Origin: Tieghemostelium lacteum
Taxonomy: Eukaryota > Evosea > Eumycetozoa > Dictyosteliales > Raperosteliaceae
Direction: 5' to 3'
Assembly (NCBI GenBank): GCA_001606155.1
Contig: LODT01000028.1
Coordinates: 844,735-908,734, forward strand
Length of the DNA: 64,000 nucleotides
In this document: positions 1-64,000 of the stretch, in pieces
Layout of the letters: the number at the start of each line of letters is the position of its first letter
Position numbering within the stretch: position 1 is the stretch's first letter
Program-made: the position numbers and the translations under genes
Notes under the pieces: model-generated
Database searches by the model: none
Seen by the model: only the letters and a program-made list of their open reading frames with translations
Told to the model about the DNA's origin: nothing

Positions 1-3000
1 AGTTGGTGGAAGTGAACAATTGATGAATTCACCTATTATTTTGTTAGTTGATAATGTATTTGGTGTTACAAAATCTAGAACACCTGTATCTTTTAATATT
101 TTAGATGACAGTTCACTGATGATTATTCTCTGCTCTGGTAAATGAACGGAGAGAATATTGGTAAACCAACCCACTGGCGGTACTTTCATTCCATTTGGAA
201 GTTGATCAACTATTCCACTGCAGAGTTTCAAGAGTTCGTTGAGATTGGATTCAGCCAAAGCCAAGGGTTCAATGATATCCAACATAACATCAAGGCTTAT
301 TGAAAGACCTGGCTTTTCTTTGGAAATACAGTAATCAAGTTGATGTAGTTTACTGAGAAGTTTAATGATACTTTGCTCAGAACGGGTGTCGTGATACCTG
401 ATATATTTGAGTGATTTTATAACTGGAATTAGATTTGATTGTTCATAATTACTGATGATGAAGAGGAAAATGTGGTAGAGTGAGTTGATTCTGATGAGAT
501 CTTTGGTTTGATTACTATCAGAAGTATTCAATAGATTAGAGTCAATAGGAGATATATTGAACAATTCACGAGTTACATTTACCCATTCTACAATATCACC
601 AATGTTAATATTATCAGCATCCATTATTCTATTAATAAATGATCCAAAGGCATTGAATGAATTCATTGTCAACTGATTTTTAAACTTCTTGGAATCTATG
701 TCAGAATTACTGTAAGTGAGAATTAAATTCTCAATATTCTTGATGTATATATTAGAATTCATTTTAAAACGAATGATTGTTCTGATATTGGCTCGAATAA
801 ACAATACTAATGGATTGAAGAAGTTCTTGAAGACAAATAACTGAGAAACAGATAGTGTCTTTGCATTCAATACTTTTACCAAAAGGTTATTGAACATTTC
901 AATAAAATCCTCTTCAATTTTCATAACTCTGGTGAAATAGTCAAATCTGAATTTGAAATTTAGATCTTCGTTTTTAGACAAAAGATCTTGAAGAAGTTTA
1001 ATTGGTAGAGATTGAATATACTCATCAAACTTTACTAATACTTTTGTTACTTCTTGATTGGTATATGAACTGATGAAGGTTTGGAAATAATTGTCAAATA
1101 TCATTGAAATTGATTCAAATAGAGGTAGTTTAGGAGTAATAAGAATAAGTGGGTCAGATAGTGAAATTGGATTATATCTCTGAGAGGTATTCTCTGATAG
1201 AACAGGAAGTTTAATACCTTTAATGAAAAGACTAATTAACTCTTGTTCGAGTGATTGTGGATGAATGGCCTCTAAGACTGAGTAACATCTATTATTGAAC
1301 ATCTTTTGATAGATTTCACTGATTACTGGATAGAAATACGATGTCAATGAGTCAATTATCGAATTAAAGAAAGATCTAACCAAATGACCAGTGTTGATAA
1401 GAGTTGAGATGTTGGTGATAATATGAGTTAAAATATTTTGAGTACTACAATGGTAAATAAATTGGTCAATTATATGAACTAACCAAATTTCATTCTTTTT
1501 AAATATACCTTCAACCAATTCGAATCTCTTTATATTGTCAGCGTAGAAAATTCTTTCATTAGAGCTATTTGGGACAATTCTAGTTGAGATTGTCACTCCT
1601 TCACAAATAGTTCGAAGATGTTGATAAAACATAGGTTGGAAGGATTGATAGAGTGATGGGTCTATTTTAACGGTACTGAATCCATAAGAGTGTGTAATCA
1701 AGGCTCTGATATCGGGGTGAACCAATTCGAGAGATGATGCAGTGATTGGATTATCTCCATTCATGCCAAATGAATCAATGTATAGAAATTCAGTGTTGTT
1801 GAGGAAATTAGATTGGATCTTGGGTTGATTGTGAATGGAGTATTCGGGTGGGAAATGGCAAATAATGATCATTTGTTTGTTGGTGATGTTATCAAATGAT
1901 TCCATGACGCAATTGATTTGGTTCTGATTGGCTAATGTTAAATCTGCAAATACCATCAAAAACGTGTGAGATTTAGAATCGTGGAATGATTTCATTTCAT
2001 CATTACATTTGTTGGTTGAATCAATATTGTGAAGTTGAATGATTTTCAGAGTGTCTTTACTTATTAATGGGCTGATCTTCTTGGAGAGAATCTGATAGAA
2101 TGTATCAATGTAATCATTGTCTTTCAATCTATGGAATATCAATGATGTTCTGGTGTAGAGAACCCATTTGTTGATTTGAAACATTAGTTTACGGCCATTG
2201 TTGTAGAAATGTTCATAGAGATTGTGAAGAAATTTCAAACAATTAAAATGCTCTTGGTTGATGAGATACTCTTTAATGTAAGATTTTGGAAGTGATTTAC
2301 ATTTGAATATAGACTCTGGTCTGGCAATCTGCAACAATTTACAATTCAAGTTACGGAATTGGTTGTCTTTGGATTGATCTTGGTAAACTTCAATTTCATC
2401 ATTGAAATTAAGCTTGTAAAGATTGATTGGATTTTCCAAAGCAATGGATCTCTTGGCAATAGAGTAAACCAATGATGAAATGGTTTCATTCGAGTAACCG
2501 AATAGCAATGAATTGTTGGATATATTGTGATGGAACTCGCCCACAAAATCTTTAGAAGATAATAACAACTCAAAGAAGGATTTCTCTTTGTGCGAAAGGA
2601 TGTGATTGAGAAGTTGATCAATAGTCAGATAGTATTTCTCAAATCTATTCAATAGTGGTAATTGAGCTGTTTTCAATTGTGACTTTGGCATGTGAATAAT
2701 AATCTTAAATTCTGGATGAACTGAGCAAAATATACTATGATTCCCGAAAGATACTTTGGCGAAAAATTTAGAAGTACCATTAATAATATGGAAATATCTA
2801 TTGAAGACACTATATAAACTAGAGTAAATTGGAGTTGTATTTACTAATACAATAGTTCCACCAACTGCCATTTCATTCTTGATTTGATCGACAACTGAAG
2901 CTAACGATTCTAGGGTATGGTCTTTTTCAAAACCACCAATTCTGATGACTTTATGTTTGATTCCAAGTTCTTTGAGAATCATCAATGAGGTTTCATTTTC

Positions 3001-6000
3001 AGATGGATCAATGAGCATCAAGTATCTGAATGCACTGGTATTGGGGTCCTCATAATAGAGTCTTTCTTGAAGTGATTCTTGAATTCTCAGAATGGTATTA
3101 TCATTTTTTGAAAGTTCAGTTAGATTAAGATTTCTAAAGAAGATAGTAACAAGATTTTGGAAATCATTCAAAGGAATACCATTGAAATGTCTTTCTAATG
3201 AATTTAAAAGACCTTCTGATGTGATTGATCCAAATTTCTCATAAGATCTCTGAAGATGTCTGAGGAAGAAAACAAAGTCTCTTTGATGGAAGAGATTTTC
3301 CTTGGTTCCTTTTGAGAATTGATTGACCATTTTATAACTATTAGATAATGCATTACAAATGAAATTTTCATGATTGGATAAATTTTTCCTGTATCCAAAG
3401 AGACAACCCTTAACCAATGCTTTATCATCTTCTTCAGAGATTGTTGGAGGATGTAATAGAATTAACATTCTGTTGGCTTTGGCTGCATCTAACATCTTAT
3501 TGGATAAGATAATGATAGAAATATCTTCATTTGCTTGAGTTTGTTTTGTTTTCTGAGATAGTTTATCAAGATAATCATGCATTACTTTCATTGGTGAAAG
3601 TCTTTCATCAACAAGACCAGCTTCATCGAAATGAATAATACATCTAACACGATTCTCTTTGGCAGCACCAACAAATTTTTGTATTTCAATTGCACGATCA
3701 AGAGTTGATTTGACTTCAACATCAGTTGTGTGTTCAGAACATTGGTATCTGTATGCAACTGCATTTGGGAAGAGTGAGTAGAATGATGATTTATCATCTT
3801 TATGAGTGTTGATATTATCTAAAACAATTGAGAAAGAGAGTGTTTTACTGCAACCAGGAGGTCCAATGATCAACAATGGAATTCTACATCCAATACTGAC
3901 AATGGTAAAGAATATATTCAATTGTAGTGAATCAGTTCTAGCAATACCTACTGGGATGTTAGTTACACCTTTATCACACATTGAAGAGTATATTGATTGG
4001 AATGTTTTCATAGATGACATTCTGTTGGTGAGTTGGTCTACATTGTTACTGAGGATTAATGCTTCAAATTTAGAAATCATATCATCTCTCTTGGTATTTT
4101 GAATACTAGTTCTATAGACGTAGGTCATGTAGAATGAACATATAATAGCCAACCAATGAATAAGATAGCTGTCATTTTCTATATAGATATTAGGGAAGCA
4201 GCATCTCAAGATTAGAATACCAATATCAGTCTTGAAGAATTTGTAGATATCAATCGATCTCATGATATCTCTGATTGAAACATGAGTCTTTGATTGATTG
4301 GCATTTCTGAGAGTTCTTTGACCAATGAGAATACTTTCTCTCAAATGTTTCTTGTAGACTGACAAATCTTCATAACTGATTCTATCTTCAACAATAGGTT
4401 GATAATTAAAGAGAGTGTCAACAAAGTTCTCTTCTTGTTGGACTTGGAAAGTTCCAAAATCAAAAAATAGATTCTTCATTGATGGTGGAATTTCTTGAAC
4501 AAAGAATGCCAAATTATTTTCATTAGACTTACCAGTGTAGTTGATATTATCCATAGATTCTAATAATGGATTCATTGCACCAATCCAGAAGATATTTTCA
4601 GGAAGAGGACCTTCACCATCAAGTGTTCCATCAATGAATATCTCAGAGATCAAAGCAAGAGTATCATCTGGACTTGTATTGAATTCGTCAATGAAAACAA
4701 CAATTTTCAATGATATATCAATCTTGGATAATTCAATTGATTGTCTTACAATATCCAAAACAAAGATTTTGAATTCTTTTGAGCTGAATTTCTTGTGCAT
4801 GATGATACGATGGAATAGATTTTGGAATTTAACTGAACAAATCTCTTTGGTCATCGAAACCAGTTGTTCCAACTTAATGATGATCTTTTGGTCTTCTGCT
4901 GAAGACTTAATCAAATTCAAAGGTGATGTATTTGGTAAGAAAACCAATTGATTCTCCAATAGAATCTTTTTGATTGATTGTTCCATCTTACTGAAGAGAT
5001 TGGCTCTGGCAACTTGAGGATTTGGTGGTGGAACTACAACAGCTAGTTCATTAGGTTTATAATTGTACATTTGTTTTATGGCATCAATAATGTGGTTAAC
5101 GTTACAATTATCAGGGATCTTTCCATAGGTTGTCTCATAATCTATGGTGATTGGTTTCAATTTAAACTCTTTGTAGTATGGTTCTTTCAGAATTTTGTTG
5201 ACAGTTTCTTTAATATCAAAGATGATATCTGGAATGGCATTGTTGGAGGCATTGATTAACAATGAATAGAAAATCAGAATAAAAGTCTTACCAACACCAG
5301 TATCACCAGTAAGAATCAAAGATCTTTGTGTTTTGATCTTGTTGTTCAAGATTACCAATCTATGAGCCAACTCATTTGTCAGAACAAACCCATATTGATT
5401 TGACAAATCATTAATGATATAGGTTCTGGTTGTGATATTGAATGAATTGAAAATTGCAGTTTTGAATTCCTTTGGTTTTTCTTTGGCTCTTTGAAGAGAG
5501 AATAATGAATGTTGTTTATTAATGGGAAGAACATTACCCTTTCCACTAAAATCGAAAAAGTCAACAATGGGTTTAATATCTACTTCATCATCAATCATAG
5601 AGTACAAGATGGATCTTGAAGTAACCAATGGTGGATTCTTCCAGATTTCATCAACAGATGAGTAGTGTGGATCAGATAACTGAATGGATTCCAATAAGAA
5701 TAAGTTATAAAGTTCCTCACATGTAAGGAAAGTTTTCATAGTATCACTGATATACTTTCTTTGTTCTTCATCACATGTTTGATTCTCACTGATGTATTTA
5801 TACTTTTTCAAATTTTGGTAATAAACATCTAAAAATTGTAATCTTTCATGCATAAGGCTGAGGAAATTCTTTCTTGGAATACAGAAACCAGCCTCCTTAA
5901 GGAAATTAACAGATTGTTTGATTTTCAATTTGTTATCAATAATGTTTCTGATGTGTGCTAGATAATCATCAAATGAAACTCCATCTCCTGCTTTAATATC

Positions 6001-8893
6001 AGGATATTCAATCATGTTGGATTTGGTGAATGAGAAGCATGTTCGTTCAATATCAGTGATATCCCATTGCATATTGTGATTTTCATGGTTTGCCAAATTG
6101 AAAACAATTGGAATTGATTGTTGTACATAATCATTGTAGTTTTGGAAGTTTCCAGTAATACTGTCCAATGGTGACCCAATTTCAATGAATATACTTGATA
6201 GACTTTCATCAATATTGATAAAATGTCCCTTACTGCCAAAAATGAATCCAAATCCAATCAGTGGGTATAAACATTGATTGAGAACATCAAATGAACACAA
6301 TGGTGAAATGATGAAATGAATGAATACTTCTTTGTTGTCTTTGAGTAAACTGATCTTTTCGACAAGAGAATTCAGATCAAATTCATGACGAACTAGAACT
6401 GTAATGGTTTGTTTACCTTTACATTTTGATCTGATATAATGAGATTTACCACTTCCAGAAACACCTTTAACCAAGTTCAATGAAACTGATTGTGAATTCT
6501 TTACATGTCTCAAATGAGAGTTCTTGTAACAATTATTCTTCCATTGTTCTTTGAAATTTGACCAATCTTCATTGAATGGAGTTTGGTGTTGAGAGAGGAA
6601 TGAGAATATCTCACTGTTAGCAGCAGATTCTTCAGTTGAGACAAAATAGACTTTTGCCAAGTCCATTATGGTATTTTCAGCGAAATGTTTAGAAATCCAA
6701 TTGAGAAGTTTCTCTTTCTCTTGAGGAATTCCAATGACAAAGAATGTTTCATCTGGGAATCTTGCAACTATTTTAAAGAAGAAATCAATATCTTGTTTGA
6801 ATGAATGAGCATAGAAGAGTTGTCTTGGATGTGGCAATGACTGATTCAATTGCATGAGAGCATTCAAAAGATTACTCTTTTTCTCCAGAGGTACAAAAGT
6901 GAATATTGTCTCATTATGATTTCTTCTTGGTGGACTATCATCATCAATTCCCAATGATTCTAAATATTTTGGAATAAATAGATTTAGGAAATTAGTTGGT
7001 TCCTTTGATGCAAATAGAGCATCACCAAGACCAATGATGGTGTTCTTTATCACTTGGATATTGATTACTTCAGCAGTTATACAATATTTCATGAATCTAA
7101 GTAAAGTAGTTGCAAACTTGTCAACATTACCTTTGGGGTTGTTTTCATTCAGTAATCCTCTGAGGAGACTGATAAGACTTGAAATACCAGGTGCACGTAA
7201 CAATAGAAGTTGTCTTGGAAGACTTTGGATAATTGTTTTCCAATTGGTAATCATTAAATCATATTTCTTTTCCAAAGCAAAAAGTGAGTCAATTGATTTT
7301 CCAGAAACATCAAAAGTAATGGTTCCATCAATAAATTCTGGATGATAGAACCTATCAAGTTCAATGTGGAGTGAATGAATACTTTGTAAGATGATAAAGA
7401 GGTCTTTGAATGTTTCAATGTGTTTCTTGTTTTCTTGATTATCTTGTGTGGAGAAGATGGTTAGAACCTGTACACAATCTTCAACTTTGTCGTGAGTCAA
7501 GATATGTGAAGATTTCTTGATTGTGAGAGACCATCCAACAGATCCAGATGCTGATTTACTTGCATCACTTCTGAAATGTGAACTTTCAAGAATTGCAATG
7601 GCAGTTTTTAATGAACTCTGGGATGATGGTTCAACTAGAGAGAAATGAAACATATCAAGTCTCAGATTCTTGAAATAGTCACCTATAGACCCACTAGCTG
7701 TAGCGCTATCTAGAAATGCAAGTTGAAGTTTCTTTAGATGTTCATGTTGAGAATTGAATACCTCCATCAGACACTTCATATTGTTCTTTGGATTGTCATC
7801 CTTCTTCTTTAATAGATTTTGAAGAACTGGTGAGAAATAGTCATAGTATTCCTCTGATTTACATATTGCTGAGAAGAGATTAAGAGCTTTATCACCTGTG
7901 AATTGTAATTCAAAATGCTGAAGAATCTCATCGACATACTGTCTATTGTCAAAGTGCAATGGAATTACATGTCTCAGGAATGAGTCAGGGTCATAGATAA
8001 ACAATCTATACAATATATTAGCACACATTTTTCTCTCTTCAATATTCAGTTTCTTTAAAAATCTACAAGCAATCTTGACACGAATAATGAGAATTTGCAG
8101 ATCTGCAACTTTATCAATATCTCCATAGACATCATAAATGAACTCATTGGCTATAGTGAGTTCACATTCAATCTCATTAATCAAGAATAACAGTAAATAT
8201 TGACCTTTGATTCTGATGGCGTAGGCACTCTGTGACTCTGCATATATACTTGATAAAGACAGATTATAACGTTGCCTCAGAATATTAAAAACATTCTTTC
8301 TAGCTGGTGTCTTTAACTTTGCCATTACATTCTTGATTGACAAATTCAACTGTTCATTTAGTACTGATTTATCAAATTCATCAAAAACTGAATTCAACAT
8401 TGGGAATTTAGTCTGACTAGGTGGAACATATTCAGCAAAGTTTACAACAATCTGAATCTTCAATTCCAAACTCATATGACCTATATTCTTTTCAATAAAC
8501 TTTTCAACATGTCCTTTCATTCTTGGATCTATGACTTTGAAAAGGTTATTCAAAACTAATGATTTTGAATTTAAATGTATTAATACACTAGAATCACTAG
8601 ATAGTAATTAAATTAATAGTTAGTGTATCCTATCTATATTACCATAAAGGAGGTTAATATCTACTTACTTATCAAATCTTACAGCCATTAATACCATTGG
8701 TACTACAAGGTTATGAAAGGTGGAATAGTTAAACATTGTTATGAGTTTCTTTCTCTCTGAGTCATGTGATGCTTTATCAATGTTTTTTAGTACAGCTTCT
8801 ATAGCTGAACTTTCTGAGATGGTATTGGCTTCAATTTTCAATAAGGTATCAGCATAGAAGTAACTTGATGTCTTTTTTTTCAGCTTGTGCCAT
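1..8893 (-). CDS. RNF213/mysterin-like giant AAA+ protein, copy A (3' part outside window)
   Basis: One frame stays open on the minus strand from 8596 to the window edge. A 72-bp GT-AG intron (8597-8668) separates it from exon 1 (8669 up to about 8893). The protein shows P-loops GVSGSGKS (near 6450), GDTGVGKT (near 5305) and GPPGCSKT (near 3855). Walker-B-type motifs VVFIDEFNTSPDD and IIHFDEAGLVDE follow the last two. The second and third P-loops match the two active AAA modules of RNF213, a giant dynein-like AAA+ E3 ligase of lipid droplets and antimicrobial defence. Copy A lines up with copy B over its whole length, but its N-terminal 1,000 residues differ: one segment near 8200-8560 is absent from copy B, and a larger copy B segment is missing here. 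The likely start, ATG at 8893, is one base out of frame with the rest at a run of eight A. The family call is firm; the start is not. Confidence 0.85.
8597..8668 (-). other. Intron 1 of RNF213-like copy A
   Basis: The donor GTAAGTAG follows the codons for AVRFD. The acceptor TAG precedes TGATTCTAG. The position and phase match the 60-bp intron of copy B (24683-24742) and the copy preserved in the collapsed third gene near 9680-9730. This supports common descent of all three. Confidence 0.8.
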
Positions 8894-9380
8894 TTTTGGT
8901 ACTAGTTCCTATAGTTGCTTTAGTGGTTTTTCAAAAAAAAATTTTGTGATAAATTAGATTTATCTTAAAAATTTAAGTTGAATAAATGACAATAATAAAA
9001 TAAGATGTAAATATATATTATGTTAAATAAAAAGCTAAAATTTATATTTTGATAAATTTAATGGTATGAAATGATTTATTAAATTAGATTTAAGATTAAA
9101 CTGAAAAAATTTTTTTATATACCCAAGAGGATAGACTTACATTGGCATTTTCCTATCACACATTGATTTGATTTCAGTTTGTCAGAATGGGTTAGGAGTT
9201 GACAGATATCTATTAAAATATCATAAAAAGGTCCATTGGGGTTGGCTCTGATGGATTGAATTGATTCTTTGGATGTGAAATTGGTAAGAATCTTCGTGAG
9301 GAATTCAATATAGGTATTTAACTTTAAAGTGGAGTCCACTTTGAAAAACCAACTATCGATGATATTCTTCATTATTTTGG

Positions 9381-9511
9381 GTCCCAACTCCTCCTTGATG
9401 ACAATGTTTACATGCTAATCACATCCATCACCATGTCAAAAGAATACTATTCCTTTTTTTTTCCAATTCTTAAAGAAATGCCGAAGATATGCTGAAGAAT
9501 AATATGAAATG
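9381..9511 (+). repeat. Inverted fragment of the RNF213-like gene
   Basis: The plus strand here reads as the coding strand of copy B around 24255-24395 (segment around the residues SITMSKEYYFFFFPILEE), while every neighbouring fragment lies on the minus strand. The junction at about 9381 joins it directly to a 3'-end fragment. This shows the middle copy was rearranged as well as deleted. Confidence 0.75.
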
Positions 9512-9950
9512 ACACAGACTATTTAGTAGATAGCAATCTGAATTTTTTTTGACAAAGTCATATTTCCAATATGTTTACAATTCTCTACAAATTCTTTCAT
9601 TCTATTGTCTATTACTATGAATAGGTGATCCCAAATCAAAGATGGTAGGTGTTGAAATACGCTGGCATCACTGTGAGAATTATATTAATACAAAATGAAA
9701 GAAAGATAATATAACTACTGATCTACATACCATTCAAATCTCACTGCCATTTTTACCATTGGTGCCTAAAGGTTATTAAAAGAGTTGTGAGCAAACATTC
9801 ATCAGATTCATGTGATGGTTTAATAATAGTTTTTAAAACATCTTCTATAGCTTTTTTTTCATCGATAGTATTTGATTCTATTTTTAATAATGTATCTTTA
9901 TAAAATATTTTGGTATCAAAATATTGTGATACTTTTTGGTCTCTAATTGT

Positions 9951-10175
9951 TGTTACTATGATAAGTTATAATACATATAACATCATAGTATGAAGTATAA
10001 AACCCGGTTAAATATAACAACGAATTTGTAGAACAAACATTATTACAAATTCGTTGGCAACACACAACAAACAAATATATAAAAACATATATTAAATTAA
10101 ATAAACATCATTCTTAATATATATAATTCTATATATATATTAATTATCTCTAGACTATTAGTTACAATAGTTACA
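9951..10175. mobile_element. 225-bp insertion with 6-bp target-site duplication (solo LTR or MITE)
   Basis: Comparison with exon 1 of copy B shows an uninterrupted site (ctctaattgtgttgtt) there. Here the 6-mer aattgt occurs at both 9945-9950 and 10176-10181 with 225 bp between. The insert begins TGTTAC and ends GTTACA. Its outer 15 bases form an imperfect inverted repeat (11 of 15 by eye), and it contains a perfect 13-bp hairpin. TG...CA ends with a 5-6 bp duplication suit a solo LTR; the terminal inverted repeat and small size also allow a MITE. There is no coding capacity. It is younger than the duplication that produced this gene fragment. The family was not identified. Confidence 0.75.
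10018..10056. repeat. Perfect 13-bp hairpin inside the insertion
   Basis: caacgaatttgta (10018-10030) is followed after 13 bases by its exact reverse complement (10044-10056). It lies near the middle of the 225-bp insertion and may be a regulatory or termination structure of that element. Confidence 0.75.
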
Positions 10176-10231
10176 AATTGTGTTGTTATTATTATTATTA
10201 TTTTGGTCATAAGCCATATCCTCATCAAGAG

Positions 10232-10531
10232 AAACACTACAGTATTTTTTTTGATTGTTTAAATTAAACAATCAAACAAAAAAAAGAAAGTTAACTTAAA
10301 GTTTGAAAAAAATGCTAAATCATTGATTGTAATACCTTACCTTTCATGAGATATGATTTGGAATCTTAAGTCATATTGAATATGCTAGAATTACATATTT
10401 TTTATCTGAAGGATATTCGATGGACCCATCCAATTCTAAAAAAGGTTTGTATTAATTTAAGTATAGATAATTTAAAATGACTACTAAAATATTTAATTGT
10501 TTGAATGGAGTTCTAATTTTATTTTTTAAAT
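10232..10531. other. Intergenic, no gene seen
   Basis: This is AT-rich spacer between the collapsed copy and the SAM-like reading frame. It has a short palindrome (gattgtttaaattaaacaatc, about 10252-10272) and no supported ORF. Confidence 0.5.
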
Positions 10532-11613
10532 TTAAAATACTACATCATCTGGGTCAATGATATCATGAGAGATGAATGCTGATTTCAATTTTTCAAGATG
10601 TTGTAAAATGATAGATCTAATATTTACAGATGGGATGATATCCCAATCAGTATTGTTCAATATAAAGAGAAAATCATCAAAGCCTTCTGAATATATTATG
10701 TTGTTGAGATCAAGTTTAGATCTTTCGGTCATGTGGAATAAATTGATCCATGCAATTGTACCATTTTCATAGATTTTTACTAATTCTTCTTTGGATTTGG
10801 TAATTGGACTTGAAATTAAATCATCAATTGTAAAGACAGAGGCTTGGATGAATTGTTGTTTGAGTTTTTCTACGAATCCAGTAAGAATATTTCTCTTGCT
10901 CTCAATTGGGAATAAAACATTCCATTGTGTGAAATTGAAGAGGAAGAAGAAATCTGTGAGTTTTGATGACTCTAATCCTCTGATATATTCATTTTTAGAT
11001 TCATCACTTAATTTCAGAGTTTTTATCCATTGAATGACACCTCCATTGAATATCTCTTGAAGCTCTACCCTTGTTTTGGAGGTACTAGTTACTCTATCAC
11101 TAAGAACCTTTTCGCTGACTATTCCATTATCTAGTAATGATTTCTTCATAAATTCATAACTTTTAATGAGTATACCTCTGAACATTGGATCTGGTACCAA
11201 CCGTTCCCAATCTCTTGTTGACATGGTAAAAATGGAAATGTAATCATTTACTAGTTTTGAACCCAAAAATTCTATTAATTCACTTGGACCTTTGTCATAG
11301 AGTATTTGCAGCTCATCTTTCGTTAGATTATTGTAGTTGTTTGTAGGTTTAGTATCACTAACATTTTCAGTTTGTTGAAATAAATTTTCTCTTGCATTAT
11401 CATCTACTGATAAATCTAGAGATTCATTGGATAATGAAAGTTCAACTGAGCCATCTAGAGTGGATTCTTCAGTATCATAATCTTGGTAATCATCAAAGAT
11501 TGGATCTATAAGACCATTATCATCAACTGTATTTAAATGATATATCCCATCAATAGTGTCTTGGTCAACATTTAAATCATCATTTTCATATCTATAAATT
11601 GAATCTACAAGAA
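10532..11613 (-). CDS. Acidic linker plus three SAM-like repeats; probable C-terminal extension of copy B
   Basis: A frame open from just after the copy B stop down to 10532 codes for about 355 residues. The first third is acidic and Ser/Thr-rich. The rest holds three repeats of about 90 residues. Each begins (D/E)EL or VEL, then an aromatic-glycine segment, then W or F-containing helices, and ends R..IL....EKLK. The order of hydrophobic positions (IQWIKTLKL, then a W/L-rich centre, then KRNILTGFVEKLK) resembles SAM domains; this is inference from pattern only. There is no convincing ATG at its 5' end; the first internal ATG (MSTRDW) is at about 11225. Adding one base in the GGTTTC stretch near 11613 would make it continuous with copy B (reading DIGFLVDSIYR). 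It may instead be a separate gene with an unseen 5' exon. Confidence 0.6.
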
Positions 11614-14600
11614 ACCGATGTCATCACTAAAAATAAATTCTTCTACTTCTTCTTTTTCGTCAAGTTGATAGGGTTCAAGGAAGTCAATGATAAATGGCTC
11701 TTTGTAAGGTTTGGAAGACTCAATCTCTTCAATTTTAGATAGTGCTACAGAGAGTGTATCATGAATGGATCTCATAAAGAGAGGATAGACTGACATTGGC
11801 ATTTTCCTATCACACATTGATTTGATTTCAGTTTGTAGGAATGGGTTAGGAGTTGATTGGCAGATATCTATTACTTTATCATAAAATGTTCCATTGGGGT
11901 TGGCTCTGATGGATTGAATTGATTCATTGGATGTGAATTTGGTTAGAATCTTCTTGAGGAATTCAATATAGGTATTTAACTTTAAATTGGAGTTACAAAT
12001 TTCTGAGACTAGTTTGGTTTTCAAATCAATGAAAAAAGCATTGAATTGTTGCTTTGGTGGGTGAATAGTGAATTCTGGTATTAAATTACTGTATAGATAT
12101 CCACAGGAGAGGTACTCATTAATGACTAGGTCACATACTTTCAAGAGTGATTTCAATGGAATGTTGTTGAGAGCGTTCAATATTTCAGTTGATATAGCAG
12201 AATCTCCACCAGTGTATTCAGCGATGCTTATATCAGAGTTTGGGTTTTCCTTTTCATTGTTTATCTTGCAGCATGTATTTCCAAGATAACGAGCAACATC
12301 ATCAAGAAGGTCATGACCTTTACACAATGATGTTAGATCGATCATTAGTTGTTCATCACAGTCTTTTTTGAATTCTAACGAATTTACCTGTTCTGTAACT
12401 GATTGAAGATCTTTAATGGATTGTGGGACTTTAGAAGGGGTTATAGATTCAATATCCAATTCTTTTAGATTAAATCTTTCTGGTTCATTGAATGGGAATT
12501 TAGATTTTAAGGATTTTAATAGGCTATAACATTTGACAATTGTAGTAATACAAGATATATTCATTTGAGATTGAATAGTAGTGAGATTTGGTGTTAATTT
12601 ATCTCTTTCAAAACTTTGGAAATGTGAGATCTTATTGAGTAGATAGGACTGGAAAGTCTCTGGTGTGAAGTTTGAACCAATCAGCAAGAAGTTGTCACCA
12701 GTTTCAATGTCACCTATATAAATTTTAGATTTTAAATATTTTTCAAAATATTCTTCAATTTTATCAATCCAAGAGTTGGTGGTAGGTATTAAAATATCAC
12801 CTTCATTGAATGGTAACAATGCTGAGATTGGAGTGTCATCGTTAATTTCCGGAATAGAGGTTTCACTTAAAATTTGAATTTCTGTTTTTATCTCTTTCCA
12901 TGTAGTTTTCAATTCATCCCATGACTGTTTCAATGCTAGTAGTGATTTAGTTTCTTTGTTTAACTCAACTATTGAGTTATAAACTTGATGGAAATTCGAA
13001 TTCAAATGTTCTACACTGAGACATCCTTGAAAATGTTTATAACATAGCGATAAGAAATGAATGAGTTTAGGGATTTTATCTAATATAGAATAGATATCAA
13101 GTTGATTTGTGATGAAATTGATATCTGGTAATTTCATTGATGAAATGAAATCTTTGATAAACTTGGGTGAATAGATTGGTGAACTGTGAATTTTGGCCAT
13201 CTCTTGCCTTAACTTGAGAATGTTGGCGTGACCTACTGATTGTTTTTCCAACATTTTGATTTGAGTTGATTTCTTGGATGGGTACTCTAGATAGAGATCA
13301 TTGATTATTGGAATCAATACCTTTTCTTCATATTCTAATGCATCAAAATCAGAACTAAATATTGATTTCATTGATGCATTGCTGAATTCATAAGAGTGTT
13401 TCCACAATTCATAGATGTATTCTGAAATGAATTGGCATGGTTCTAAATGGAGATTGAGGTTTTCTTGATTGTTCTTGAACTTTTTGATTGATGATAATCC
13501 AATTTCAAATACATAAGAGATTAAAGCATTGATAGATGTCTTATCCTTTAGTTTACATGAGAACTGAGTGACAACATCATTTAATATTTTCAAATGTTTA
13601 GGATATACACTGATGGTGTAAGCAAATATTAACCAACTTGTTGATGATACAATATATTTCTTTTGAATGTTACCTCCCATTGTTAATGTAAAATCATTGT
13701 CATTGTGTATCATACCATAGTCTCTGAACATGTGTCCAACATCACAAGCTGGGAAGTATGCACCTGCAACTTTCAATGGATCTGTGAATTCGACTGCTTG
13801 TCTTGTGAGATTGAAGAGATAAGATTTATCATTGGAACCAAGTGACATCGCAACAAAATTAATAACCATGTGTGATATTGATGTTTCAAATTCACTTTTG
13901 TTGGCACCATTTTTGAGAATATTATCAAGTAAATTGTCTCCAAATGAATTATTGATGATCTTTTCATAGATTCCCAATACTGGCGCAAGTTCGAAATGTG
14001 TTTTTAAACTTTGGTCATCAAGAATTTTTTGGTATTTAGTTAGTTGTGTACCAGCAATGTAATCTTGGTAGAGCAAGATGAACAATGATGATCTAAAGAG
14101 TCCTTTGAGAATTGGAGTTGTTGATTCATTTACCAATTCATTCATACATTGAGGTATTGTTGAAATTGTTGTTTTAACTTTCATAAAGTAGGATAAATGA
14201 TCATTTCCTTCAAGATATACAAATGGAAGATTGTAATAGTACATGGGATCTATAGATTTACCTAAATATAAGTTATTTAGGGAGAATGAATGTAAGAAAA
14301 CTTTATCTTGTAGGAACTGGAAGAGAGTCTGTTGACTATCAATCTTATTGATAAAGAGCATTTGGTTAATTCTATTTTGATATTCCATTGTTGGTGTATG
14401 GTTTATTCCAACTTTAAAGAGTGATTTCAAAAGTGTTGTGAAATCTGTGTCTTTTAGAATCACATCGTATTTTCTTTCTCTTGATAAAATATCACAGAAG
14501 GTTTCAATTAACCGTGTCTCTAGAGCAACTGCACGAATTTTCATTGGTAGATTTTTATGTTCATCATAGGCTGAAAGTTGTTTTTTTCTTTCTTCAATAA

Positions 14601-17600
14601 TTGTTAAACTCTTCTTGGGATCTTGGTATTCAGCAAGATAGAGGTAATAGAGACAATCAGCAAGTTTAGATGATTTATGAGTTGGAAATGAACAATTGAT
14701 GAATTCACCTATTATTTTGTTGGTTGATAATGTATTTGGTGTTACAAAATCTTGTACACCTGTCTCGTATAATATTTTAGATGACAGTACACTGATTATC
14801 TTACTCTGCTTTGGTAAATGAATGGAGAGAATATTGGTAAACCAACCCATTGGTGGTACTTTCATTCCATATGGTAGTTGATCAACTATTCCACTGCAGA
14901 GTTGCAAGAGTTCATTGAGATTATATTCAGTACCCGTCAACGCCAATGGTTCAATGATATCCAACATTACATCAAGGCTGATTGAAAGACCTGGCTTTTC
15001 TTGGGACATACGGTGGTCAAGTTGATGTAGATTACTGAGAAGATTAATGATACTCTGTTCATTAAGGATGACGTGATACTTGATATATTTGAGTGATTTT
15101 ACAACTGGATATAGATAAATACTCAAATCTAATTCCAGTTTATAACTATTGATGATGAAGAGGAAAATGTGGTAGAGTGAGTTGATTCTGATGAGATCTT
15201 TGGTTTGTTTACTATCAGATGTATTCAACAGATTAGAGTCGATAGGAGATATATTGAGTAATTCCCTAGTTACATTTACCCATTCTACAATATCACCAAT
15301 GATAATATTATCATCATCCATTTTACCATTAATAAATGATCCAAGGGCATTGAATGAATTCATTGTCAACTGATTTTTAAACTTCTTGGAATCTATGTCA
15401 GAATTACAGTACGTGAGAATTAAATTTTCAATATTCTTGATGTGTATATTAGAATTCATTTTAATACGAATGATTGTTCGGATATTGGCTCGAATAAACA
15501 ATACTAGTGGATTGAAGAAGTTCTTGAATATAAATAACTGTGAAACAGATTGTGTCTTTGCATTCAATACTTTTACCAAAAGGTTATTGAACATTTCAAT
15601 AAAATCCTCTTCAATTTTCATAATTCTGGTGAAATAGTCAAATCTGAATTTGGAATATAGATCTTCGTTTTTAGACAAAAGATCTTGAAGAAGTTTAATT
15701 GGTAGTGATTGAATATACTCATCAAACTGTACTAATACTTTTGTTACTTCTTGATTGGTATGTGAACCGATGAAGATTTGGAAATAGTTGTCAAATATCA
15801 TTGAAATTGATTCAAATAGAGGTAGTTTAGGTGTATTAAGAATTGGTAGGACAGAAAGTGAAATTGGGTTATATCTCTGAGAGGTATTCTCTGATAGAAC
15901 AGGAAGTTGAATACCCTTAATGAAAAGACAAATCAACTCTTGTTCGAGTGATTGTGGATGAATGGCCTCTAAGACCGAATAACATCTATAATTGAACATC
16001 ATTTGATAGATTTCACTGATAACTGGATAGAAATACGATGTCAATGAGTCAATTATCGAATTAAAGAAAGATCTAACCAAATGACCAGTATTGATAAGAG
16101 TTGAGATGTTGGTGATAATATCAGTTAAAATATTCTGAGTACTACAATGGTTAATAAATTGGTCAATTATATGATCTACCCAAACTTCATTCTTTTTAAA
16201 TATACCTTCAACCAATTCGAATCTCTTTATATTGTCAGTGTAGAAAATACTTTCATTAGAGCTTCTAGTTGAGATTGTCACTCCTTCACAAATAGTTCGA
16301 AGGTGTTGATAAAACATAGGTTGGAAGGATTGATAGAGTGATGGATCTATTTTAACGGTACTGAATCCATAAGAGTGTGCAATCAAGGCTCTAATATCGG
16401 GGTGAACCAACTTGGGAGATGATGCAGTGATTGGATTATCTCCATTCATGCCAAATGAATCAATGTATAGAAATTCAGTGTTGTTGAGGAAATTAGATTG
16501 GATCTTGGGTTGATTGTGAATGGAGTATTCGGGTGGAAAATGGCAAATAATGATCATTTGTTTGTTGGTGATGTTATCAAATGATTCCATGACGCAATTG
16601 ATTTGGTTCTGATTGGCTAATGTTAAATCTGCAAATACCATCAAAAACTCGTGAGATAAAGAATCGTGGAATGATTTCATTTCATCATTACATTTGTTGG
16701 TTGAATCAATAGTGTGAAGTTGAATGATTTTCAGAGTGTCTTTACTTATTAATGGACTGATCTTCTTGGAGATAATCTGATAGAATGCATCAATGTACTC
16801 ATTATCTTTCAATCTATGGAATATCATGGAAGTTCTGGTGTAAATAACCCATTTGTTGATTTGAAACATTAGTTTACGGCCATTGTTGTAGAAATGTTCA
16901 TAGAGATTGTGAAGGAATCTCAAACAATTAAAATGCTCTTGATTGATGAGATACTCTTGAATGTAAGACTTTGGAAGTGATTTACATTTGAATATAGACT
17001 CTGGTCTGGCAATCTGCAACAATTTCCAAATAAAGTGATGGGATTGGTTGTCTTTGGATTGATCTTGATCACCCTCAATTTCATTATTGAAATTAAGCCT
17101 GTAAAGATTGATTGGATTTTCTAAAGCGATGGATCTCTTGGCAATAGAGTAAATCAATGACGAAATGGTTTCACTCGAGTACCCAAATAGCAAAGAATTG
17201 TTGGTTATCTTGTGATGGAACTCGCTCACAAAATTTTTTGAAGATGATAACAACTCAAAGAAGGATTTCTCTTTGATTTTGTGCGAAAGGAAGTGATTGA
17301 GAAGTTGATCAATAGTCAGATAGTATTTCTCAAATCTATTCAATAGTGGTAATTGAGCTGTTTTCAATTGTGACTTTGGCATGTGAATAATAATCTTAAA
17401 ATCTGGATGAACTGAGCAAAGTATACTATGATTCCCGAAAGATACATTGGCTTCATATTGTAAAGTACCATAAGTATCCTTAATGATATGGAAATATCTA
17501 TTGAAGACACTATATAAACTAGAGTAAATTGGAGTTGTATTTACTAATACAATAGTTCCACCAACTACCATATCATTCTTGATTTGACTGACAACTGAAG

Positions 17601-20600
17601 CTAACGATTCAAGTGTGTGGTCTTTTTCAAAATCACCAATTCTAATGACTTTATGTTTGATTCCAAGTTCTTTGAGAATCATCAATGAAGTTTCGTTTTC
17701 TGATGGATCAATGAGCATCATGTATCTGAATGCACTGGTATTGGGGTTTTGTCCATCAGAGAGTCTTTCTTGAAGTGATTCTTGAATTCTCAGAATGGTG
17801 TTATCTTTCTTTAGAGGAGCTGTATAATTGAACTTTCGAAAGAATATCGAGGAAATCTCATGGAAATCATTATATGGAATACCATTGAAATTTCTTTCTA
17901 ATGAATTTAAAAGACCTTCTGATGTGATTGATCCAAAATTCTGATAAGATCTCTGAAGATGTCTGAGGAAGAAAACAAAGTCTCTTTGATGGAAGAGATT
18001 CTCCTTGGTTCCTTTTGAGAATTGATTGACCATTTTATAACTATTAGATAATGCGTTACAAATGAAATCTTCACTCTTGGATAATTTTCTCTTATTTCCA
18101 AAGAGACAACCCATAACCAATGCTTTCTCATCTTCATTAGATATTGTTGGAGGATGTAATAAAATTAACATTCTATTGGCTTTGGCTGCATCTAACATCT
18201 TGTTGGATAAGATAATGATTACAACCTCTTCATTAGATCGTGTTTGTTTTGTTTTATGAGAGAGTTTATCAAGATAATCATGCATTACTTTCATTGGTGA
18301 AAGTCTTTCATCAACAAGACCAGCTTCATCGAAATGGATGATACATCTACCACGATTCACTTTTAAATCACCAACAAGCTTTTGTCTTTCAATTGCACGA
18401 TCAAGAGTTGATTTGACTTCAACATCAGTTGTGTGTTCAGAACATTGGTATCTGTATGTAACTGCATTTGGGAAGAGTGAGTAGAATGATGATTTATCAT
18501 CTTTATGGGTGTTGATATTATCTAAAACAATTGAGAAAGAGAGTGTTTTACTGCAACCAGGAGGTCCAATGATTAATAATGGAATTCCACATCCAATACT
18601 GACAATGGTAAAGAATATATTCAATTGTAGTGAATCAGTTCTGGCAATACCTTCTGGGAGTTTAGTTACACCTTCATCACACATTGAAGAGTATATAGAT
18701 TGGAATGTTTTCATAGATGACATGTTGGTGAGTTGGTCTACATTGTTCCTGAGGATTAATGCTTCAAATTCAGAAATCATAACATCTCTCTTGGTGTTTT
18801 GAATACTAGTTCTATAGACGTAAGCCATGTAGAATGAACATATAATAGCCAACCAATGTATGAGATAGCTGTCGTTTTCTTTATCGATATTAGGGAAGTA
18901 GCATTTCAAGATTAGAATTCCAATATCAGTCTTGAAGAATTTATAGATATCAATCGATCTCATGATATCTCTGATTGAAACATGGGTGTTTGATTGATTT
19001 GCATTTCTTAGAGTTCTTTGACCAATGAAAATACTGTCTCTCAAATGTGTATTGAAAAGATCAGATTTAACTGAATTTGTCTTTTCAATACTGTTGATTT
19101 CAAATAGAGAGTCAACAAAGTTCTTTTCTTGGTGGACTTGTAATGTTCCATAATCAAAAATATATTTCTTCATTGATGGTGGAATTTCTTGAACATTGAA
19201 TACCAAATTATTTTCATTTGTTTTACCAGTATAGTTGATTTTATCCTTGGATTTAATTAATGGATTCATTGCACCAATCCAGAAGATATTATCAGGAAGA
19301 GGACCTTCACCATCGAGTGTTCCATCAGTGAATACTTCAGTGATCAATGCAAGAGTATCATCAGGACTTGTATTGAATTCATCAATGAAAACAACCATTT
19401 TCAATGTTTTATCAAACTTGGATAATTCAATTGATTGTCTGATAATATCATTAACAAAAACCTTGAATTCTTTTGAACCGAATGTCTTATGCACAATGAT
19501 ACGATGGAATAGATTTTTGAATTTAATTGAACATATTTCTTTGGTCATTGAAATCAAATCTTGCAATTTGATTGACTGTTTATCAAGGGTAGAACTGTTA
19601 TCATCTACATTGAACAATGAAGAGGTTTCCATATTAAGGGTCTTTTGATATTTTTTTAATTCCTGTTTAAGTAACTCAGTTAGAGTATCCTTCTCAGTTG
19701 CATTTGTATTGTTATTGTTACTGTTACTATTTACATTATTGTTATTATTAACCTGTGCAAATATATTATTCTTTAGAAATTCACTCAAATTCAATTCTTT
19801 CAAATTCAAGAGAGATGAATTTGGCAATAAAATCAATTGATTTTCCAAGAGAATCTTTTGAATTGTTTTTTCAACCTCATTGATGAGGTTGGCTCTGGCA
19901 ACCTGAGAATTTGGTAGTGGAGCAGATATCATGTCTGTTTTCATCTCTGGTTCATAGTTGTACATTTGTTCTATGGCATCAATGATGTGATTGAGATTGC
20001 AATTACCAGGAATCTTTCCATAGGTGTTATCTCCATTTATAATGATTGGTTTCAAACTAAACTCTTTATAGTATGGTTCTTTGAGAACTTTGTTGACAGT
20101 TTCCTTGATTTCGAAGATAATGTCTAGAGTTTTATCAATGGATGCGTTAATCAACAATGAAAACATTTTGAGAAAAAATGTCTTTCCAACACCAGTATCA
20201 CCAGTTAGGATCATTGGTCTCTTATTCTTCATTTTGTTGTTCAAAATGATTAACTGAAGAACCAATTCATTGGTGAGAACAAAACCATGTTGATTCACTA
20301 AATTACTTATAATCTCTGTTCTGGAGGTTATGTTGAATGAATTACAAATGACATGTTTGAATATAGTTGGGTAATTTATAGCTCTGCTATGAGAAAACAT
20401 TGTTTCTTGCTTGGAAGAAAGCACATTAACTTTTCCACTGTAATCAATAATATCAACAATGGGTTTAATATCCATTTCGCCATCAACTATGGAGAAACAT
20501 GTAGATCTTGAAGTAGTTAATAGATTCTTCCAAATTACATCAGTTGAATAGTTATCTGGATCAGATAGTTGAATAGACTCCAGTAAGAATATATTGTAAA

Positions 20601-23600
20601 GCTCCTCACAAGTGTAGAATTTTTGAATGATTTCATCTAATAAATACCTTTTTTCGATATTTAAGTTTTCTGGAACTCTCCCACAACCCTCAATATAATT
20701 ATGTGTGCTATTATAATATTGGAGATAACCTTTTAAAAACATCAGTCTTTCATACATTAAATTGAAGAAATTCTTTCGGTGGGTAAAAAAGACATCTTCA
20801 TATAGGAAATTTACAGATTGTTTGATTTTTAATTTGTTATCGAGAATGTTTCTTATATGAGCAAGATATTGGTCAAAAGAAACACCATCACCTTTTGTGA
20901 TGTCAGGATATTCAGTCATGTCGGAATTGGTGAATGAAAAACATGTTCTTTCAATATCAGTGATATCCCAATCCAATTCATAATTTTCATGTATTGCCAG
21001 ATTGTAAACCATTGGAATTGAATTTTGAACATATTCTTCATAGTTCTGAAATTGTTTGGAAACACTGTCCAATGGAGTTCCAATTTCAATGAAAATTGTT
21101 GATAAACTTTCATCTATGTTAACCATTTTTCCATTACTGTCCAAAATGAAACCAAATGTAATGAGTGGATAGAGATATTGATTGAGAAGATCAAATGAAC
21201 ACAATGGTGAAATGATGAAATGAATGAATACTTCTTTGTTGTTTTTCTCGAGTGAACTGATCTTTTCAACAAGAGTATTCAGATCAAATTCATGACGAAC
21301 CAGTACTGTAATGGTTTGTTTACCTTTACATTTTGATTTGATATAATGAGTTTTACCACTTCCAGAAACACCTTTAACCAAGTACAATGAAACTGATTGC
21401 GAAACCTTTTGATGTCTCAAATGAGAAATCTTGTAACATGTATTCTTCCATTGCTCTCTAAAACTAGACCAGTTGTTGTTTAAAGGAGTATGCAAATTCG
21501 GGAGTGAGAATATTTCACTGTTGGTTGTAAAGTCTACAGTGGAGATAAAGTAAACTTTTGCCAATTTCAAAATGGTTTTTTCAGCAAAATGCTTAGATAT
21601 CCAATTGAGAAGCTTATCTTTATCTTGAGGAATTCCAATGAAAAAGAATGTTTCTTTGGGGAATCTCTCAACAATAGTAAAGAAGATTTCCATGTCTTGT
21701 AATGAATTAGCATAAAAAAGTTGTCTTGGGTGTGGCGGTGATTGATTCAATTGCATCAGTGTATTGTGGAGATTACACTTTTTCTTTAGAGGTACAAATA
21801 TGAAAACTGACTCATTCTGATTTCTCTTTGGTGGACTTTCATCATCCTCAATATCTATTAACTCTATTATTTTTGGAATGAAATGTTTAAGGAATTGAGT
21901 TGGTTCCTTTGTTGTGAATATTGTATCACAAAATTTGGTTAGAGTGTCTTTAATCACATTAATGTTGATGTCATCAGCATTTATACAAAATTTCATATAT
22001 GGAAGTAATGTAGATGCCAACTTGTCGATGTTATATCCATTTTTTTCATTCAAATGTGTTCTAAGGAGACTGGTTAGGCTTGAAATACCATATCCACGAA
22101 GCAATAGAAGTTGTCTTGGGAAACTTTGAATGGTAGATAACCAATCATGAAGCAATTCAATATACATATTTTTTAATGCAGATATAGTGTCCATAGTTTG
22201 TCCAGAAACATCAAAGGTAATAGTTCTACCAATGAAATCTGGATGATAGAGTCTCACCAATTCCAAGCGAAGTGAATGAATATATTGTAATTTTTCAATG
22301 AGCTCCTTTAATGTAATAGCTAGTTCGTTGTCTTGATTAGATAGACTTAAGATGGTTAAATCTTGTAAATATTCTTTTATTCTATCAAAAGACATTGTGA
22401 AATTACTTCCCTTGATTGTGAGTGTCCATCCTTTATTTCTAGAGATTGATTTACTTGTATCACTTTGGAATACTGAACCTTCAAGAAGTGAGTAGGCAAC
22501 CTGTAGTGATCTCGATGTTTGTAATCCAGTTTTCAACAGATTCTTAATAGCTGGGAGATTATCATTTACTAGCTTCAAAGAGTTTTGAATGATGGTGGTT
22601 TTGTTTTGAAATAATTTGGAAATCATTTCACAGAAGTCTTTAAAATCGTATTCAAAAATCCTTTTTTGTATTTCATAGTCTATTCTGTGCTGAATAATTG
22701 TAGAGAGTGAGTTCTTGATATAAACTGAATTATCCAAAAGATTTGAGTTCTTTCTATCAATCATATGAGATGATGCGAGTTGAATGTTATTATCAAATGA
22801 TTGTAATGAGAAGAATGATAAATAGAAATCTATCAGATCGGTTGATATATATTTAAAGATAGATAGATGGTGGTGGTTTAGTGAACCAATGTAGTTGCTG
22901 ATATTGTTGATTGCATAATTTGCCTCATTGATTGTCTGATTATTACTGATTGAGAATTCAACTATTTCTAGTATTTGTTGAATAGTACTATCAAGACCTT
23001 TGATAGATAAATATTTACAATTTTCAACAAATGACTTGAGATGTCCAATATTATCTCTGATACCAAAAAGAAGAGTAGCATGGTCAATGAATAACTTTTG
23101 ATTTAGAGTGTCACCATCATAGTGTTTTGTAGGGTAGAAATATTTTGTGATAATTCTCAACTCTTTTGGGTAATTTTCTTCTGTGATTAATGAAATTTTG
23201 CCAAGGATATCATTTAAAGTGATTGATAGATCGTTATCAACTAACTTTTTAATATACAATGTAGTAAATTCCATTACTTTGTCCAATTCTTTTACTTTCT
23301 CAAAATAGAATTGAAAAACTACTTTGAAGAACTCTGATGGTTCAACCAGTGTGAAATGAATCATTCTATCCAAAAGAACTTTGTCTATGAAACCATTTCC
23401 ATTTATACCATTAGCAGAACAAATACACTGTTCTTGAATATCTATTCTATCTTTGATAAGATAATTAGACAGATCACCAGAATCTATCACAAATCCATAA
23501 TATTCGTTGAGGATGTTTGTGATTTTAATGAGGTTCGCTAGACGACTTAATAAAGTGTTGTGGTACACTTCTACTGATTCAATGGATACCAAATTAATCT

Positions 23601-25001
23601 GACCATAAGACGAAAGAATTTTAGAGTGATTAATGTACACTTCCTTTTTGGATGATTCGAAACAATTTCCAATGCTTTTAAGCCTATTGTTTAGAGTATT
23701 GATGAAGTCTTCCAGTACTTTAATGTATTCATTGTATTGGCTTTTCCAATGTACTCCATTATAGTTTTTCATCAAGCCAAATCTACAAACAACATTATGA
23801 TAGATGTTATTTTCGTCAGTAAATACATGTACATTACGAATGAGTTCCGTGAGTAGGACTAAATAAGGCAAGGTATTTGGAAGGGAATTGTATTCCAAGA
23901 GTGTTTGTATTTTATCCATTGTAATCTGATTATCATTAGTCGGACTTTTGTAGGTAAGATCTTTAATTACACTACCAACAATATCTTGGCAATATTGGAA
24001 ATATCTCCTTCTGTTATTGATATCTAAAATCATAATCTTGTCTACTAAATAGTAACTTTCAGTGTCAGATATTTTTCTAAAAAATCTTAAAATGGGTTTC
24101 ATATTCACTGTTGTGATTTCAACTGTTGTGGTGGGACAGTGAAGAAAAATTAGACTGGTAAACTGAGGAGAGGAGCTTTTTAAAATATAATCTTGGGGTT
24201 CTTTTAGATATTCATGTGGTGATTTGAATAGTTCAATCATGCATTTCATGTTATTCTTCAGCTTATCTCCCATTTTCAGCATTTCTTCAAGAATTGGAAA
24301 AAAAAAGAAATAGTATTCTTTTGACATGGTGATGGATGTGATTAGCATGTAAATATTGTCTTCAAGGAGGAATTGGAACCGAAAATAATGAAGAATCTCA
24401 TCGATAATTGGTTTGTCAAAGTGGACTGGGACTACATGATGAAGAAATGATGTGGGGTCACAGATGAACAACCTGTATAGGATAACAGCACAGTAGCCTC
24501 TCTCTAATTGTCGATTGAGTCTCTTTAGGAGTATACATGCAACGTTACAACGAAATTTGAGTATCTCCAGATTGGAAACCTTATTGATGTCTTTATACAT
24601 ATCATAAATGAATTCATTGAGAATAGAGAGTTCCCGGTGATCCCAAATCAAAGATGGTAGGTGTTGAAATACACTGGCATCACTGTGAGAATTATATTAA
24701 TATAAGATGAAAGAAAGATAATATAACCACTGATCTACATACCATTCAAATCTCACTGCCATCAATACCATTGGTGCCCAAAGGTTATTAAAAGAGTTGT
24801 GAGCAAACATATCAATAAGCTTCTTTCTCTCTGATTCATTTGATGGTTTAATAATGGTTTTTAAAACATCTTCTATAGCTTTGTTTTCATCGATAGTATT
24901 TGATTCTATTTTTAATAATGTATCTTTATAGTATTGTGTTTCTAATGTTGGTTTATAATAGTTATACAATATTTTGGATCCTATTTGGTCTCTAATTGTG
25001 T

Positions 25002-25034
<33 letters not shown>

Positions 25035-25083
25035 TATTATTATTATTTTGGTGTGCCATATCCTTATCAAGAGGATCTCCCAT
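11605..25083 (-). CDS. RNF213/mysterin-like giant AAA+ protein, copy B
   Basis: Exon 1 is 24743-25083 (ATG at 25083), the intron is 24683-24742 (donor GTATGTAG, acceptor TCACAG) and exon 2 is 11605-24682, giving about 4,472 residues. P-loops lie at about residues 1217 (GVSGSGKT), 1606 (GDTGVGKT) and 2151 (GPPGCSKT). Walker-B-type acidic motifs (FIDEFNTSPDD near 1875, HFDEAGLVDE near 2230) follow the last two, the pattern of the active AAA3/AAA4 pair of RNF213. The segment FNAFFIDL near residue 4270 resembles the stretch just after the RING in animal RNF213, but no C-x2-C/H pattern of a RING precedes it and no RZ finger is seen. Ubiquitin transfer by a known zinc finger is therefore not supported. 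Exon 1 starts with an Asn run. A second Asn/Ser insert sits inside the second AAA module and is absent from copy A. It is probably a cytosolic hexamer-like mechanoenzyme. Confidence 0.85.
24683..24742 (-). other. Intron 1 of RNF213-like copy B
   Basis: A 60-bp intron joins VRFE through a split codon to CDASVFQHLPSLIWDHRE. Without it exon 1 would stop after WYVDQWLYYLSFILY. The same intron is recognisable in both relatives in this window. Confidence 0.85.
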
Positions 25084-25337
25084 TTAAATAATTTGGGTAT
25101 CTAGATCTAAAACAAAAACAAAGGTTGATGTTTAAAAAAAAAAAATTTTTTGATTAAAATTTTAATTTAAATCTTAAGAATCTAAGTATCTTTATTTATT
25201 TACTTAAAATAATAAGATATGGAAATATGTTTGATAATAAACTCGATTGTGTATCAAATGATATTATGAAACATTTATCATATTAATAAATTAGAATTTA
25301 AACTTAAATATTTATTCATTTTTTTAATTTTTTAAAA

Positions 25338-26320
25338 ATGAAATTGACACAAAATCAAATTAAACAATATAAAGAGGATGGTTATTTAATTATAAATAAT
25401 TTAATAGATCACAATGATATTGATCAAGTTGTTAACGAAATGAAATCATTAGTTGAAAAAGAGGATTTGAAAGAAACTATCTCTGTTTTCACTACTAACG
25501 ACCAAGAGGTAAGACCTCTATTAACATTATATTGCCTGGGCAAAATCTTATATCAATACCTTTTAAATATAGAGAAAATCAGATAAATACTTTTTAGAGA
25601 GTGGAGATAAAATTAGATTCTTTTTTGAACCAGGTGCATTGAAAGATGGTAAATTACAGGTACCTAAAGAGGTCTGTTTCAATAAATGTGGACATGCTCT
25701 ACATGATCTCAACCCAGTATTTGAAAAGTTTTCATATCAGCAAAAGATTAAAGATGTAATCTATTCTCTAGGTGTACTCAATAAACCTTTGAGTGTACAG
25801 TCAATGTTTATATTCAAGAATCCAAAGATTGGCGGTGAAGTTGGTATTCATAATGATTCTACATTTCTTCATACAACACCATTGGTATGTATATAATATG
25901 ACTATTTGAAATTAAATTAGATAGAGTATACTAATGATATGATGTCTTTTATAGACTACCCATGCTATTTGGTTTGCATTTGAAGATGCAACTACAAGTA
26001 ATGGATGTTTGAGAGCTATGCCAGGGTCTCATAAGAATGGTATTACAAGAAGATTTATTAGAAATAAGACAAATGATGGTTGTATATTTGAAGGTGAAAA
26101 AGAAGGTCCTTTTGATTTAAAGGATTTTGTTGCATTGGAATGTAAAAAGGGTAGTATTATTCTATTAGATGGTAGTACTATACATTATAGTGAACCTAAT
26201 ACCTCTCAACAATCACGTTATGCCTATACCTTACATTTTATAGAAGGTGATGGTTCTGCAGTTTATGAAGCTGATAATTGGTTACAAAGATCCAAAGAAC
26301 TACCATTTAGAGTACTATAA
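25338..26320 (+). CDS. Phytanoyl-CoA dioxygenase-like protein (PHYHD1 type)
   Basis: There are three exons, 25338-25508, 25573-25884 and 25955-26320, coding for 282 residues. The introns are 64 and 70 bp with GTAAGA and GTATGT donors, both in phase 0. The protein is an Fe(II)/2-oxoglutarate oxygenase. The HxD iron ligands are in GIHNDSTFLHT, the distal His is in STIHYSE, and the 2-oxoglutarate-binding Arg is probably in SRYAYTLHF. FLESGDKIRFFFE, FEDATTSNGCLRAMPGSH and NWLQRSKELPF match the PHYHD1 subgroup, and the length is close to the human protein (about 290). The physiological substrate of this subgroup is not established. Its 3' end is 75 bp from the convergent GDSL lipase gene. Confidence 0.9.
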
Positions 26321-26395
26321 ATGAAATTCACTAAAAATATAAAATGTACATAAAAAGAAAAATCAGAGTAAGAATAAAAAAAGGTATAGTTTTTA

Positions 26396-27469
26396 TTAAT
26401 TGTTATTAAATAGATAGGTATCTTCAGTTGGACACATTGGATGATCATTTTCATTGATGATTGTTTTCTTTTTTGATTTGGGGGTTAGAATGTTATTCCA
26501 AATGGCAGTGGCGGCTAAGGAAGATCCTTTCTCTGATAAATGGAAACAATCAAATTTTGAAAGATAGTCTAGTTTGAGAGTAGTGTCTACTAGAGCTGGT
26601 TGAGTTACCACTCCAAAATCTGTGAAATTTAGTGCATTGATATGGTCAGCTGTATCCTGTATAATCTGATTGAGAGACAGTCTTGTTTTGACCATGGTAC
26701 TTCTACCAGACTCTGTATTGGCACAATCACAAAATCCAAGGAAATGTCTGGTTTTGTAGCAGAATTGGTCTTTGGAGAGTGAGTCTATTGGGGAGATATC
26801 AGGTAGCAATATAATTGAAACTAAGGTTCTGGGAAGAGTGTCACGAATGCTTAGTAGAAGCTTTTGAAAATTGAGTTTCCAATAGTCTACAGTTTTGAGT
26901 TTTTCATCACAGGATTCACAAATGTCGTTGGCGCCTATGAATATACTCAGGAACTTCCAATCTAGTTTGACATTGATAGGTTCTTTCATGTCGTCCATGG
27001 AGATTTTTAGATACTCTAGTTGTTCAACGAGGTCTTTGAGACGGGACTGACTTACAGCTGCATTCAGCTGACAGGTATCCACATCTCTACTATGAGAACG
27101 AATGGATTCAGGCATGAAATGATGGTATGGTAATGACTTGCCATAGGACTGACCTGTGATATTGCATCCTACTGATTTCATAAAGTTTGGAATGGTTGAA
27201 CAGTTTCCACCATCACCTCCAATGACCCACGACATGCCTCTAGACTCCCCAATAAAGTCACCAATCTTTTGATAACTGAGTGCAAATGCAGCAGTTATCG
27301 AATCACCCATTGCCATTATAGTTTTTATATCAATTGGACGAACCTTGTCAATACTACTAGGATAATACGTTGAACATTTCAGTTTATGACAATTTAGAGC
27401 CACACCTTCAATTGTCACTATCAAACCTATAAATACAATCAATAGTAGTGCAAATCTATTTTCAAGCAT
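26396..27469 (-). CDS. Secreted GDSL lipase / phospholipase B1-like esterase
   Basis: A single exon codes for 357 residues. The N-terminal segment ENRFALLLIVFIGLIVTIEG is a signal peptide. Block I is MAMGDSITAAFAL with the nucleophile Ser, block III is IFIGANDIC with the GxND Asn, and the block V catalytic pair is in DCFHLSEKG. Cysteines such as CESC and CDC and an Asn-rich sequon content suit a secreted or lysosomal protein. The order GDSxTA, GAND, DxxH and the overall length fit the single-unit PLB1-like subgroup of GDSL hydrolases, which cleave phospholipids or lysophospholipids. No break is seen. Substrate preference cannot be read from the sequence. Confidence 0.88.
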   Translation of the reverse strand: MLENRFALLLIVFIGLIVTIEGVALNCHKLKCSTYYPSSIDKVRPIDIKTIMAMGDSITAAFALSYQKIGDFIGESRGMSWVIGGDGGNCSTIPNFMKSVGCNITGQSYGKSLPYHHFMPESIRSHSRDVDTCQLNAAVSQSRLKDLVEQLEYLKISMDDMKEPINVKLDWKFLSIFIGANDICESCDEKLKTVDYWKLNFQKLLLSIRDTLPRTLVSIILLPDISPIDSLSKDQFCYKTRHFLGFCDCANTESGRSTMVKTRLSLNQIIQDTADHINALNFTDFGVVTQPALVDTTLKLDYLSKFDCFHLSEKGSSLAATAIWNNILTPKSKKKTIINENDHPMCPTEDTYLFNNN

Positions 27470-28914
27470 TCCTCTTTCTAAATTTTGAGATTAATTTTAT
27501 ATTATATATAATATAATATTAAAATATTTAAATAAAAGATTCACATTTATTTAATAACTCTCTTTGATGTACCAATTCATTCTTTTAGAAAATGGTGTGT
27601 GTCGTTAAAGTTATCATAATAGTTGTAAATTTAGAAATCTTATTCTAAATAAAAGAGTGGAATGTTTTTTTTTAATTTACCATAATTGGTATACTGGTAT
27701 CCAATAATAAGATAGATTATTTGTTTAAGATGGTTATAGGTATTGTTATTTATATATAAAGTGTGAGTGTATGTATGTGTGATGTACGAGTGTGGGTCAA
27801 AAGTGTGTTAAAAGTGTTAAAAATAAAATCACCATCTCAAACATATATTGTTAATTATATAAATTCAATATCTGTATATAATCTCCAATATGAGTAATTA
27901 CAAAAGGAGGTGAACTTGTGAAATTTCCTTCATTCTCCGGTCATATACTAGTATAAATAAAAATTTTGATCAAAATATATATATATTGAGATTTACTAAA
28001 TAATACTCACCATTAACTGTACAATCACTATTATAAAGTACAGCAATTGGTTCTAAATCATTAACCAGATCATTATGCAAGTCCAAATTTAACTAAGTTC
28101 AAATCGTAATGGGTATAATAGTTGCCTCTCTTGTTTATCAAAGATATATATACCAAAAATGTTTAAAGGTACCTGGTTTGTCAATTATTTCTGCATATTA
28201 TGAACTCTGGTTCAAATTTTATAGTATCACCTGTATTATTCTATCCCATAGTTTAAACCTATTTCAAAGTACCATCAACACCTTTGTTAGGTATTACTTA
28301 ATGTCTGAGTGATAGTCTTTATCTGGTTCTTCATTCTTATTTTTTATTTTATCACTGTGGAGATCATTACTCAATACACTTGCATCAACATCTTCAAATG
28401 GATCTTATTCTATAATTTCATAATTAGCTATTATGAATCTGTGCTTTGGTAAATTGGGAGAGTAAATAAATAGTTTTTTGCAGGATCTCTTTTGGAGATT
28501 AAAATGAAAATAGAACTTAAAAAAAAAAAAAATTTTTATTTGTTTTTCACAAAAGCAAGAAACAACACACTACAATTCACCACAATTACAATGATTATAA
28601 ATTAGATATATAGAATTCAAAACGTAGCACTACTTTAAATCAAATTAGCCTTTATATATATTTTTTTTTTTTTTTATATTTAAATTTTTTTTTAAATACT
28701 AAAGCTTCACTTTACACACACAAACACACTTGTCATAATCCACTGCAACCAATTAAAATTGTTTTAAAATTTTTTTAAATATCATCAAAATCTATTACCC
28801 TGTTATTAATATCATTTATTGTAAATTTTTCATTGTAGTTTGTATAAAAAATATTGTTTCTATAAGATCTTCAAAAAACAGATAATTTAAAAAAGAAAAT
28901 ATTTTCTTTTAAAA
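27470..28914. other. Long intergenic region with one decayed gene
   Basis: This 1.4-kb spacer separates the divergent GDSL and kelch genes. It contains AT-rich promoter-like sequence at both ends, T tracts, and a coding-like but broken stretch on the minus strand at about 27860-28480 (listed separately). Confidence 0.6.
27860..28480 (-). pseudogene. Decayed gene fragment of unknown family
   Basis: Minus-strand frames here read as plausible protein interrupted by stops: a part starting NLPKHRFIIANYEIIE, an acidic part containing DPFEDVDASVLSNDL, and a part containing DLVNDLEPIAVLYNSD followed by a good donor (GTGAGT at about 28015). At least three in-frame stops occur (after NYEIIE, after YHSDIK, and between the pieces). 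The codon usage looks like a former host gene. I do not recognise the family. It might instead be chance, but the length of protein-like sequence argues against that. Confidence 0.4.
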
Positions 28915-30432
28915 ATGGGAATTACATACTCTTTAAATTCTAAAAGAAGTTTTTCAGGTAAAACAACAGAATTACAATTAAAATATAATTGTTATGGATA
29001 TCAACAAAATATCAGTATTAGTGGAAATCAAGATTACATTGATGTATATTTTGATCAACATGAAGACTGTATAACACCTATATTATTGAATAAATCTACT
29101 AGTATCCAGAATAGTAGTAAAAGTAGTAATAGTAGTAATAGTAGTAATAGTAATAATAATAGTAATAGTAATAGTAATAATTGTAATTGTAATAATAATA
29201 TAAATATAGATAACCATGGTAATAAATTTTATAATTGGAAGGCGGTGTTACCAACTGAGAGAACAGAGTCAAATTGGGGTAAACCTAGATATGCTCACAG
29301 TATGGTTAGTTTAGGAAAGAAATTGATTATTTTTGGTGGACGTGGAGAAGGGAAGTTTCTAGATGATCTATGTGTATATGATACTGTAAATGAAGAATGG
29401 ATGAATGTGAAGACTAGTGGAGAACAGCCTCCACCCAGAGCATTTCACAGTGCATGGTGTTATTTGGGTAAAATGTACATTTATGCTGGAATCAATGGGG
29501 GTTTGGTGTTGGATGACATGTATAGTCTGGACAGTGACAATTGGGTGTGGAAGAAAGAAACCACTCGGTCTCCACCTGGAAGTCAACCACGACCACGATA
29601 CGAACACAAGACAGTATTGGTAGGAACTGAAGTGTACATGTTTGGAGGTGCTTCACAGTACTCGTGGCTCAATGATTGCCATATACTGAATATGCAGACT
29701 ATGACATGGCGACGACAGAACATGGGTGGAACTGCACCTTCCAAACGTTGTGCACATTCCATGAGTGCACACAAAGGTGCATATATCTATGTATTTGGAG
29801 GGTACAATGGAACTAGTAGACTCAATGATTTGTATATTCTAGATATTAAAAGAAAGAGATGGGTCCAATTAAATCATCAAAATGGTAAATTGCCAGGTCG
29901 TGCTGCTCATTCAATGATTACTTTAGGTGATAGTCTGTTAATGACAGGTGGATATGACGGGTCTACTAAACTTGGTGACATTGCATCCTTTGATTGTAAC
30001 CATTTAGAATGGACTCATTCTATATTGGTCAATAGCTTACCTACTAGATCCTATCATACCTCAATTGCCATTAAAAATAGAGTCTATGTATTTGGTGGTT
30101 TTGGTGCGGATAATCAACCACTTAAAGACCTATATATCCTCGAACCCTCGTTACCAACGCTCACTGATCTATGTATATTAAAATTATATTTAAACCCCAC
30201 TTTAAGTTCAAGTAAAAACTTTTTATTACAACCACCACCACCACACTCACCCACACCACCATCTTCACCACTATCTCTGCAAATTTCAAAATCCAATAAC
30301 AACAGTAACAACAGTAATAGTAGTAATACAACAGATTTAAATAACATATTTGAACAGTGTCCAGAAGGATTAAAAGATTTAATGACTAAAAGAAAGTTAA
30401 TAAAAAACCCATACTGTTCTTCGACTTGTTGA
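28915..30432 (+). CDS. Kelch-repeat beta-propeller protein, probably N-myristoylated
   Basis: A single exon codes for 505 residues. It starts MGITYS, which has Gly2 and Ser6 as in N-myristoylation signals, so membrane anchoring is likely (inference). A Ser/Asn run (residues about 62-98) precedes six kelch motifs between residues about 125 and 415. Each has an H-S or H-T after a basic residue, then a YIFGG-type glycine pair and a conserved W about 40 residues on (FGGRGEGKFLDDL, AGINGG, FGGASQYSW, FGGYNGTSRLND, TGGYDGSTKL, FGGFGADNQ). Six blades suffice for one propeller. The C-terminal tail is Pro/Ser/Asn-rich with no further domain. No BTB or catalytic domain is fused, so it is probably a scaffold; its partners are unknown. 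Confidence 0.88.
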   Translation: MGITYSLNSKRSFSGKTTELQLKYNCYGYQQNISISGNQDYIDVYFDQHEDCITPILLNKSTSIQNSSKSSNSSNSSNSNNNSNSNSNNCNCNNNINIDNHGNKFYNWKAVLPTERTESNWGKPRYAHSMVSLGKKLIIFGGRGEGKFLDDLCVYDTVNEEWMNVKTSGEQPPPRAFHSAWCYLGKMYIYAGINGGLVLDDMYSLDSDNWVWKKETTRSPPGSQPRPRYEHKTVLVGTEVYMFGGASQYSWLNDCHILNMQTMTWRRQNMGGTAPSKRCAHSMSAHKGAYIYVFGGYNGTSRLNDLYILDIKRKRWVQLNHQNGKLPGRAAHSMITLGDSLLMTGGYDGSTKLGDIASFDCNHLEWTHSILVNSLPTRSYHTSIAIKNRVYVFGGFGADNQPLKDLYILEPSLPTLTDLCILKLYLNPTLSSSKNFLLQPPPPHSPTPPSSPLSLQISKSNNNSNNSNSSNTTDLNNIFEQCPEGLKDLMTKRKLIKNPYCSSTC

Positions 30433-30891
30433 AGTTTGAAATCACCGATCTCACTCCCATATGAATTATAATATATCCATTGATATTATTATTTTAAATA
30501 AACTCAAACTTTGAATTGTTGAACCGATATGAGCAAAATTTTATTTTTGTGTTTATTTATTTTTAAATTTGAAATAAATGAAATAAACGAAAGTCCATAT
30601 TACACCCCCCTAAAATTAAAGTGAAAAGTCATATTTTTGAAAAATCTAAATTGTTAGGATTAATCGTTTTTTAATTGGTTAATTATTTTGTCAGATTTGA
30701 TATTTTTTTTATTTTTGACAACAATTCAAATAACTAAAACAAAAAACAGTTACTAGTGGTTAGGGCAAAAACTATCAACTGCCTAAAATACAAAAAATAT
30801 TTTTCCTTATTTTTTTTCTTTTTTTTTTTTTTTGATCAAAACCACCATATCCTTTCTATTAATACTCAAACACACACACATTTTATCAAGG
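30433..30891. other. Intergenic, promoter of the Grl receptor
   Basis: AT-rich spacer between tandem plus-strand genes, with a long T tract (about 30810-30832) just upstream of the receptor start. No other feature is seen. Confidence 0.5.
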
Positions 30892-33249
30892 ATGAAGAAC
30901 AATTCTGGAAAATTGTCTTTGATAGTAATTTGTATATTATTATGTTTCACTACATTGAAAACAGAGGCTGAAGAGGTCAGACTTGGATTGTTATTGGAGG
31001 GACAGATTAGCGATTTAGGTATAAACTACAACATCAATCATGGTCTGATTGAGACAGAATCTCTAATTAATATTACCAGAAGTAAAGTCATTTCCAATGT
31101 AGTCGACGACGAGACTACCAGCGATGCCATTCATTTCCTTCTTGAGAATGGATTTAATTTCATTATAACAACAAGTGATGTACAAGCAGTCACTGCATTG
31201 CAAATTGCATCCATTCACACCAATATTTATTTCCTCATTTTTGTCATGACTGAACAGGGTAGTTATTCAGTGGCTCCACACACTAGAGTTGCTACCTACT
31301 ACTATAATGAGATTTCCCCACATTATATCTTGGGGTACCTCATAGGTGCAGCTGCTCAAGATCTCAACATTCAAAGAGTTGGTATGGTCGTCCCAGGTCC
31401 ACCAACTGAGAATTACTACACCTCCAATGCATTCTACCAAGGTCTCATCGAATCCAACAACACTGTTGAATTTATGGTTATCGCCACCAGTTCTTACAAT
31501 GACCCAGATACCTCTGATGGTGCCTATGCTATATTGAATTACATGAACATTGATGTTATCACTCAAAGTCAAACCACCATGTCTGTCGCAATTCCCATGA
31601 TGTACCAGTCCAAACTCGCTCTTGGTACTAACGGGTTCCCACAGTCCATGATCTACGGTACCAAAGTCATTCAATCAGCAGTCTTCCACTACTCTGTACC
31701 ATTCGTTCAACACGCTCAATTAATCTTGGATGACAACTGGCCTGAACAATCCCCAGTCTTCTTTGGTGACTTTAAGAACGGTTTCATCGCCCTCGACGAC
31801 TACAGTTACCTCATCTCCGAACCAGTCAGACAACTAGTCAACGATAAGGTTACAACTATTGCTGCTCAACCACTCTCTGAGACTGACTATCTATGTAACG
31901 ACCTCAACATTGCCGCCTTTGGCGACCGTTGCATCAGTTATGACGATATGCTCATGGACTCTGACAAATTGTATGGACAAGTCAATAACCTCGGTTACTA
32001 CGCAGTCCCAACATCTGAAGTCTACGCCACTAAATCCATCAACACTGCATTCAGAGCCGTAAGCGCCGTTGAGATTGGTACTTGTATCATCATCTTTGCC
32101 GTCATTGCAGTCTTTTTCAGACACAATGTCAACTTTACCTACTCAACCCTACCATTCTGTGCAGCTCTCCTTTTAGGTGCCTGTTTAGTTGGTGTCGCAA
32201 TCATTTTATGGAACCTTAAAGAACTCAATGCCGGTATCTGTAATGCACGTATTTGGATGGCTTCTCTAGGTTACACCATCCTCTTGGGTATGATCATTGT
32301 AAAGAACACTCTAATTCACAGAAAATTCCAGAGTATGATCAAAACCAAGAATGACAAAATCTCTCCAATTCCATTCAAGAATGTATTGATGTTCTTCACT
32401 CCTTTATTGGTCATCACTATTGTATTGTTGGGTGTCTACACTGGTATTGGTGAAGTCGACTCTGAGAAAGCATTAGGTCTTGACGGTATCGGTAAATATG
32501 AATACACCCAAAAATGCTACAACAACAGCAGTGGTAATGTCATTGTATACGTTATCCTCATCTATCACGGTCTCATGCTACTCTACGGATGTTTCATCAC
32601 CTGGGAGACCAGAGTCAATGATTTGGAGGAGTTTGCTGAAGTCCATGACTTTGCCTCTTCCGTCTATCTCATTACTTTTTGTTCATTTATTATCATTCCT
32701 CTTATGGCTGGTATCCAAGTTCACAGAAACAGAGAAACTATTATCTCTGCATGCGGTATCTTTACCTCATTCTCTTGTATATTAATTATTTTTGGTGCCA
32801 AGTTCTGGAAAGTCTACAAACCAGTCGAAGATGATGGTTTGCCACAAATCAAATTGCAAAACTTTAGAAGCAACTCTCAAGGAAAATCCAGTAGCGGTGA
32901 AACCGGTAAATCCAAATCCTCAAGTCGTTCAAAATCCTTGCACAGTCGTTCAGCCAACAACAACACAAAGACCAAAGACATCTCAACCTCTGTAAATATT
33001 CAAAACTTTGTCAACCCTATTGAATCACAATCCAGAGTCATGGAAAAAGAAAAAGAAAGAGAAAAGGAAAGAGTTCAAGAGATCCTCAACAATGGTCAAA
33101 ACAACACCACTGTAGTTGCCTCTTCCTCTCTCTACAATGGCACTCTTTTGGTTGAATCCAATAACAATACTCAATCAGTCACCGAATCAACTAACGACAT
33201 TTCTCAATCTCAAGTTGATCTCATTAAATCTGAAGAACAACAACAATAA
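30892..33249 (+). CDS. GABA-B/metabotropic glutamate receptor-like (Grl) seven-helix receptor with BMP-type ectodomain
   Basis: 785 residues. I chose ATG 30892 because it gives a clean signal peptide (KLSLIVICILLCFTTLKTEA); the upstream in-frame ATG at 30832 would place 20 residues before it. Residues about 28-380 form an ectodomain of the bacterial basic-membrane-protein (PnrA-like) type, starting EEVRLGLLLEGQISDLG. Then come seven membrane segments (about 400-655: IGTCIIIFAVIAVFF, LPFCAALLLGACLVG, MASLGYTILLGM and others) of the class C type, and a long Ser-, Lys- and Glu-rich cytosolic tail. This architecture is the dictyostelid grl family, some members of which respond to GABA or glutamate. 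The ligand cannot be inferred here. The central coding part is richer in C than its neighbours, suggesting high expression. Confidence 0.9.
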   Translation: MKNNSGKLSLIVICILLCFTTLKTEAEEVRLGLLLEGQISDLGINYNINHGLIETESLINITRSKVISNVVDDETTSDAIHFLLENGFNFIITTSDVQAVTALQIASIHTNIYFLIFVMTEQGSYSVAPHTRVATYYYNEISPHYILGYLIGAAAQDLNIQRVGMVVPGPPTENYYTSNAFYQGLIESNNTVEFMVIATSSYNDPDTSDGAYAILNYMNIDVITQSQTTMSVAIPMMYQSKLALGTNGFPQSMIYGTKVIQSAVFHYSVPFVQHAQLILDDNWPEQSPVFFGDFKNGFIALDDYSYLISEPVRQLVNDKVTTIAAQPLSETDYLCNDLNIAAFGDRCISYDDMLMDSDKLYGQVNNLGYYAVPTSEVYATKSINTAFRAVSAVEIGTCIIIFAVIAVFFRHNVNFTYSTLPFCAALLLGACLVGVAIILWNLKELNAGICNARIWMASLGYTILLGMIIVKNTLIHRKFQSMIKTKNDKISPIPFKNVLMFFTPLLVITIVLLGVYTGIGEVDSEKALGLDGIGKYEYTQKCYNNSSGNVIVYVILIYHGLMLLYGCFITWETRVNDLEEFAEVHDFASSVYLITFCSFIIIPLMAGIQVHRNRETIISACGIFTSFSCILIIFGAKFWKVYKPVEDDGLPQIKLQNFRSNSQGKSSSGETGKSKSSSRSKSLHSRSANNNTKTKDISTSVNIQNFVNPIESQSRVMEKEKEREKERVQEILNNGQNNTTVVASSSLYNGTLLVESNNNTQSVTESTNDISQSQVDLIKSEEQQQ

Positions 33250-33702
33250 TTTACCACTAGTGCCTCCAACTCCCAATCCCATTTTTTTTTTTTTACCCAC
33301 CGTATATACTCACACTAAAACAAAAAAACCATATCAACACAAATAGTCAAAACAAAATGTGAATTAGTAACCTATAAATAATTATTTGTTGCGCAAACAT
33401 TTACATTATATACCAATTATACAAAAAAACATATTATATACACATATGTACATGTTGGTATAGTAGGGGTTTGCCATTCAAGGCAAATAATTAATTTTCG
33501 AAAATAAAAATTGTAATAATACAAAAAAAAAATATATATTATATAGTAATAAATCCAAAACATTTAATAATGACTTCTTCTTTATTCTTTTTATATTGTA
33601 ATTCAATGTCACCCTGGTGAGATGTCGTCTTTTTTAAATATAAATGGGAAAATGAATTTTTAAATTTTTTAGTTTTGATTGCAGATTTAGAGAATAGAGA
33701 GG
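33250..33702. other. Intergenic spacer
   Basis: AT-rich. A 60-codon minus-strand frame (33539-33721) overlaps the next gene's start and has no ATG supported by context, so I do not call it a gene. Confidence 0.45.
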
Positions 33703-34194
33703 ATGGATAAAAATAATTCAATGAATATATTAGATATATACCTTAGATTTCAAGGTATATTATATCTGATTTTAGGCATTGGTGGACTTGCAGCACCAAT
33801 TTCTTTAGTATCAATGTATAAATCAGAAATGATACCAATGAATGCTGAAGGTCAAATTTCAGAACTTTTCTCAACTTTAGCATTAATGTATACCTATTTT
33901 ATAGCATCAATTAGTATCTTTCAAAGTTGTCTATCATTTATATTAGTAAGAACTGAACATGCATCAACTAAATCTACACTATTACGTGTATCCATTCTAT
34001 TACAAGCCATTATATTAGCACTAAACATTTGGATTTTCATTTCAAAATCACACATTTACAATCAAGAGAGTTATTATACAACATTTATATCCTTTAGTTA
34101 TTCAGTAATTGATTTTATAGTTATCATTGCACTCTATTATTTTAAAAATCCTCAAAAATCAACACCTCAACAATCTAATAAAAAAAAGAAATAG
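33703..34194 (+). CDS. Small four-helix membrane protein, unknown function
   Basis: A single exon codes for 163 residues. Four hydrophobic segments are visible: about residues 15-33 (FQGILYLILGIGGLAAPIS), 50-75 (TLALMYTYFIASISIF and following), 92-112 (LLRVSILLQAIILALNIWIF) and 127-146 (ISFSYSVIDFIVIIALYYF). The C-terminus is Lys-rich (KKKK), which could act as an ER-retrieval-like signal (weak inference). I do not recognise the family. Codon use and the clean ATG after an A-rich leader make it a believable gene. It converges with the PH/GAR gene 157 bp downstream. Confidence 0.7.
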   Translation: MDKNNSMNILDIYLRFQGILYLILGIGGLAAPISLVSMYKSEMIPMNAEGQISELFSTLALMYTYFIASISIFQSCLSFILVRTEHASTKSTLLRVSILLQAIILALNIWIFISKSHIYNQESYYTTFISFSYSVIDFIVIIALYYFKNPQKSTPQQSNKKKK

Positions 34195-34351
34195 AATAGA
34201 ATAGAATAACGAAGAAAAAATACAATAATAACAATAATATATAAGTTTAGGAAATAGAACAAATGTTTTATTTTTAAATAGTGATAATAGTAATTTTGAT
34301 TTATACAATATAATATTAGGTTTTGTTAAATTTTGAGGGATTTTTAGGAAT

Positions 34352-36913
34352 TTAAATTCTACTGACAGCTGCTCTACTAGTTGGTCTAAATGGCATTGGT
34401 TCTTGATAGGATTGTTGTTTTTTAAGTTGTGCTCTGGAAGGTACTCTTAAGATTTTAATAGTTTCAGTACGTCCATATTTTAATACAAATTCTTCAAAAG
34501 TCATAAACCCACCACCAACTCTAACCATTAACTGACCTGCTAGAATAGTTGTATTGATTCTCTTGGTACCAAATTGGTAGAGACCTTCTCCAAGTCTTTC
34601 AAAGTTTGGTGGAATCACAGAACCACCACTATTATTCATTTTGGAGAAGGAGTGAATGGCACTCTCAACCAAGACATCTAACTGATCTTCTTGTTTGGCG
34701 TGGTATTCGATAGAGCTTTGGTGTTGTTTTGACTGAATTTCCTCTAGATTCTTAAACAGAATCAATTTCTTTTTCATTGAGAGTATATCATGAATTGTAG
34801 ATTTAAACTGATCAATCAATTTAAAGTATCTGCTAAACAAGAGATTTTGAAGGTTTTCTGAGAGAATCTTTAGTGGCTCTTTAATCTCTACAGTGGAGGT
34901 TGTAATAAGGTGACTGACTCCACTGACTATCGATTCAATATTGTCAATCCATTCATCGGATTTCTTTTTCTCATCTTGGTAGTGGTTGGTCTGATCGAGG
35001 AACGACTGTTGAAGACCTTCTGCAACTCCCAGTAGCTCCTGTTGACTGTCTTGTGGGACTGAAGTGACATCCAATGCAGCGATATAAGGTTCCATTTTAT
35101 TCATAAAAACGTCGAGATTTGATTCTAGAGGGTCCATATGGTCCTGGTACAATTGGAGACCTTGAGTCTCCTTACTAATGACTTTAATCTGCTCCAAAAA
35201 GTCAGCAAGTGATTTCTTACTGCTTGCCAAGTGTTCTAACATCTCATTCAACTCTGACAAATGTCCCTTTACAATATCGCTAGCATGCAAGTCGGCCAGG
35301 GTATCGTTGATAGCCTGCAACAATACAATGTTCTGTGAGATTGGGAACTTCATTTTAAGTTTAGTGTCGCTGATGGGTTCATCTTCAGTGACTATATCTC
35401 CACCGAGGTCAATGTCCACATCGGTATTCTGAGGTTTCCAACCATCCAAATAGTCATTCAATTTCTGATCGTTCAAAACTGACAGTACACTCGAGTTACC
35501 ATCAATATACTCTAACAACTGATTAATCTCACTGTTTACCAGCGGTAGAAGACTCTGAATTTTGTTATTCTCTACATCCTGAGCACGTTGTTTAATGTGA
35601 TTTAAATCTGCCTCAAAATGGTCGAGTGGTTTTTCCTTTTCCAAAACACGGAAATTTTCGTCAATTTTTCTCTTGAGTTTGACATTTTCATGATGATAAT
35701 TGTCTTTGGATTTTCTGTATCTGTTCGATGATCTCTCAATTTGGAAGACCAACTGTGCCCAATTCACTTTTCCATTAGATTCAATGGCACCATTCGATGC
35801 ATTGGAAGTCGATTGAGAGGAAGTAGAAATTCCACTGGTAGACTTCATTAATTGAATTGCTTTCTTTTTACCAGACTCTGATTCCTCAGCCAAATGAATC
35901 AACTGTGATTTCTCAGAATCAAAGTTCTTTTCCAATGCGTTTTTGTCCTTTAGAATCTGTTCTCTAAGCTGTTTCTCCTCTTCCAACTCATTCTGTACAG
36001 CCTCTATATCCTGCACGAGTTCTTCTTTCTCAGTCTCCAGGTCCTTAATTGTATTAATTAATGTCTCAATATTGGACTGATCCAATTGCTCCAAAATCTT
36101 TTCATTTTCTTTTTGTAACTGTTGTTTTTCCTCTTCTAACTCTTTGGCATATTGTTCAAATGCAATCTTTTCCTCTTGGAGTTTAGATATGAGATTTTCC
36201 TTATTTTCAATCTCTCTCTCCAAACGCATTCTTTCCGATTGGGCAGGTTTCTGACCTCCACCTCCAGCAGTTGTATTATATTTCATTGAATCTGGATTAG
36301 TTGGTTGATTTGACGAATATTCTTCATCATCATCCATATAATCACCACCACCTGATAAATCCTCATCTGAACCCTTTCCATTTGTTCCACTAGCACCACC
36401 TGGAGTATTCTTTCTCCAAACTTTCAAATCATTTATAATACCAAATGTCTTTTGTTTAGTTTCTTCATCTTTTTTCTTTATCTGATTCATTCTAGCTGTT
36501 ACACCCTCTATCCAATAAATTCTATCATGTTCTGTACTTGCATACAAATAATAAACTCTACCTGGAGCTAATTTATTTTCGTTTGTTAATTACATGATCA
36601 TATTTTATAATTATTTTAAAAAATTTTATAATCAATCCTGGGGAGTAAGTTTTTATGAGGTGAGATATATCTATAAATACATACTTGTCATTTCAAATCC
36701 CCATGTTGAACCTTTATTAAATGATTCATTTTTACTGGCACAAACATGTAGAATATCTTTAATATTGATTTGACCATACAGTTTCATATCCAATTTTGAT
36801 TCATAGTAAAATATGGTATCTTGATTCTCTGGAACTACAAACCATCTTTTTTTATAAAATTTCATTAGACCCTTTTGGCCCAACTTAAAAATATAACCAC
36901 TTAACACTGTCAT
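34352..36913 (-). CDS. PH domain / coiled-coil / GAR (GAS2-related) domain protein
   Basis: Exon 1 is 36685-36913 and exon 2 is 34352-36567, coding for 814 residues. The 117-bp intron (donor GTATGT, acceptor TTAG) joins FEMT to TPGRVYYLYASTE, restoring the end of a PH domain (residues 1 to about 112, with GYIFKLGQKGLMKFYKKRWF and the C-terminal Trp in RIYWIEGV). Residues about 185-310 are a strong coiled coil rich in E, K and Q; a helical middle follows. The C-terminus (residues about 735-785) contains GLYQFG and AGQLMVRVGGGFMTFEEF, the core of the GAS2-related microtubule-binding domain. It is probably a cortical linker between membrane phosphoinositides and microtubules (inference). I chose the ATG at 36913 because the frame upstream lacks another ATG. 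Confidence 0.85.
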
Positions 36914-37479
36914 TCTATCATCAGGCAACAATGAGACACTCAATATATATTTTTAAAAATAAAAGTGAGAATGAGGAAAAAAAAGAATCTGAATTTTAAA
37001 AAAAAAAATCTAGACAAACAATCTGATTAAAACAGTAAGAATATTAACTGATTACAATTAAAAAATTAATAAAAAAAAAAAATAAAAATAAAAAAGTTAA
37101 GATATTTATTTATTAAAATTTCGGAATTCTAATTATTCAAATTTTATTTGATTTTTTTATAATATCTTAGTTATTCAAAACTACCCGAAAGTCCTTTGAT
37201 GTGTAGTCACATTTATTTTTCATCAATTGATGATGTCATTTTTACTAAAATTTAGTTTCTCCACATTTTGTAAATTGTAAATAAGATGTTCATTGATGTC
37301 TATTATAAAAAATGTTTAAACATAGGTTTTCTAAAAGTTTTTTTTAGTATAAACACACTGGGCAATTACACAGTGTTAAGATGGTCCTTTATTTTACAAT
37401 TGAAATTTGACATTATATATATATATCTTTTCCTATATTTGTTTTTTTTTTATTGTTTTATATATGATTCAAGAGATCT
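36914..37479. other. Intergenic, no gene seen
   Basis: Very AT-rich, with A/T homopolymers at 36998-37090 and 37380-37450. Short frames here have no protein character. Confidence 0.5.
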
Positions 37480-37825
37480 TTATTGACCTTTGAAGATTTG
37501 TAAAAGACCTATAGATTATATTAGCAAAAATGGTTAGTTACATTCTTTTATATTTATATTTAAATTGTAATGAATATTTACTTGAACCAACTACAACAAA
37601 AAGAATAAAAGCAACAACCCATGGTGAGATGTTTAGACCTTCTTCTTTCTTTTTAGTTTCAACAGCACCTCTTTTGTGGATATTACCATCAAACTTTTGA
37701 GATTTTAATCTTAAATTACGTGATTGCTAATTTATAATTTTTTAAAATATTAGAATGTTGGTTCCCAATTATTGGTATCATATAGAGGTGCCTCTATATA
37801 ATAATCTATTTTTATATCTTACCAT
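37480..37825 (-). CDS. RAMP4/SERP-type translocon-associated tail-anchored protein
   Basis: There are three exons: the ATG alone (37823-37825), 37582-37726 and 37480-37508, coding for 58 residues. The introns are 96 and 73 bp, with GTAAGA and GTAAAT donors. The product starts MQSRNLRLKSQKFDGNIHKR, has a Lys/Glu-rich linker, then PWVVAFILFVVVGSSLLQIF and a short end. This is the pattern of ribosome-associated membrane protein 4 (SERP1): a basic N-terminus with NI..RG, then P-W and one C-terminal helix ending GS..Q(I). RAMP4 binds the Sec61 translocon at the ER and helps stabilise new membrane proteins under stress. The last two exons meet inside the membrane anchor. It is too short and too split for a simple ORF search. 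Confidence 0.88.
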
Positions 37826-38057
37826 TTTGATTTTGTTGTATAGTGTCTAAAAAATGAAACACAACTTTTTTTTTTTTTATTTTTTTAAAAGCTCACTGTC
37901 AGTATTTTCAGTTGATTTGTCATTTTTATAACGAAGTTCCAATAGTTTCTCTCTGAATTTTAGGGAAGAAAAAAATTCAAACTTTTCTTGTGGTTGTAAA
38001 AAAAAACAATAAAAAATATAATTTTAAATTAAAAAAACAATTTATTACCCACCAAAT
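37826..38057. promoter_or_regulatory. Shared promoter region of RAMP4 and the Qc-SNARE gene
   Basis: These 232 bp separate divergent start codons. The region has T and A tracts (37869-37887, 37999-38040) typical of dictyostelid promoters, and no ORF. Shared control is inferred from the layout only. Confidence 0.5.
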
Positions 38058-38604
38058 ATGAATAACAATAATAAACTGAACCCAAATCAAGGATACTTGT
38101 CCAATAATGCGAGGTAACTATTTGATTTCAACAGTTCATTGAATCTTTTTGAATTTCATTTTCGCATATAAAACAATATATTTATATATTGACTCTCTCG
38201 ATTTGGATTTTTAATGTAGAAATGCACTATTTGATTCACCTGTAAGCAGTAGAAAGTTTGGTGAACCTAGTAACAGTAATACATATAATTCATTTAGTAA
38301 TCAAGAGATTTTTGATAAACAGAAACAACAAATGCAAGATCAAGATGCATATTTGGATGCCTTGTCTGGCAGTGTTCTCAGAAGTAAAGATATGGCCATA
38401 CAAATTGGTACAACTGCAGAGCAACAAACTAAAGAATTGGAACAATTAAATGTACATGTAGATAAAACTTCATTAAGTCTTAGAAATGCAACTAGAAATG
38501 TTATTAAACTTGGTGAACAAGCTCAAACTACAGGTTACTGGGTCACTATATGTTTATTATTTTTAGCATTAATAGTTGTCAGTGCATTAGCAATGGCTAC
38601 TTAA
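38058..38604 (+). CDS. Syntaxin-8-like Qc-SNARE
   Basis: Exons 38058-38113 and 38220-38604 code for 146 residues; the intron has donor GTAACT and acceptor TGTAG. The N-terminus is short and Asn/Ser-rich. The SNARE motif spans residues about 55-115 (QDAYLDALSGSVLRSKDMA, then IGTTAEQQ and LNVHVDKTSLSLRNATRNV) with the zero-layer Gln expected in the IG.TAEQQ..ELEQL region. A single C-terminal helix (ICLLFLALIVVSALAM) anchors it with almost no lumenal tail. DALS, IG and the heptad spacing resemble syntaxin 8, which acts in endosomal fusion with Vti1, syntaxin 7 and VAMP partners. Bet1 is an alternative family. No Habc domain is present, consistent with a short Qc protein. Confidence 0.82.
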
Positions 38605-39134
38605 TATTAATAATAATACATATATACATATATAATATACTACAAAACCACCAACTTTATTTATAAAAACAACAATAACAAAAGAAAGTGTAGAAACATA
38701 AAATATCTCAAAAATATATACAAGAAACGAAATACCACTACCTACTACACAAATGAAAACTATATAATGCAATTATTGTAAAAACAAGTTCACATGGTAA
38801 TATTTAAATATAAATTACCCCTATTTTCAACAGGATAGATTAGATTTCCACCACCTTTTTTAGATAATAAAAATACCTCATTTTTTTGTGCATCTGATGT
38901 AATGTATTAAGTAGATGTTATTGTTTTTGCCTTTGGATTTTACAATTTTTGGTAACTAATATTTATTAATCGGAAAATTTGAATATTTCATATCCTTACT
39001 GAAGTTGTGTTTTTTTTATCAATTTAGAGTTGGTGAGAGAGTATATGAAAATATATAAATGTATTACAGATATCTATATATTTTACTATTCTTTCTTTTT
39101 ATATATATTATAAATTTATATAAATATTAACTAT
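38605..39134. other. Intergenic, with a coding-like stretch on the minus strand
   Basis: Mostly AT-rich. On the minus strand, 38790-38906 reads SDAQKNEVFLLSKKGG, then GNLIYPVENRGNLYLNITM and a stop. A second, offset frame (about 38900-38958) reads PKIVKSKGKNNNIYLIHYI just upstream. Good donor-like GTAAGG (38998) and acceptor-like sites lie nearby. I cannot assemble a gene with an ATG. It may be a small spliced gene or a relic. Confidence 0.35.
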
Positions 39135-39494
39135 TTAATGGTGACCATGTCCGTGATCTTTGTGAGCTGTTGGATTATTTAATCTTTGAACTTTCTTCCA
39201 ATAATCTATAGTTTTGTATTTCATGTTAATAAAATCTATCCTAAAACTAAATATACCTATATATTATATCAATTGTTCAATAATTACATGAATTTTCTCT
39301 ATCTTTATCTAAAAGTATAAAAAGTCATATTAATATATATTCTCATGGTGCTTTGGCATCGCAGAAAAAAACTTACCAGTTAAACCAACATGGACTTTGG
39401 TGATGAGTGCAAACCATACACCTGCACCAACCAAAAATGGCCAGTAAATTTTAAGTTGACTGTTTACAAATGGTCCCAAAGCTTGTTTTCTCAT
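39135..39494 (-). CDS. Mitochondrial ATP synthase subunit i/j (Atp18)-like protein
   Basis: Exons 39377-39494 and 39135-39235 code for 72 residues. The intron has donor GTAAGT and uses the acceptor GATAG; the TAG five bases earlier would give a stop. The product has a basic N-terminus, then LKIYWPFLVGAGVWFAL, which matches the fungal subunit i/j signature (K.YWPF and a single helix). The C-terminus is hydrophilic and ends in a His/Asp/Gly run (KDHGHGHH), unusual for the family. Subunit j lies in the membrane part of F1Fo near subunit a and the dimer interface. The match covers only about 25 residues, so the call is probable rather than certain. Confidence 0.62.
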
Positions 39495-40149
39495 TTTACC
39501 TGTATATTATTCGAAATAAAAAAAATTGATGAAAAAAAAAAAAAAAGAAAAAATCAAAAAAAAAAAATTTTCATTATCTAAATGAAGTTTATATTGCTAA
39601 TATTTATTTATTTGAATTTTAAACACTTTACCTCGAATGTCAAATATTCCTCAATTTAGTTTAGGGTTCACCACAAAACCAAAAACAAAAAAAATTATAA
39701 CTGAAAATATTGTGTGTGTGTTTGTTGCATATTCTTTATTTTTTTTTCTTATTCTTCAATTTATTCATTTATATATATTTATTATACTTTTACAAAAAAA
39801 AACTATATATTCATTCTGTCTGTTTGTCTAGATAAAATTTTAATTGGATTACTTTTTTATCAATTATCTACAGCTCATCAGATAAAAAAATAGTAAAAAG
39901 AGTGTTTTGATATAAATAGAAACAACACAAATCAACAACAAATTAAAAAAAAAAAAAAATTTTAAATTAAATTAATTTGTGTTGTAAAAGTATAGTAGTT
40001 GTAATATATATACTACTATAATACCAATACTATCTTTTTCACCTCTTCTTTTTCAAATATTTGTTTTAATTAATTTATATATATCTCAAAGTATTTAAAG
40101 TTTTATAGTATTATTATATAATATTATTTTTATATTTTTATTTTCAAAA
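39495..40149. other. Intergenic between divergent genes
   Basis: AT-rich promoter-type DNA with a poly(A) cluster at 39520-39570 and an A-tract/T-tract near 39940-39970. A palindromic AT run is at about 39950-39980. No gene is seen. Confidence 0.5.
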
Positions 40150-40897
40150 ATGATGATGATGTTAGGCAATGATGACACAGAGGTTGTCAAAGAAAAGTGT
40201 GTAAAAGTTGATAAACCTACACTGATTGAACTGTCACAGAAACCCAGAATATATAGAATTCCAAATTTCCTCAACGATGAAGAATGTCAACATCTCATAG
40301 ATTCTGCAAAGAACAAGTTGAGACCCTGTAATGAAATCTCATCGGGTGTGCACAGAAGTGGATGGGGACTATTTATGAAGGAGGGAGAAGAAGATCATCC
40401 AACTACCCAAAACGTATTTAATAAAATGAAACCATTTGTAAATATTACAGATAGTTGTGAAGTAATGCAGGTTATTAGGTAAGTTATAGATACCATTGAC
40501 AGTACTGAAGTCAAAGAAGGTGATAATCTAATTATATTATTGTAGATATAATCCAGGTGAACAAACATCATCACATTATGACTATTTCAATCCATTGACC
40601 TCGAATGGTTCAATGAAAATTGGATTGTATGGTCAGAGAATATGTACAATTTTAATGTACCTTTGTGATGTTGAAGAAGGTGGAGAAACAACATTCCCAG
40701 AAGTTGGTGTAAAAGTTAAACCTATTAAAGGTGATGCTGTATTATTTTATAATTGTACTCCAAATGGTGAAGTTGATCCATTATCTTTGCATCAAGGTGA
40801 TCCAGTTTTAAAAGGTACAAAATGGATTGCAATCAAATTAATCAATCAAAAAGTTAATAATAATAAAGATCAATCAACAAATCCACCATCACAATAA
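40150..40897 (+). CDS. Prolyl 4-hydroxylase-like Fe(II)/2-oxoglutarate dioxygenase
   Basis: Exons 40150-40478 and 40546-40897 code for 226 residues; the intron is 67 bp (GTAAGT...TGTAG). RIPNFLNDEECQHLI marks the start of the P4H-type domain. SSHYDYF carries the HxD iron ligands, EEGGETTFPEVGVKVKP is the conserved strand pair, SLHQGDPVLKGTKW holds the distal His and the 2-oxoglutarate-binding Lys. It has no signal peptide or KDEL, so it is probably cytosolic, unlike collagen P4H. Cytosolic dictyostelid P4Hs include the Skp1 hydroxylase, but this is closer to the short collagen-type catalytic core. The substrate is unknown. The first four codons are all ATG, so the exact start is uncertain by up to three residues. 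Confidence 0.87.
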
Positions 40898-41170
40898 TTA
40901 TGTAAATAGATAGAGGAAGGTATTGATAAAAATCTAGGAAAAAAAACTTTTAAAAATTAAAAAACAAATCAGGAATTTCTTTTTTTATAATAATAAATAA
41001 AAAAATAAATGTATATATTTACACCAATTGTCAATAATATATTATAGATATATGATTAGAAGAGCTTCTTTTGAAAAATCAAAATAGAAAAAGAAAAATT
41101 TTTTTTTCACTATTTTTTTTTTAGTTTTTTTGTGTTTATTTTCAAAGACAATCAACAAAGTACTAGAAAA

Positions 41171-42150
41171 ATGAAACGTAAGGTTTTATTAATGGGTAGA
41201 TCAGAGTCTGGTAAGACTTCTATGAGATCTATTATTTTTGCAAATTATATAGGTATGAGATTTTAAAATTGGATTGTAGAGAACTGATTTTTCATTAGGG
41301 GAGAGAATTCTAATTTGAAAGAAAAACTATAGCTAGAGATACAATGAGATTGGGAGTTACAATTGATGTTGAACATTCACATGTTAGATTTTTAGGTAAT
41401 TTGGTACTTAATCTTTGGGATTGTGGTGGTCAAGAAGGTTTCTTGGAGAGTTATTTAACCACACAAAGAGATCATATATTTAGAAATGTAGAGGTTCTTA
41501 TCTATGTATTTGATATTGAATCAAGAGAACATCAAAAGGATTTGAAAAACTATAAATCCTGTTTAGAAGCCATTTTGCAAAACTCAAAAGATGCTAAAAT
41601 CTTTTGTCTCATTCACAAGATGGATTTGGTACCAGAGGATCAAAGAGAGTCATTGTTCCGTCAGAAGGAACTTGAAATCAAACAGGTTTCATTACCATTG
41701 AAACCAATTTGTTTCAGAACTTCAATTTGGGATGAGACACTCTACAGAGCATGGTCATCTATTGTCTATTCTTTGATACCCAATGTCAAAACTCTCGAAC
41801 ACAATTTAGATAAATTCTGTAAGATTTGTGAAGCTGATGAAGTAGTTCTCTTTGAAAAGGCTACATTTTTGGTAATCTCACATGCTGCCAGACAACAACA
41901 CAAGGATATTCACAGATTTGAGAAAATCTCTACCATCATTAAACAGTTTTTCCTCAGTTGTTCTAAATCTCAAGCCAATTTCCAAGCAATGGAAGTTAGA
42001 AATTCAAATTTTGCTGCTTTTATTGATGCATTTACTTCAAATACCTATATTATGGTTATCATGTCTGATCCAACTATTGAATCTTCAGCAACTCTTTTAA
42101 ATATTCAAGTTGCAAAATCACATTTTGAAAAATTCATTCAACAAGTTTAA
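41171..42150 (+). CDS. ragA: Rag GTPase A (RagA/Gtr1)
   Basis: Exons 41171-41252 and 41333-42150 code for 299 residues. The intron splits the codon between FANYI and ARDTMRLG. Nearly every segment matches Rag[21 protein letters not shown] (P-loop), [26 protein letters not shown] (switch II), the HKMDL guanine motif, [19 protein letters not shown], and the C-terminal roadblock-fold region with [18 protein letters not shown]. RagA pairs with RagC on lysosomes and recruits TORC1 when amino acids are plentiful. The N-terminus is a few residues shorter than in human. No change is seen in a catalytic motif. Confidence 0.96.
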
Positions 42151-42281
42151 GTTAATAATAACAAAAATAACAAAAAAATAATTATAATAATAATAATAAT
42201 AATAATATATGTTTAATCCCCCAATCCAAAATATAGTATTTGTATCTTTTTATTTTTTTAATAAAAAAGTAATGATAATGT

Positions 42282-45200
42282 TTATTTAAAAAAATGTAAA
42301 TAATTATAATGTGGTTTAAATTGTTTAGTATCAATTTGAGACCATAGTTGTAGTTGATTATGAAAGAGTGGTAGAGTTGTTGGTATCATGATACCATAGT
42401 AGATACTAAATGTAATTAGATTGGAATTTAAAGATACTTGATCAAAAATAGATTGTACTATAGAGATATCAGGTACTGTAACATAATCTACTTTTGGTAA
42501 TCTGAATGATAGTCTAATACAATTGGTGAATTGTGTTACCAATTCCACCAATGGTTTTACAATTTCTAAATCATTGACTACAAATACAATCTTTTCAATA
42601 GATGGTGAGTTTTTAAAGATATTAGAGTAATGAAAAATTACAGTTTGACTATCCAATGCAAAATTGTATTGGTTACTCAATTGAATATTCACAACATTAA
42701 ACCCATTAAAATGACAAAGATTCTTTGTCAACAAAAAGAATTTTGGTAAGATTCTTTTGGGGTTCTTTTCAAGTTGTTTTTCAATTATTGGTGCCAGATA
42801 GAAGCTTTTGGATTCATCATACTGGGTTATAGCGTCTTGAACGTGAAACTCTTTTAGATTGAGGTCCAGGTCCAATACCGATTCAATCATGTTATGAATT
42901 TCAGGCCACATTGTAAAGAGTCGAATTGAGATTCTTTCCAAGTGCTTGGAGCATGTGAATATGGTCATTAAATGACCTGGTGTAATCTTTGGACTTTCTG
43001 TAATTTGTACTATAAAGTCTTTTAAATTAGTACCAATAGAAATTGGGAACTGAGGTGGGAACTTGTGAAGTGATAGTGATTTAATACTAAGTGTCTGGCA
43101 TTGGTTATGAAATACATCTTCAAATACATCCATAGGAATATAGTTACGGTCTTGGTACGATAACATTTTTGGATAGTTTTTATAGAGACTAAATTGACTG
43201 TTTACTTGTATCTTCCTGAAATACATTATATCAATATAATGCAATGCCATATCAGAATTGAAGAAATTCGATAACACATGTCTACATGAGTCAAAGAATC
43301 TCTTTGATACACTAGCCAGTCTTAATTTTGCAATATGACAAACTAAAAAATCCTGATAGAAACACATTACTATTCTATTTAATATTAATTTTGGTAGAAT
43401 ATCAATAGAAATATTATTACTATTACTATTTGATATATCATATTTGTTGGAGTAATCTTCTAATTCTAATTGGTAGGTGATATTAGTTTGTTTTAAAAGA
43501 CCTTTAATTGATATAGGAATTTTGAAATAGAATTGTTTAAAGTGACTAGATTGAAGACATATATGACCAATTCTACTAAATACCATGTTTAGGGTAACTA
43601 GATCATTTGAATCAGAGATATGAATGCGATCGTATAGAGATTGTGGTGATTGGTAGAATGACGTTATGCTATTGAGAATATCAGAATCTTTATAGGTTTT
43701 GGAGTAGAGAGTTAAAAAGAGTGAGGCTTCAATATATTGGTGAACAGTTTCTCTATATGGACATTTACCAGCTTTATAGAGTTCATATAGTTCCAGAGTA
43801 AGGTTAAGATCATGATAGTTTGTTGATAATATAAGGTGATCATAAACAGTAAGATCAGGGACATTGGTCAACAACTTTGCTAATTTCTTACCATTGGCTA
43901 GTTGATAGAATGGTTTTTTAAATCGGAGAAAGACAAATAATGTATCTTCAACTTCTTTATAGGTCATTAACTCATTATCTAGTATCTCTGTAAGTACTGT
44001 ATTCCAAGTATTTCCATTTAGGTATAGAGTAGATGGTGAATATCTTTCAAAGTTTGATTTTAGAATATCTGATATGGTTTCAGACCCATCCAAAAACAAT
44101 TTACCAAAGACATCATTACCCAGTATGGTATTATACAAATTAAACCAATGTGATGAATCACTGATTTTAAATATTATTGGGTTATAGAAATATCCAAATA
44201 TCAAATCAACATTGGATTTGATTTGTTTTAATATTTCAGTATCACTTGAGGTTACAAGTTCCAAGTTCTGTTTGAAATACGCAGACATTGCTTTATAAAA
44301 ACATTTCGAACTTGATTTTGAAATTTCAGATTGAAATTTAGTAAACAACTTTCCAAATTGAATAATCATTTTCAATCTATCAACAGTATTAAAATCTCCT
44401 TGCATTGTCAATATTATCTCTGATGAATTGCCATTAATTAGACTACTCAACAGTATTTCGATATACTTTGGTACCAAAGATTGAGTAACACTATCACCAA
44501 TAGATCCTAATATCAAAATCATATAAATACTATATGATTCACCATTTTGATATTTTTCAATTATATCCTTTTCATTAAAATATTATTAATAAATGGTATA
44601 CTCTTTAAATAAAGGTTTCAACACTTACCAGTGTTTTTTTAGGATTAATTTTAGAAAGATGAGTCAATAATCTATATAGGTTTGTTGGAGTTTGAAACTT
44701 TGAAGATTTTAGAAAATCATCAATATAATTTTCAATTGACAATGGTAGATATTTTAATAGTTGATAATAAATTTCTGAATTTTTAATTGATTGATAATTT
44801 ATAATCTGATTAAATATAAACCTAAAATTTTTAAATTTGTTATTAGTAAACTAGTATGAATAAATATATAAATTTTGATTCTATAGAATAATACTTTTCA
44901 AAATGGGGATTTAAAAAATCTAATTGAAAAAACATTATTATACCAATACATTGATCATTTATAAATTGAAATGGTGATTCTAAATTTTCATTTAAATATT
45001 TTTTAGAGAAGTTGAAAAAGTCATCTTTCCAATGAACTCTAGCAATTTTTAAAAGTTTTTTCATATTACGTGATGTAATCTAAGAGTTTCAAAAGTTAAT
45101 TTATATAAGTTGAAATTGATAAATTGAGAATATATACATACTGATAACTTGAATAAATAGAGTAAAATATTTTCACAGTGTTCAATTGAAGGTTTTTCTT

Positions 45201-45797
45201 TTTGAAGAGTATCTAATTGAAATTTTTTAATTAGGAATGAGTGGATTTCTTTAGAGTTTTGAAATGATTCAAATGACATTAAACTTTTAAATAGAGATGA
45301 CATGAATGGAAAATCAAATTCAATATTTAAATTGAAATTTGAAAATATGAATTCAATTAATGTATTAGTTAGTGTATTAATGATATGTTCATTTTTACTT
45401 AATCTCTTTAAAAACTAATATCAATAAATTAGTATTAATTTTAATATCTATACTATAAGTATAATTACATTTAAATATTTATCAGATGAGAATCTATTAA
45501 AAAATAAATATGGATCTTTTGACTTATTAAATAAAAAAAAATATCCTATTAAAAACATCAGTATCTGATATGATGTAATCTAATAAATCATCATGAGAAC
45601 TTTGACTTCCATTACTTATAGTCATTATATAATATGTCAATCTATGATAGAAATGTTTAGAATTTACCAAATGAATACATCCTTTTAATATTATAATATT
45701 AATAATCATTATAATATTAAAATTATAGAAAGATGTATATTTATATTTACTTGATCTAATAAATGGATTTTTAACAATTACTTCTAAGAATTTGTTT
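42282..45797 (-). CDS. Dictyostelid F-box-like multi-exon protein
   Basis: At least seven exons read in order: about 45751-45797, 45469-45681, 45142-45414, 44895-45079, 44629-44821 and 42282-44567, with AT-rich GT-AG introns. Internal joins such as LFKLS to ITSRNMKKL and KKTL to DIIEKYQ keep frame. The product is long, helical and Leu/Ile/Asn-rich. Near the middle of the last exon lies FLVCHIAKLRLASVSKRFFDSC, which resembles an F-box helix pair; the part after it has leucine-rich repeat-like spacing (LKEFHVQDAI, HLERISIRLF). A Skp1-cullin substrate receptor is possible. No ATG opens the first exon seen, and a nine-T run near 45536 breaks the frame by one base, so the gene is either misassembled or damaged. 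Family membership is tentative. Confidence 0.55.
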
Positions 45798-45850
45798 TAA
45801 ACCAAAATCAAAAGGAAGGGTTAAGATTTTGATTTTCTAAAACAGAGGGT

Positions 45851-46108
45851 TTATAGATTTTTTAATTGTTCAATGATTTGTTCAGGTGTAGATATACACC
45901 ATTCATTGATATATATATCAAATAAAATGGATAGTTCTTCAGATGGATGACTATAAAGATCTAAAGTACATTTACTATTGCACTGTAAACCACAAATATC
46001 ACAGAGTTGTGGTAGGTTTGATTCATTGTTTGGTAAATTTTCAAATTTCAAAATTTGATAAATTCTATTATAAAATTCACTTTTTAGGGTATCTCTAGAC
46101 TTTATCAT
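45851..46108 (-). CDS. Small Cys-motif protein, unknown
   Basis: 85 residues from ATG 46108. The frame is open 15 bases further upstream but without another ATG. It contains CDICGLQCNSKC, two Cys pairs that could bind zinc, followed by an acidic helical C-terminus (EELSILFDIYINEW). It begins only 89 bp from the divergent dysbindin start and lies just upstream of the F-box-like gene on the same strand, so it might be a 5' exon of that gene, though no fitting donor was found. I do not recognise the family. Confidence 0.5.
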   Translation of the reverse strand: MIKSRDTLKSEFYNRIYQILKFENLPNNESNLPQLCDICGLQCNSKCTLDLYSHPSEELSILFDIYINEWCISTPEQIIEQLKNL

Positions 46109-46197
46109 AACCAGACAGAACAATTGATCAAAATGAAAAATAAAATGAATTTTTTTTTGATTATAATTATCTTATTTTTTTTTTTATTAGAAATTGA
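46109..46197. promoter_or_regulatory. Compact divergent promoter
   Basis: Only 89 bp separate the start of the small Cys-motif ORF from the dysbindin start. The sequence is T-rich with tttttttttga and ttttttttttatt tracts. It would have to serve both genes if both are real. Confidence 0.4.
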
Positions 46198-47297
46198 ATG
46201 TTTAAATCATTTTTAAAAAAGGTTGAAGAAAAGTTATCTTCACCTACTTTACCATCAAATAATACAGTATCAACTGTAACACCAGGAGGTGGAACTACCC
46301 AACAACCACCACCAAACACCAATATAACATCTATAGAAAATGAACAGCAACAACAATCACAACAATCCTCATTAAAGTCAATGAGTTTAGCACCAAATTT
46401 AGGATTATCATCAGTACAACCAGTATATGATGCACTGAAAGAACAAGTAATTCAACCAGTTACAGATGCATTTAAAGATTCACTGAAATATGAAGTAGAT
46501 ACATTAAAAGAACTTTCAGAGAGTTCTGTACAGGCAATGAGTAATCTCACCTCTACAGTAACATCAACAGTAGTTCAACAAAGTTACCTACCAACCATTT
46601 CACAAATGAAAGAATCCTTACAAGATATAGACCCATACAATGGAACACTCCTACTAAGATCCTACGAAATTAAATTAAAACAATTAAGAACTAATGGTAC
46701 AATTTTAGCTGAAAGAGCTGAAGTATGTCATCATCATCATCTATAATAATCATTTATAAATATATTAATAATGTATATTATATTTTATAGGAAGTAGATA
46801 AAAAATTACCATTACTATTAAAAAATTGTACATTTCAACATGAACAATGGAAACAAGCAACAATTGAAGTTTCAAAATTAGAGGAAATTAATAATATTAT
46901 TGAAAATTTACAATTGGGTATAGATAGTATAGTTTCAAAAATTGAAAGTTTAGAAATTGCATTATCAATTGAGATTGATAATTATCTAGATAATGAAATG
47001 TTAAAATGGCAAGAGAAAAGGGAATCAGATTTACTAAAATATGAATCTGCAAAAAAATTAGAACTTAATAAACTTCAAGAAGATCTATCATTAGCCTATC
47101 AAAAACATGAAAGAGAAAATATCATTAAAGAACGACAGAAACTTTTAGAACAAGAGAGATTAGCTCAAGAAAAATTAAAACCTGTAATAAATGATTATAA
47201 ATTACCTGTACAATCAAATAATAATATACAACCACCACCACCACCATCAGATATATCACAAAATAATGAAATATCAGAAATTAAAAATGATCAATAA
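46198..47297 (+). CDS. dtnbp1: Dysbindin-like BLOC-1 subunit
   Basis: Exons 46198-46722 and 46791-47297 code for 343 residues; the intron is 68 bp and in phase 0. The N-terminal 80 residues are Ser/Pro/Gln-rich and variable. Residues about 140-300 resemble the dysbindin helical core: SYEIKLKQLRTNG, then FQHEQWKQATIEVSKLEEI, then a long coiled coil with NEMLKWQEKRESDLLKYE and KHERENIIKERQKLLEQE, like the human KERQKFFEE region. Dysbindin is part of BLOC-1, which sorts cargo from endosomes to lysosome-related organelles. The C-terminal tail has a poly-Pro run. The order and length of the helices support the call; the sequence identity is modest. Confidence 0.72.
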
Positions 47298-47391
47298 AAA
47301 AATTGTGCCATTGCAATTTAGTATTTAAACCTTTAAATTTTTTTTTTTTTTAATTTTTTAATTCAGTTTTGTGAAAGAAAAAAGAATAAAT

Positions 47392-49782
47392 ATGGATGAT
47401 GGAACTGAAGATGTAGATTTAACAGAATTAGAAGAGATGCAAAAGTTTTTAACTGGTGCATCGACTACAACACCTAGTGTGGCAACTAATACATTTTCAG
47501 CATCACAAGGTGTAAATAGTTTACCACAACAGCAACAGCAATCTATTGGGGGAGGAGTTCCACCACAATATGCTAAACCACAACCACAATCAAATATAGT
47601 AATGAATGCAGGTCAACAAGTAATGAATAAGCCTAATATTATTATAAATACTTCAGGTGTACCTGTAAATAGTGGTGGTACAAGTATAACATCATCAACT
47701 ACAATAGGTGCTGGTGGTCAAGTTGGTAAACCACCTGCTCAGTATTATCCAAATACAGCAGGTGGTACTAATGCCACAACTACTGGATATCCACCAAATG
47801 TAAATCCACAATATAGACCAACAGGAACTCCAACAACAACAACAACACCACAAGGACAACCAAATATTGTTAAAGGACCTATAAATTATCCACCTGGAAC
47901 AGCACCATCATCTCAATCAACTACAGGTATACAACAGGCATATGGAGCACCAGGTGGACCGATGATTGCAAAAGGACCACCAGTTCCAAATACAGTTCCA
48001 GGCAGTAATATGCCAATTAGAACAGGTACAATTCCAAATCAACCTGGTGCTAATCCCTATTTAAAGAATCCATCTCAACCTGGTGTACCAATGAGTAGTG
48101 GTAGTGGTACAACAGCAGCACCTTCTAATAGTTCACCTATAAATAATCAAATTCAAAATCATTTCAATGCACTAGCATTGGCATATAGAAATGGAATTTT
48201 GAAAAGAGATATTCTAATGTCACATTTAGAAACTCTTTTTGGTAAACAATATACTACCATCTACACAGAAAAGATTGATAATATACCAGTTGAAAGAGTA
48301 CCACCACTACCACAAGATTTTAATTTACAAAAAATTTTAGATAATACTCCAAAAATTAAAGATTTGGCATTATCTCAAGGTAAATCAAATACACCTAATC
48401 CTTCAACAACAACTCCAACTTCAAATCCAAATCCAACTCCAAGTCCAACAAATCCAAATAATTTTAATAATAATGTTAAACCACTAATGAATAATGTAAA
48501 TCCTATACAATCAAATATAAATAGTACAACTATTAATACATCAAATACAATAGTTCAACCTCAATCAAATATGTCACAAATTAATTCTACACCTTCTACA
48601 ATTACAACTCCAACATCAACAACAACAATTAATACACCACAACCTACATTACAACCAACAAATACAATAGTACAACAATCAAATATTAATAGTATTAATA
48701 TTAATAATAATATTAATAACACAAAAGATTTAAAAAGAAAAAAACCAGGAGATAACGAAAAGGAAGATAATTTTGAAAAACAAAATATTAAAGATCTTAA
48801 TGATGTAACAAAGATTGCAATGATTGATATGAAAAATGAAACTGATCATTTTTTACCAGATTTTGGAGAGGAAGATGAAAATTATACACCAGAAGCTGAA
48901 CCATTATTTTTGAATAGTTTACCACTGAGAAAGAAACTCTGTTCAGTTGCCAATAGAAATGGTATAAAGATTCAAGAGGAAAATAGTCTGGCAGAGTTTT
49001 TGTCATTGGCATGTCAAGACTATCTTAGAAATGTTTTGGAATTTCTGGTAAAGACATGTCAACAGAGATTGGAATTACAAAAGGAGGATTTACCAACTGC
49101 TATTACATCAGATGTAAAAAAGAAATTACAATTGATTGAAAAACGAGAGAAGGATGAAAGACTTCGTAGGGAAGCTGAAGAAAATGAAAAAATTCTGCAG
49201 GAGGCAAAAAAACAAGAACAAATGTCCAAAAAGAAATATGAGGAAAAAACACCACTGGCAACCAGAGAGAAATTGGCAAAAGCAAAAATGGAAGAAGAGG
49301 AGAATAAGAGAGCTCTTGCTGCTAATAACACTGCTATGGTAGCTCTTGGAAATGTTGTCAGAAAAAAATCTACACCCTTAATGTCCAAAACCTCACACAG
49401 TTTGAATCCACCTGTACCTAGCCCTGCACTTCAACAGCTACTACAAATTGTAAAGGAAGGTAAGAGTTTAACTCCAGAACAAATTCCATTGTATCATCAA
49501 TATAATCAAGCTTATGAACAACAATTGGCTAAGCATTATGAACGTGTGGCATCACAAATTCAACAGGGTGGTAGTGTTACTGGTAATCTTGACCAAGATG
49601 GTAGTTCAAAAACTTTACCATCTTCATCTCTAATGGAAAAATCAAAATCTCTAAACAAAATTACCAAAAAGGATTGTTTATTTAGTCATACCATTATTAA
49701 ACCTCATATCATTCAAAAATATGAATTATTAAAATTACAAAAAAAGAAAAATAGTGCTTCAACTTTTCAATTATTATCTTAG
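47392..49782 (+). CDS. taf4: TFIID subunit TAF4
   Basis: 796 residues from ATG 47392, chosen over an upstream in-frame GTG. The N-terminal half is low-complexity (Pro/Thr/Asn/Gln-rich). Residues about 262-315 (HFNALALAYRNGILKRDILM) are helical and may be a TAFH-like or interaction helix. The C-terminal TAF4 region begins near residue 470 (DVTKIAMIDMKNETDHFLPD) and continues with PLRKKLCSVANRNGIKI and FLSLACQDYLRNVLEFLVKT, a histone-fold pair that in other eukaryotes dimerises with TAF12. A basic charged helix follows. It acts in the nucleus in RNA polymerase II initiation. Confidence 0.88.
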   Translation: MDDGTEDVDLTELEEMQKFLTGASTTTPSVATNTFSASQGVNSLPQQQQQSIGGGVPPQYAKPQPQSNIVMNAGQQVMNKPNIIINTSGVPVNSGGTSITSSTTIGAGGQVGKPPAQYYPNTAGGTNATTTGYPPNVNPQYRPTGTPTTTTTPQGQPNIVKGPINYPPGTAPSSQSTTGIQQAYGAPGGPMIAKGPPVPNTVPGSNMPIRTGTIPNQPGANPYLKNPSQPGVPMSSGSGTTAAPSNSSPINNQIQNHFNALALAYRNGILKRDILMSHLETLFGKQYTTIYTEKIDNIPVERVPPLPQDFNLQKILDNTPKIKDLALSQGKSNTPNPSTTTPTSNPNPTPSPTNPNNFNNNVKPLMNNVNPIQSNINSTTINTSNTIVQPQSNMSQINSTPSTITTPTSTTTINTPQPTLQPTNTIVQQSNINSININNNINNTKDLKRKKPGDNEKEDNFEKQNIKDLNDVTKIAMIDMKNETDHFLPDFGEEDENYTPEAEPLFLNSLPLRKKLCSVANRNGIKIQEENSLAEFLSLACQDYLRNVLEFLVKTCQQRLELQKEDLPTAITSDVKKKLQLIEKREKDERLRREAEENEKILQEAKKQEQMSKKKYEEKTPLATREKLAKAKMEEEENKRALAANNTAMVALGNVVRKKSTPLMSKTSHSLNPPVPSPALQQLLQIVKEGKSLTPEQIPLYHQYNQAYEQQLAKHYERVASQIQQGGSVTGNLDQDGSSKTLPSSSLMEKSKSLNKITKKDCLFSHTIIKPHIIQKYELLKLQKKKNSASTFQLLS

Positions 49783-50258
49783 TAGTTGGTAGTAATATAT
49801 ACATATGTTTTAAATAATAAAATAGAGGTTACATGATGGAATAATGATAACATCAAAAAAATACTATTTACTTTTTAAATATTGTATTGAAATTTATTCT
49901 GTTAAAAAAAATTTTCAATTAAATATTGTGTAACACTTTGAATTAACACAATTGTTTGTTTTAAAGTAAATTTATATGGTGTGAAATATTAAATTTTACA
50001 ATTTTTTATTTGTCACATTAAAATCAAAGAATTTATACATTTTAGTGTTTTGATTAATTATATTAAACCCCCCTACTTGTTAAATATTTTTTTACACCCC
50101 CCTTCTACACTTTTAAAACAATGTTTTTTACTCTAAATCAAGTCATTGTATTAAATTGTTAAAAAAACACATTTTTACCACTTTAGTGAATAGTAATATT
50201 TTTTAATATAAATATTTTAAAAATTTTACATCATTAATAAATATATATATTTAATTTA
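49783..50258. other. Intergenic, no gene seen
   Basis: AT-rich with two C runs (accccccctac near 50065 and acaccccccttc near 50093) that stand out in such AT-rich DNA. They form a short direct repeat of unknown meaning. Confidence 0.5.
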
Positions 50259-51509
50259 ATGGAATATAATAAAAAATTATATTTAATATTATTAATATCA
50301 AGTTTAGTTGTTAGTATTGGTTGGGCTTGTGATCAAGATTGGCAATGTGGTAATAATTTACCATTTCAACAATGTAAAAAGAATATTACAATTCCAATTG
50401 GTATAGATGTTGATAGTGCTACTGGTAGAGTTGTATTTATAGCTTCCTATGTTGGTGATCAATTTAAAAGATTATTATCTATTCCAATAGAAGGTGGTCC
50501 AATTAAATATGAATATACTCTATTTGGTGAATCATTTTATAGTAGATTTTATCATTTATATAGATATTTATCAACTTCAAAACAATTATATGTGGTTACC
50601 AATGAAATTAGATATAATTCCTTAGCTGCCTATTTACCCAGTACTGGTTCAGTGGGTTTCCAAAGATATTATAAATATCCTTTTGAAATGCAATTTGATG
50701 AACAAGCTCAAAAAACCTATTATTGTGATTACTTGGCAGTTAGAAAAGTTAATTTTATTCCTGTTCAAAAAGTTGATGATTTAGATAAACAATCTCAGAT
50801 TTTATATGGTGATGGTCAAACTACTTTTGGTGTTTGTACAAATATTGCTCTGTTAGGTCAAGATTTATATGTTTTAACTACTAGTAGTGGACCAAATAAG
50901 ATTTTTAGAGGTTCTGTAAATGGTTCTCCCTTGGTTGAGGTTTTGGTTGAAGGTGTGAATCAATATATAACTCAATTCCAAGCTACCACTACTCATTTTA
51001 TTTATATAGTAAATAATGATATTGTTAAAGTTCCTATAAATGGTGATATATCACAAAAAAAAGTTTTGGTTAAACAACAAGGTACTTATAATCAAGTGAG
51101 TTTTAGAGTGTATGGTGGATATGTTTATTTTACCTCAGGTAATCAAATTCTAAGAATACCCTATTTACAAGATGGTCCTGCTGAAATTATCTATAATGGT
51201 AATAAAGTAAATGGTGATTGTCTATGTGCTGAAGGTTATTCTGGTGATAATTGTCAACAATGTGATGCTTCAACTCATATCATTTCTTGGGTTAATGGTA
51301 AACCTCAATGTGTTCCATTGACTTCTAATGGTTTACCTTCTCAATGTACCGATAACTATCAATGCAATGAACCATATGGCCAATGTGCTGGTTTCTCTGA
51401 TATAAAGGTTTGTGCTTGTCAAACAAATTTCTTTGGTCAAAAATGTCAACAATGTAATGGTACTGTTACTTGGTTTGACGGTAAACCTTCTTGTAATCCA
51501 AATGCATAG
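50259..51509 (+). CDS. Secreted EGF-like protein, paralogue 1
   Basis: A single exon codes for 416 residues. The signal peptide (KLYLILLISSLVVSIGWA) is followed by CDQDWQCGNN. The central 260 residues have repeated FIASYVGDQFK, LLSIPIEGG and YRYLSTSKQLYV segments, which look like blades of a small propeller (inference). The C-terminal 90 residues hold two Cys-rich EGF/laminin-type modules (CLCAEGYSGDNCQQC and CACQTNFFGQKCQQC), each followed by a W.(N/D)GKP(Q/S)C stretch. The protein is probably secreted; there is no membrane anchor. It is a tandem paralogue of the gene at 53737-54999. I know no specific function for it. Confidence 0.85.
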   Translation: MEYNKKLYLILLISSLVVSIGWACDQDWQCGNNLPFQQCKKNITIPIGIDVDSATGRVVFIASYVGDQFKRLLSIPIEGGPIKYEYTLFGESFYSRFYHLYRYLSTSKQLYVVTNEIRYNSLAAYLPSTGSVGFQRYYKYPFEMQFDEQAQKTYYCDYLAVRKVNFIPVQKVDDLDKQSQILYGDGQTTFGVCTNIALLGQDLYVLTTSSGPNKIFRGSVNGSPLVEVLVEGVNQYITQFQATTTHFIYIVNNDIVKVPINGDISQKKVLVKQQGTYNQVSFRVYGGYVYFTSGNQILRIPYLQDGPAEIIYNGNKVNGDCLCAEGYSGDNCQQCDASTHIISWVNGKPQCVPLTSNGLPSQCTDNYQCNEPYGQCAGFSDIKVCACQTNFFGQKCQQCNGTVTWFDGKPSCNPNA

Positions 51510-52724
51510 ATTTCTAATATTTTTTATTCAAATAAATTGTAATTTATTTATTATCATATTATAATATAATATGAACTTTAAATGTTGTTGCAAAACTGAT
51601 TTATGTTTATATACATATATATTATTTACTATTGGAGTTTCTTGTCTACGTTTGGGAATGAAGGTGAGATATAGAATCGTATTGTATATTAGATTCGTAT
51701 ATCTGAGATCTTAGTAACAGTAGGATTACCAATACACAATGAATTCTAAATGAGGATGGTATTTAGAACTAGAAAGGAGGGAAAAAAGTCTTTATAACTA
51801 TTGCTAGAGAAGTAGAATCTATTAAAAGTTTTTTTTGTACCTGTGTAACTAGCAATGCGCCAATAAGTAGCAATAACGATAGTATCTATCATTACTCTCA
51901 CATCTCAGACCATCTCATCTCATGATCACATCACACATCTATTATTCCGAGATCAACTCTGTTATTTGTATTCATAAAATTGTAATAGTATTGCCTCGGG
52001 CCCTAGGAATAGTATGACAAGATGTATTTATAAGAATGAAGAATATATAATGAATGAGTTTATTTCGTAATTGATATTGTATATATAATGAAGGTGGGAA
52101 ATATAAAGGATGTGATGTTGTGATATGATGTTGTGATATGATGTGATATAGAAGTGAGATGATCTGAGATATGTGAGATAAGGACTGTCGTTATGTCTAC
52201 AAAATAAAGACTATCATAATACATATTCATCTTAGTTATACAAACATCGTTTAGTCTTTATATTTATCCCATACGTTTACAAAAATTTACACTAAATCTG
52301 AGGGCGGCTTTTTTTTGTTGGCCTGTGTAATTAGCAATACGCTAAAAACGGCGGCAATCAGTTATATAAGTTAATTTATTATATTTATGAATTATATTTT
52401 TGTTTACATTAGTTTATATATTGTTGTTAATTTGTTAAGTTGGATTGTATTGTTTGTGTGTTTTTTTTGGGTTCTTCATTTCCTTGGGTTTCTTCGTGTG
52501 GGTAATAATATTTCAATTGAGGGATCTTCTAAATGGTTCAGTTGTGAGGTGATGGGTTTTTTTTTTTTTTTTTTTTTTATTCTGTGGAATTAACTGGGAG
52601 GGTTTGAGTGGAGTTATCCACTTGCATTGTAGTTATAATTTCTTTAGTTCCTCTGCAGTTCTTCTATTGTTTATCTGAGGGCGGCAACATTTTTTTTCAT
52701 GAAAAAAAATAAAATAAAAAGGAG
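51510..52724. other. Repeat-rich intergenic region downstream of the tRNA
   Basis: No believable gene. It contains an imperfect inverted repeat (51869-51937 with 52136-52200). A direct repeat of cctgtgtaaytagcaat lies at 51840 and 52322, and another of tctgagggcggc at 52297 and 52674. GC-richer islands such as gcctcgggccctagg (about 51993-52007) contrast with the surroundings. The mix looks like remains of insertions near a tRNA gene. Confidence 0.55.
51869..52200. repeat. Imperfect inverted repeat
   Basis: Left arm 51869-51937 (containing ctcacatctcagaccatctc) and right arm 52136-52200 (containing gtgagatgatctgagatatg) are complementary over about 65 bases with several mismatches. About 200 bp lie between, including tandem gatgttgtgatat units near 52108-52134. 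It may be the decayed core of a foldback or MITE-like element. Confidence 0.5.
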
Positions 52725-52797
52725 TGTTCTCTGTGAGGATCGAACTCACGACCTCAGGATTATGAGACCTACGCTCTACCAGCTGAGCTAAGAAAAC
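52725..52797 (-). tRNA. tRNA-Met (CAT, elongator type)
   Basis: The 73-nt cloverleaf reads on the minus strand: acceptor GTTTTCT paired with AGAGAAC (one G-T), D-arm GCTC...GAGC, anticodon loop CTCATAA (anticodon CAT), T-arm GTGAG-TTCGATC-CTCAC and discriminator A. The B box GTTCGATCC is canonical. No intron is seen and no CCA is encoded. The T-loop sequence and the acceptor pairing starting G-C favour the elongator over the initiator tRNA. Confidence 0.93.
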
Positions 52798-52877
52798 CGC
52801 TTGTAATTATAATTAAAAAGTGGAGTCCAGTCCCGAAAATTTGTAATTTTATGTACATTTTTTTTTTTTGTAAGAAT

Positions 52878-53442
52878 GCTCCTTACCAAGTTACACAAGA
52901 GTACAGTATAGATTAGTATAAAAGTATACATAAAAGGTAGTCAGGAATGAATGACTATCATCTTAAGACCTTTTAGCGTATCTCTTACATTTTTTTTTTA
53001 GCGTCCAAATCAATTTTACATGGTGGAATCACTTTATGGAAAATGGATATTAGAGCAAGGGCTCAAAAATCTACAAGATTAATATAACTAAAAGAGCAGA
53101 AAGGGAAAAAACATTCTGCCTAATATCCAAACACTGGAGACTCCACCACAGTACCACTATAGACAAGGTTAAAAACCAATGTATATCCTCGATCAAATTT
53201 CAAATCATAATCAAAAGCTTCACCAAGACTTGGTGCAAAAATAACAATCTAATACCATTTTCATAAATAACTTTAGATCCACCTCCTACATGTTACAAGG
53301 CCATCTATTGCTACGCCTTTCGAAATTTTTTTTGTCTTTTGCTCCTTACCAAGTTTCACAAGAATACAGTATAGATTAGTATAAAGTATACAAAATGGTA
53401 GTCGGGAAAGGATGACTATCATCTTTAGACCTTTTAGCATAA
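52878..53442. repeat. Pair of about 100-bp direct repeats upstream of the tRNA
   Basis: 52878-52980 and 53341-53442 share gctccttaccaagt, acagtatagattagtata, ggtagtcgg/agga and gactatcatct followed by gaccttttagc with few differences. The 360 bp between them has no long ORF. In dictyostelids, tRNA flanks are favoured targets of retroelements, so these may be relics of an old insertion or a duplicated non-coding unit. The family could not be identified; if it is an element, it is old and has no coding part left. Confidence 0.65.
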
Positions 53443-53736
53443 CAGTTAATATTTTATCTTACTTTTTTTTAAATAAATATAGATTAAAAGAAAATTCAAT
53501 CTTTTCCACTACACCAAAAAGGTATTTTTAAACAGATAAATTTCAAAATAATTCTTTTCCTCTAATTAGATTTGTACACTCTTTTTTAACACCCTAACAT
53601 TAACCTAATTAAAAAAAAAATCAACCACTCTTTTATATAAATATTTTGAATTTGATTGACATTATTTAGTGTTTTATCTCTTTTTTTTACTCTATTTAAA
53701 CCAATCAAACTTTACTTATTTTTTATAATAACAAAA

Positions 53737-54999
53737 ATGATAAAACAAATAATAATACTAGTTTTCATTATATCCATAGTAAAATGTTGTGATCAAGATT
53801 GGCAATGTGGTAATACACCATTTACACAATGTAAAAAATCAATTAGTTTTACAAATGGTATTGGAATTGATAAACAATCTGGTAGAATAATGTTTTTGGC
53901 ATCATACAGTGGTGATTTGATGAAATCTCTCTATAGTATTCCTATAAATGGTGGCTCCATTCAATATGAATATTCTATATTTGGTGACCAATTCTATTCC
54001 ACTGCACAATATCTCTATAAATATTTGTCAACAACCAAAGATTTATATATTTTAAAGTATGAACATCATTATGCATCTATTAGAAATTATTTAAGTGATG
54101 GTAGTTATGGATTATATATTGCTGCTATGTATCCATTTGATTTTGAAGTTGTAGAATCTGAAAAAAAAACCTATCTTACTAATAATGGTAAAATTTTTCA
54201 ACTTGATTTTATACCAACTAAAGAAACTGATAATTTAGATAATGGTACTGTTGTATATACATCAATCCCTGGATTTTATTCTTCAGGATTAGCTATAAAT
54301 AATAATAATTTATTTATTCAAAATGCCAATTATAATAATAATCAAATATTAAGAGGTTCAAGATTTTGTCAATCATGTTCTGCCTCTTCCTTAGAATTGA
54401 TTTTAACAGAAGTTGGTACACCTACATCACCATTTTTTATGCAAGGTTTTGATGTTTCTGAAAATTCAGTATTTTATACCAACTACACTAAATCATTATA
54501 TCAAATGTTTTATTCCATTAATGGTGGACCAGTTTCTAAAAGAGTTTTGGTAGATTTACAAAATACTGATAAAACAATATCAGCATTTGTATATTATAAT
54601 GATTATATTTATTATTTTTCAAATAATAATTTATATAGAATTTCAACTATAGATCAAAACCCAATATCACAAATATTATTTGATGGATCAAAAGTATCAG
54701 GTGATTGTATTTGTTCTGATGGTTATTCAGGTCCAAATTGTGATCAATGTAAACAACCAGAAAATACTATTAGATGGTATAATGGTAAACCATCATGTGT
54801 ACCAATTCAAAAATCTGGATTCCCTGTTAGTTGTGTTGGAGATTATGAATGTGGTATGCCATATGGTTCATGTAATGGTCCACAATATCCTCATAAAACT
54901 TGTTCTTGTAATTCTTATTTCTTTGGTACTGGTTGTCAACAATGTAATGGTACTATATCTTGGTCAAATGGTATACCAACTTGCACTCCATTACCTTAA
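53737..54999 (+). CDS. Secreted EGF-like protein, paralogue 2
   Basis: 420 residues from ATG 53737, chosen because it starts the signal peptide MIKQIIILVFIISIVKC; the longer frame adds a poor upstream leader. CDQDWQCGN, FLASYSGDLMK, YEYSIFGDQFYS and the C-terminal CICSDGYSGPNCDQC and QQCNGTISW segments align with paralogue 1 over the full length. The tandem pair lies on the same strand, 2.2 kb apart, separated by the tRNA and repeats. An extra CQSCSASS stretch near residue 210 is not in paralogue 1. It is probably secreted and its function is unknown. Confidence 0.85.
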   Translation: MIKQIIILVFIISIVKCCDQDWQCGNTPFTQCKKSISFTNGIGIDKQSGRIMFLASYSGDLMKSLYSIPINGGSIQYEYSIFGDQFYSTAQYLYKYLSTTKDLYILKYEHHYASIRNYLSDGSYGLYIAAMYPFDFEVVESEKKTYLTNNGKIFQLDFIPTKETDNLDNGTVVYTSIPGFYSSGLAINNNNLFIQNANYNNNQILRGSRFCQSCSASSLELILTEVGTPTSPFFMQGFDVSENSVFYTNYTKSLYQMFYSINGGPVSKRVLVDLQNTDKTISAFVYYNDYIYYFSNNNLYRISTIDQNPISQILFDGSKVSGDCICSDGYSGPNCDQCKQPENTIRWYNGKPSCVPIQKSGFPVSCVGDYECGMPYGSCNGPQYPHKTCSCNSYFFGTGCQQCNGTISWSNGIPTCTPLP

Positions 55000-55076
55000 A
55001 ATAAATATTTATTTTATATTTAATAATCATTATATTATTTTATTGAAAGTTTAAAAATTGGTATTTTTTTTTTGTT

Positions 55077-58059
55077 TTAAAAAATAGAAGAAGCATCTTC
55101 ATAAACTTTTTGACCAGCACCAGTATAAGAATTTACAGTTTTTAATAATAATTTGGATGGTATAGCATCAGGATTCTCACCAAATACCTTTATAAGAGCA
55201 TTATAAGAAGATTCTGAAAGATAAACATTCTTTTTAAGAGTTTTATCATATCTTGCAAATTGTTTATCACCAAATTTTTCAAAAACATATTCACCATTTG
55301 TTGTTGTTATTGGTGACATTGTTGAAGATGAAGAAGTTGATATATCTGATGATGATGATTGATTTTGATTAACAAGTTGTCTTATAGTTTCAAGTAATTT
55401 ACTATCATCACTTGATAATAAATTAGAAGAAGAATTTTGTAATCTTGATTTTATAGTTTGATATAATTGTTCTCCTTTATCATTGGTAGAACTTGATGAG
55501 GATGATGAAGAAGAAGATGAAATTAATGAATTATCAGATATTGATAAATTTGTAAATGTTGAAATTAAATTATTATTATTACTAGAAGAGGATAAAGAAG
55601 AATTAAAATCTTTTAGATTAGATAAAATATTTGATGGTAATGGTAAACCATTCTGATGTAATACTGATAAAATTTCCAAATGATTTAATAAAATTGCCTT
55701 TTCAATACCAGAAAATTTTGAAAATTCAATTTCTTTTAGAGATAATAATCTTTCAACTAAATCTCTATTACCAGAGGCAATAGACCAATCAAATGCGCTG
55801 GTATTTGATAAATCACGATGATTTAACATTTTTTCAAGTATAGTTTTATCCTTTACAGATTGAAGTATACAATCTACCATTGTAAGATTACCCATCATAC
55901 ATGCAATTTGGAATGGTATAGAACCAAATTGATCAGCAATCATTAATAAATGACTGTGATCATTTACCAAACATTCAACTATAGATTGATGATTAGCTTG
56001 TATTGCCAAATGTAAACCAGTTTCACCAAGTTTAGATAGAGAATTCAAATTACTACCATCTTCAACCAATTGTTGAAATATATTAAAATTACCAGATGCG
56101 CATGATAACAAGAATGAATCTAATCCATAATGATTAACAACAGTCAAATCTGGATTCATTTGACGTAATTTACTAAATACTCCATAATCTGATGCTGCAA
56201 TTGATTGTGATATCAGTGTATTACCAAATGTATCTCTTAATTGATTTAAATGATATAAAGTATCATATCTTTGATCTGATGATTGAAATCCTGGTTGTTG
56301 TATATTTGAATATGCATTACCAAAACTCCAATTTTGATTATTATTGTTATTGTTGTTATTATTAAAGCTATTATTATCACCACCTACGAATATATCATGT
56401 GATGGTTTAGATTGTGATGAATCATTTCTACTTTCAATGTAAGAAACAGTGCATTGTGAAAGCTCATCAGCTTCAACACTTTCAGGTGGTCTATCTTTAG
56501 AGTAACGAGCTACAATACCATAGATACCAGCTTGAGCGGTTGGAGCTCTAAAACTAACTTTAAAGGATTGATCTTTATCAATATCCATTTGATCTTGACT
56601 GACAGAGTATGCAATACGAGTACCATTTACCAAATCAATATTTAAACGATGAGTTGGACCCGATTTAAAATAATTGGAAAATACTTGAATTTTTGGTAAT
56701 TTCTTATCTAGAAAGATTACTGATGGTAATACTCTAATAATTTCAGGATTTGGTAAATCATTGGTATGATTAAAAAAATCAATATCTTGACTTGTTATAC
56801 TACCAACTGGTAACAATTTGGTACCAGTCATCAGTGCAAAAAATGTCAATCTAACTTGTTTTACAGAGGATGCATTCTTTTTTCTTCGAATTTTTAACTT
56901 GTGGAATACAACCATAGCTTCTCCTCTTTTATTGGGTACAGCAATTTCTGAAAACTTTTCATCCATATCAAATGCATTATCTGGTTCTGGTCTACATAAT
57001 ATAATACATTTCTCATTTGGTTGTAATCCTCTAATCATTACTTTTGGTGGTGGTGTAAATGCATGATTTTGTGTACTCATTCTTGGGAATGGACAATTTA
57101 ATGGATCATCAATAATTTCCATTGTAATATTTGTTGTATTATTTGTATTATTATTATCATTAGAATTATAATTATTATTATTTTGTGGTGGTGATGACAT
57201 TGGTTCCTCTTCACTTTCAGATGATGAAGAATTGGGTGATGATTTATTACCATATGGTTGATTTTTTTTACTATTTCTTTTAGTCGATGTTTTTGTTGTC
57301 CTTTTTACATTTTTTGATGTTTTTGTTGTTGTTGTAATTGTTGGTGGTGTTGCAGTTACAATTGGTACTGTTGATAATGTAGGTGAATTTGAATATGAAT
57401 TAAATGATGTAGTTGTATTTGGATAAGTTGGTGGTGAATATGTTCCATAAATAGATGGTGGACTACTTTGATTATATATACTATCTGGTGTTGTTGGTGT
57501 TGATGATGTAATTTGTTGTTGTTGTTGTTGTTGGTGTAATGGACTTTTATTTACATTATTGCCATTATTATTATCAGTATTAACATTAAATAATTGTTGT
57601 CCCAATTGTAAATTTGGACTCCATTGGGGTATTTGTTGTTGTGGTGATAATGGTGGTGAATGATTATATTGATTTGGTAAAAATTCAAATTGAGGTTGTT
57701 GATACTGATTTATTGGTTGCTGTTGTTGTTGTTGTTGTTGTTGTGGTTGTTGTTGTTGTGGTTGTGGTTGTTGTAATGGTTGTAATGGTACACTAATTAA
57801 ATTAAAGTTATTTTTCAATTCATTACTATTATTGGTGTTATTGTTATTATTACAATATTGATTATTATTGGTATTATTTAAAAATTCAGCTTGATCAACA
57901 AATTGATTATTATCACCAACCCATTGATTTAAATTTTGAGAACTAGTATTTAGATTAAAAATGTTTTCATCTAAAAATCCATCAAAACCTATATTAAATA
58001 AATAAAGATTAGTAAGTAAATCTTATAAAAAAAAATAAACACAATGAAATCTTACTCAT
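55077..58059 (-). CDS. Rel-like / IPT-TIG / ankyrin-repeat putative transcription regulator
   Basis: Exon 1 is only ATG plus one base (58056-58059), the intron is 57989-58055 (GTAAGA...ATATAG), and exon 2 is 55077-57988; 971 residues start MSFDGFLDEN. The first 290 residues are Asn/Gln/Pro-rich. A beta-rich domain follows (about 300-405: KVMIRGLQPNEKCIILCRPE, KIRRKKNASSVKQVRLTFFA), then an IPT/TIG domain (about 415-510: PEIIRVLPSVIFLDKK). Ankyrin repeats span about 605-790 (GLDSFLLSCASGN, GETGLHLAIQANHQS, GSIPFQIACMMGN, TSAFDWSIASGNRD). The order DNA-binding-like, TIG, ankyrin is that of Mga2/Spt23 and CAMTA proteins; no CG-1 domain or membrane anchor is seen. A nuclear role is inferred from this architecture only. 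Confidence 0.75.
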
Positions 58060-58293
58060 TTTTTATGTGTGTTTGTCTAGTACTAAAAGGCAATAGTATG
58101 ATTTAAAAAATAAAAAAAAAAAAAAACAAAAAAATTTTTTTCTTTTTTTATGATATCTCATCAAATTAAGTTTTTAAAATTTTTTAATATGACAAATATT
58201 GAATTTATAAGTTTTTGTGTATACATGTAAATCAGATCAAAAACAATTTTCAATTAATTAATTTTTAAAAATTTGAGAATAAATATTTTATTT
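58060..58293. other. Intergenic spacer
   Basis: AT-rich DNA between the start of the Rel-like gene and the stop of the surface-protein gene on the same strand. No feature is seen other than A/T tracts. Confidence 0.4.
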
Positions 58294-61200
58294 TTATTTT
58301 TTAATTTTATCAATTAAACTTAAAACATGTTTGTTATATTTTAAGTATTTTTTATAAATGATAAAAATAAAAATTATTGATAAGAATATTGCACCTACAA
58401 TAGAACCGACAATGATACCAATTAATTGTTCTCTTGTGAGACCAGATTTTGATGATGATGGTATACATTTAGCACCTTCATCAGTATCATCAGCAGATTT
58501 ACTATTTATCAATAATGAAAAATCAGGATCAATTAGAGTATAATTTCTAAAATTTGGAATTTGAATACCAATATAGGATTGTTGATTATAATTACTACTA
58601 TTGATGGTATTTTGAAATTTATCATCCAATAGAATATTATTAACTGATGTAATCTGATCATCTATTATAGCTCTACGAATAAATCTACCATAGAGTGAAT
58701 GATTATCAATTTGTAATTTCATATATTCAAAATTCTCTGTAGATTCACTATCAAATTGTTTTAGTGAACATCCTTCATTTTCATTTGATGACTGAATAGT
58801 TGAACTGATAATCAATTGTAATGTATTGAGATAGGATTCAAATGGGTATTGTGAGATTCTAATTTGGTATTTTAATGTAGATGGATTCATTTCCAATCTC
58901 TGATTGGCAAATTCAATAATTTCAAATCGCTCAAACCATTGAATACTGACATTGACTTGTACCACTTTACCTGTAGATTCATGTGTAAAGTTGGTTGTAT
59001 AACTGTATACTGTCTTATTTGGTAAACTTAAATCACTATATATCCATTGTGAAAATGTATAGTTTTGTATAGGGTTACCATTATAATCTTGTTCCAATAG
59101 TCCTACTATACTGATAAGTGATCTATAGGTAACTGCATTACCATTTGGTAGAGTTGTAGTATAATTACTACCTGATGATGGTTGTTCTGTATTTGGATCT
59201 GGAATGGTAGTATTTATAAACTGAGACTGACAATCTAGACCTGTATATGGGTATATACATTGACACCCTATACCTGCTACACAGGACCCTCTTAATGACC
59301 CTCCACATGGTGGTGTACCTGGACATGAAATGGGTAAAGGTGTTGGTGCTAAAGTCTCCATAATTTGTGGTATAACAAACCATTCATTAGATACCACCAT
59401 GCTATCAGTTATAAATTTAACTTTAATTGGTAAAAGTGTTGGCTCAGATATAAATGTAAATATAGAACTAGAAAGTACCGAAACACCTGACACAACTTTA
59501 TATCCATTACCATCTTGATAGTCAACATTTACTGTAGATCCAGGTGAAAAATTAAAACCCAAAATGGATAGTAACCCACCTCTAGAAGATACTAAACTAT
59601 TTCCATTTATAAATGGTACAGTTTCCAAAAAAGTACTATTTGGAATCAAATAGTTTTTACCAACAAATCTATTGGATAGATCATATGTTGAAAGACCAGC
59701 AATATTTGAGCTTGCATCTGCCCAACCATATACAGATAGTGATAAACCATATTGTCCATATCCAAATCTAAAAGGTAGTGTAAATGTAGTTGTATATTGA
59801 ATTTTACCATCTGATAGGATATTTTGACCCTGTGCAGGTACAGAAAATATATCTCCAATCAAATTCTCAGCATAAATGATTGGGATATATCTAGGATCCA
59901 ATAGATTACTATTATCAGTGGTAGTGAAATTAACACTAACTTGCACATTACCATTTTGTTGAAAGAATCTAGGTGTAACTTCAAAATCAGCTATTGATGG
60001 TAAAATAGATTCAGAGCTTCCTGCAGCAATGATTGAAAACTCTCTTTGAGCAGTAGAGAAAATCTTAAAAAATGGATTTATAAATAGACCATTTAGAGAT
60101 GACATGTGACCTGATTCATCTGTTAATTCAACCCTAGTTACTTTATAAGTGTGACCTACAGTAGGTTGAATTACAAGTAGTCTATTAAATGTAACTGATC
60201 CATTTACCAAATCTGAATTTGTAAATTCTATAGTATAACCAATATTATCAAGTGAAGATGTAAATTGGATGATACCATTCTTGAAAGGTACCAATGATGA
60301 CTCCAATGCAAATGTTACATAATATCCAGTATTATTAGATAGTGTACCAGTAGTAAATGATGAAAATATAGGTGGTAATTCATCACCTTGTTGAGAGGTA
60401 ACATTTAATAATACTTGTGATCCCAAAACCGAATATAAACTCTGAACTGTAAAATGCCATGGTTTAATATAAATATTATAATCAATAGTGCCACTATACA
60501 ATCTAGATGGCATATAGAAATCATATTTAAATGCCTTCACTATATTATCCCATTCCATTCTAAATCTTTCAAGTTTTTCCAAATTAAAATTATCAACACC
60601 TCTAATGATTAATGGTACAAAATAAGGTGAATGATTATTTGAAGCACCATTATATTTCAAATATACTGTATTCCATATACCATGATCTGATAAATCCACA
60701 TTATTAAATTTAAATCTAATCTCTGTCAAATCGAATGGATTGATATGGAAATCATCTGATGGTGGAGTGTAAGGAAACCCATAATTTAGTGGATCTATAG
60801 CATAATAATTCAATGAATAATCACTGATATTGAAATAGGATTGAATAAGATTTTGTGAAAATCTTAATGGATCATTTATGTGTATAGAGTAATCTATTAT
60901 ACTTTCAAACGTACCATCAGTCAATGATCCAGATACCAAATTTGCAGAAGTCAATAAATGAGGTGTTAGATAGATTTTAGCAACACCAGTACCATCAATA
61001 TCAGTAGCAGTCACTCTAAGTATACCTTTCATTCGTCCAATGGGGACAACAGATACCGATGTTATAATAGGTGGTGTTAAATCATTTATACTTGCATTGG
61101 AATAGGTAAATGACATAGGTTTCTTTGTCACATACTGTACAAAATTATTATCTAAAACTTGTCTCATGTTAACTGGAAACATTACCGATGCTTTAAAAGA

Positions 61201-62438
61201 TGCCGAAGTAAGTGTACCATAGTACCCATAAGGAAATGATGGAATTACCTTATTATTCAAAAGTATTTGAAAATAGGTGAAAGAAACCATGTTTTTAGTA
61301 CCAATCAAAATTTCAACTATAGGTTGAGTAGTTCCATTTAAGGTAAATACATTATACCCAAATACAGTCCACACAGCAGGTGTAAGAGTTAATGCAAGAT
61401 CCATTTCCTGTTCAATAGTCAATAAAGATCCTGTATAAGCAGTATACTGGAACTTTTGTGAATTTGTACTTAACACTGGATAAGGTACTGAGAAATACCC
61501 ATAATGTGTACTATTACTCTGTGGACTACCCAACATAGGATAGAAATTTCTAGTAGATGCTGCTTTATCAGTCTTTTGAATTTGTCTAAGTTGGCTATCA
61601 ACACCGCTCTTTTTAAGTTCTACCACAACTTCTTGATCAATCAGATTATTTTGGTAGAATGAATCTGTTACCTGTCCTGTACCTGTACTAACTGTAAATG
61701 ATGGTATTACCAATGACCCAGGATTCACAATATCATTTGGCATCAATGTAAAATTTGCTATATTTATAGACGTAGTTGTAGAAGATAAAAACTCCAAATT
61801 CCATTGTATTTGAAAAACATCTGGATGATATGGATCCTGAATTAGTGAGCACTTATAAGGATCAACTCCTCGGCAATGCAATAGATCTCTAGAATCTCTA
61901 TATAAATAATTTGAAATTTTAAAAAAGACCCAATTTGTAGAAGGCATATCCAATGTCATATCATTTCTCTGTAGTGCTAATCTAGGTCTATTTGAATATT
62001 GTACATTTAAACTAGTTGGATAATCTATACTCCCCCAACACCAATTGAATTAGATATTAAAAATCCTACAAAATTGAAATATATTTTCATACCTTTAATA
62101 TTTGCAGTTGTGAAATTTAAAAATTGATAAGTGAGTCCACCTATTGAGCAACTGATAGAAAGGTTCTTGTTGGGTGTTACAAGTGTATAGGTAATTCTTA
62201 ATGAATCTATATCACCAAATGAAATTATAGAATAAACTTGATCTGTTGGATTTGGTAGTGCACAACTTGTTACTTTTCCCAGGTTACCTCTATTAATTTT
62301 AATCAAAATCCAATAATCCTCTATTCCATATTCTACTGGTGCATAAACACTTTGAATATATGGTATAGTTTGTCCAATTATATTATATAAATTTAAAATT
62401 AAATATATTGATACAAATAACCAACTATAAAATTTCAT
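58294..62438 (-). CDS. Large type I cell-surface protein with TIG-like and EGF domains
   Basis: Exons 62093-62438 and 58294-62024 code for 1,358 residues. The 68-bp intron (GTATGA...GTATAG) joins TTANIK to DYPTSLNVQYS. A signal peptide opens exon 1. The long ectodomain is beta-strand-rich with many N-glycosylation sequons. Near residues 935-985 a GGLLSILGFNFSPGSTVNV segment looks like a TIG fold. An EGF-type module follows (CGGSLRGSCVAGIGCQCIYP). One membrane helix lies near residue 1317 (LIGIIVGSIVGAIFLSIIF), with a short basic tail (KKYLKYNKH). Dictyostelid adhesion/communication proteins of the ComC and Tgr type share this layout. A role in cell-cell contact is likely but unproved. Confidence 0.78.
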
Positions 62439-62852
62439 TGTTATAAAACGAAATTATTTCAATTGGTTTTATTGATCAGTGAAAAAAAATTTTTAAGATA
62501 TTTAGATATTTGGGTGGTTTTAGCAGATATTTCAAAACAAAGAGAATTTAAAAAAATTACTTTTACCACATTAAATTAAATTTTACAATTTTACAAAATT
62601 TAAACGAAATTTCTTTAGAAAACTATAGATTATAAAAGAAAATCTTTACAAATTAATTTATTTATAAAATAAATAAACAATAATTATTGGGGAGTTGGAG
62701 TTTTGGAATATATATATATAATCAAATGTTTACTTTTTTGATTGGTAAATAATGTTTAATAACAGTGTTGTGAGAAATTTTAAAATGAGTGGTATAGTTC
62801 TCTTTTGTATTGTTTTGTTTTTCTCCTATTTGGTACTAATTATATTATTATA
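62439..62852. other. Intergenic, no gene seen
   Basis: AT-rich DNA upstream of the surface-protein gene. It holds the promoter by position and no ORF. Confidence 0.4.
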
Positions 62853-62969
62853 TTATTTTGAAGTTTGATTATAGAACTCTTGAAGTAAATTAGCTGGTTT
62901 AGTTTTAATTGGAGTAGTTTGACTTTTAGTTCCAATTGGGTTGGTTGGTGGATTATCTACTTTGGACAT
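62853..62969 (-). CDS. Possible 38-residue protein
   Basis: ATG at 62969, stop at 62853. The product starts MSKVDNPPTNPIGTKSQ and ends NLLQEFYNQTSK. The composition is richer in codons typical of local genes than the surrounding AT-rich spacer, and an A-rich leader precedes the ATG. No family is recognised; it may be chance or one exon of a longer gene. Confidence 0.35.
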   Translation of the reverse strand: MSKVDNPPTNPIGTKSQTTPIKTKPANLLQEFYNQTSK

Positions 62970-63850
62970 GATTTTTCACTTTAGTCGAAAACTATATATT
63001 ATCTGTTGTATATAAATGTGTAAATTAACTGTTCTTTTTTGTAGTAGTTTTTGGTATTTACTAAAAAAAGTTCTATTAAATTAAAAAAAAAAACAAAAAA
63101 AAAAGTTTTTATATTAATTGAAAAGAATTAGATGAGTTACTATAAACAATCAGGAATCTTTCTAGAAGAATATAAATACTCTAAAGGTAAAAACAGTAAC
63201 TTGATAGGAAAAACAAAAATTTAAAAATAAATGAAATTTAAAAAATAAAAGGAAATGGAAAATTAAATAATTGTGTGTGTTTGAGGAGAGATAAGATGAA
63301 ATTTAATTAGAGAGTTTGGTGAAGAATTTTTTTTTTTTTTACAATTATAGGGGTAGGTATTTCATTTTAACTACACCCTCAAATATATATTCATACTGAA
63401 TATTGGTAATCGAAATTTCAACATCTAGTAATAATTATTATAAAAAATTACAATAGTAAAAGAATTATAAAGGAGATTAATCCTATTAAACATTATTACT
63501 TACAATTATTTGGGAAATGTGAAAAAACAATTTGATTTCTTTTTTTTTTTTTTTTTAATTTAAAAAAAGTTGTTGAAAAATATCTCATATCATCAAAATT
63601 TGAAATTTCCTCTTTGTCAACACTTTCAATTACTGTAATTTATAATATTGTAATTAAATTTAAATATTAAGGTTAAAGGGGGTGGTTATTGTTAAAAATA
63701 TTTTATATGATTTTATTAATGAAAAGGTATAAATGTTTTAAATTTCCTATTGGTTTATTTTTAGAAATCAAATTCAAATTAGGCAAATTACAAAAATAAC
63801 TTTTTTTTTTGTTTTGGTTTTTAGAAGTGAAGGTAGGTTATTTTAACATC
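62970..63850. other. Intergenic, no gene seen
   Basis: AT-rich with homopolymer tracts (63080-63105, 63327-63341, 63540-63557). Nothing supports a gene. Confidence 0.5.
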
Positions 63851-64000
63851 CTAAAATGTACTTGAACTATAATTTATTTGGTTTAGAATAGAAATGATTT
63901 CATCTGGAGTTGAATTGATTTGTATGGCTAGTAGGTGTTTGTCATTGTTATTCAATGTCAGGTAATGGTGAATTAGGTCACCGTCTAGAATGAATTTTTG
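63851..64000 (-). CDS. C-terminus of CPSF160-like cleavage/polyadenylation factor (partial)
   Basis: The last 49 residues of a protein that begins beyond the right edge, ending at TAG 63851. FILDGDLIHHYLTL and INSTPDEIISILNQI match the conserved end of CPSF160 (CPSF1), where a GD(L)-x-x-x-(Y/F) helix is followed by a TP/TT..I..L helix; the plant protein ends in a similar way. DDB1 and SF3B3, of the same WD-propeller superfamily, end in a related but less similar way. CPSF160 scaffolds mRNA 3'-end processing in the nucleus. Confidence 0.68.
   Translation of the reverse strand, partial: QKFILDGDLIHHYLTLNNNDKHLLAIQINSTPDEIISILNQINYSSSTF

Follow-up and report, generated by a model that had tools for sequence, protein, structure and literature searches.

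A 70-kb cluster of giant genes with an RNF213-type AAA core and degenerate USP-like ends in Tieghemostelium lacteum

RNF213 is an animal defence protein with broad antimicrobial activity and a factor in Moyamoya disease. It has been described as a conserved vertebrate protein (PMC7311170; PMC3963067). The literature also mentions RNF213 with invertebrates, and one such paper concerns a cnidarian. Literature searches pairing RNF213 or mysterin with Dictyostelium or protists gave no dictyostelid RNF213 study among the matches listed. An array of giant RNF213-like genes in the dictyostelid T. lacteum raises two questions: how far the likeness to RNF213 extends, and how the copies came to differ.

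The window analysed here is the whole 64,000-nucleotide stretch of DNA. Its positions 1-25,083 carry, on the minus strand, the long copy G1, the remnant R and the first 8.6 kb of the long copy G2:

24743..25083, minus strand: G1 exon 1, with its ATG at 25083; alignable to the first exons of G3, R, G2 and G4
24683..24742, minus strand: G1 first intron, GT...AG, 60 nt, splice sites placed by eye
11605..24682, minus strand: G1 exon 2, comprising an N-arm, an AAA core with three P-loops and a post-AAA helical module
17107..20259, minus strand: G1 core stretch compared with RNF213; P-loops at exon-2-frame residues 1499 and 2044
10535..11620, minus strand: G1 tail frame of 362 codons, offset by -1 from exon 2
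about 9126..10231, minus strand: R, in which exon 1, the intron and the beginning of exon 2 are joined to an inverted piece and a 3' piece
9960..10170, no strand assigned: repeat element in R exon 1; four other full-length genomic copies at 99%
8669..8920, minus strand: G2 exon 1, 5'-truncated and shifted by one base relative to G4 (by eye)
1..8596, minus strand: in-window part of G2 exon 2, continuing to C23:837898

The head-to-tail order on one strand and the shared first intron, both proposed in the original prediction, hold for G1, R and G2. The intron lies at the matching place in R (9671-9730) and G2 (8597-8668), and also in G3 and G4. The array is not three-membered, as had been proposed: G3 (2407 codons), R2 and an inverted G4 carry it on to C23:799 kb. 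The cluster of giant RNF213-like genes thus occupies about 70 kb (C23:799-870 kb) and holds four long copies (G1, G2, G3, G4) and two remnants (R, R2), with G4 on the strand opposite to the others and further open frames in between. Two more long copies, G5 and G6, lie outside it, bringing the genome total to at least six long copies and two remnants. Repeat pairs between G1 and G2 recur at a spacing of 14.7-14.9 kb with 72-97% identity, beyond chance, among the 20 of 25 repeat families listed.

The stop-to-stop frame holding G1 exon 2 spans 11605-24696 (4363 codons). Exon 2 ends before the stretch that carries a USP-like domain (USP, ubiquitin-specific protease) in G4, and G1 has lost this domain. 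Its tail frame contains repeats of about 87 residues that are common to the tails of G2, G3 and G4; reading them as SAM-like was dropped, with no Pfam match. A programmed frameshift at the tail was likewise set aside, as inspection by eye of 11605-11620 gave no canonical slippery site, and an indel or assembly error is the likelier source of the frame change.

R has an exon 1 of G1/G3 type; after the intron come some 139 bases of exon 2 and then a 3' piece of 210 bases (9126-9335) that is 92% identical to G1 11780-11993. More than 12 kb of interior is missing, since G1 spans about 13.3 kb between the matching points, which bears out the loss of over 10 kb proposed earlier. Retention of both ends did not stand: the true 3' end and the tail are absent. 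R also contains an inverted piece that had been overlooked (9333-9511, matching G1 24242-24427 at 89%), and the repeat insertion of about 0.2 kb in its exon 1 is recent.

The likeness to RNF213 is clearest in the AAA core. Searched with phmmer, the core returned RNF213 in nine of ten rows (E<=3e-36, best E=2e-38), the tenth being unrelated at E=0.52. With a five-row core profile all nine rows were RNF213 (E<=1e-42, best E=6e-49). Failure to match the RNF213 core, which had been named as grounds for abandoning the assignment, was therefore not observed. Walker A and B of AAA3 and AAA4 are intact in all five copies that have the core (G1, G2, G4, G5, G6); the corresponding human residues are K2426/E2488 and K2775/E2845 (PMC11549300). 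As in human and mouse RNF213/mysterin (PDB 8s24, 6tax), the giants would be single chains of about 5,000 residues, with a P-loop ahead of AAA3, assigned to AAA2 by order. Their N-terminal part evolves fastest: across the first four windows of 200 columns, dN between G4 and G5 is 0.54-0.93, and in columns 2000-3000 it is 0.11-0.22. This may be compared with the positive selection noted for the primate RNF213 N-terminus (PMC11549300). As far as sequence comparison reaches, significant RNF213 homology is confined to the AAA core. NCBIfam returned nothing for three stretches of the giants. Scans for prokaryotic and viral relatives yielded 51 and 600 pattern matches, and tblastn bore out none of them; with two short peptide patterns per scan, the test is a limited one.

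The name RNF213-like fits the core, which does not by itself make the genes RNF213. Unlike RNF213, the giants have no RING that was found and no RZ that is recognisable, most copies end in an additional USP-like domain followed by repeats, and the genes form a multi-copy cluster. Neither RING nor RZ was detected in the G1 frames (E up to 1) or in the C-terminal stretches of G2, G4, G5 and G6 (E up to 5). CxxC pairs number zero in G1 exon 2 and one each in G2-G6, inside the USP-like stretch. Cysteine density is at most 4 per 70 residues in the 14 parts counted, a count that covered G5 and G6 up to a truncated end and G3 minus one piece of its tail. The N-arm stretch scanned, that of G1 alone, contained no CBM20 or any other Pfam domain. 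ZNFX1-type RZ helicases are RZ relatives of RNF213 that belong to another ATPase family and keep an intact RZ. A gene of the same genome on C11 combines AAA_12 with RZ and is called ZNFX1-like here; neither an AAA_12-type helicase nor RZ was found in the scanned stretches of the giants.

The giants could still be true, very diverged RNF213 orthologues whose E3 shell, RZ and C-terminal domain (CTD) are present yet unrecognisable, with an RZ that lost part of its zinc ligands and may retain some ligase activity. RNF213 itself needs its RZ but can do without its RING (PMC11549300; for the RING also PMC7311170). The full profile aligned the CTD stretch collinearly with RNF213, at a non-significant -0.6 bits, and in G4 the string C..GH....DCG........MG resembles an RZ by eye, with its elements ordered as expected. 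Further comparisons supported neither. A CTD-only profile found no RNF213, and a post-AAA model of 1,197 residues had no RNF213 among the best 50 of 512 rows; neither these nor the full profile gave significant support for an RNF213 E3 shell and CTD. The RNF213 RZ set (ligands C4505, H4509, C4525 and C4528, nucleophile C4516, base H4537) was not found in the giants, Pfam RZ was absent from all five segments scanned, and hhalign against two RZ fingers of the same genome gave a probability of 0.5% while aligning other residues. At the second zinc half, none of seven aligned units has a CxxC pair, G4 having a single Cys there. A degenerate RZ finger, unsupported by hhalign and Pfam, is kept as a lead and not as a claim, and we regard the diverged orthologue as rather unlikely.

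What the long copies carry instead is a degenerate USP-like domain, present at the end of five copies (G2-G6) ahead of the repeats. Pfam UCH (PF00443) matched G6 (E=4.3e-4) and G4 (E=5.7e-4) with 20.4 and 20.0 bits, below the Pfam cut-off of 23.9. For G5 the E-value was no better than 4.3, and an unrelated Cas6 row (0.062) ranked ahead of it; the G2 stretch had no Pfam match, and phmmer with the G5 stretch against PDB found no USP. The predicted model is weak (pLDDT 52, pTM 0.50), with low TM-scores in Foldseek (0.17-0.42 by query length). By title, every one of the best 50 of 420 Foldseek rows is a USP, PAN2 or a coronavirus papain-like protease, at E-values down to 1.4e-6. The finger ligands CxxC and CxH occur in all five aligned rows (G2-G6), which the giants share, together with the sub-threshold Pfam and Foldseek similarity, with USPs and pseudo-USPs such as PAN2/USP52 and USP39. 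Unlike USPs, the giants join this domain to a giant AAA+ core, and none of the five rows has the catalytic Cys at the Cys-box place (alignment without tails, register by eye). At the His box, where the alignment covers G4, G5 and G6, the first two have F and G6 alone has H. The domain looks like a USP-type fold that is degenerate and predicted to be catalytically dead. Whether it could be an active deubiquitinase with shifted catalytic residues was considered, since its likeness to USPs is seen by both Pfam and Foldseek, and activity has been reported for USP39 and USP52/PAN2 despite their lack of the usual triad (PMC10919355). Given the missing Cys in every row and the F at the His box of G4 and G5, such activity is improbable.

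The copies also record exchange with one another. G2 starts at about 8.9 kb, and its exon-2 frame (5148 codons) leaves the window. Along it, G4-like, G1-like, G4-like and G3-like segments follow with sharp switches, the first of them, from G4-like to G1-like, located between 2933 and 2919. Of 2188 informative sites, 2000 agree with a G4-G1-G4 pattern, against 1278 in the best of 200 shuffles; support in the segment trees is 0.994-1.000, and the last part is 94% identical to G3. G2 is a recombination mosaic of neighbouring copies. The change in copy number proposed earlier for this locus, and a change in copy content, are strongly supported. Long, similar repeats can be misassembled, and the cluster was judged from the assembly, so the mosaic and the collapsed copies might be artefacts. 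Yet the donor-like stretches of G2 still differ from their donors by about 3% (190/5703 and 135/4875 bases) or about 7% (322/4401), a divergence that wrong joining of reads from known copies would not give. R has an inverted piece and a repeat insertion of its own, and G4 lies on the other strand, separated by other open frames. We consider an artefact very improbable.

Values of dN/dS among the copies (0.24-0.49) indicate coding constraint, with 0.31 for G2 against G4 and 0.39 against G1. The open frame runs on for 15.4 kb in G2 and 13 kb in G1. When half of the observed differences were loaded randomly on G2, runs stayed free of stops in 1 of 500 cases for the G4-like, 0 of 500 for the G1-like and 3 of 500 for the G3-like part. 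Conversely, the first exons of G2 (5' end absent, one-base shift) and G3 (shifted) are damaged, and some of the cluster may therefore be in decay. A wider version of this decay would make the cluster mostly a graveyard, in which G4, G5 and G6 work and G1, G2, G3, R and R2 are recent pseudogenes from unequal exchange. Besides the damaged exons, it would account for the fragments R and R2 and for G1, which lacks the USP-like stretch and has its tail in another frame. The long open frames of G1 and G2 and the constraint on G2 argue against it, although both would also fit a death too recent to leave stops; we judge the graveyard reading somewhat unlikely.

With modest confidence, we prefer to see the giants as an RNF213-core ATPase family, probably a reader of ubiquitin and not a writer, diversified by exchange among copies. 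A giant AAA+ gene family would have been amplified and repeatedly recombined within one 70-kb cluster. Through the pseudo-USP end, its ATP-driven, RNF213-like machine would bind targets that carry ubiquitin, possibly microbes or damaged vacuoles, and ubiquitin would thereby be read and not written. Exchange would swap N-arm, core and C-terminal modules, a process that may be likened to recombination in some immune receptor clusters, and unequal exchange would leave collapsed copies, R, R2 and G3 among them. We infer a possible role of the giant genes in defence. More speculatively, and with doubts of our own, the RNF213 core may be older than the ligase or separable from it, coupled here to a pseudo-deubiquitinase as an ATP-powered ubiquitin reader in a module-swapping array.

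An intact ATPase core with no recognisable ligase and a USP-like end could allow one to ask what the core does alone, in an amoeba that can probably be grown with ease. For the family, the cluster looks like a set of genes evolving through module exchange.

The giant RNF213-like family lies mainly in a cluster at C23:799-870 kb, on the contig that holds the window (C23:844735-908734). The long copies comprise exon 1, a first intron, an exon 2 encoding an N-arm, an AAA core (absent from G3) and a post-AAA module, a USP-like domain (G2-G6), and a repeat tail. Long copies (G) and remnants (R) are as follows; plain positions are window coordinates.

G1: 25083 to about 10535, minus strand; exon-2 frame open, 4363 codons
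R: about 9126-10231; remnant
G2: start about 8.9 kb, running out of the window; exon-2 frame of 5148 codons, ending at C23:837898
R2 (L038, L040): C23:836192-836690; remnant directly 3' of G2, ~70% identity
G3: long copy in the cluster; 2407 codons
G4: C23:800156-814627, plus strand; 4824 codons and a 632-codon tail frame
G5: C23:1728-1744 kb; outside the cluster, from a protein search of the genome
G6: C42:808-824 kb; outside the cluster, from a protein search of the genome

G1 and G2 are linked by direct repeats spaced 14.7-14.9 kb apart at 72-97% identity (20 of the 25 repeat families listed). The first intron has the same position in G1, R, G2, G3, and G4, and by eye also in G5 and G6. R2 spans the post-AAA region surrounding a CDVGH string. 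Protein queries against the genome (core, post-AAA, and N-terminal pieces), whose counts are lower bounds, returned no convincing relative besides G5 and G6; an 85-residue match on contig C29 lay in an asparagine-rich portion of the query. The genome comprises 23.3 Mb in 43 contigs with ~30% G+C. Introns are short and AT-rich, and neighbouring proteins include ComC-type, 7tm_3, and TAF4; base composition, introns, and neighbours are all consistent with a dictyostelid. A GDSL lipase frame (PF00657, E=1e-15) occupies 26396-27490, upstream of G1. Two adjoining frames (50241-51506 and 53656-54996), each with a weak EGF_laminin match, are perhaps a small tandem family, and a ComC-type frame of 1251 codons (DUF7034, DUF7743, DUF7035, DUF7949) spans 58297-62049.

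Judged from its sequence, R is more than a simple deletion, running from exon 1, with a repeat element inside, through the intron and 139 bases of exon 2 to an inverted piece and a 3' piece. Positions 9532-9955 match G3 (86% over 456 columns) and 9624-9972 match G1 (83% over 388 columns). The inverted piece, 9511-9333, is 89% identical to G1 24427-24242, and 9335-9126 is 92% identical to G1 11993-11780. The exon-1 element (9960-10170) has 27 genome matches including itself; because four others are full-length at 99%, its insertion is probably recent. Two copies at 99%, C23:1744735 and C23:1747040, lie upstream of G5 at distances of ~0.9 and 3.2 kb. The original prediction, a three-member tandem array at 1-25083 with a collapsed middle copy, holds for two giants and a remnant sharing a first intron. 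However, G3, R2, and G4 extend the cluster beyond three members, and the remnant also holds the inverted piece and the repeat element.

G2 itself is, on sequence comparison, a mosaic of other copies. In 60-column windows of nucleotide identity, it is 88-100% identical to G4 between codon ~150 and position ~2930. From there to about -1530 it is 83-98% identical to G1 and 57-88% to G4, and beyond lie 143 codons at 96-99% to G4. Over the final 1,625 codons the match is to G3, with 94% protein identity and dS 0.05. A two-breakpoint model fits 2000 of 2188 informative sites, against 1278 for the best of 200 shuffles. In FastTree trees of the first parts, G2 clusters with G4 (support 0.999, 1.000), and after the core it clusters with G1 (1.000). 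G3 clusters with G1 N-terminally (1.000) and, at the C terminus, with the end of G2 (1.000). G2 therefore has two consecutive post-AAA modules. In one stretch of the core, G1 and G4 share 95% residue identity (a single 200-column window), against 43-78% in the 11 preceding windows, an unusual likeness suggesting conversion there too.

Nei-Gojobori dN/dS (own script, all aligned codons) was 0.39 for G1-G2, 0.31 for G2-G4, 0.30 for G1-G4, 0.46 for G1-G3, 0.49 for the G2 end against G3, 0.24 for G4-G5, and 0.25 for G4-G6. With half of the differences placed randomly on G2, stop-free runs numbered 1, 0, and 3 of 500 in its three parts. Translation of G2 is therefore probable over most of its history. 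By eye, its exon 1 is now shortened with a one-base shift, and that of G3 is likewise shifted. The G1 tail lies in the -1 frame, and G1 lacks the stretch holding the USP-like domain in G4 (no blastn counterpart to G4 813630-816008).

Resemblance to RNF213 centers on the AAA core. Of the ten rows that phmmer returned for G1 against PDB, nine were RNF213 (E from 2e-38 to 3e-36) and the tenth, at 0.52, was unrelated; a five-sequence core profile matched RNF213 alone (best E=6e-49). G1, G2, G4, G5, and G6 carry three P-loops and the Walker B motifs of AAA3 and AAA4; G3 lacks the core. Excerpts of two RNF213 studies place the competent sites in AAA3 and AAA4 and describe AAA2 as binding ATP but not hydrolysing it (PMC7311170, PMC12075652). 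An excerpt of another reports that the ligase works through its RZ finger, the RING being dispensable for bacteria (PMC11549300). Pfam found neither RING nor RZ in G1 or in the C-terminal stretches scanned of G2, G4, G5, and G6. CxxC pairs were absent from the G1 exon-2 frame and single in each of G2-G6, with at most four Cys in any 70-residue stretch (14 parts counted, leaving out the G5 and G6 ends and one G3 tail piece). Profile searches and a structure model gave no support for homology of the post-AAA region to the RNF213 E3 module, and an RZ-like string seen by eye lacked statistical support. The RNF213-like label thus suits the core, but membership as a ligase fails on two of the features tested, RING and RZ. 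RZ occurs in the genome only on C11, with AAA_12, and C26. The former, ZNFX1-like L052 (C11:363500-367500), has an intact finger (E=2.7e-22) and adjoins a ComC-domain frame; the latter, L051 (C26, 1390-1638), has its RZ-type finger in a frame of only 82 codons.

At the USP-like end, where the stretches of G2, G4, G5, and G6 were scanned, UCH (PF00443) matched G6 (E=4.3e-4) and G4 (5.7e-4), both below the Pfam cut-off. The G5 stretch reached only 4.3, ranked after an unrelated row, and phmmer against PDB found no USP for it; the G2 stretch had no UCH match. A G6 model (388 residues, five sequences) had a mean pLDDT of 52, with 60-87 in residues 91-180. With it, the 50 Foldseek rows listed (of 420, E<=10) all bore titles of USPs, PAN2, or coronavirus papain-like proteases; E was <=0.001 in 29, and TM-scores by query ranged over 0.17-0.42. 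In our own reading of the alignment, Cys is absent from the Cys-box place in five of five rows, and the catalytic His is kept in G6 only among the three rows reaching its place. The tail of ~87-residue repeats has seven genome matches, every one at these six genes, and helices are predicted for one repeat. We propose that the giants are ubiquitin-reading ATPases, in which the ATPase core may lead to a coat and may also contribute to defence.
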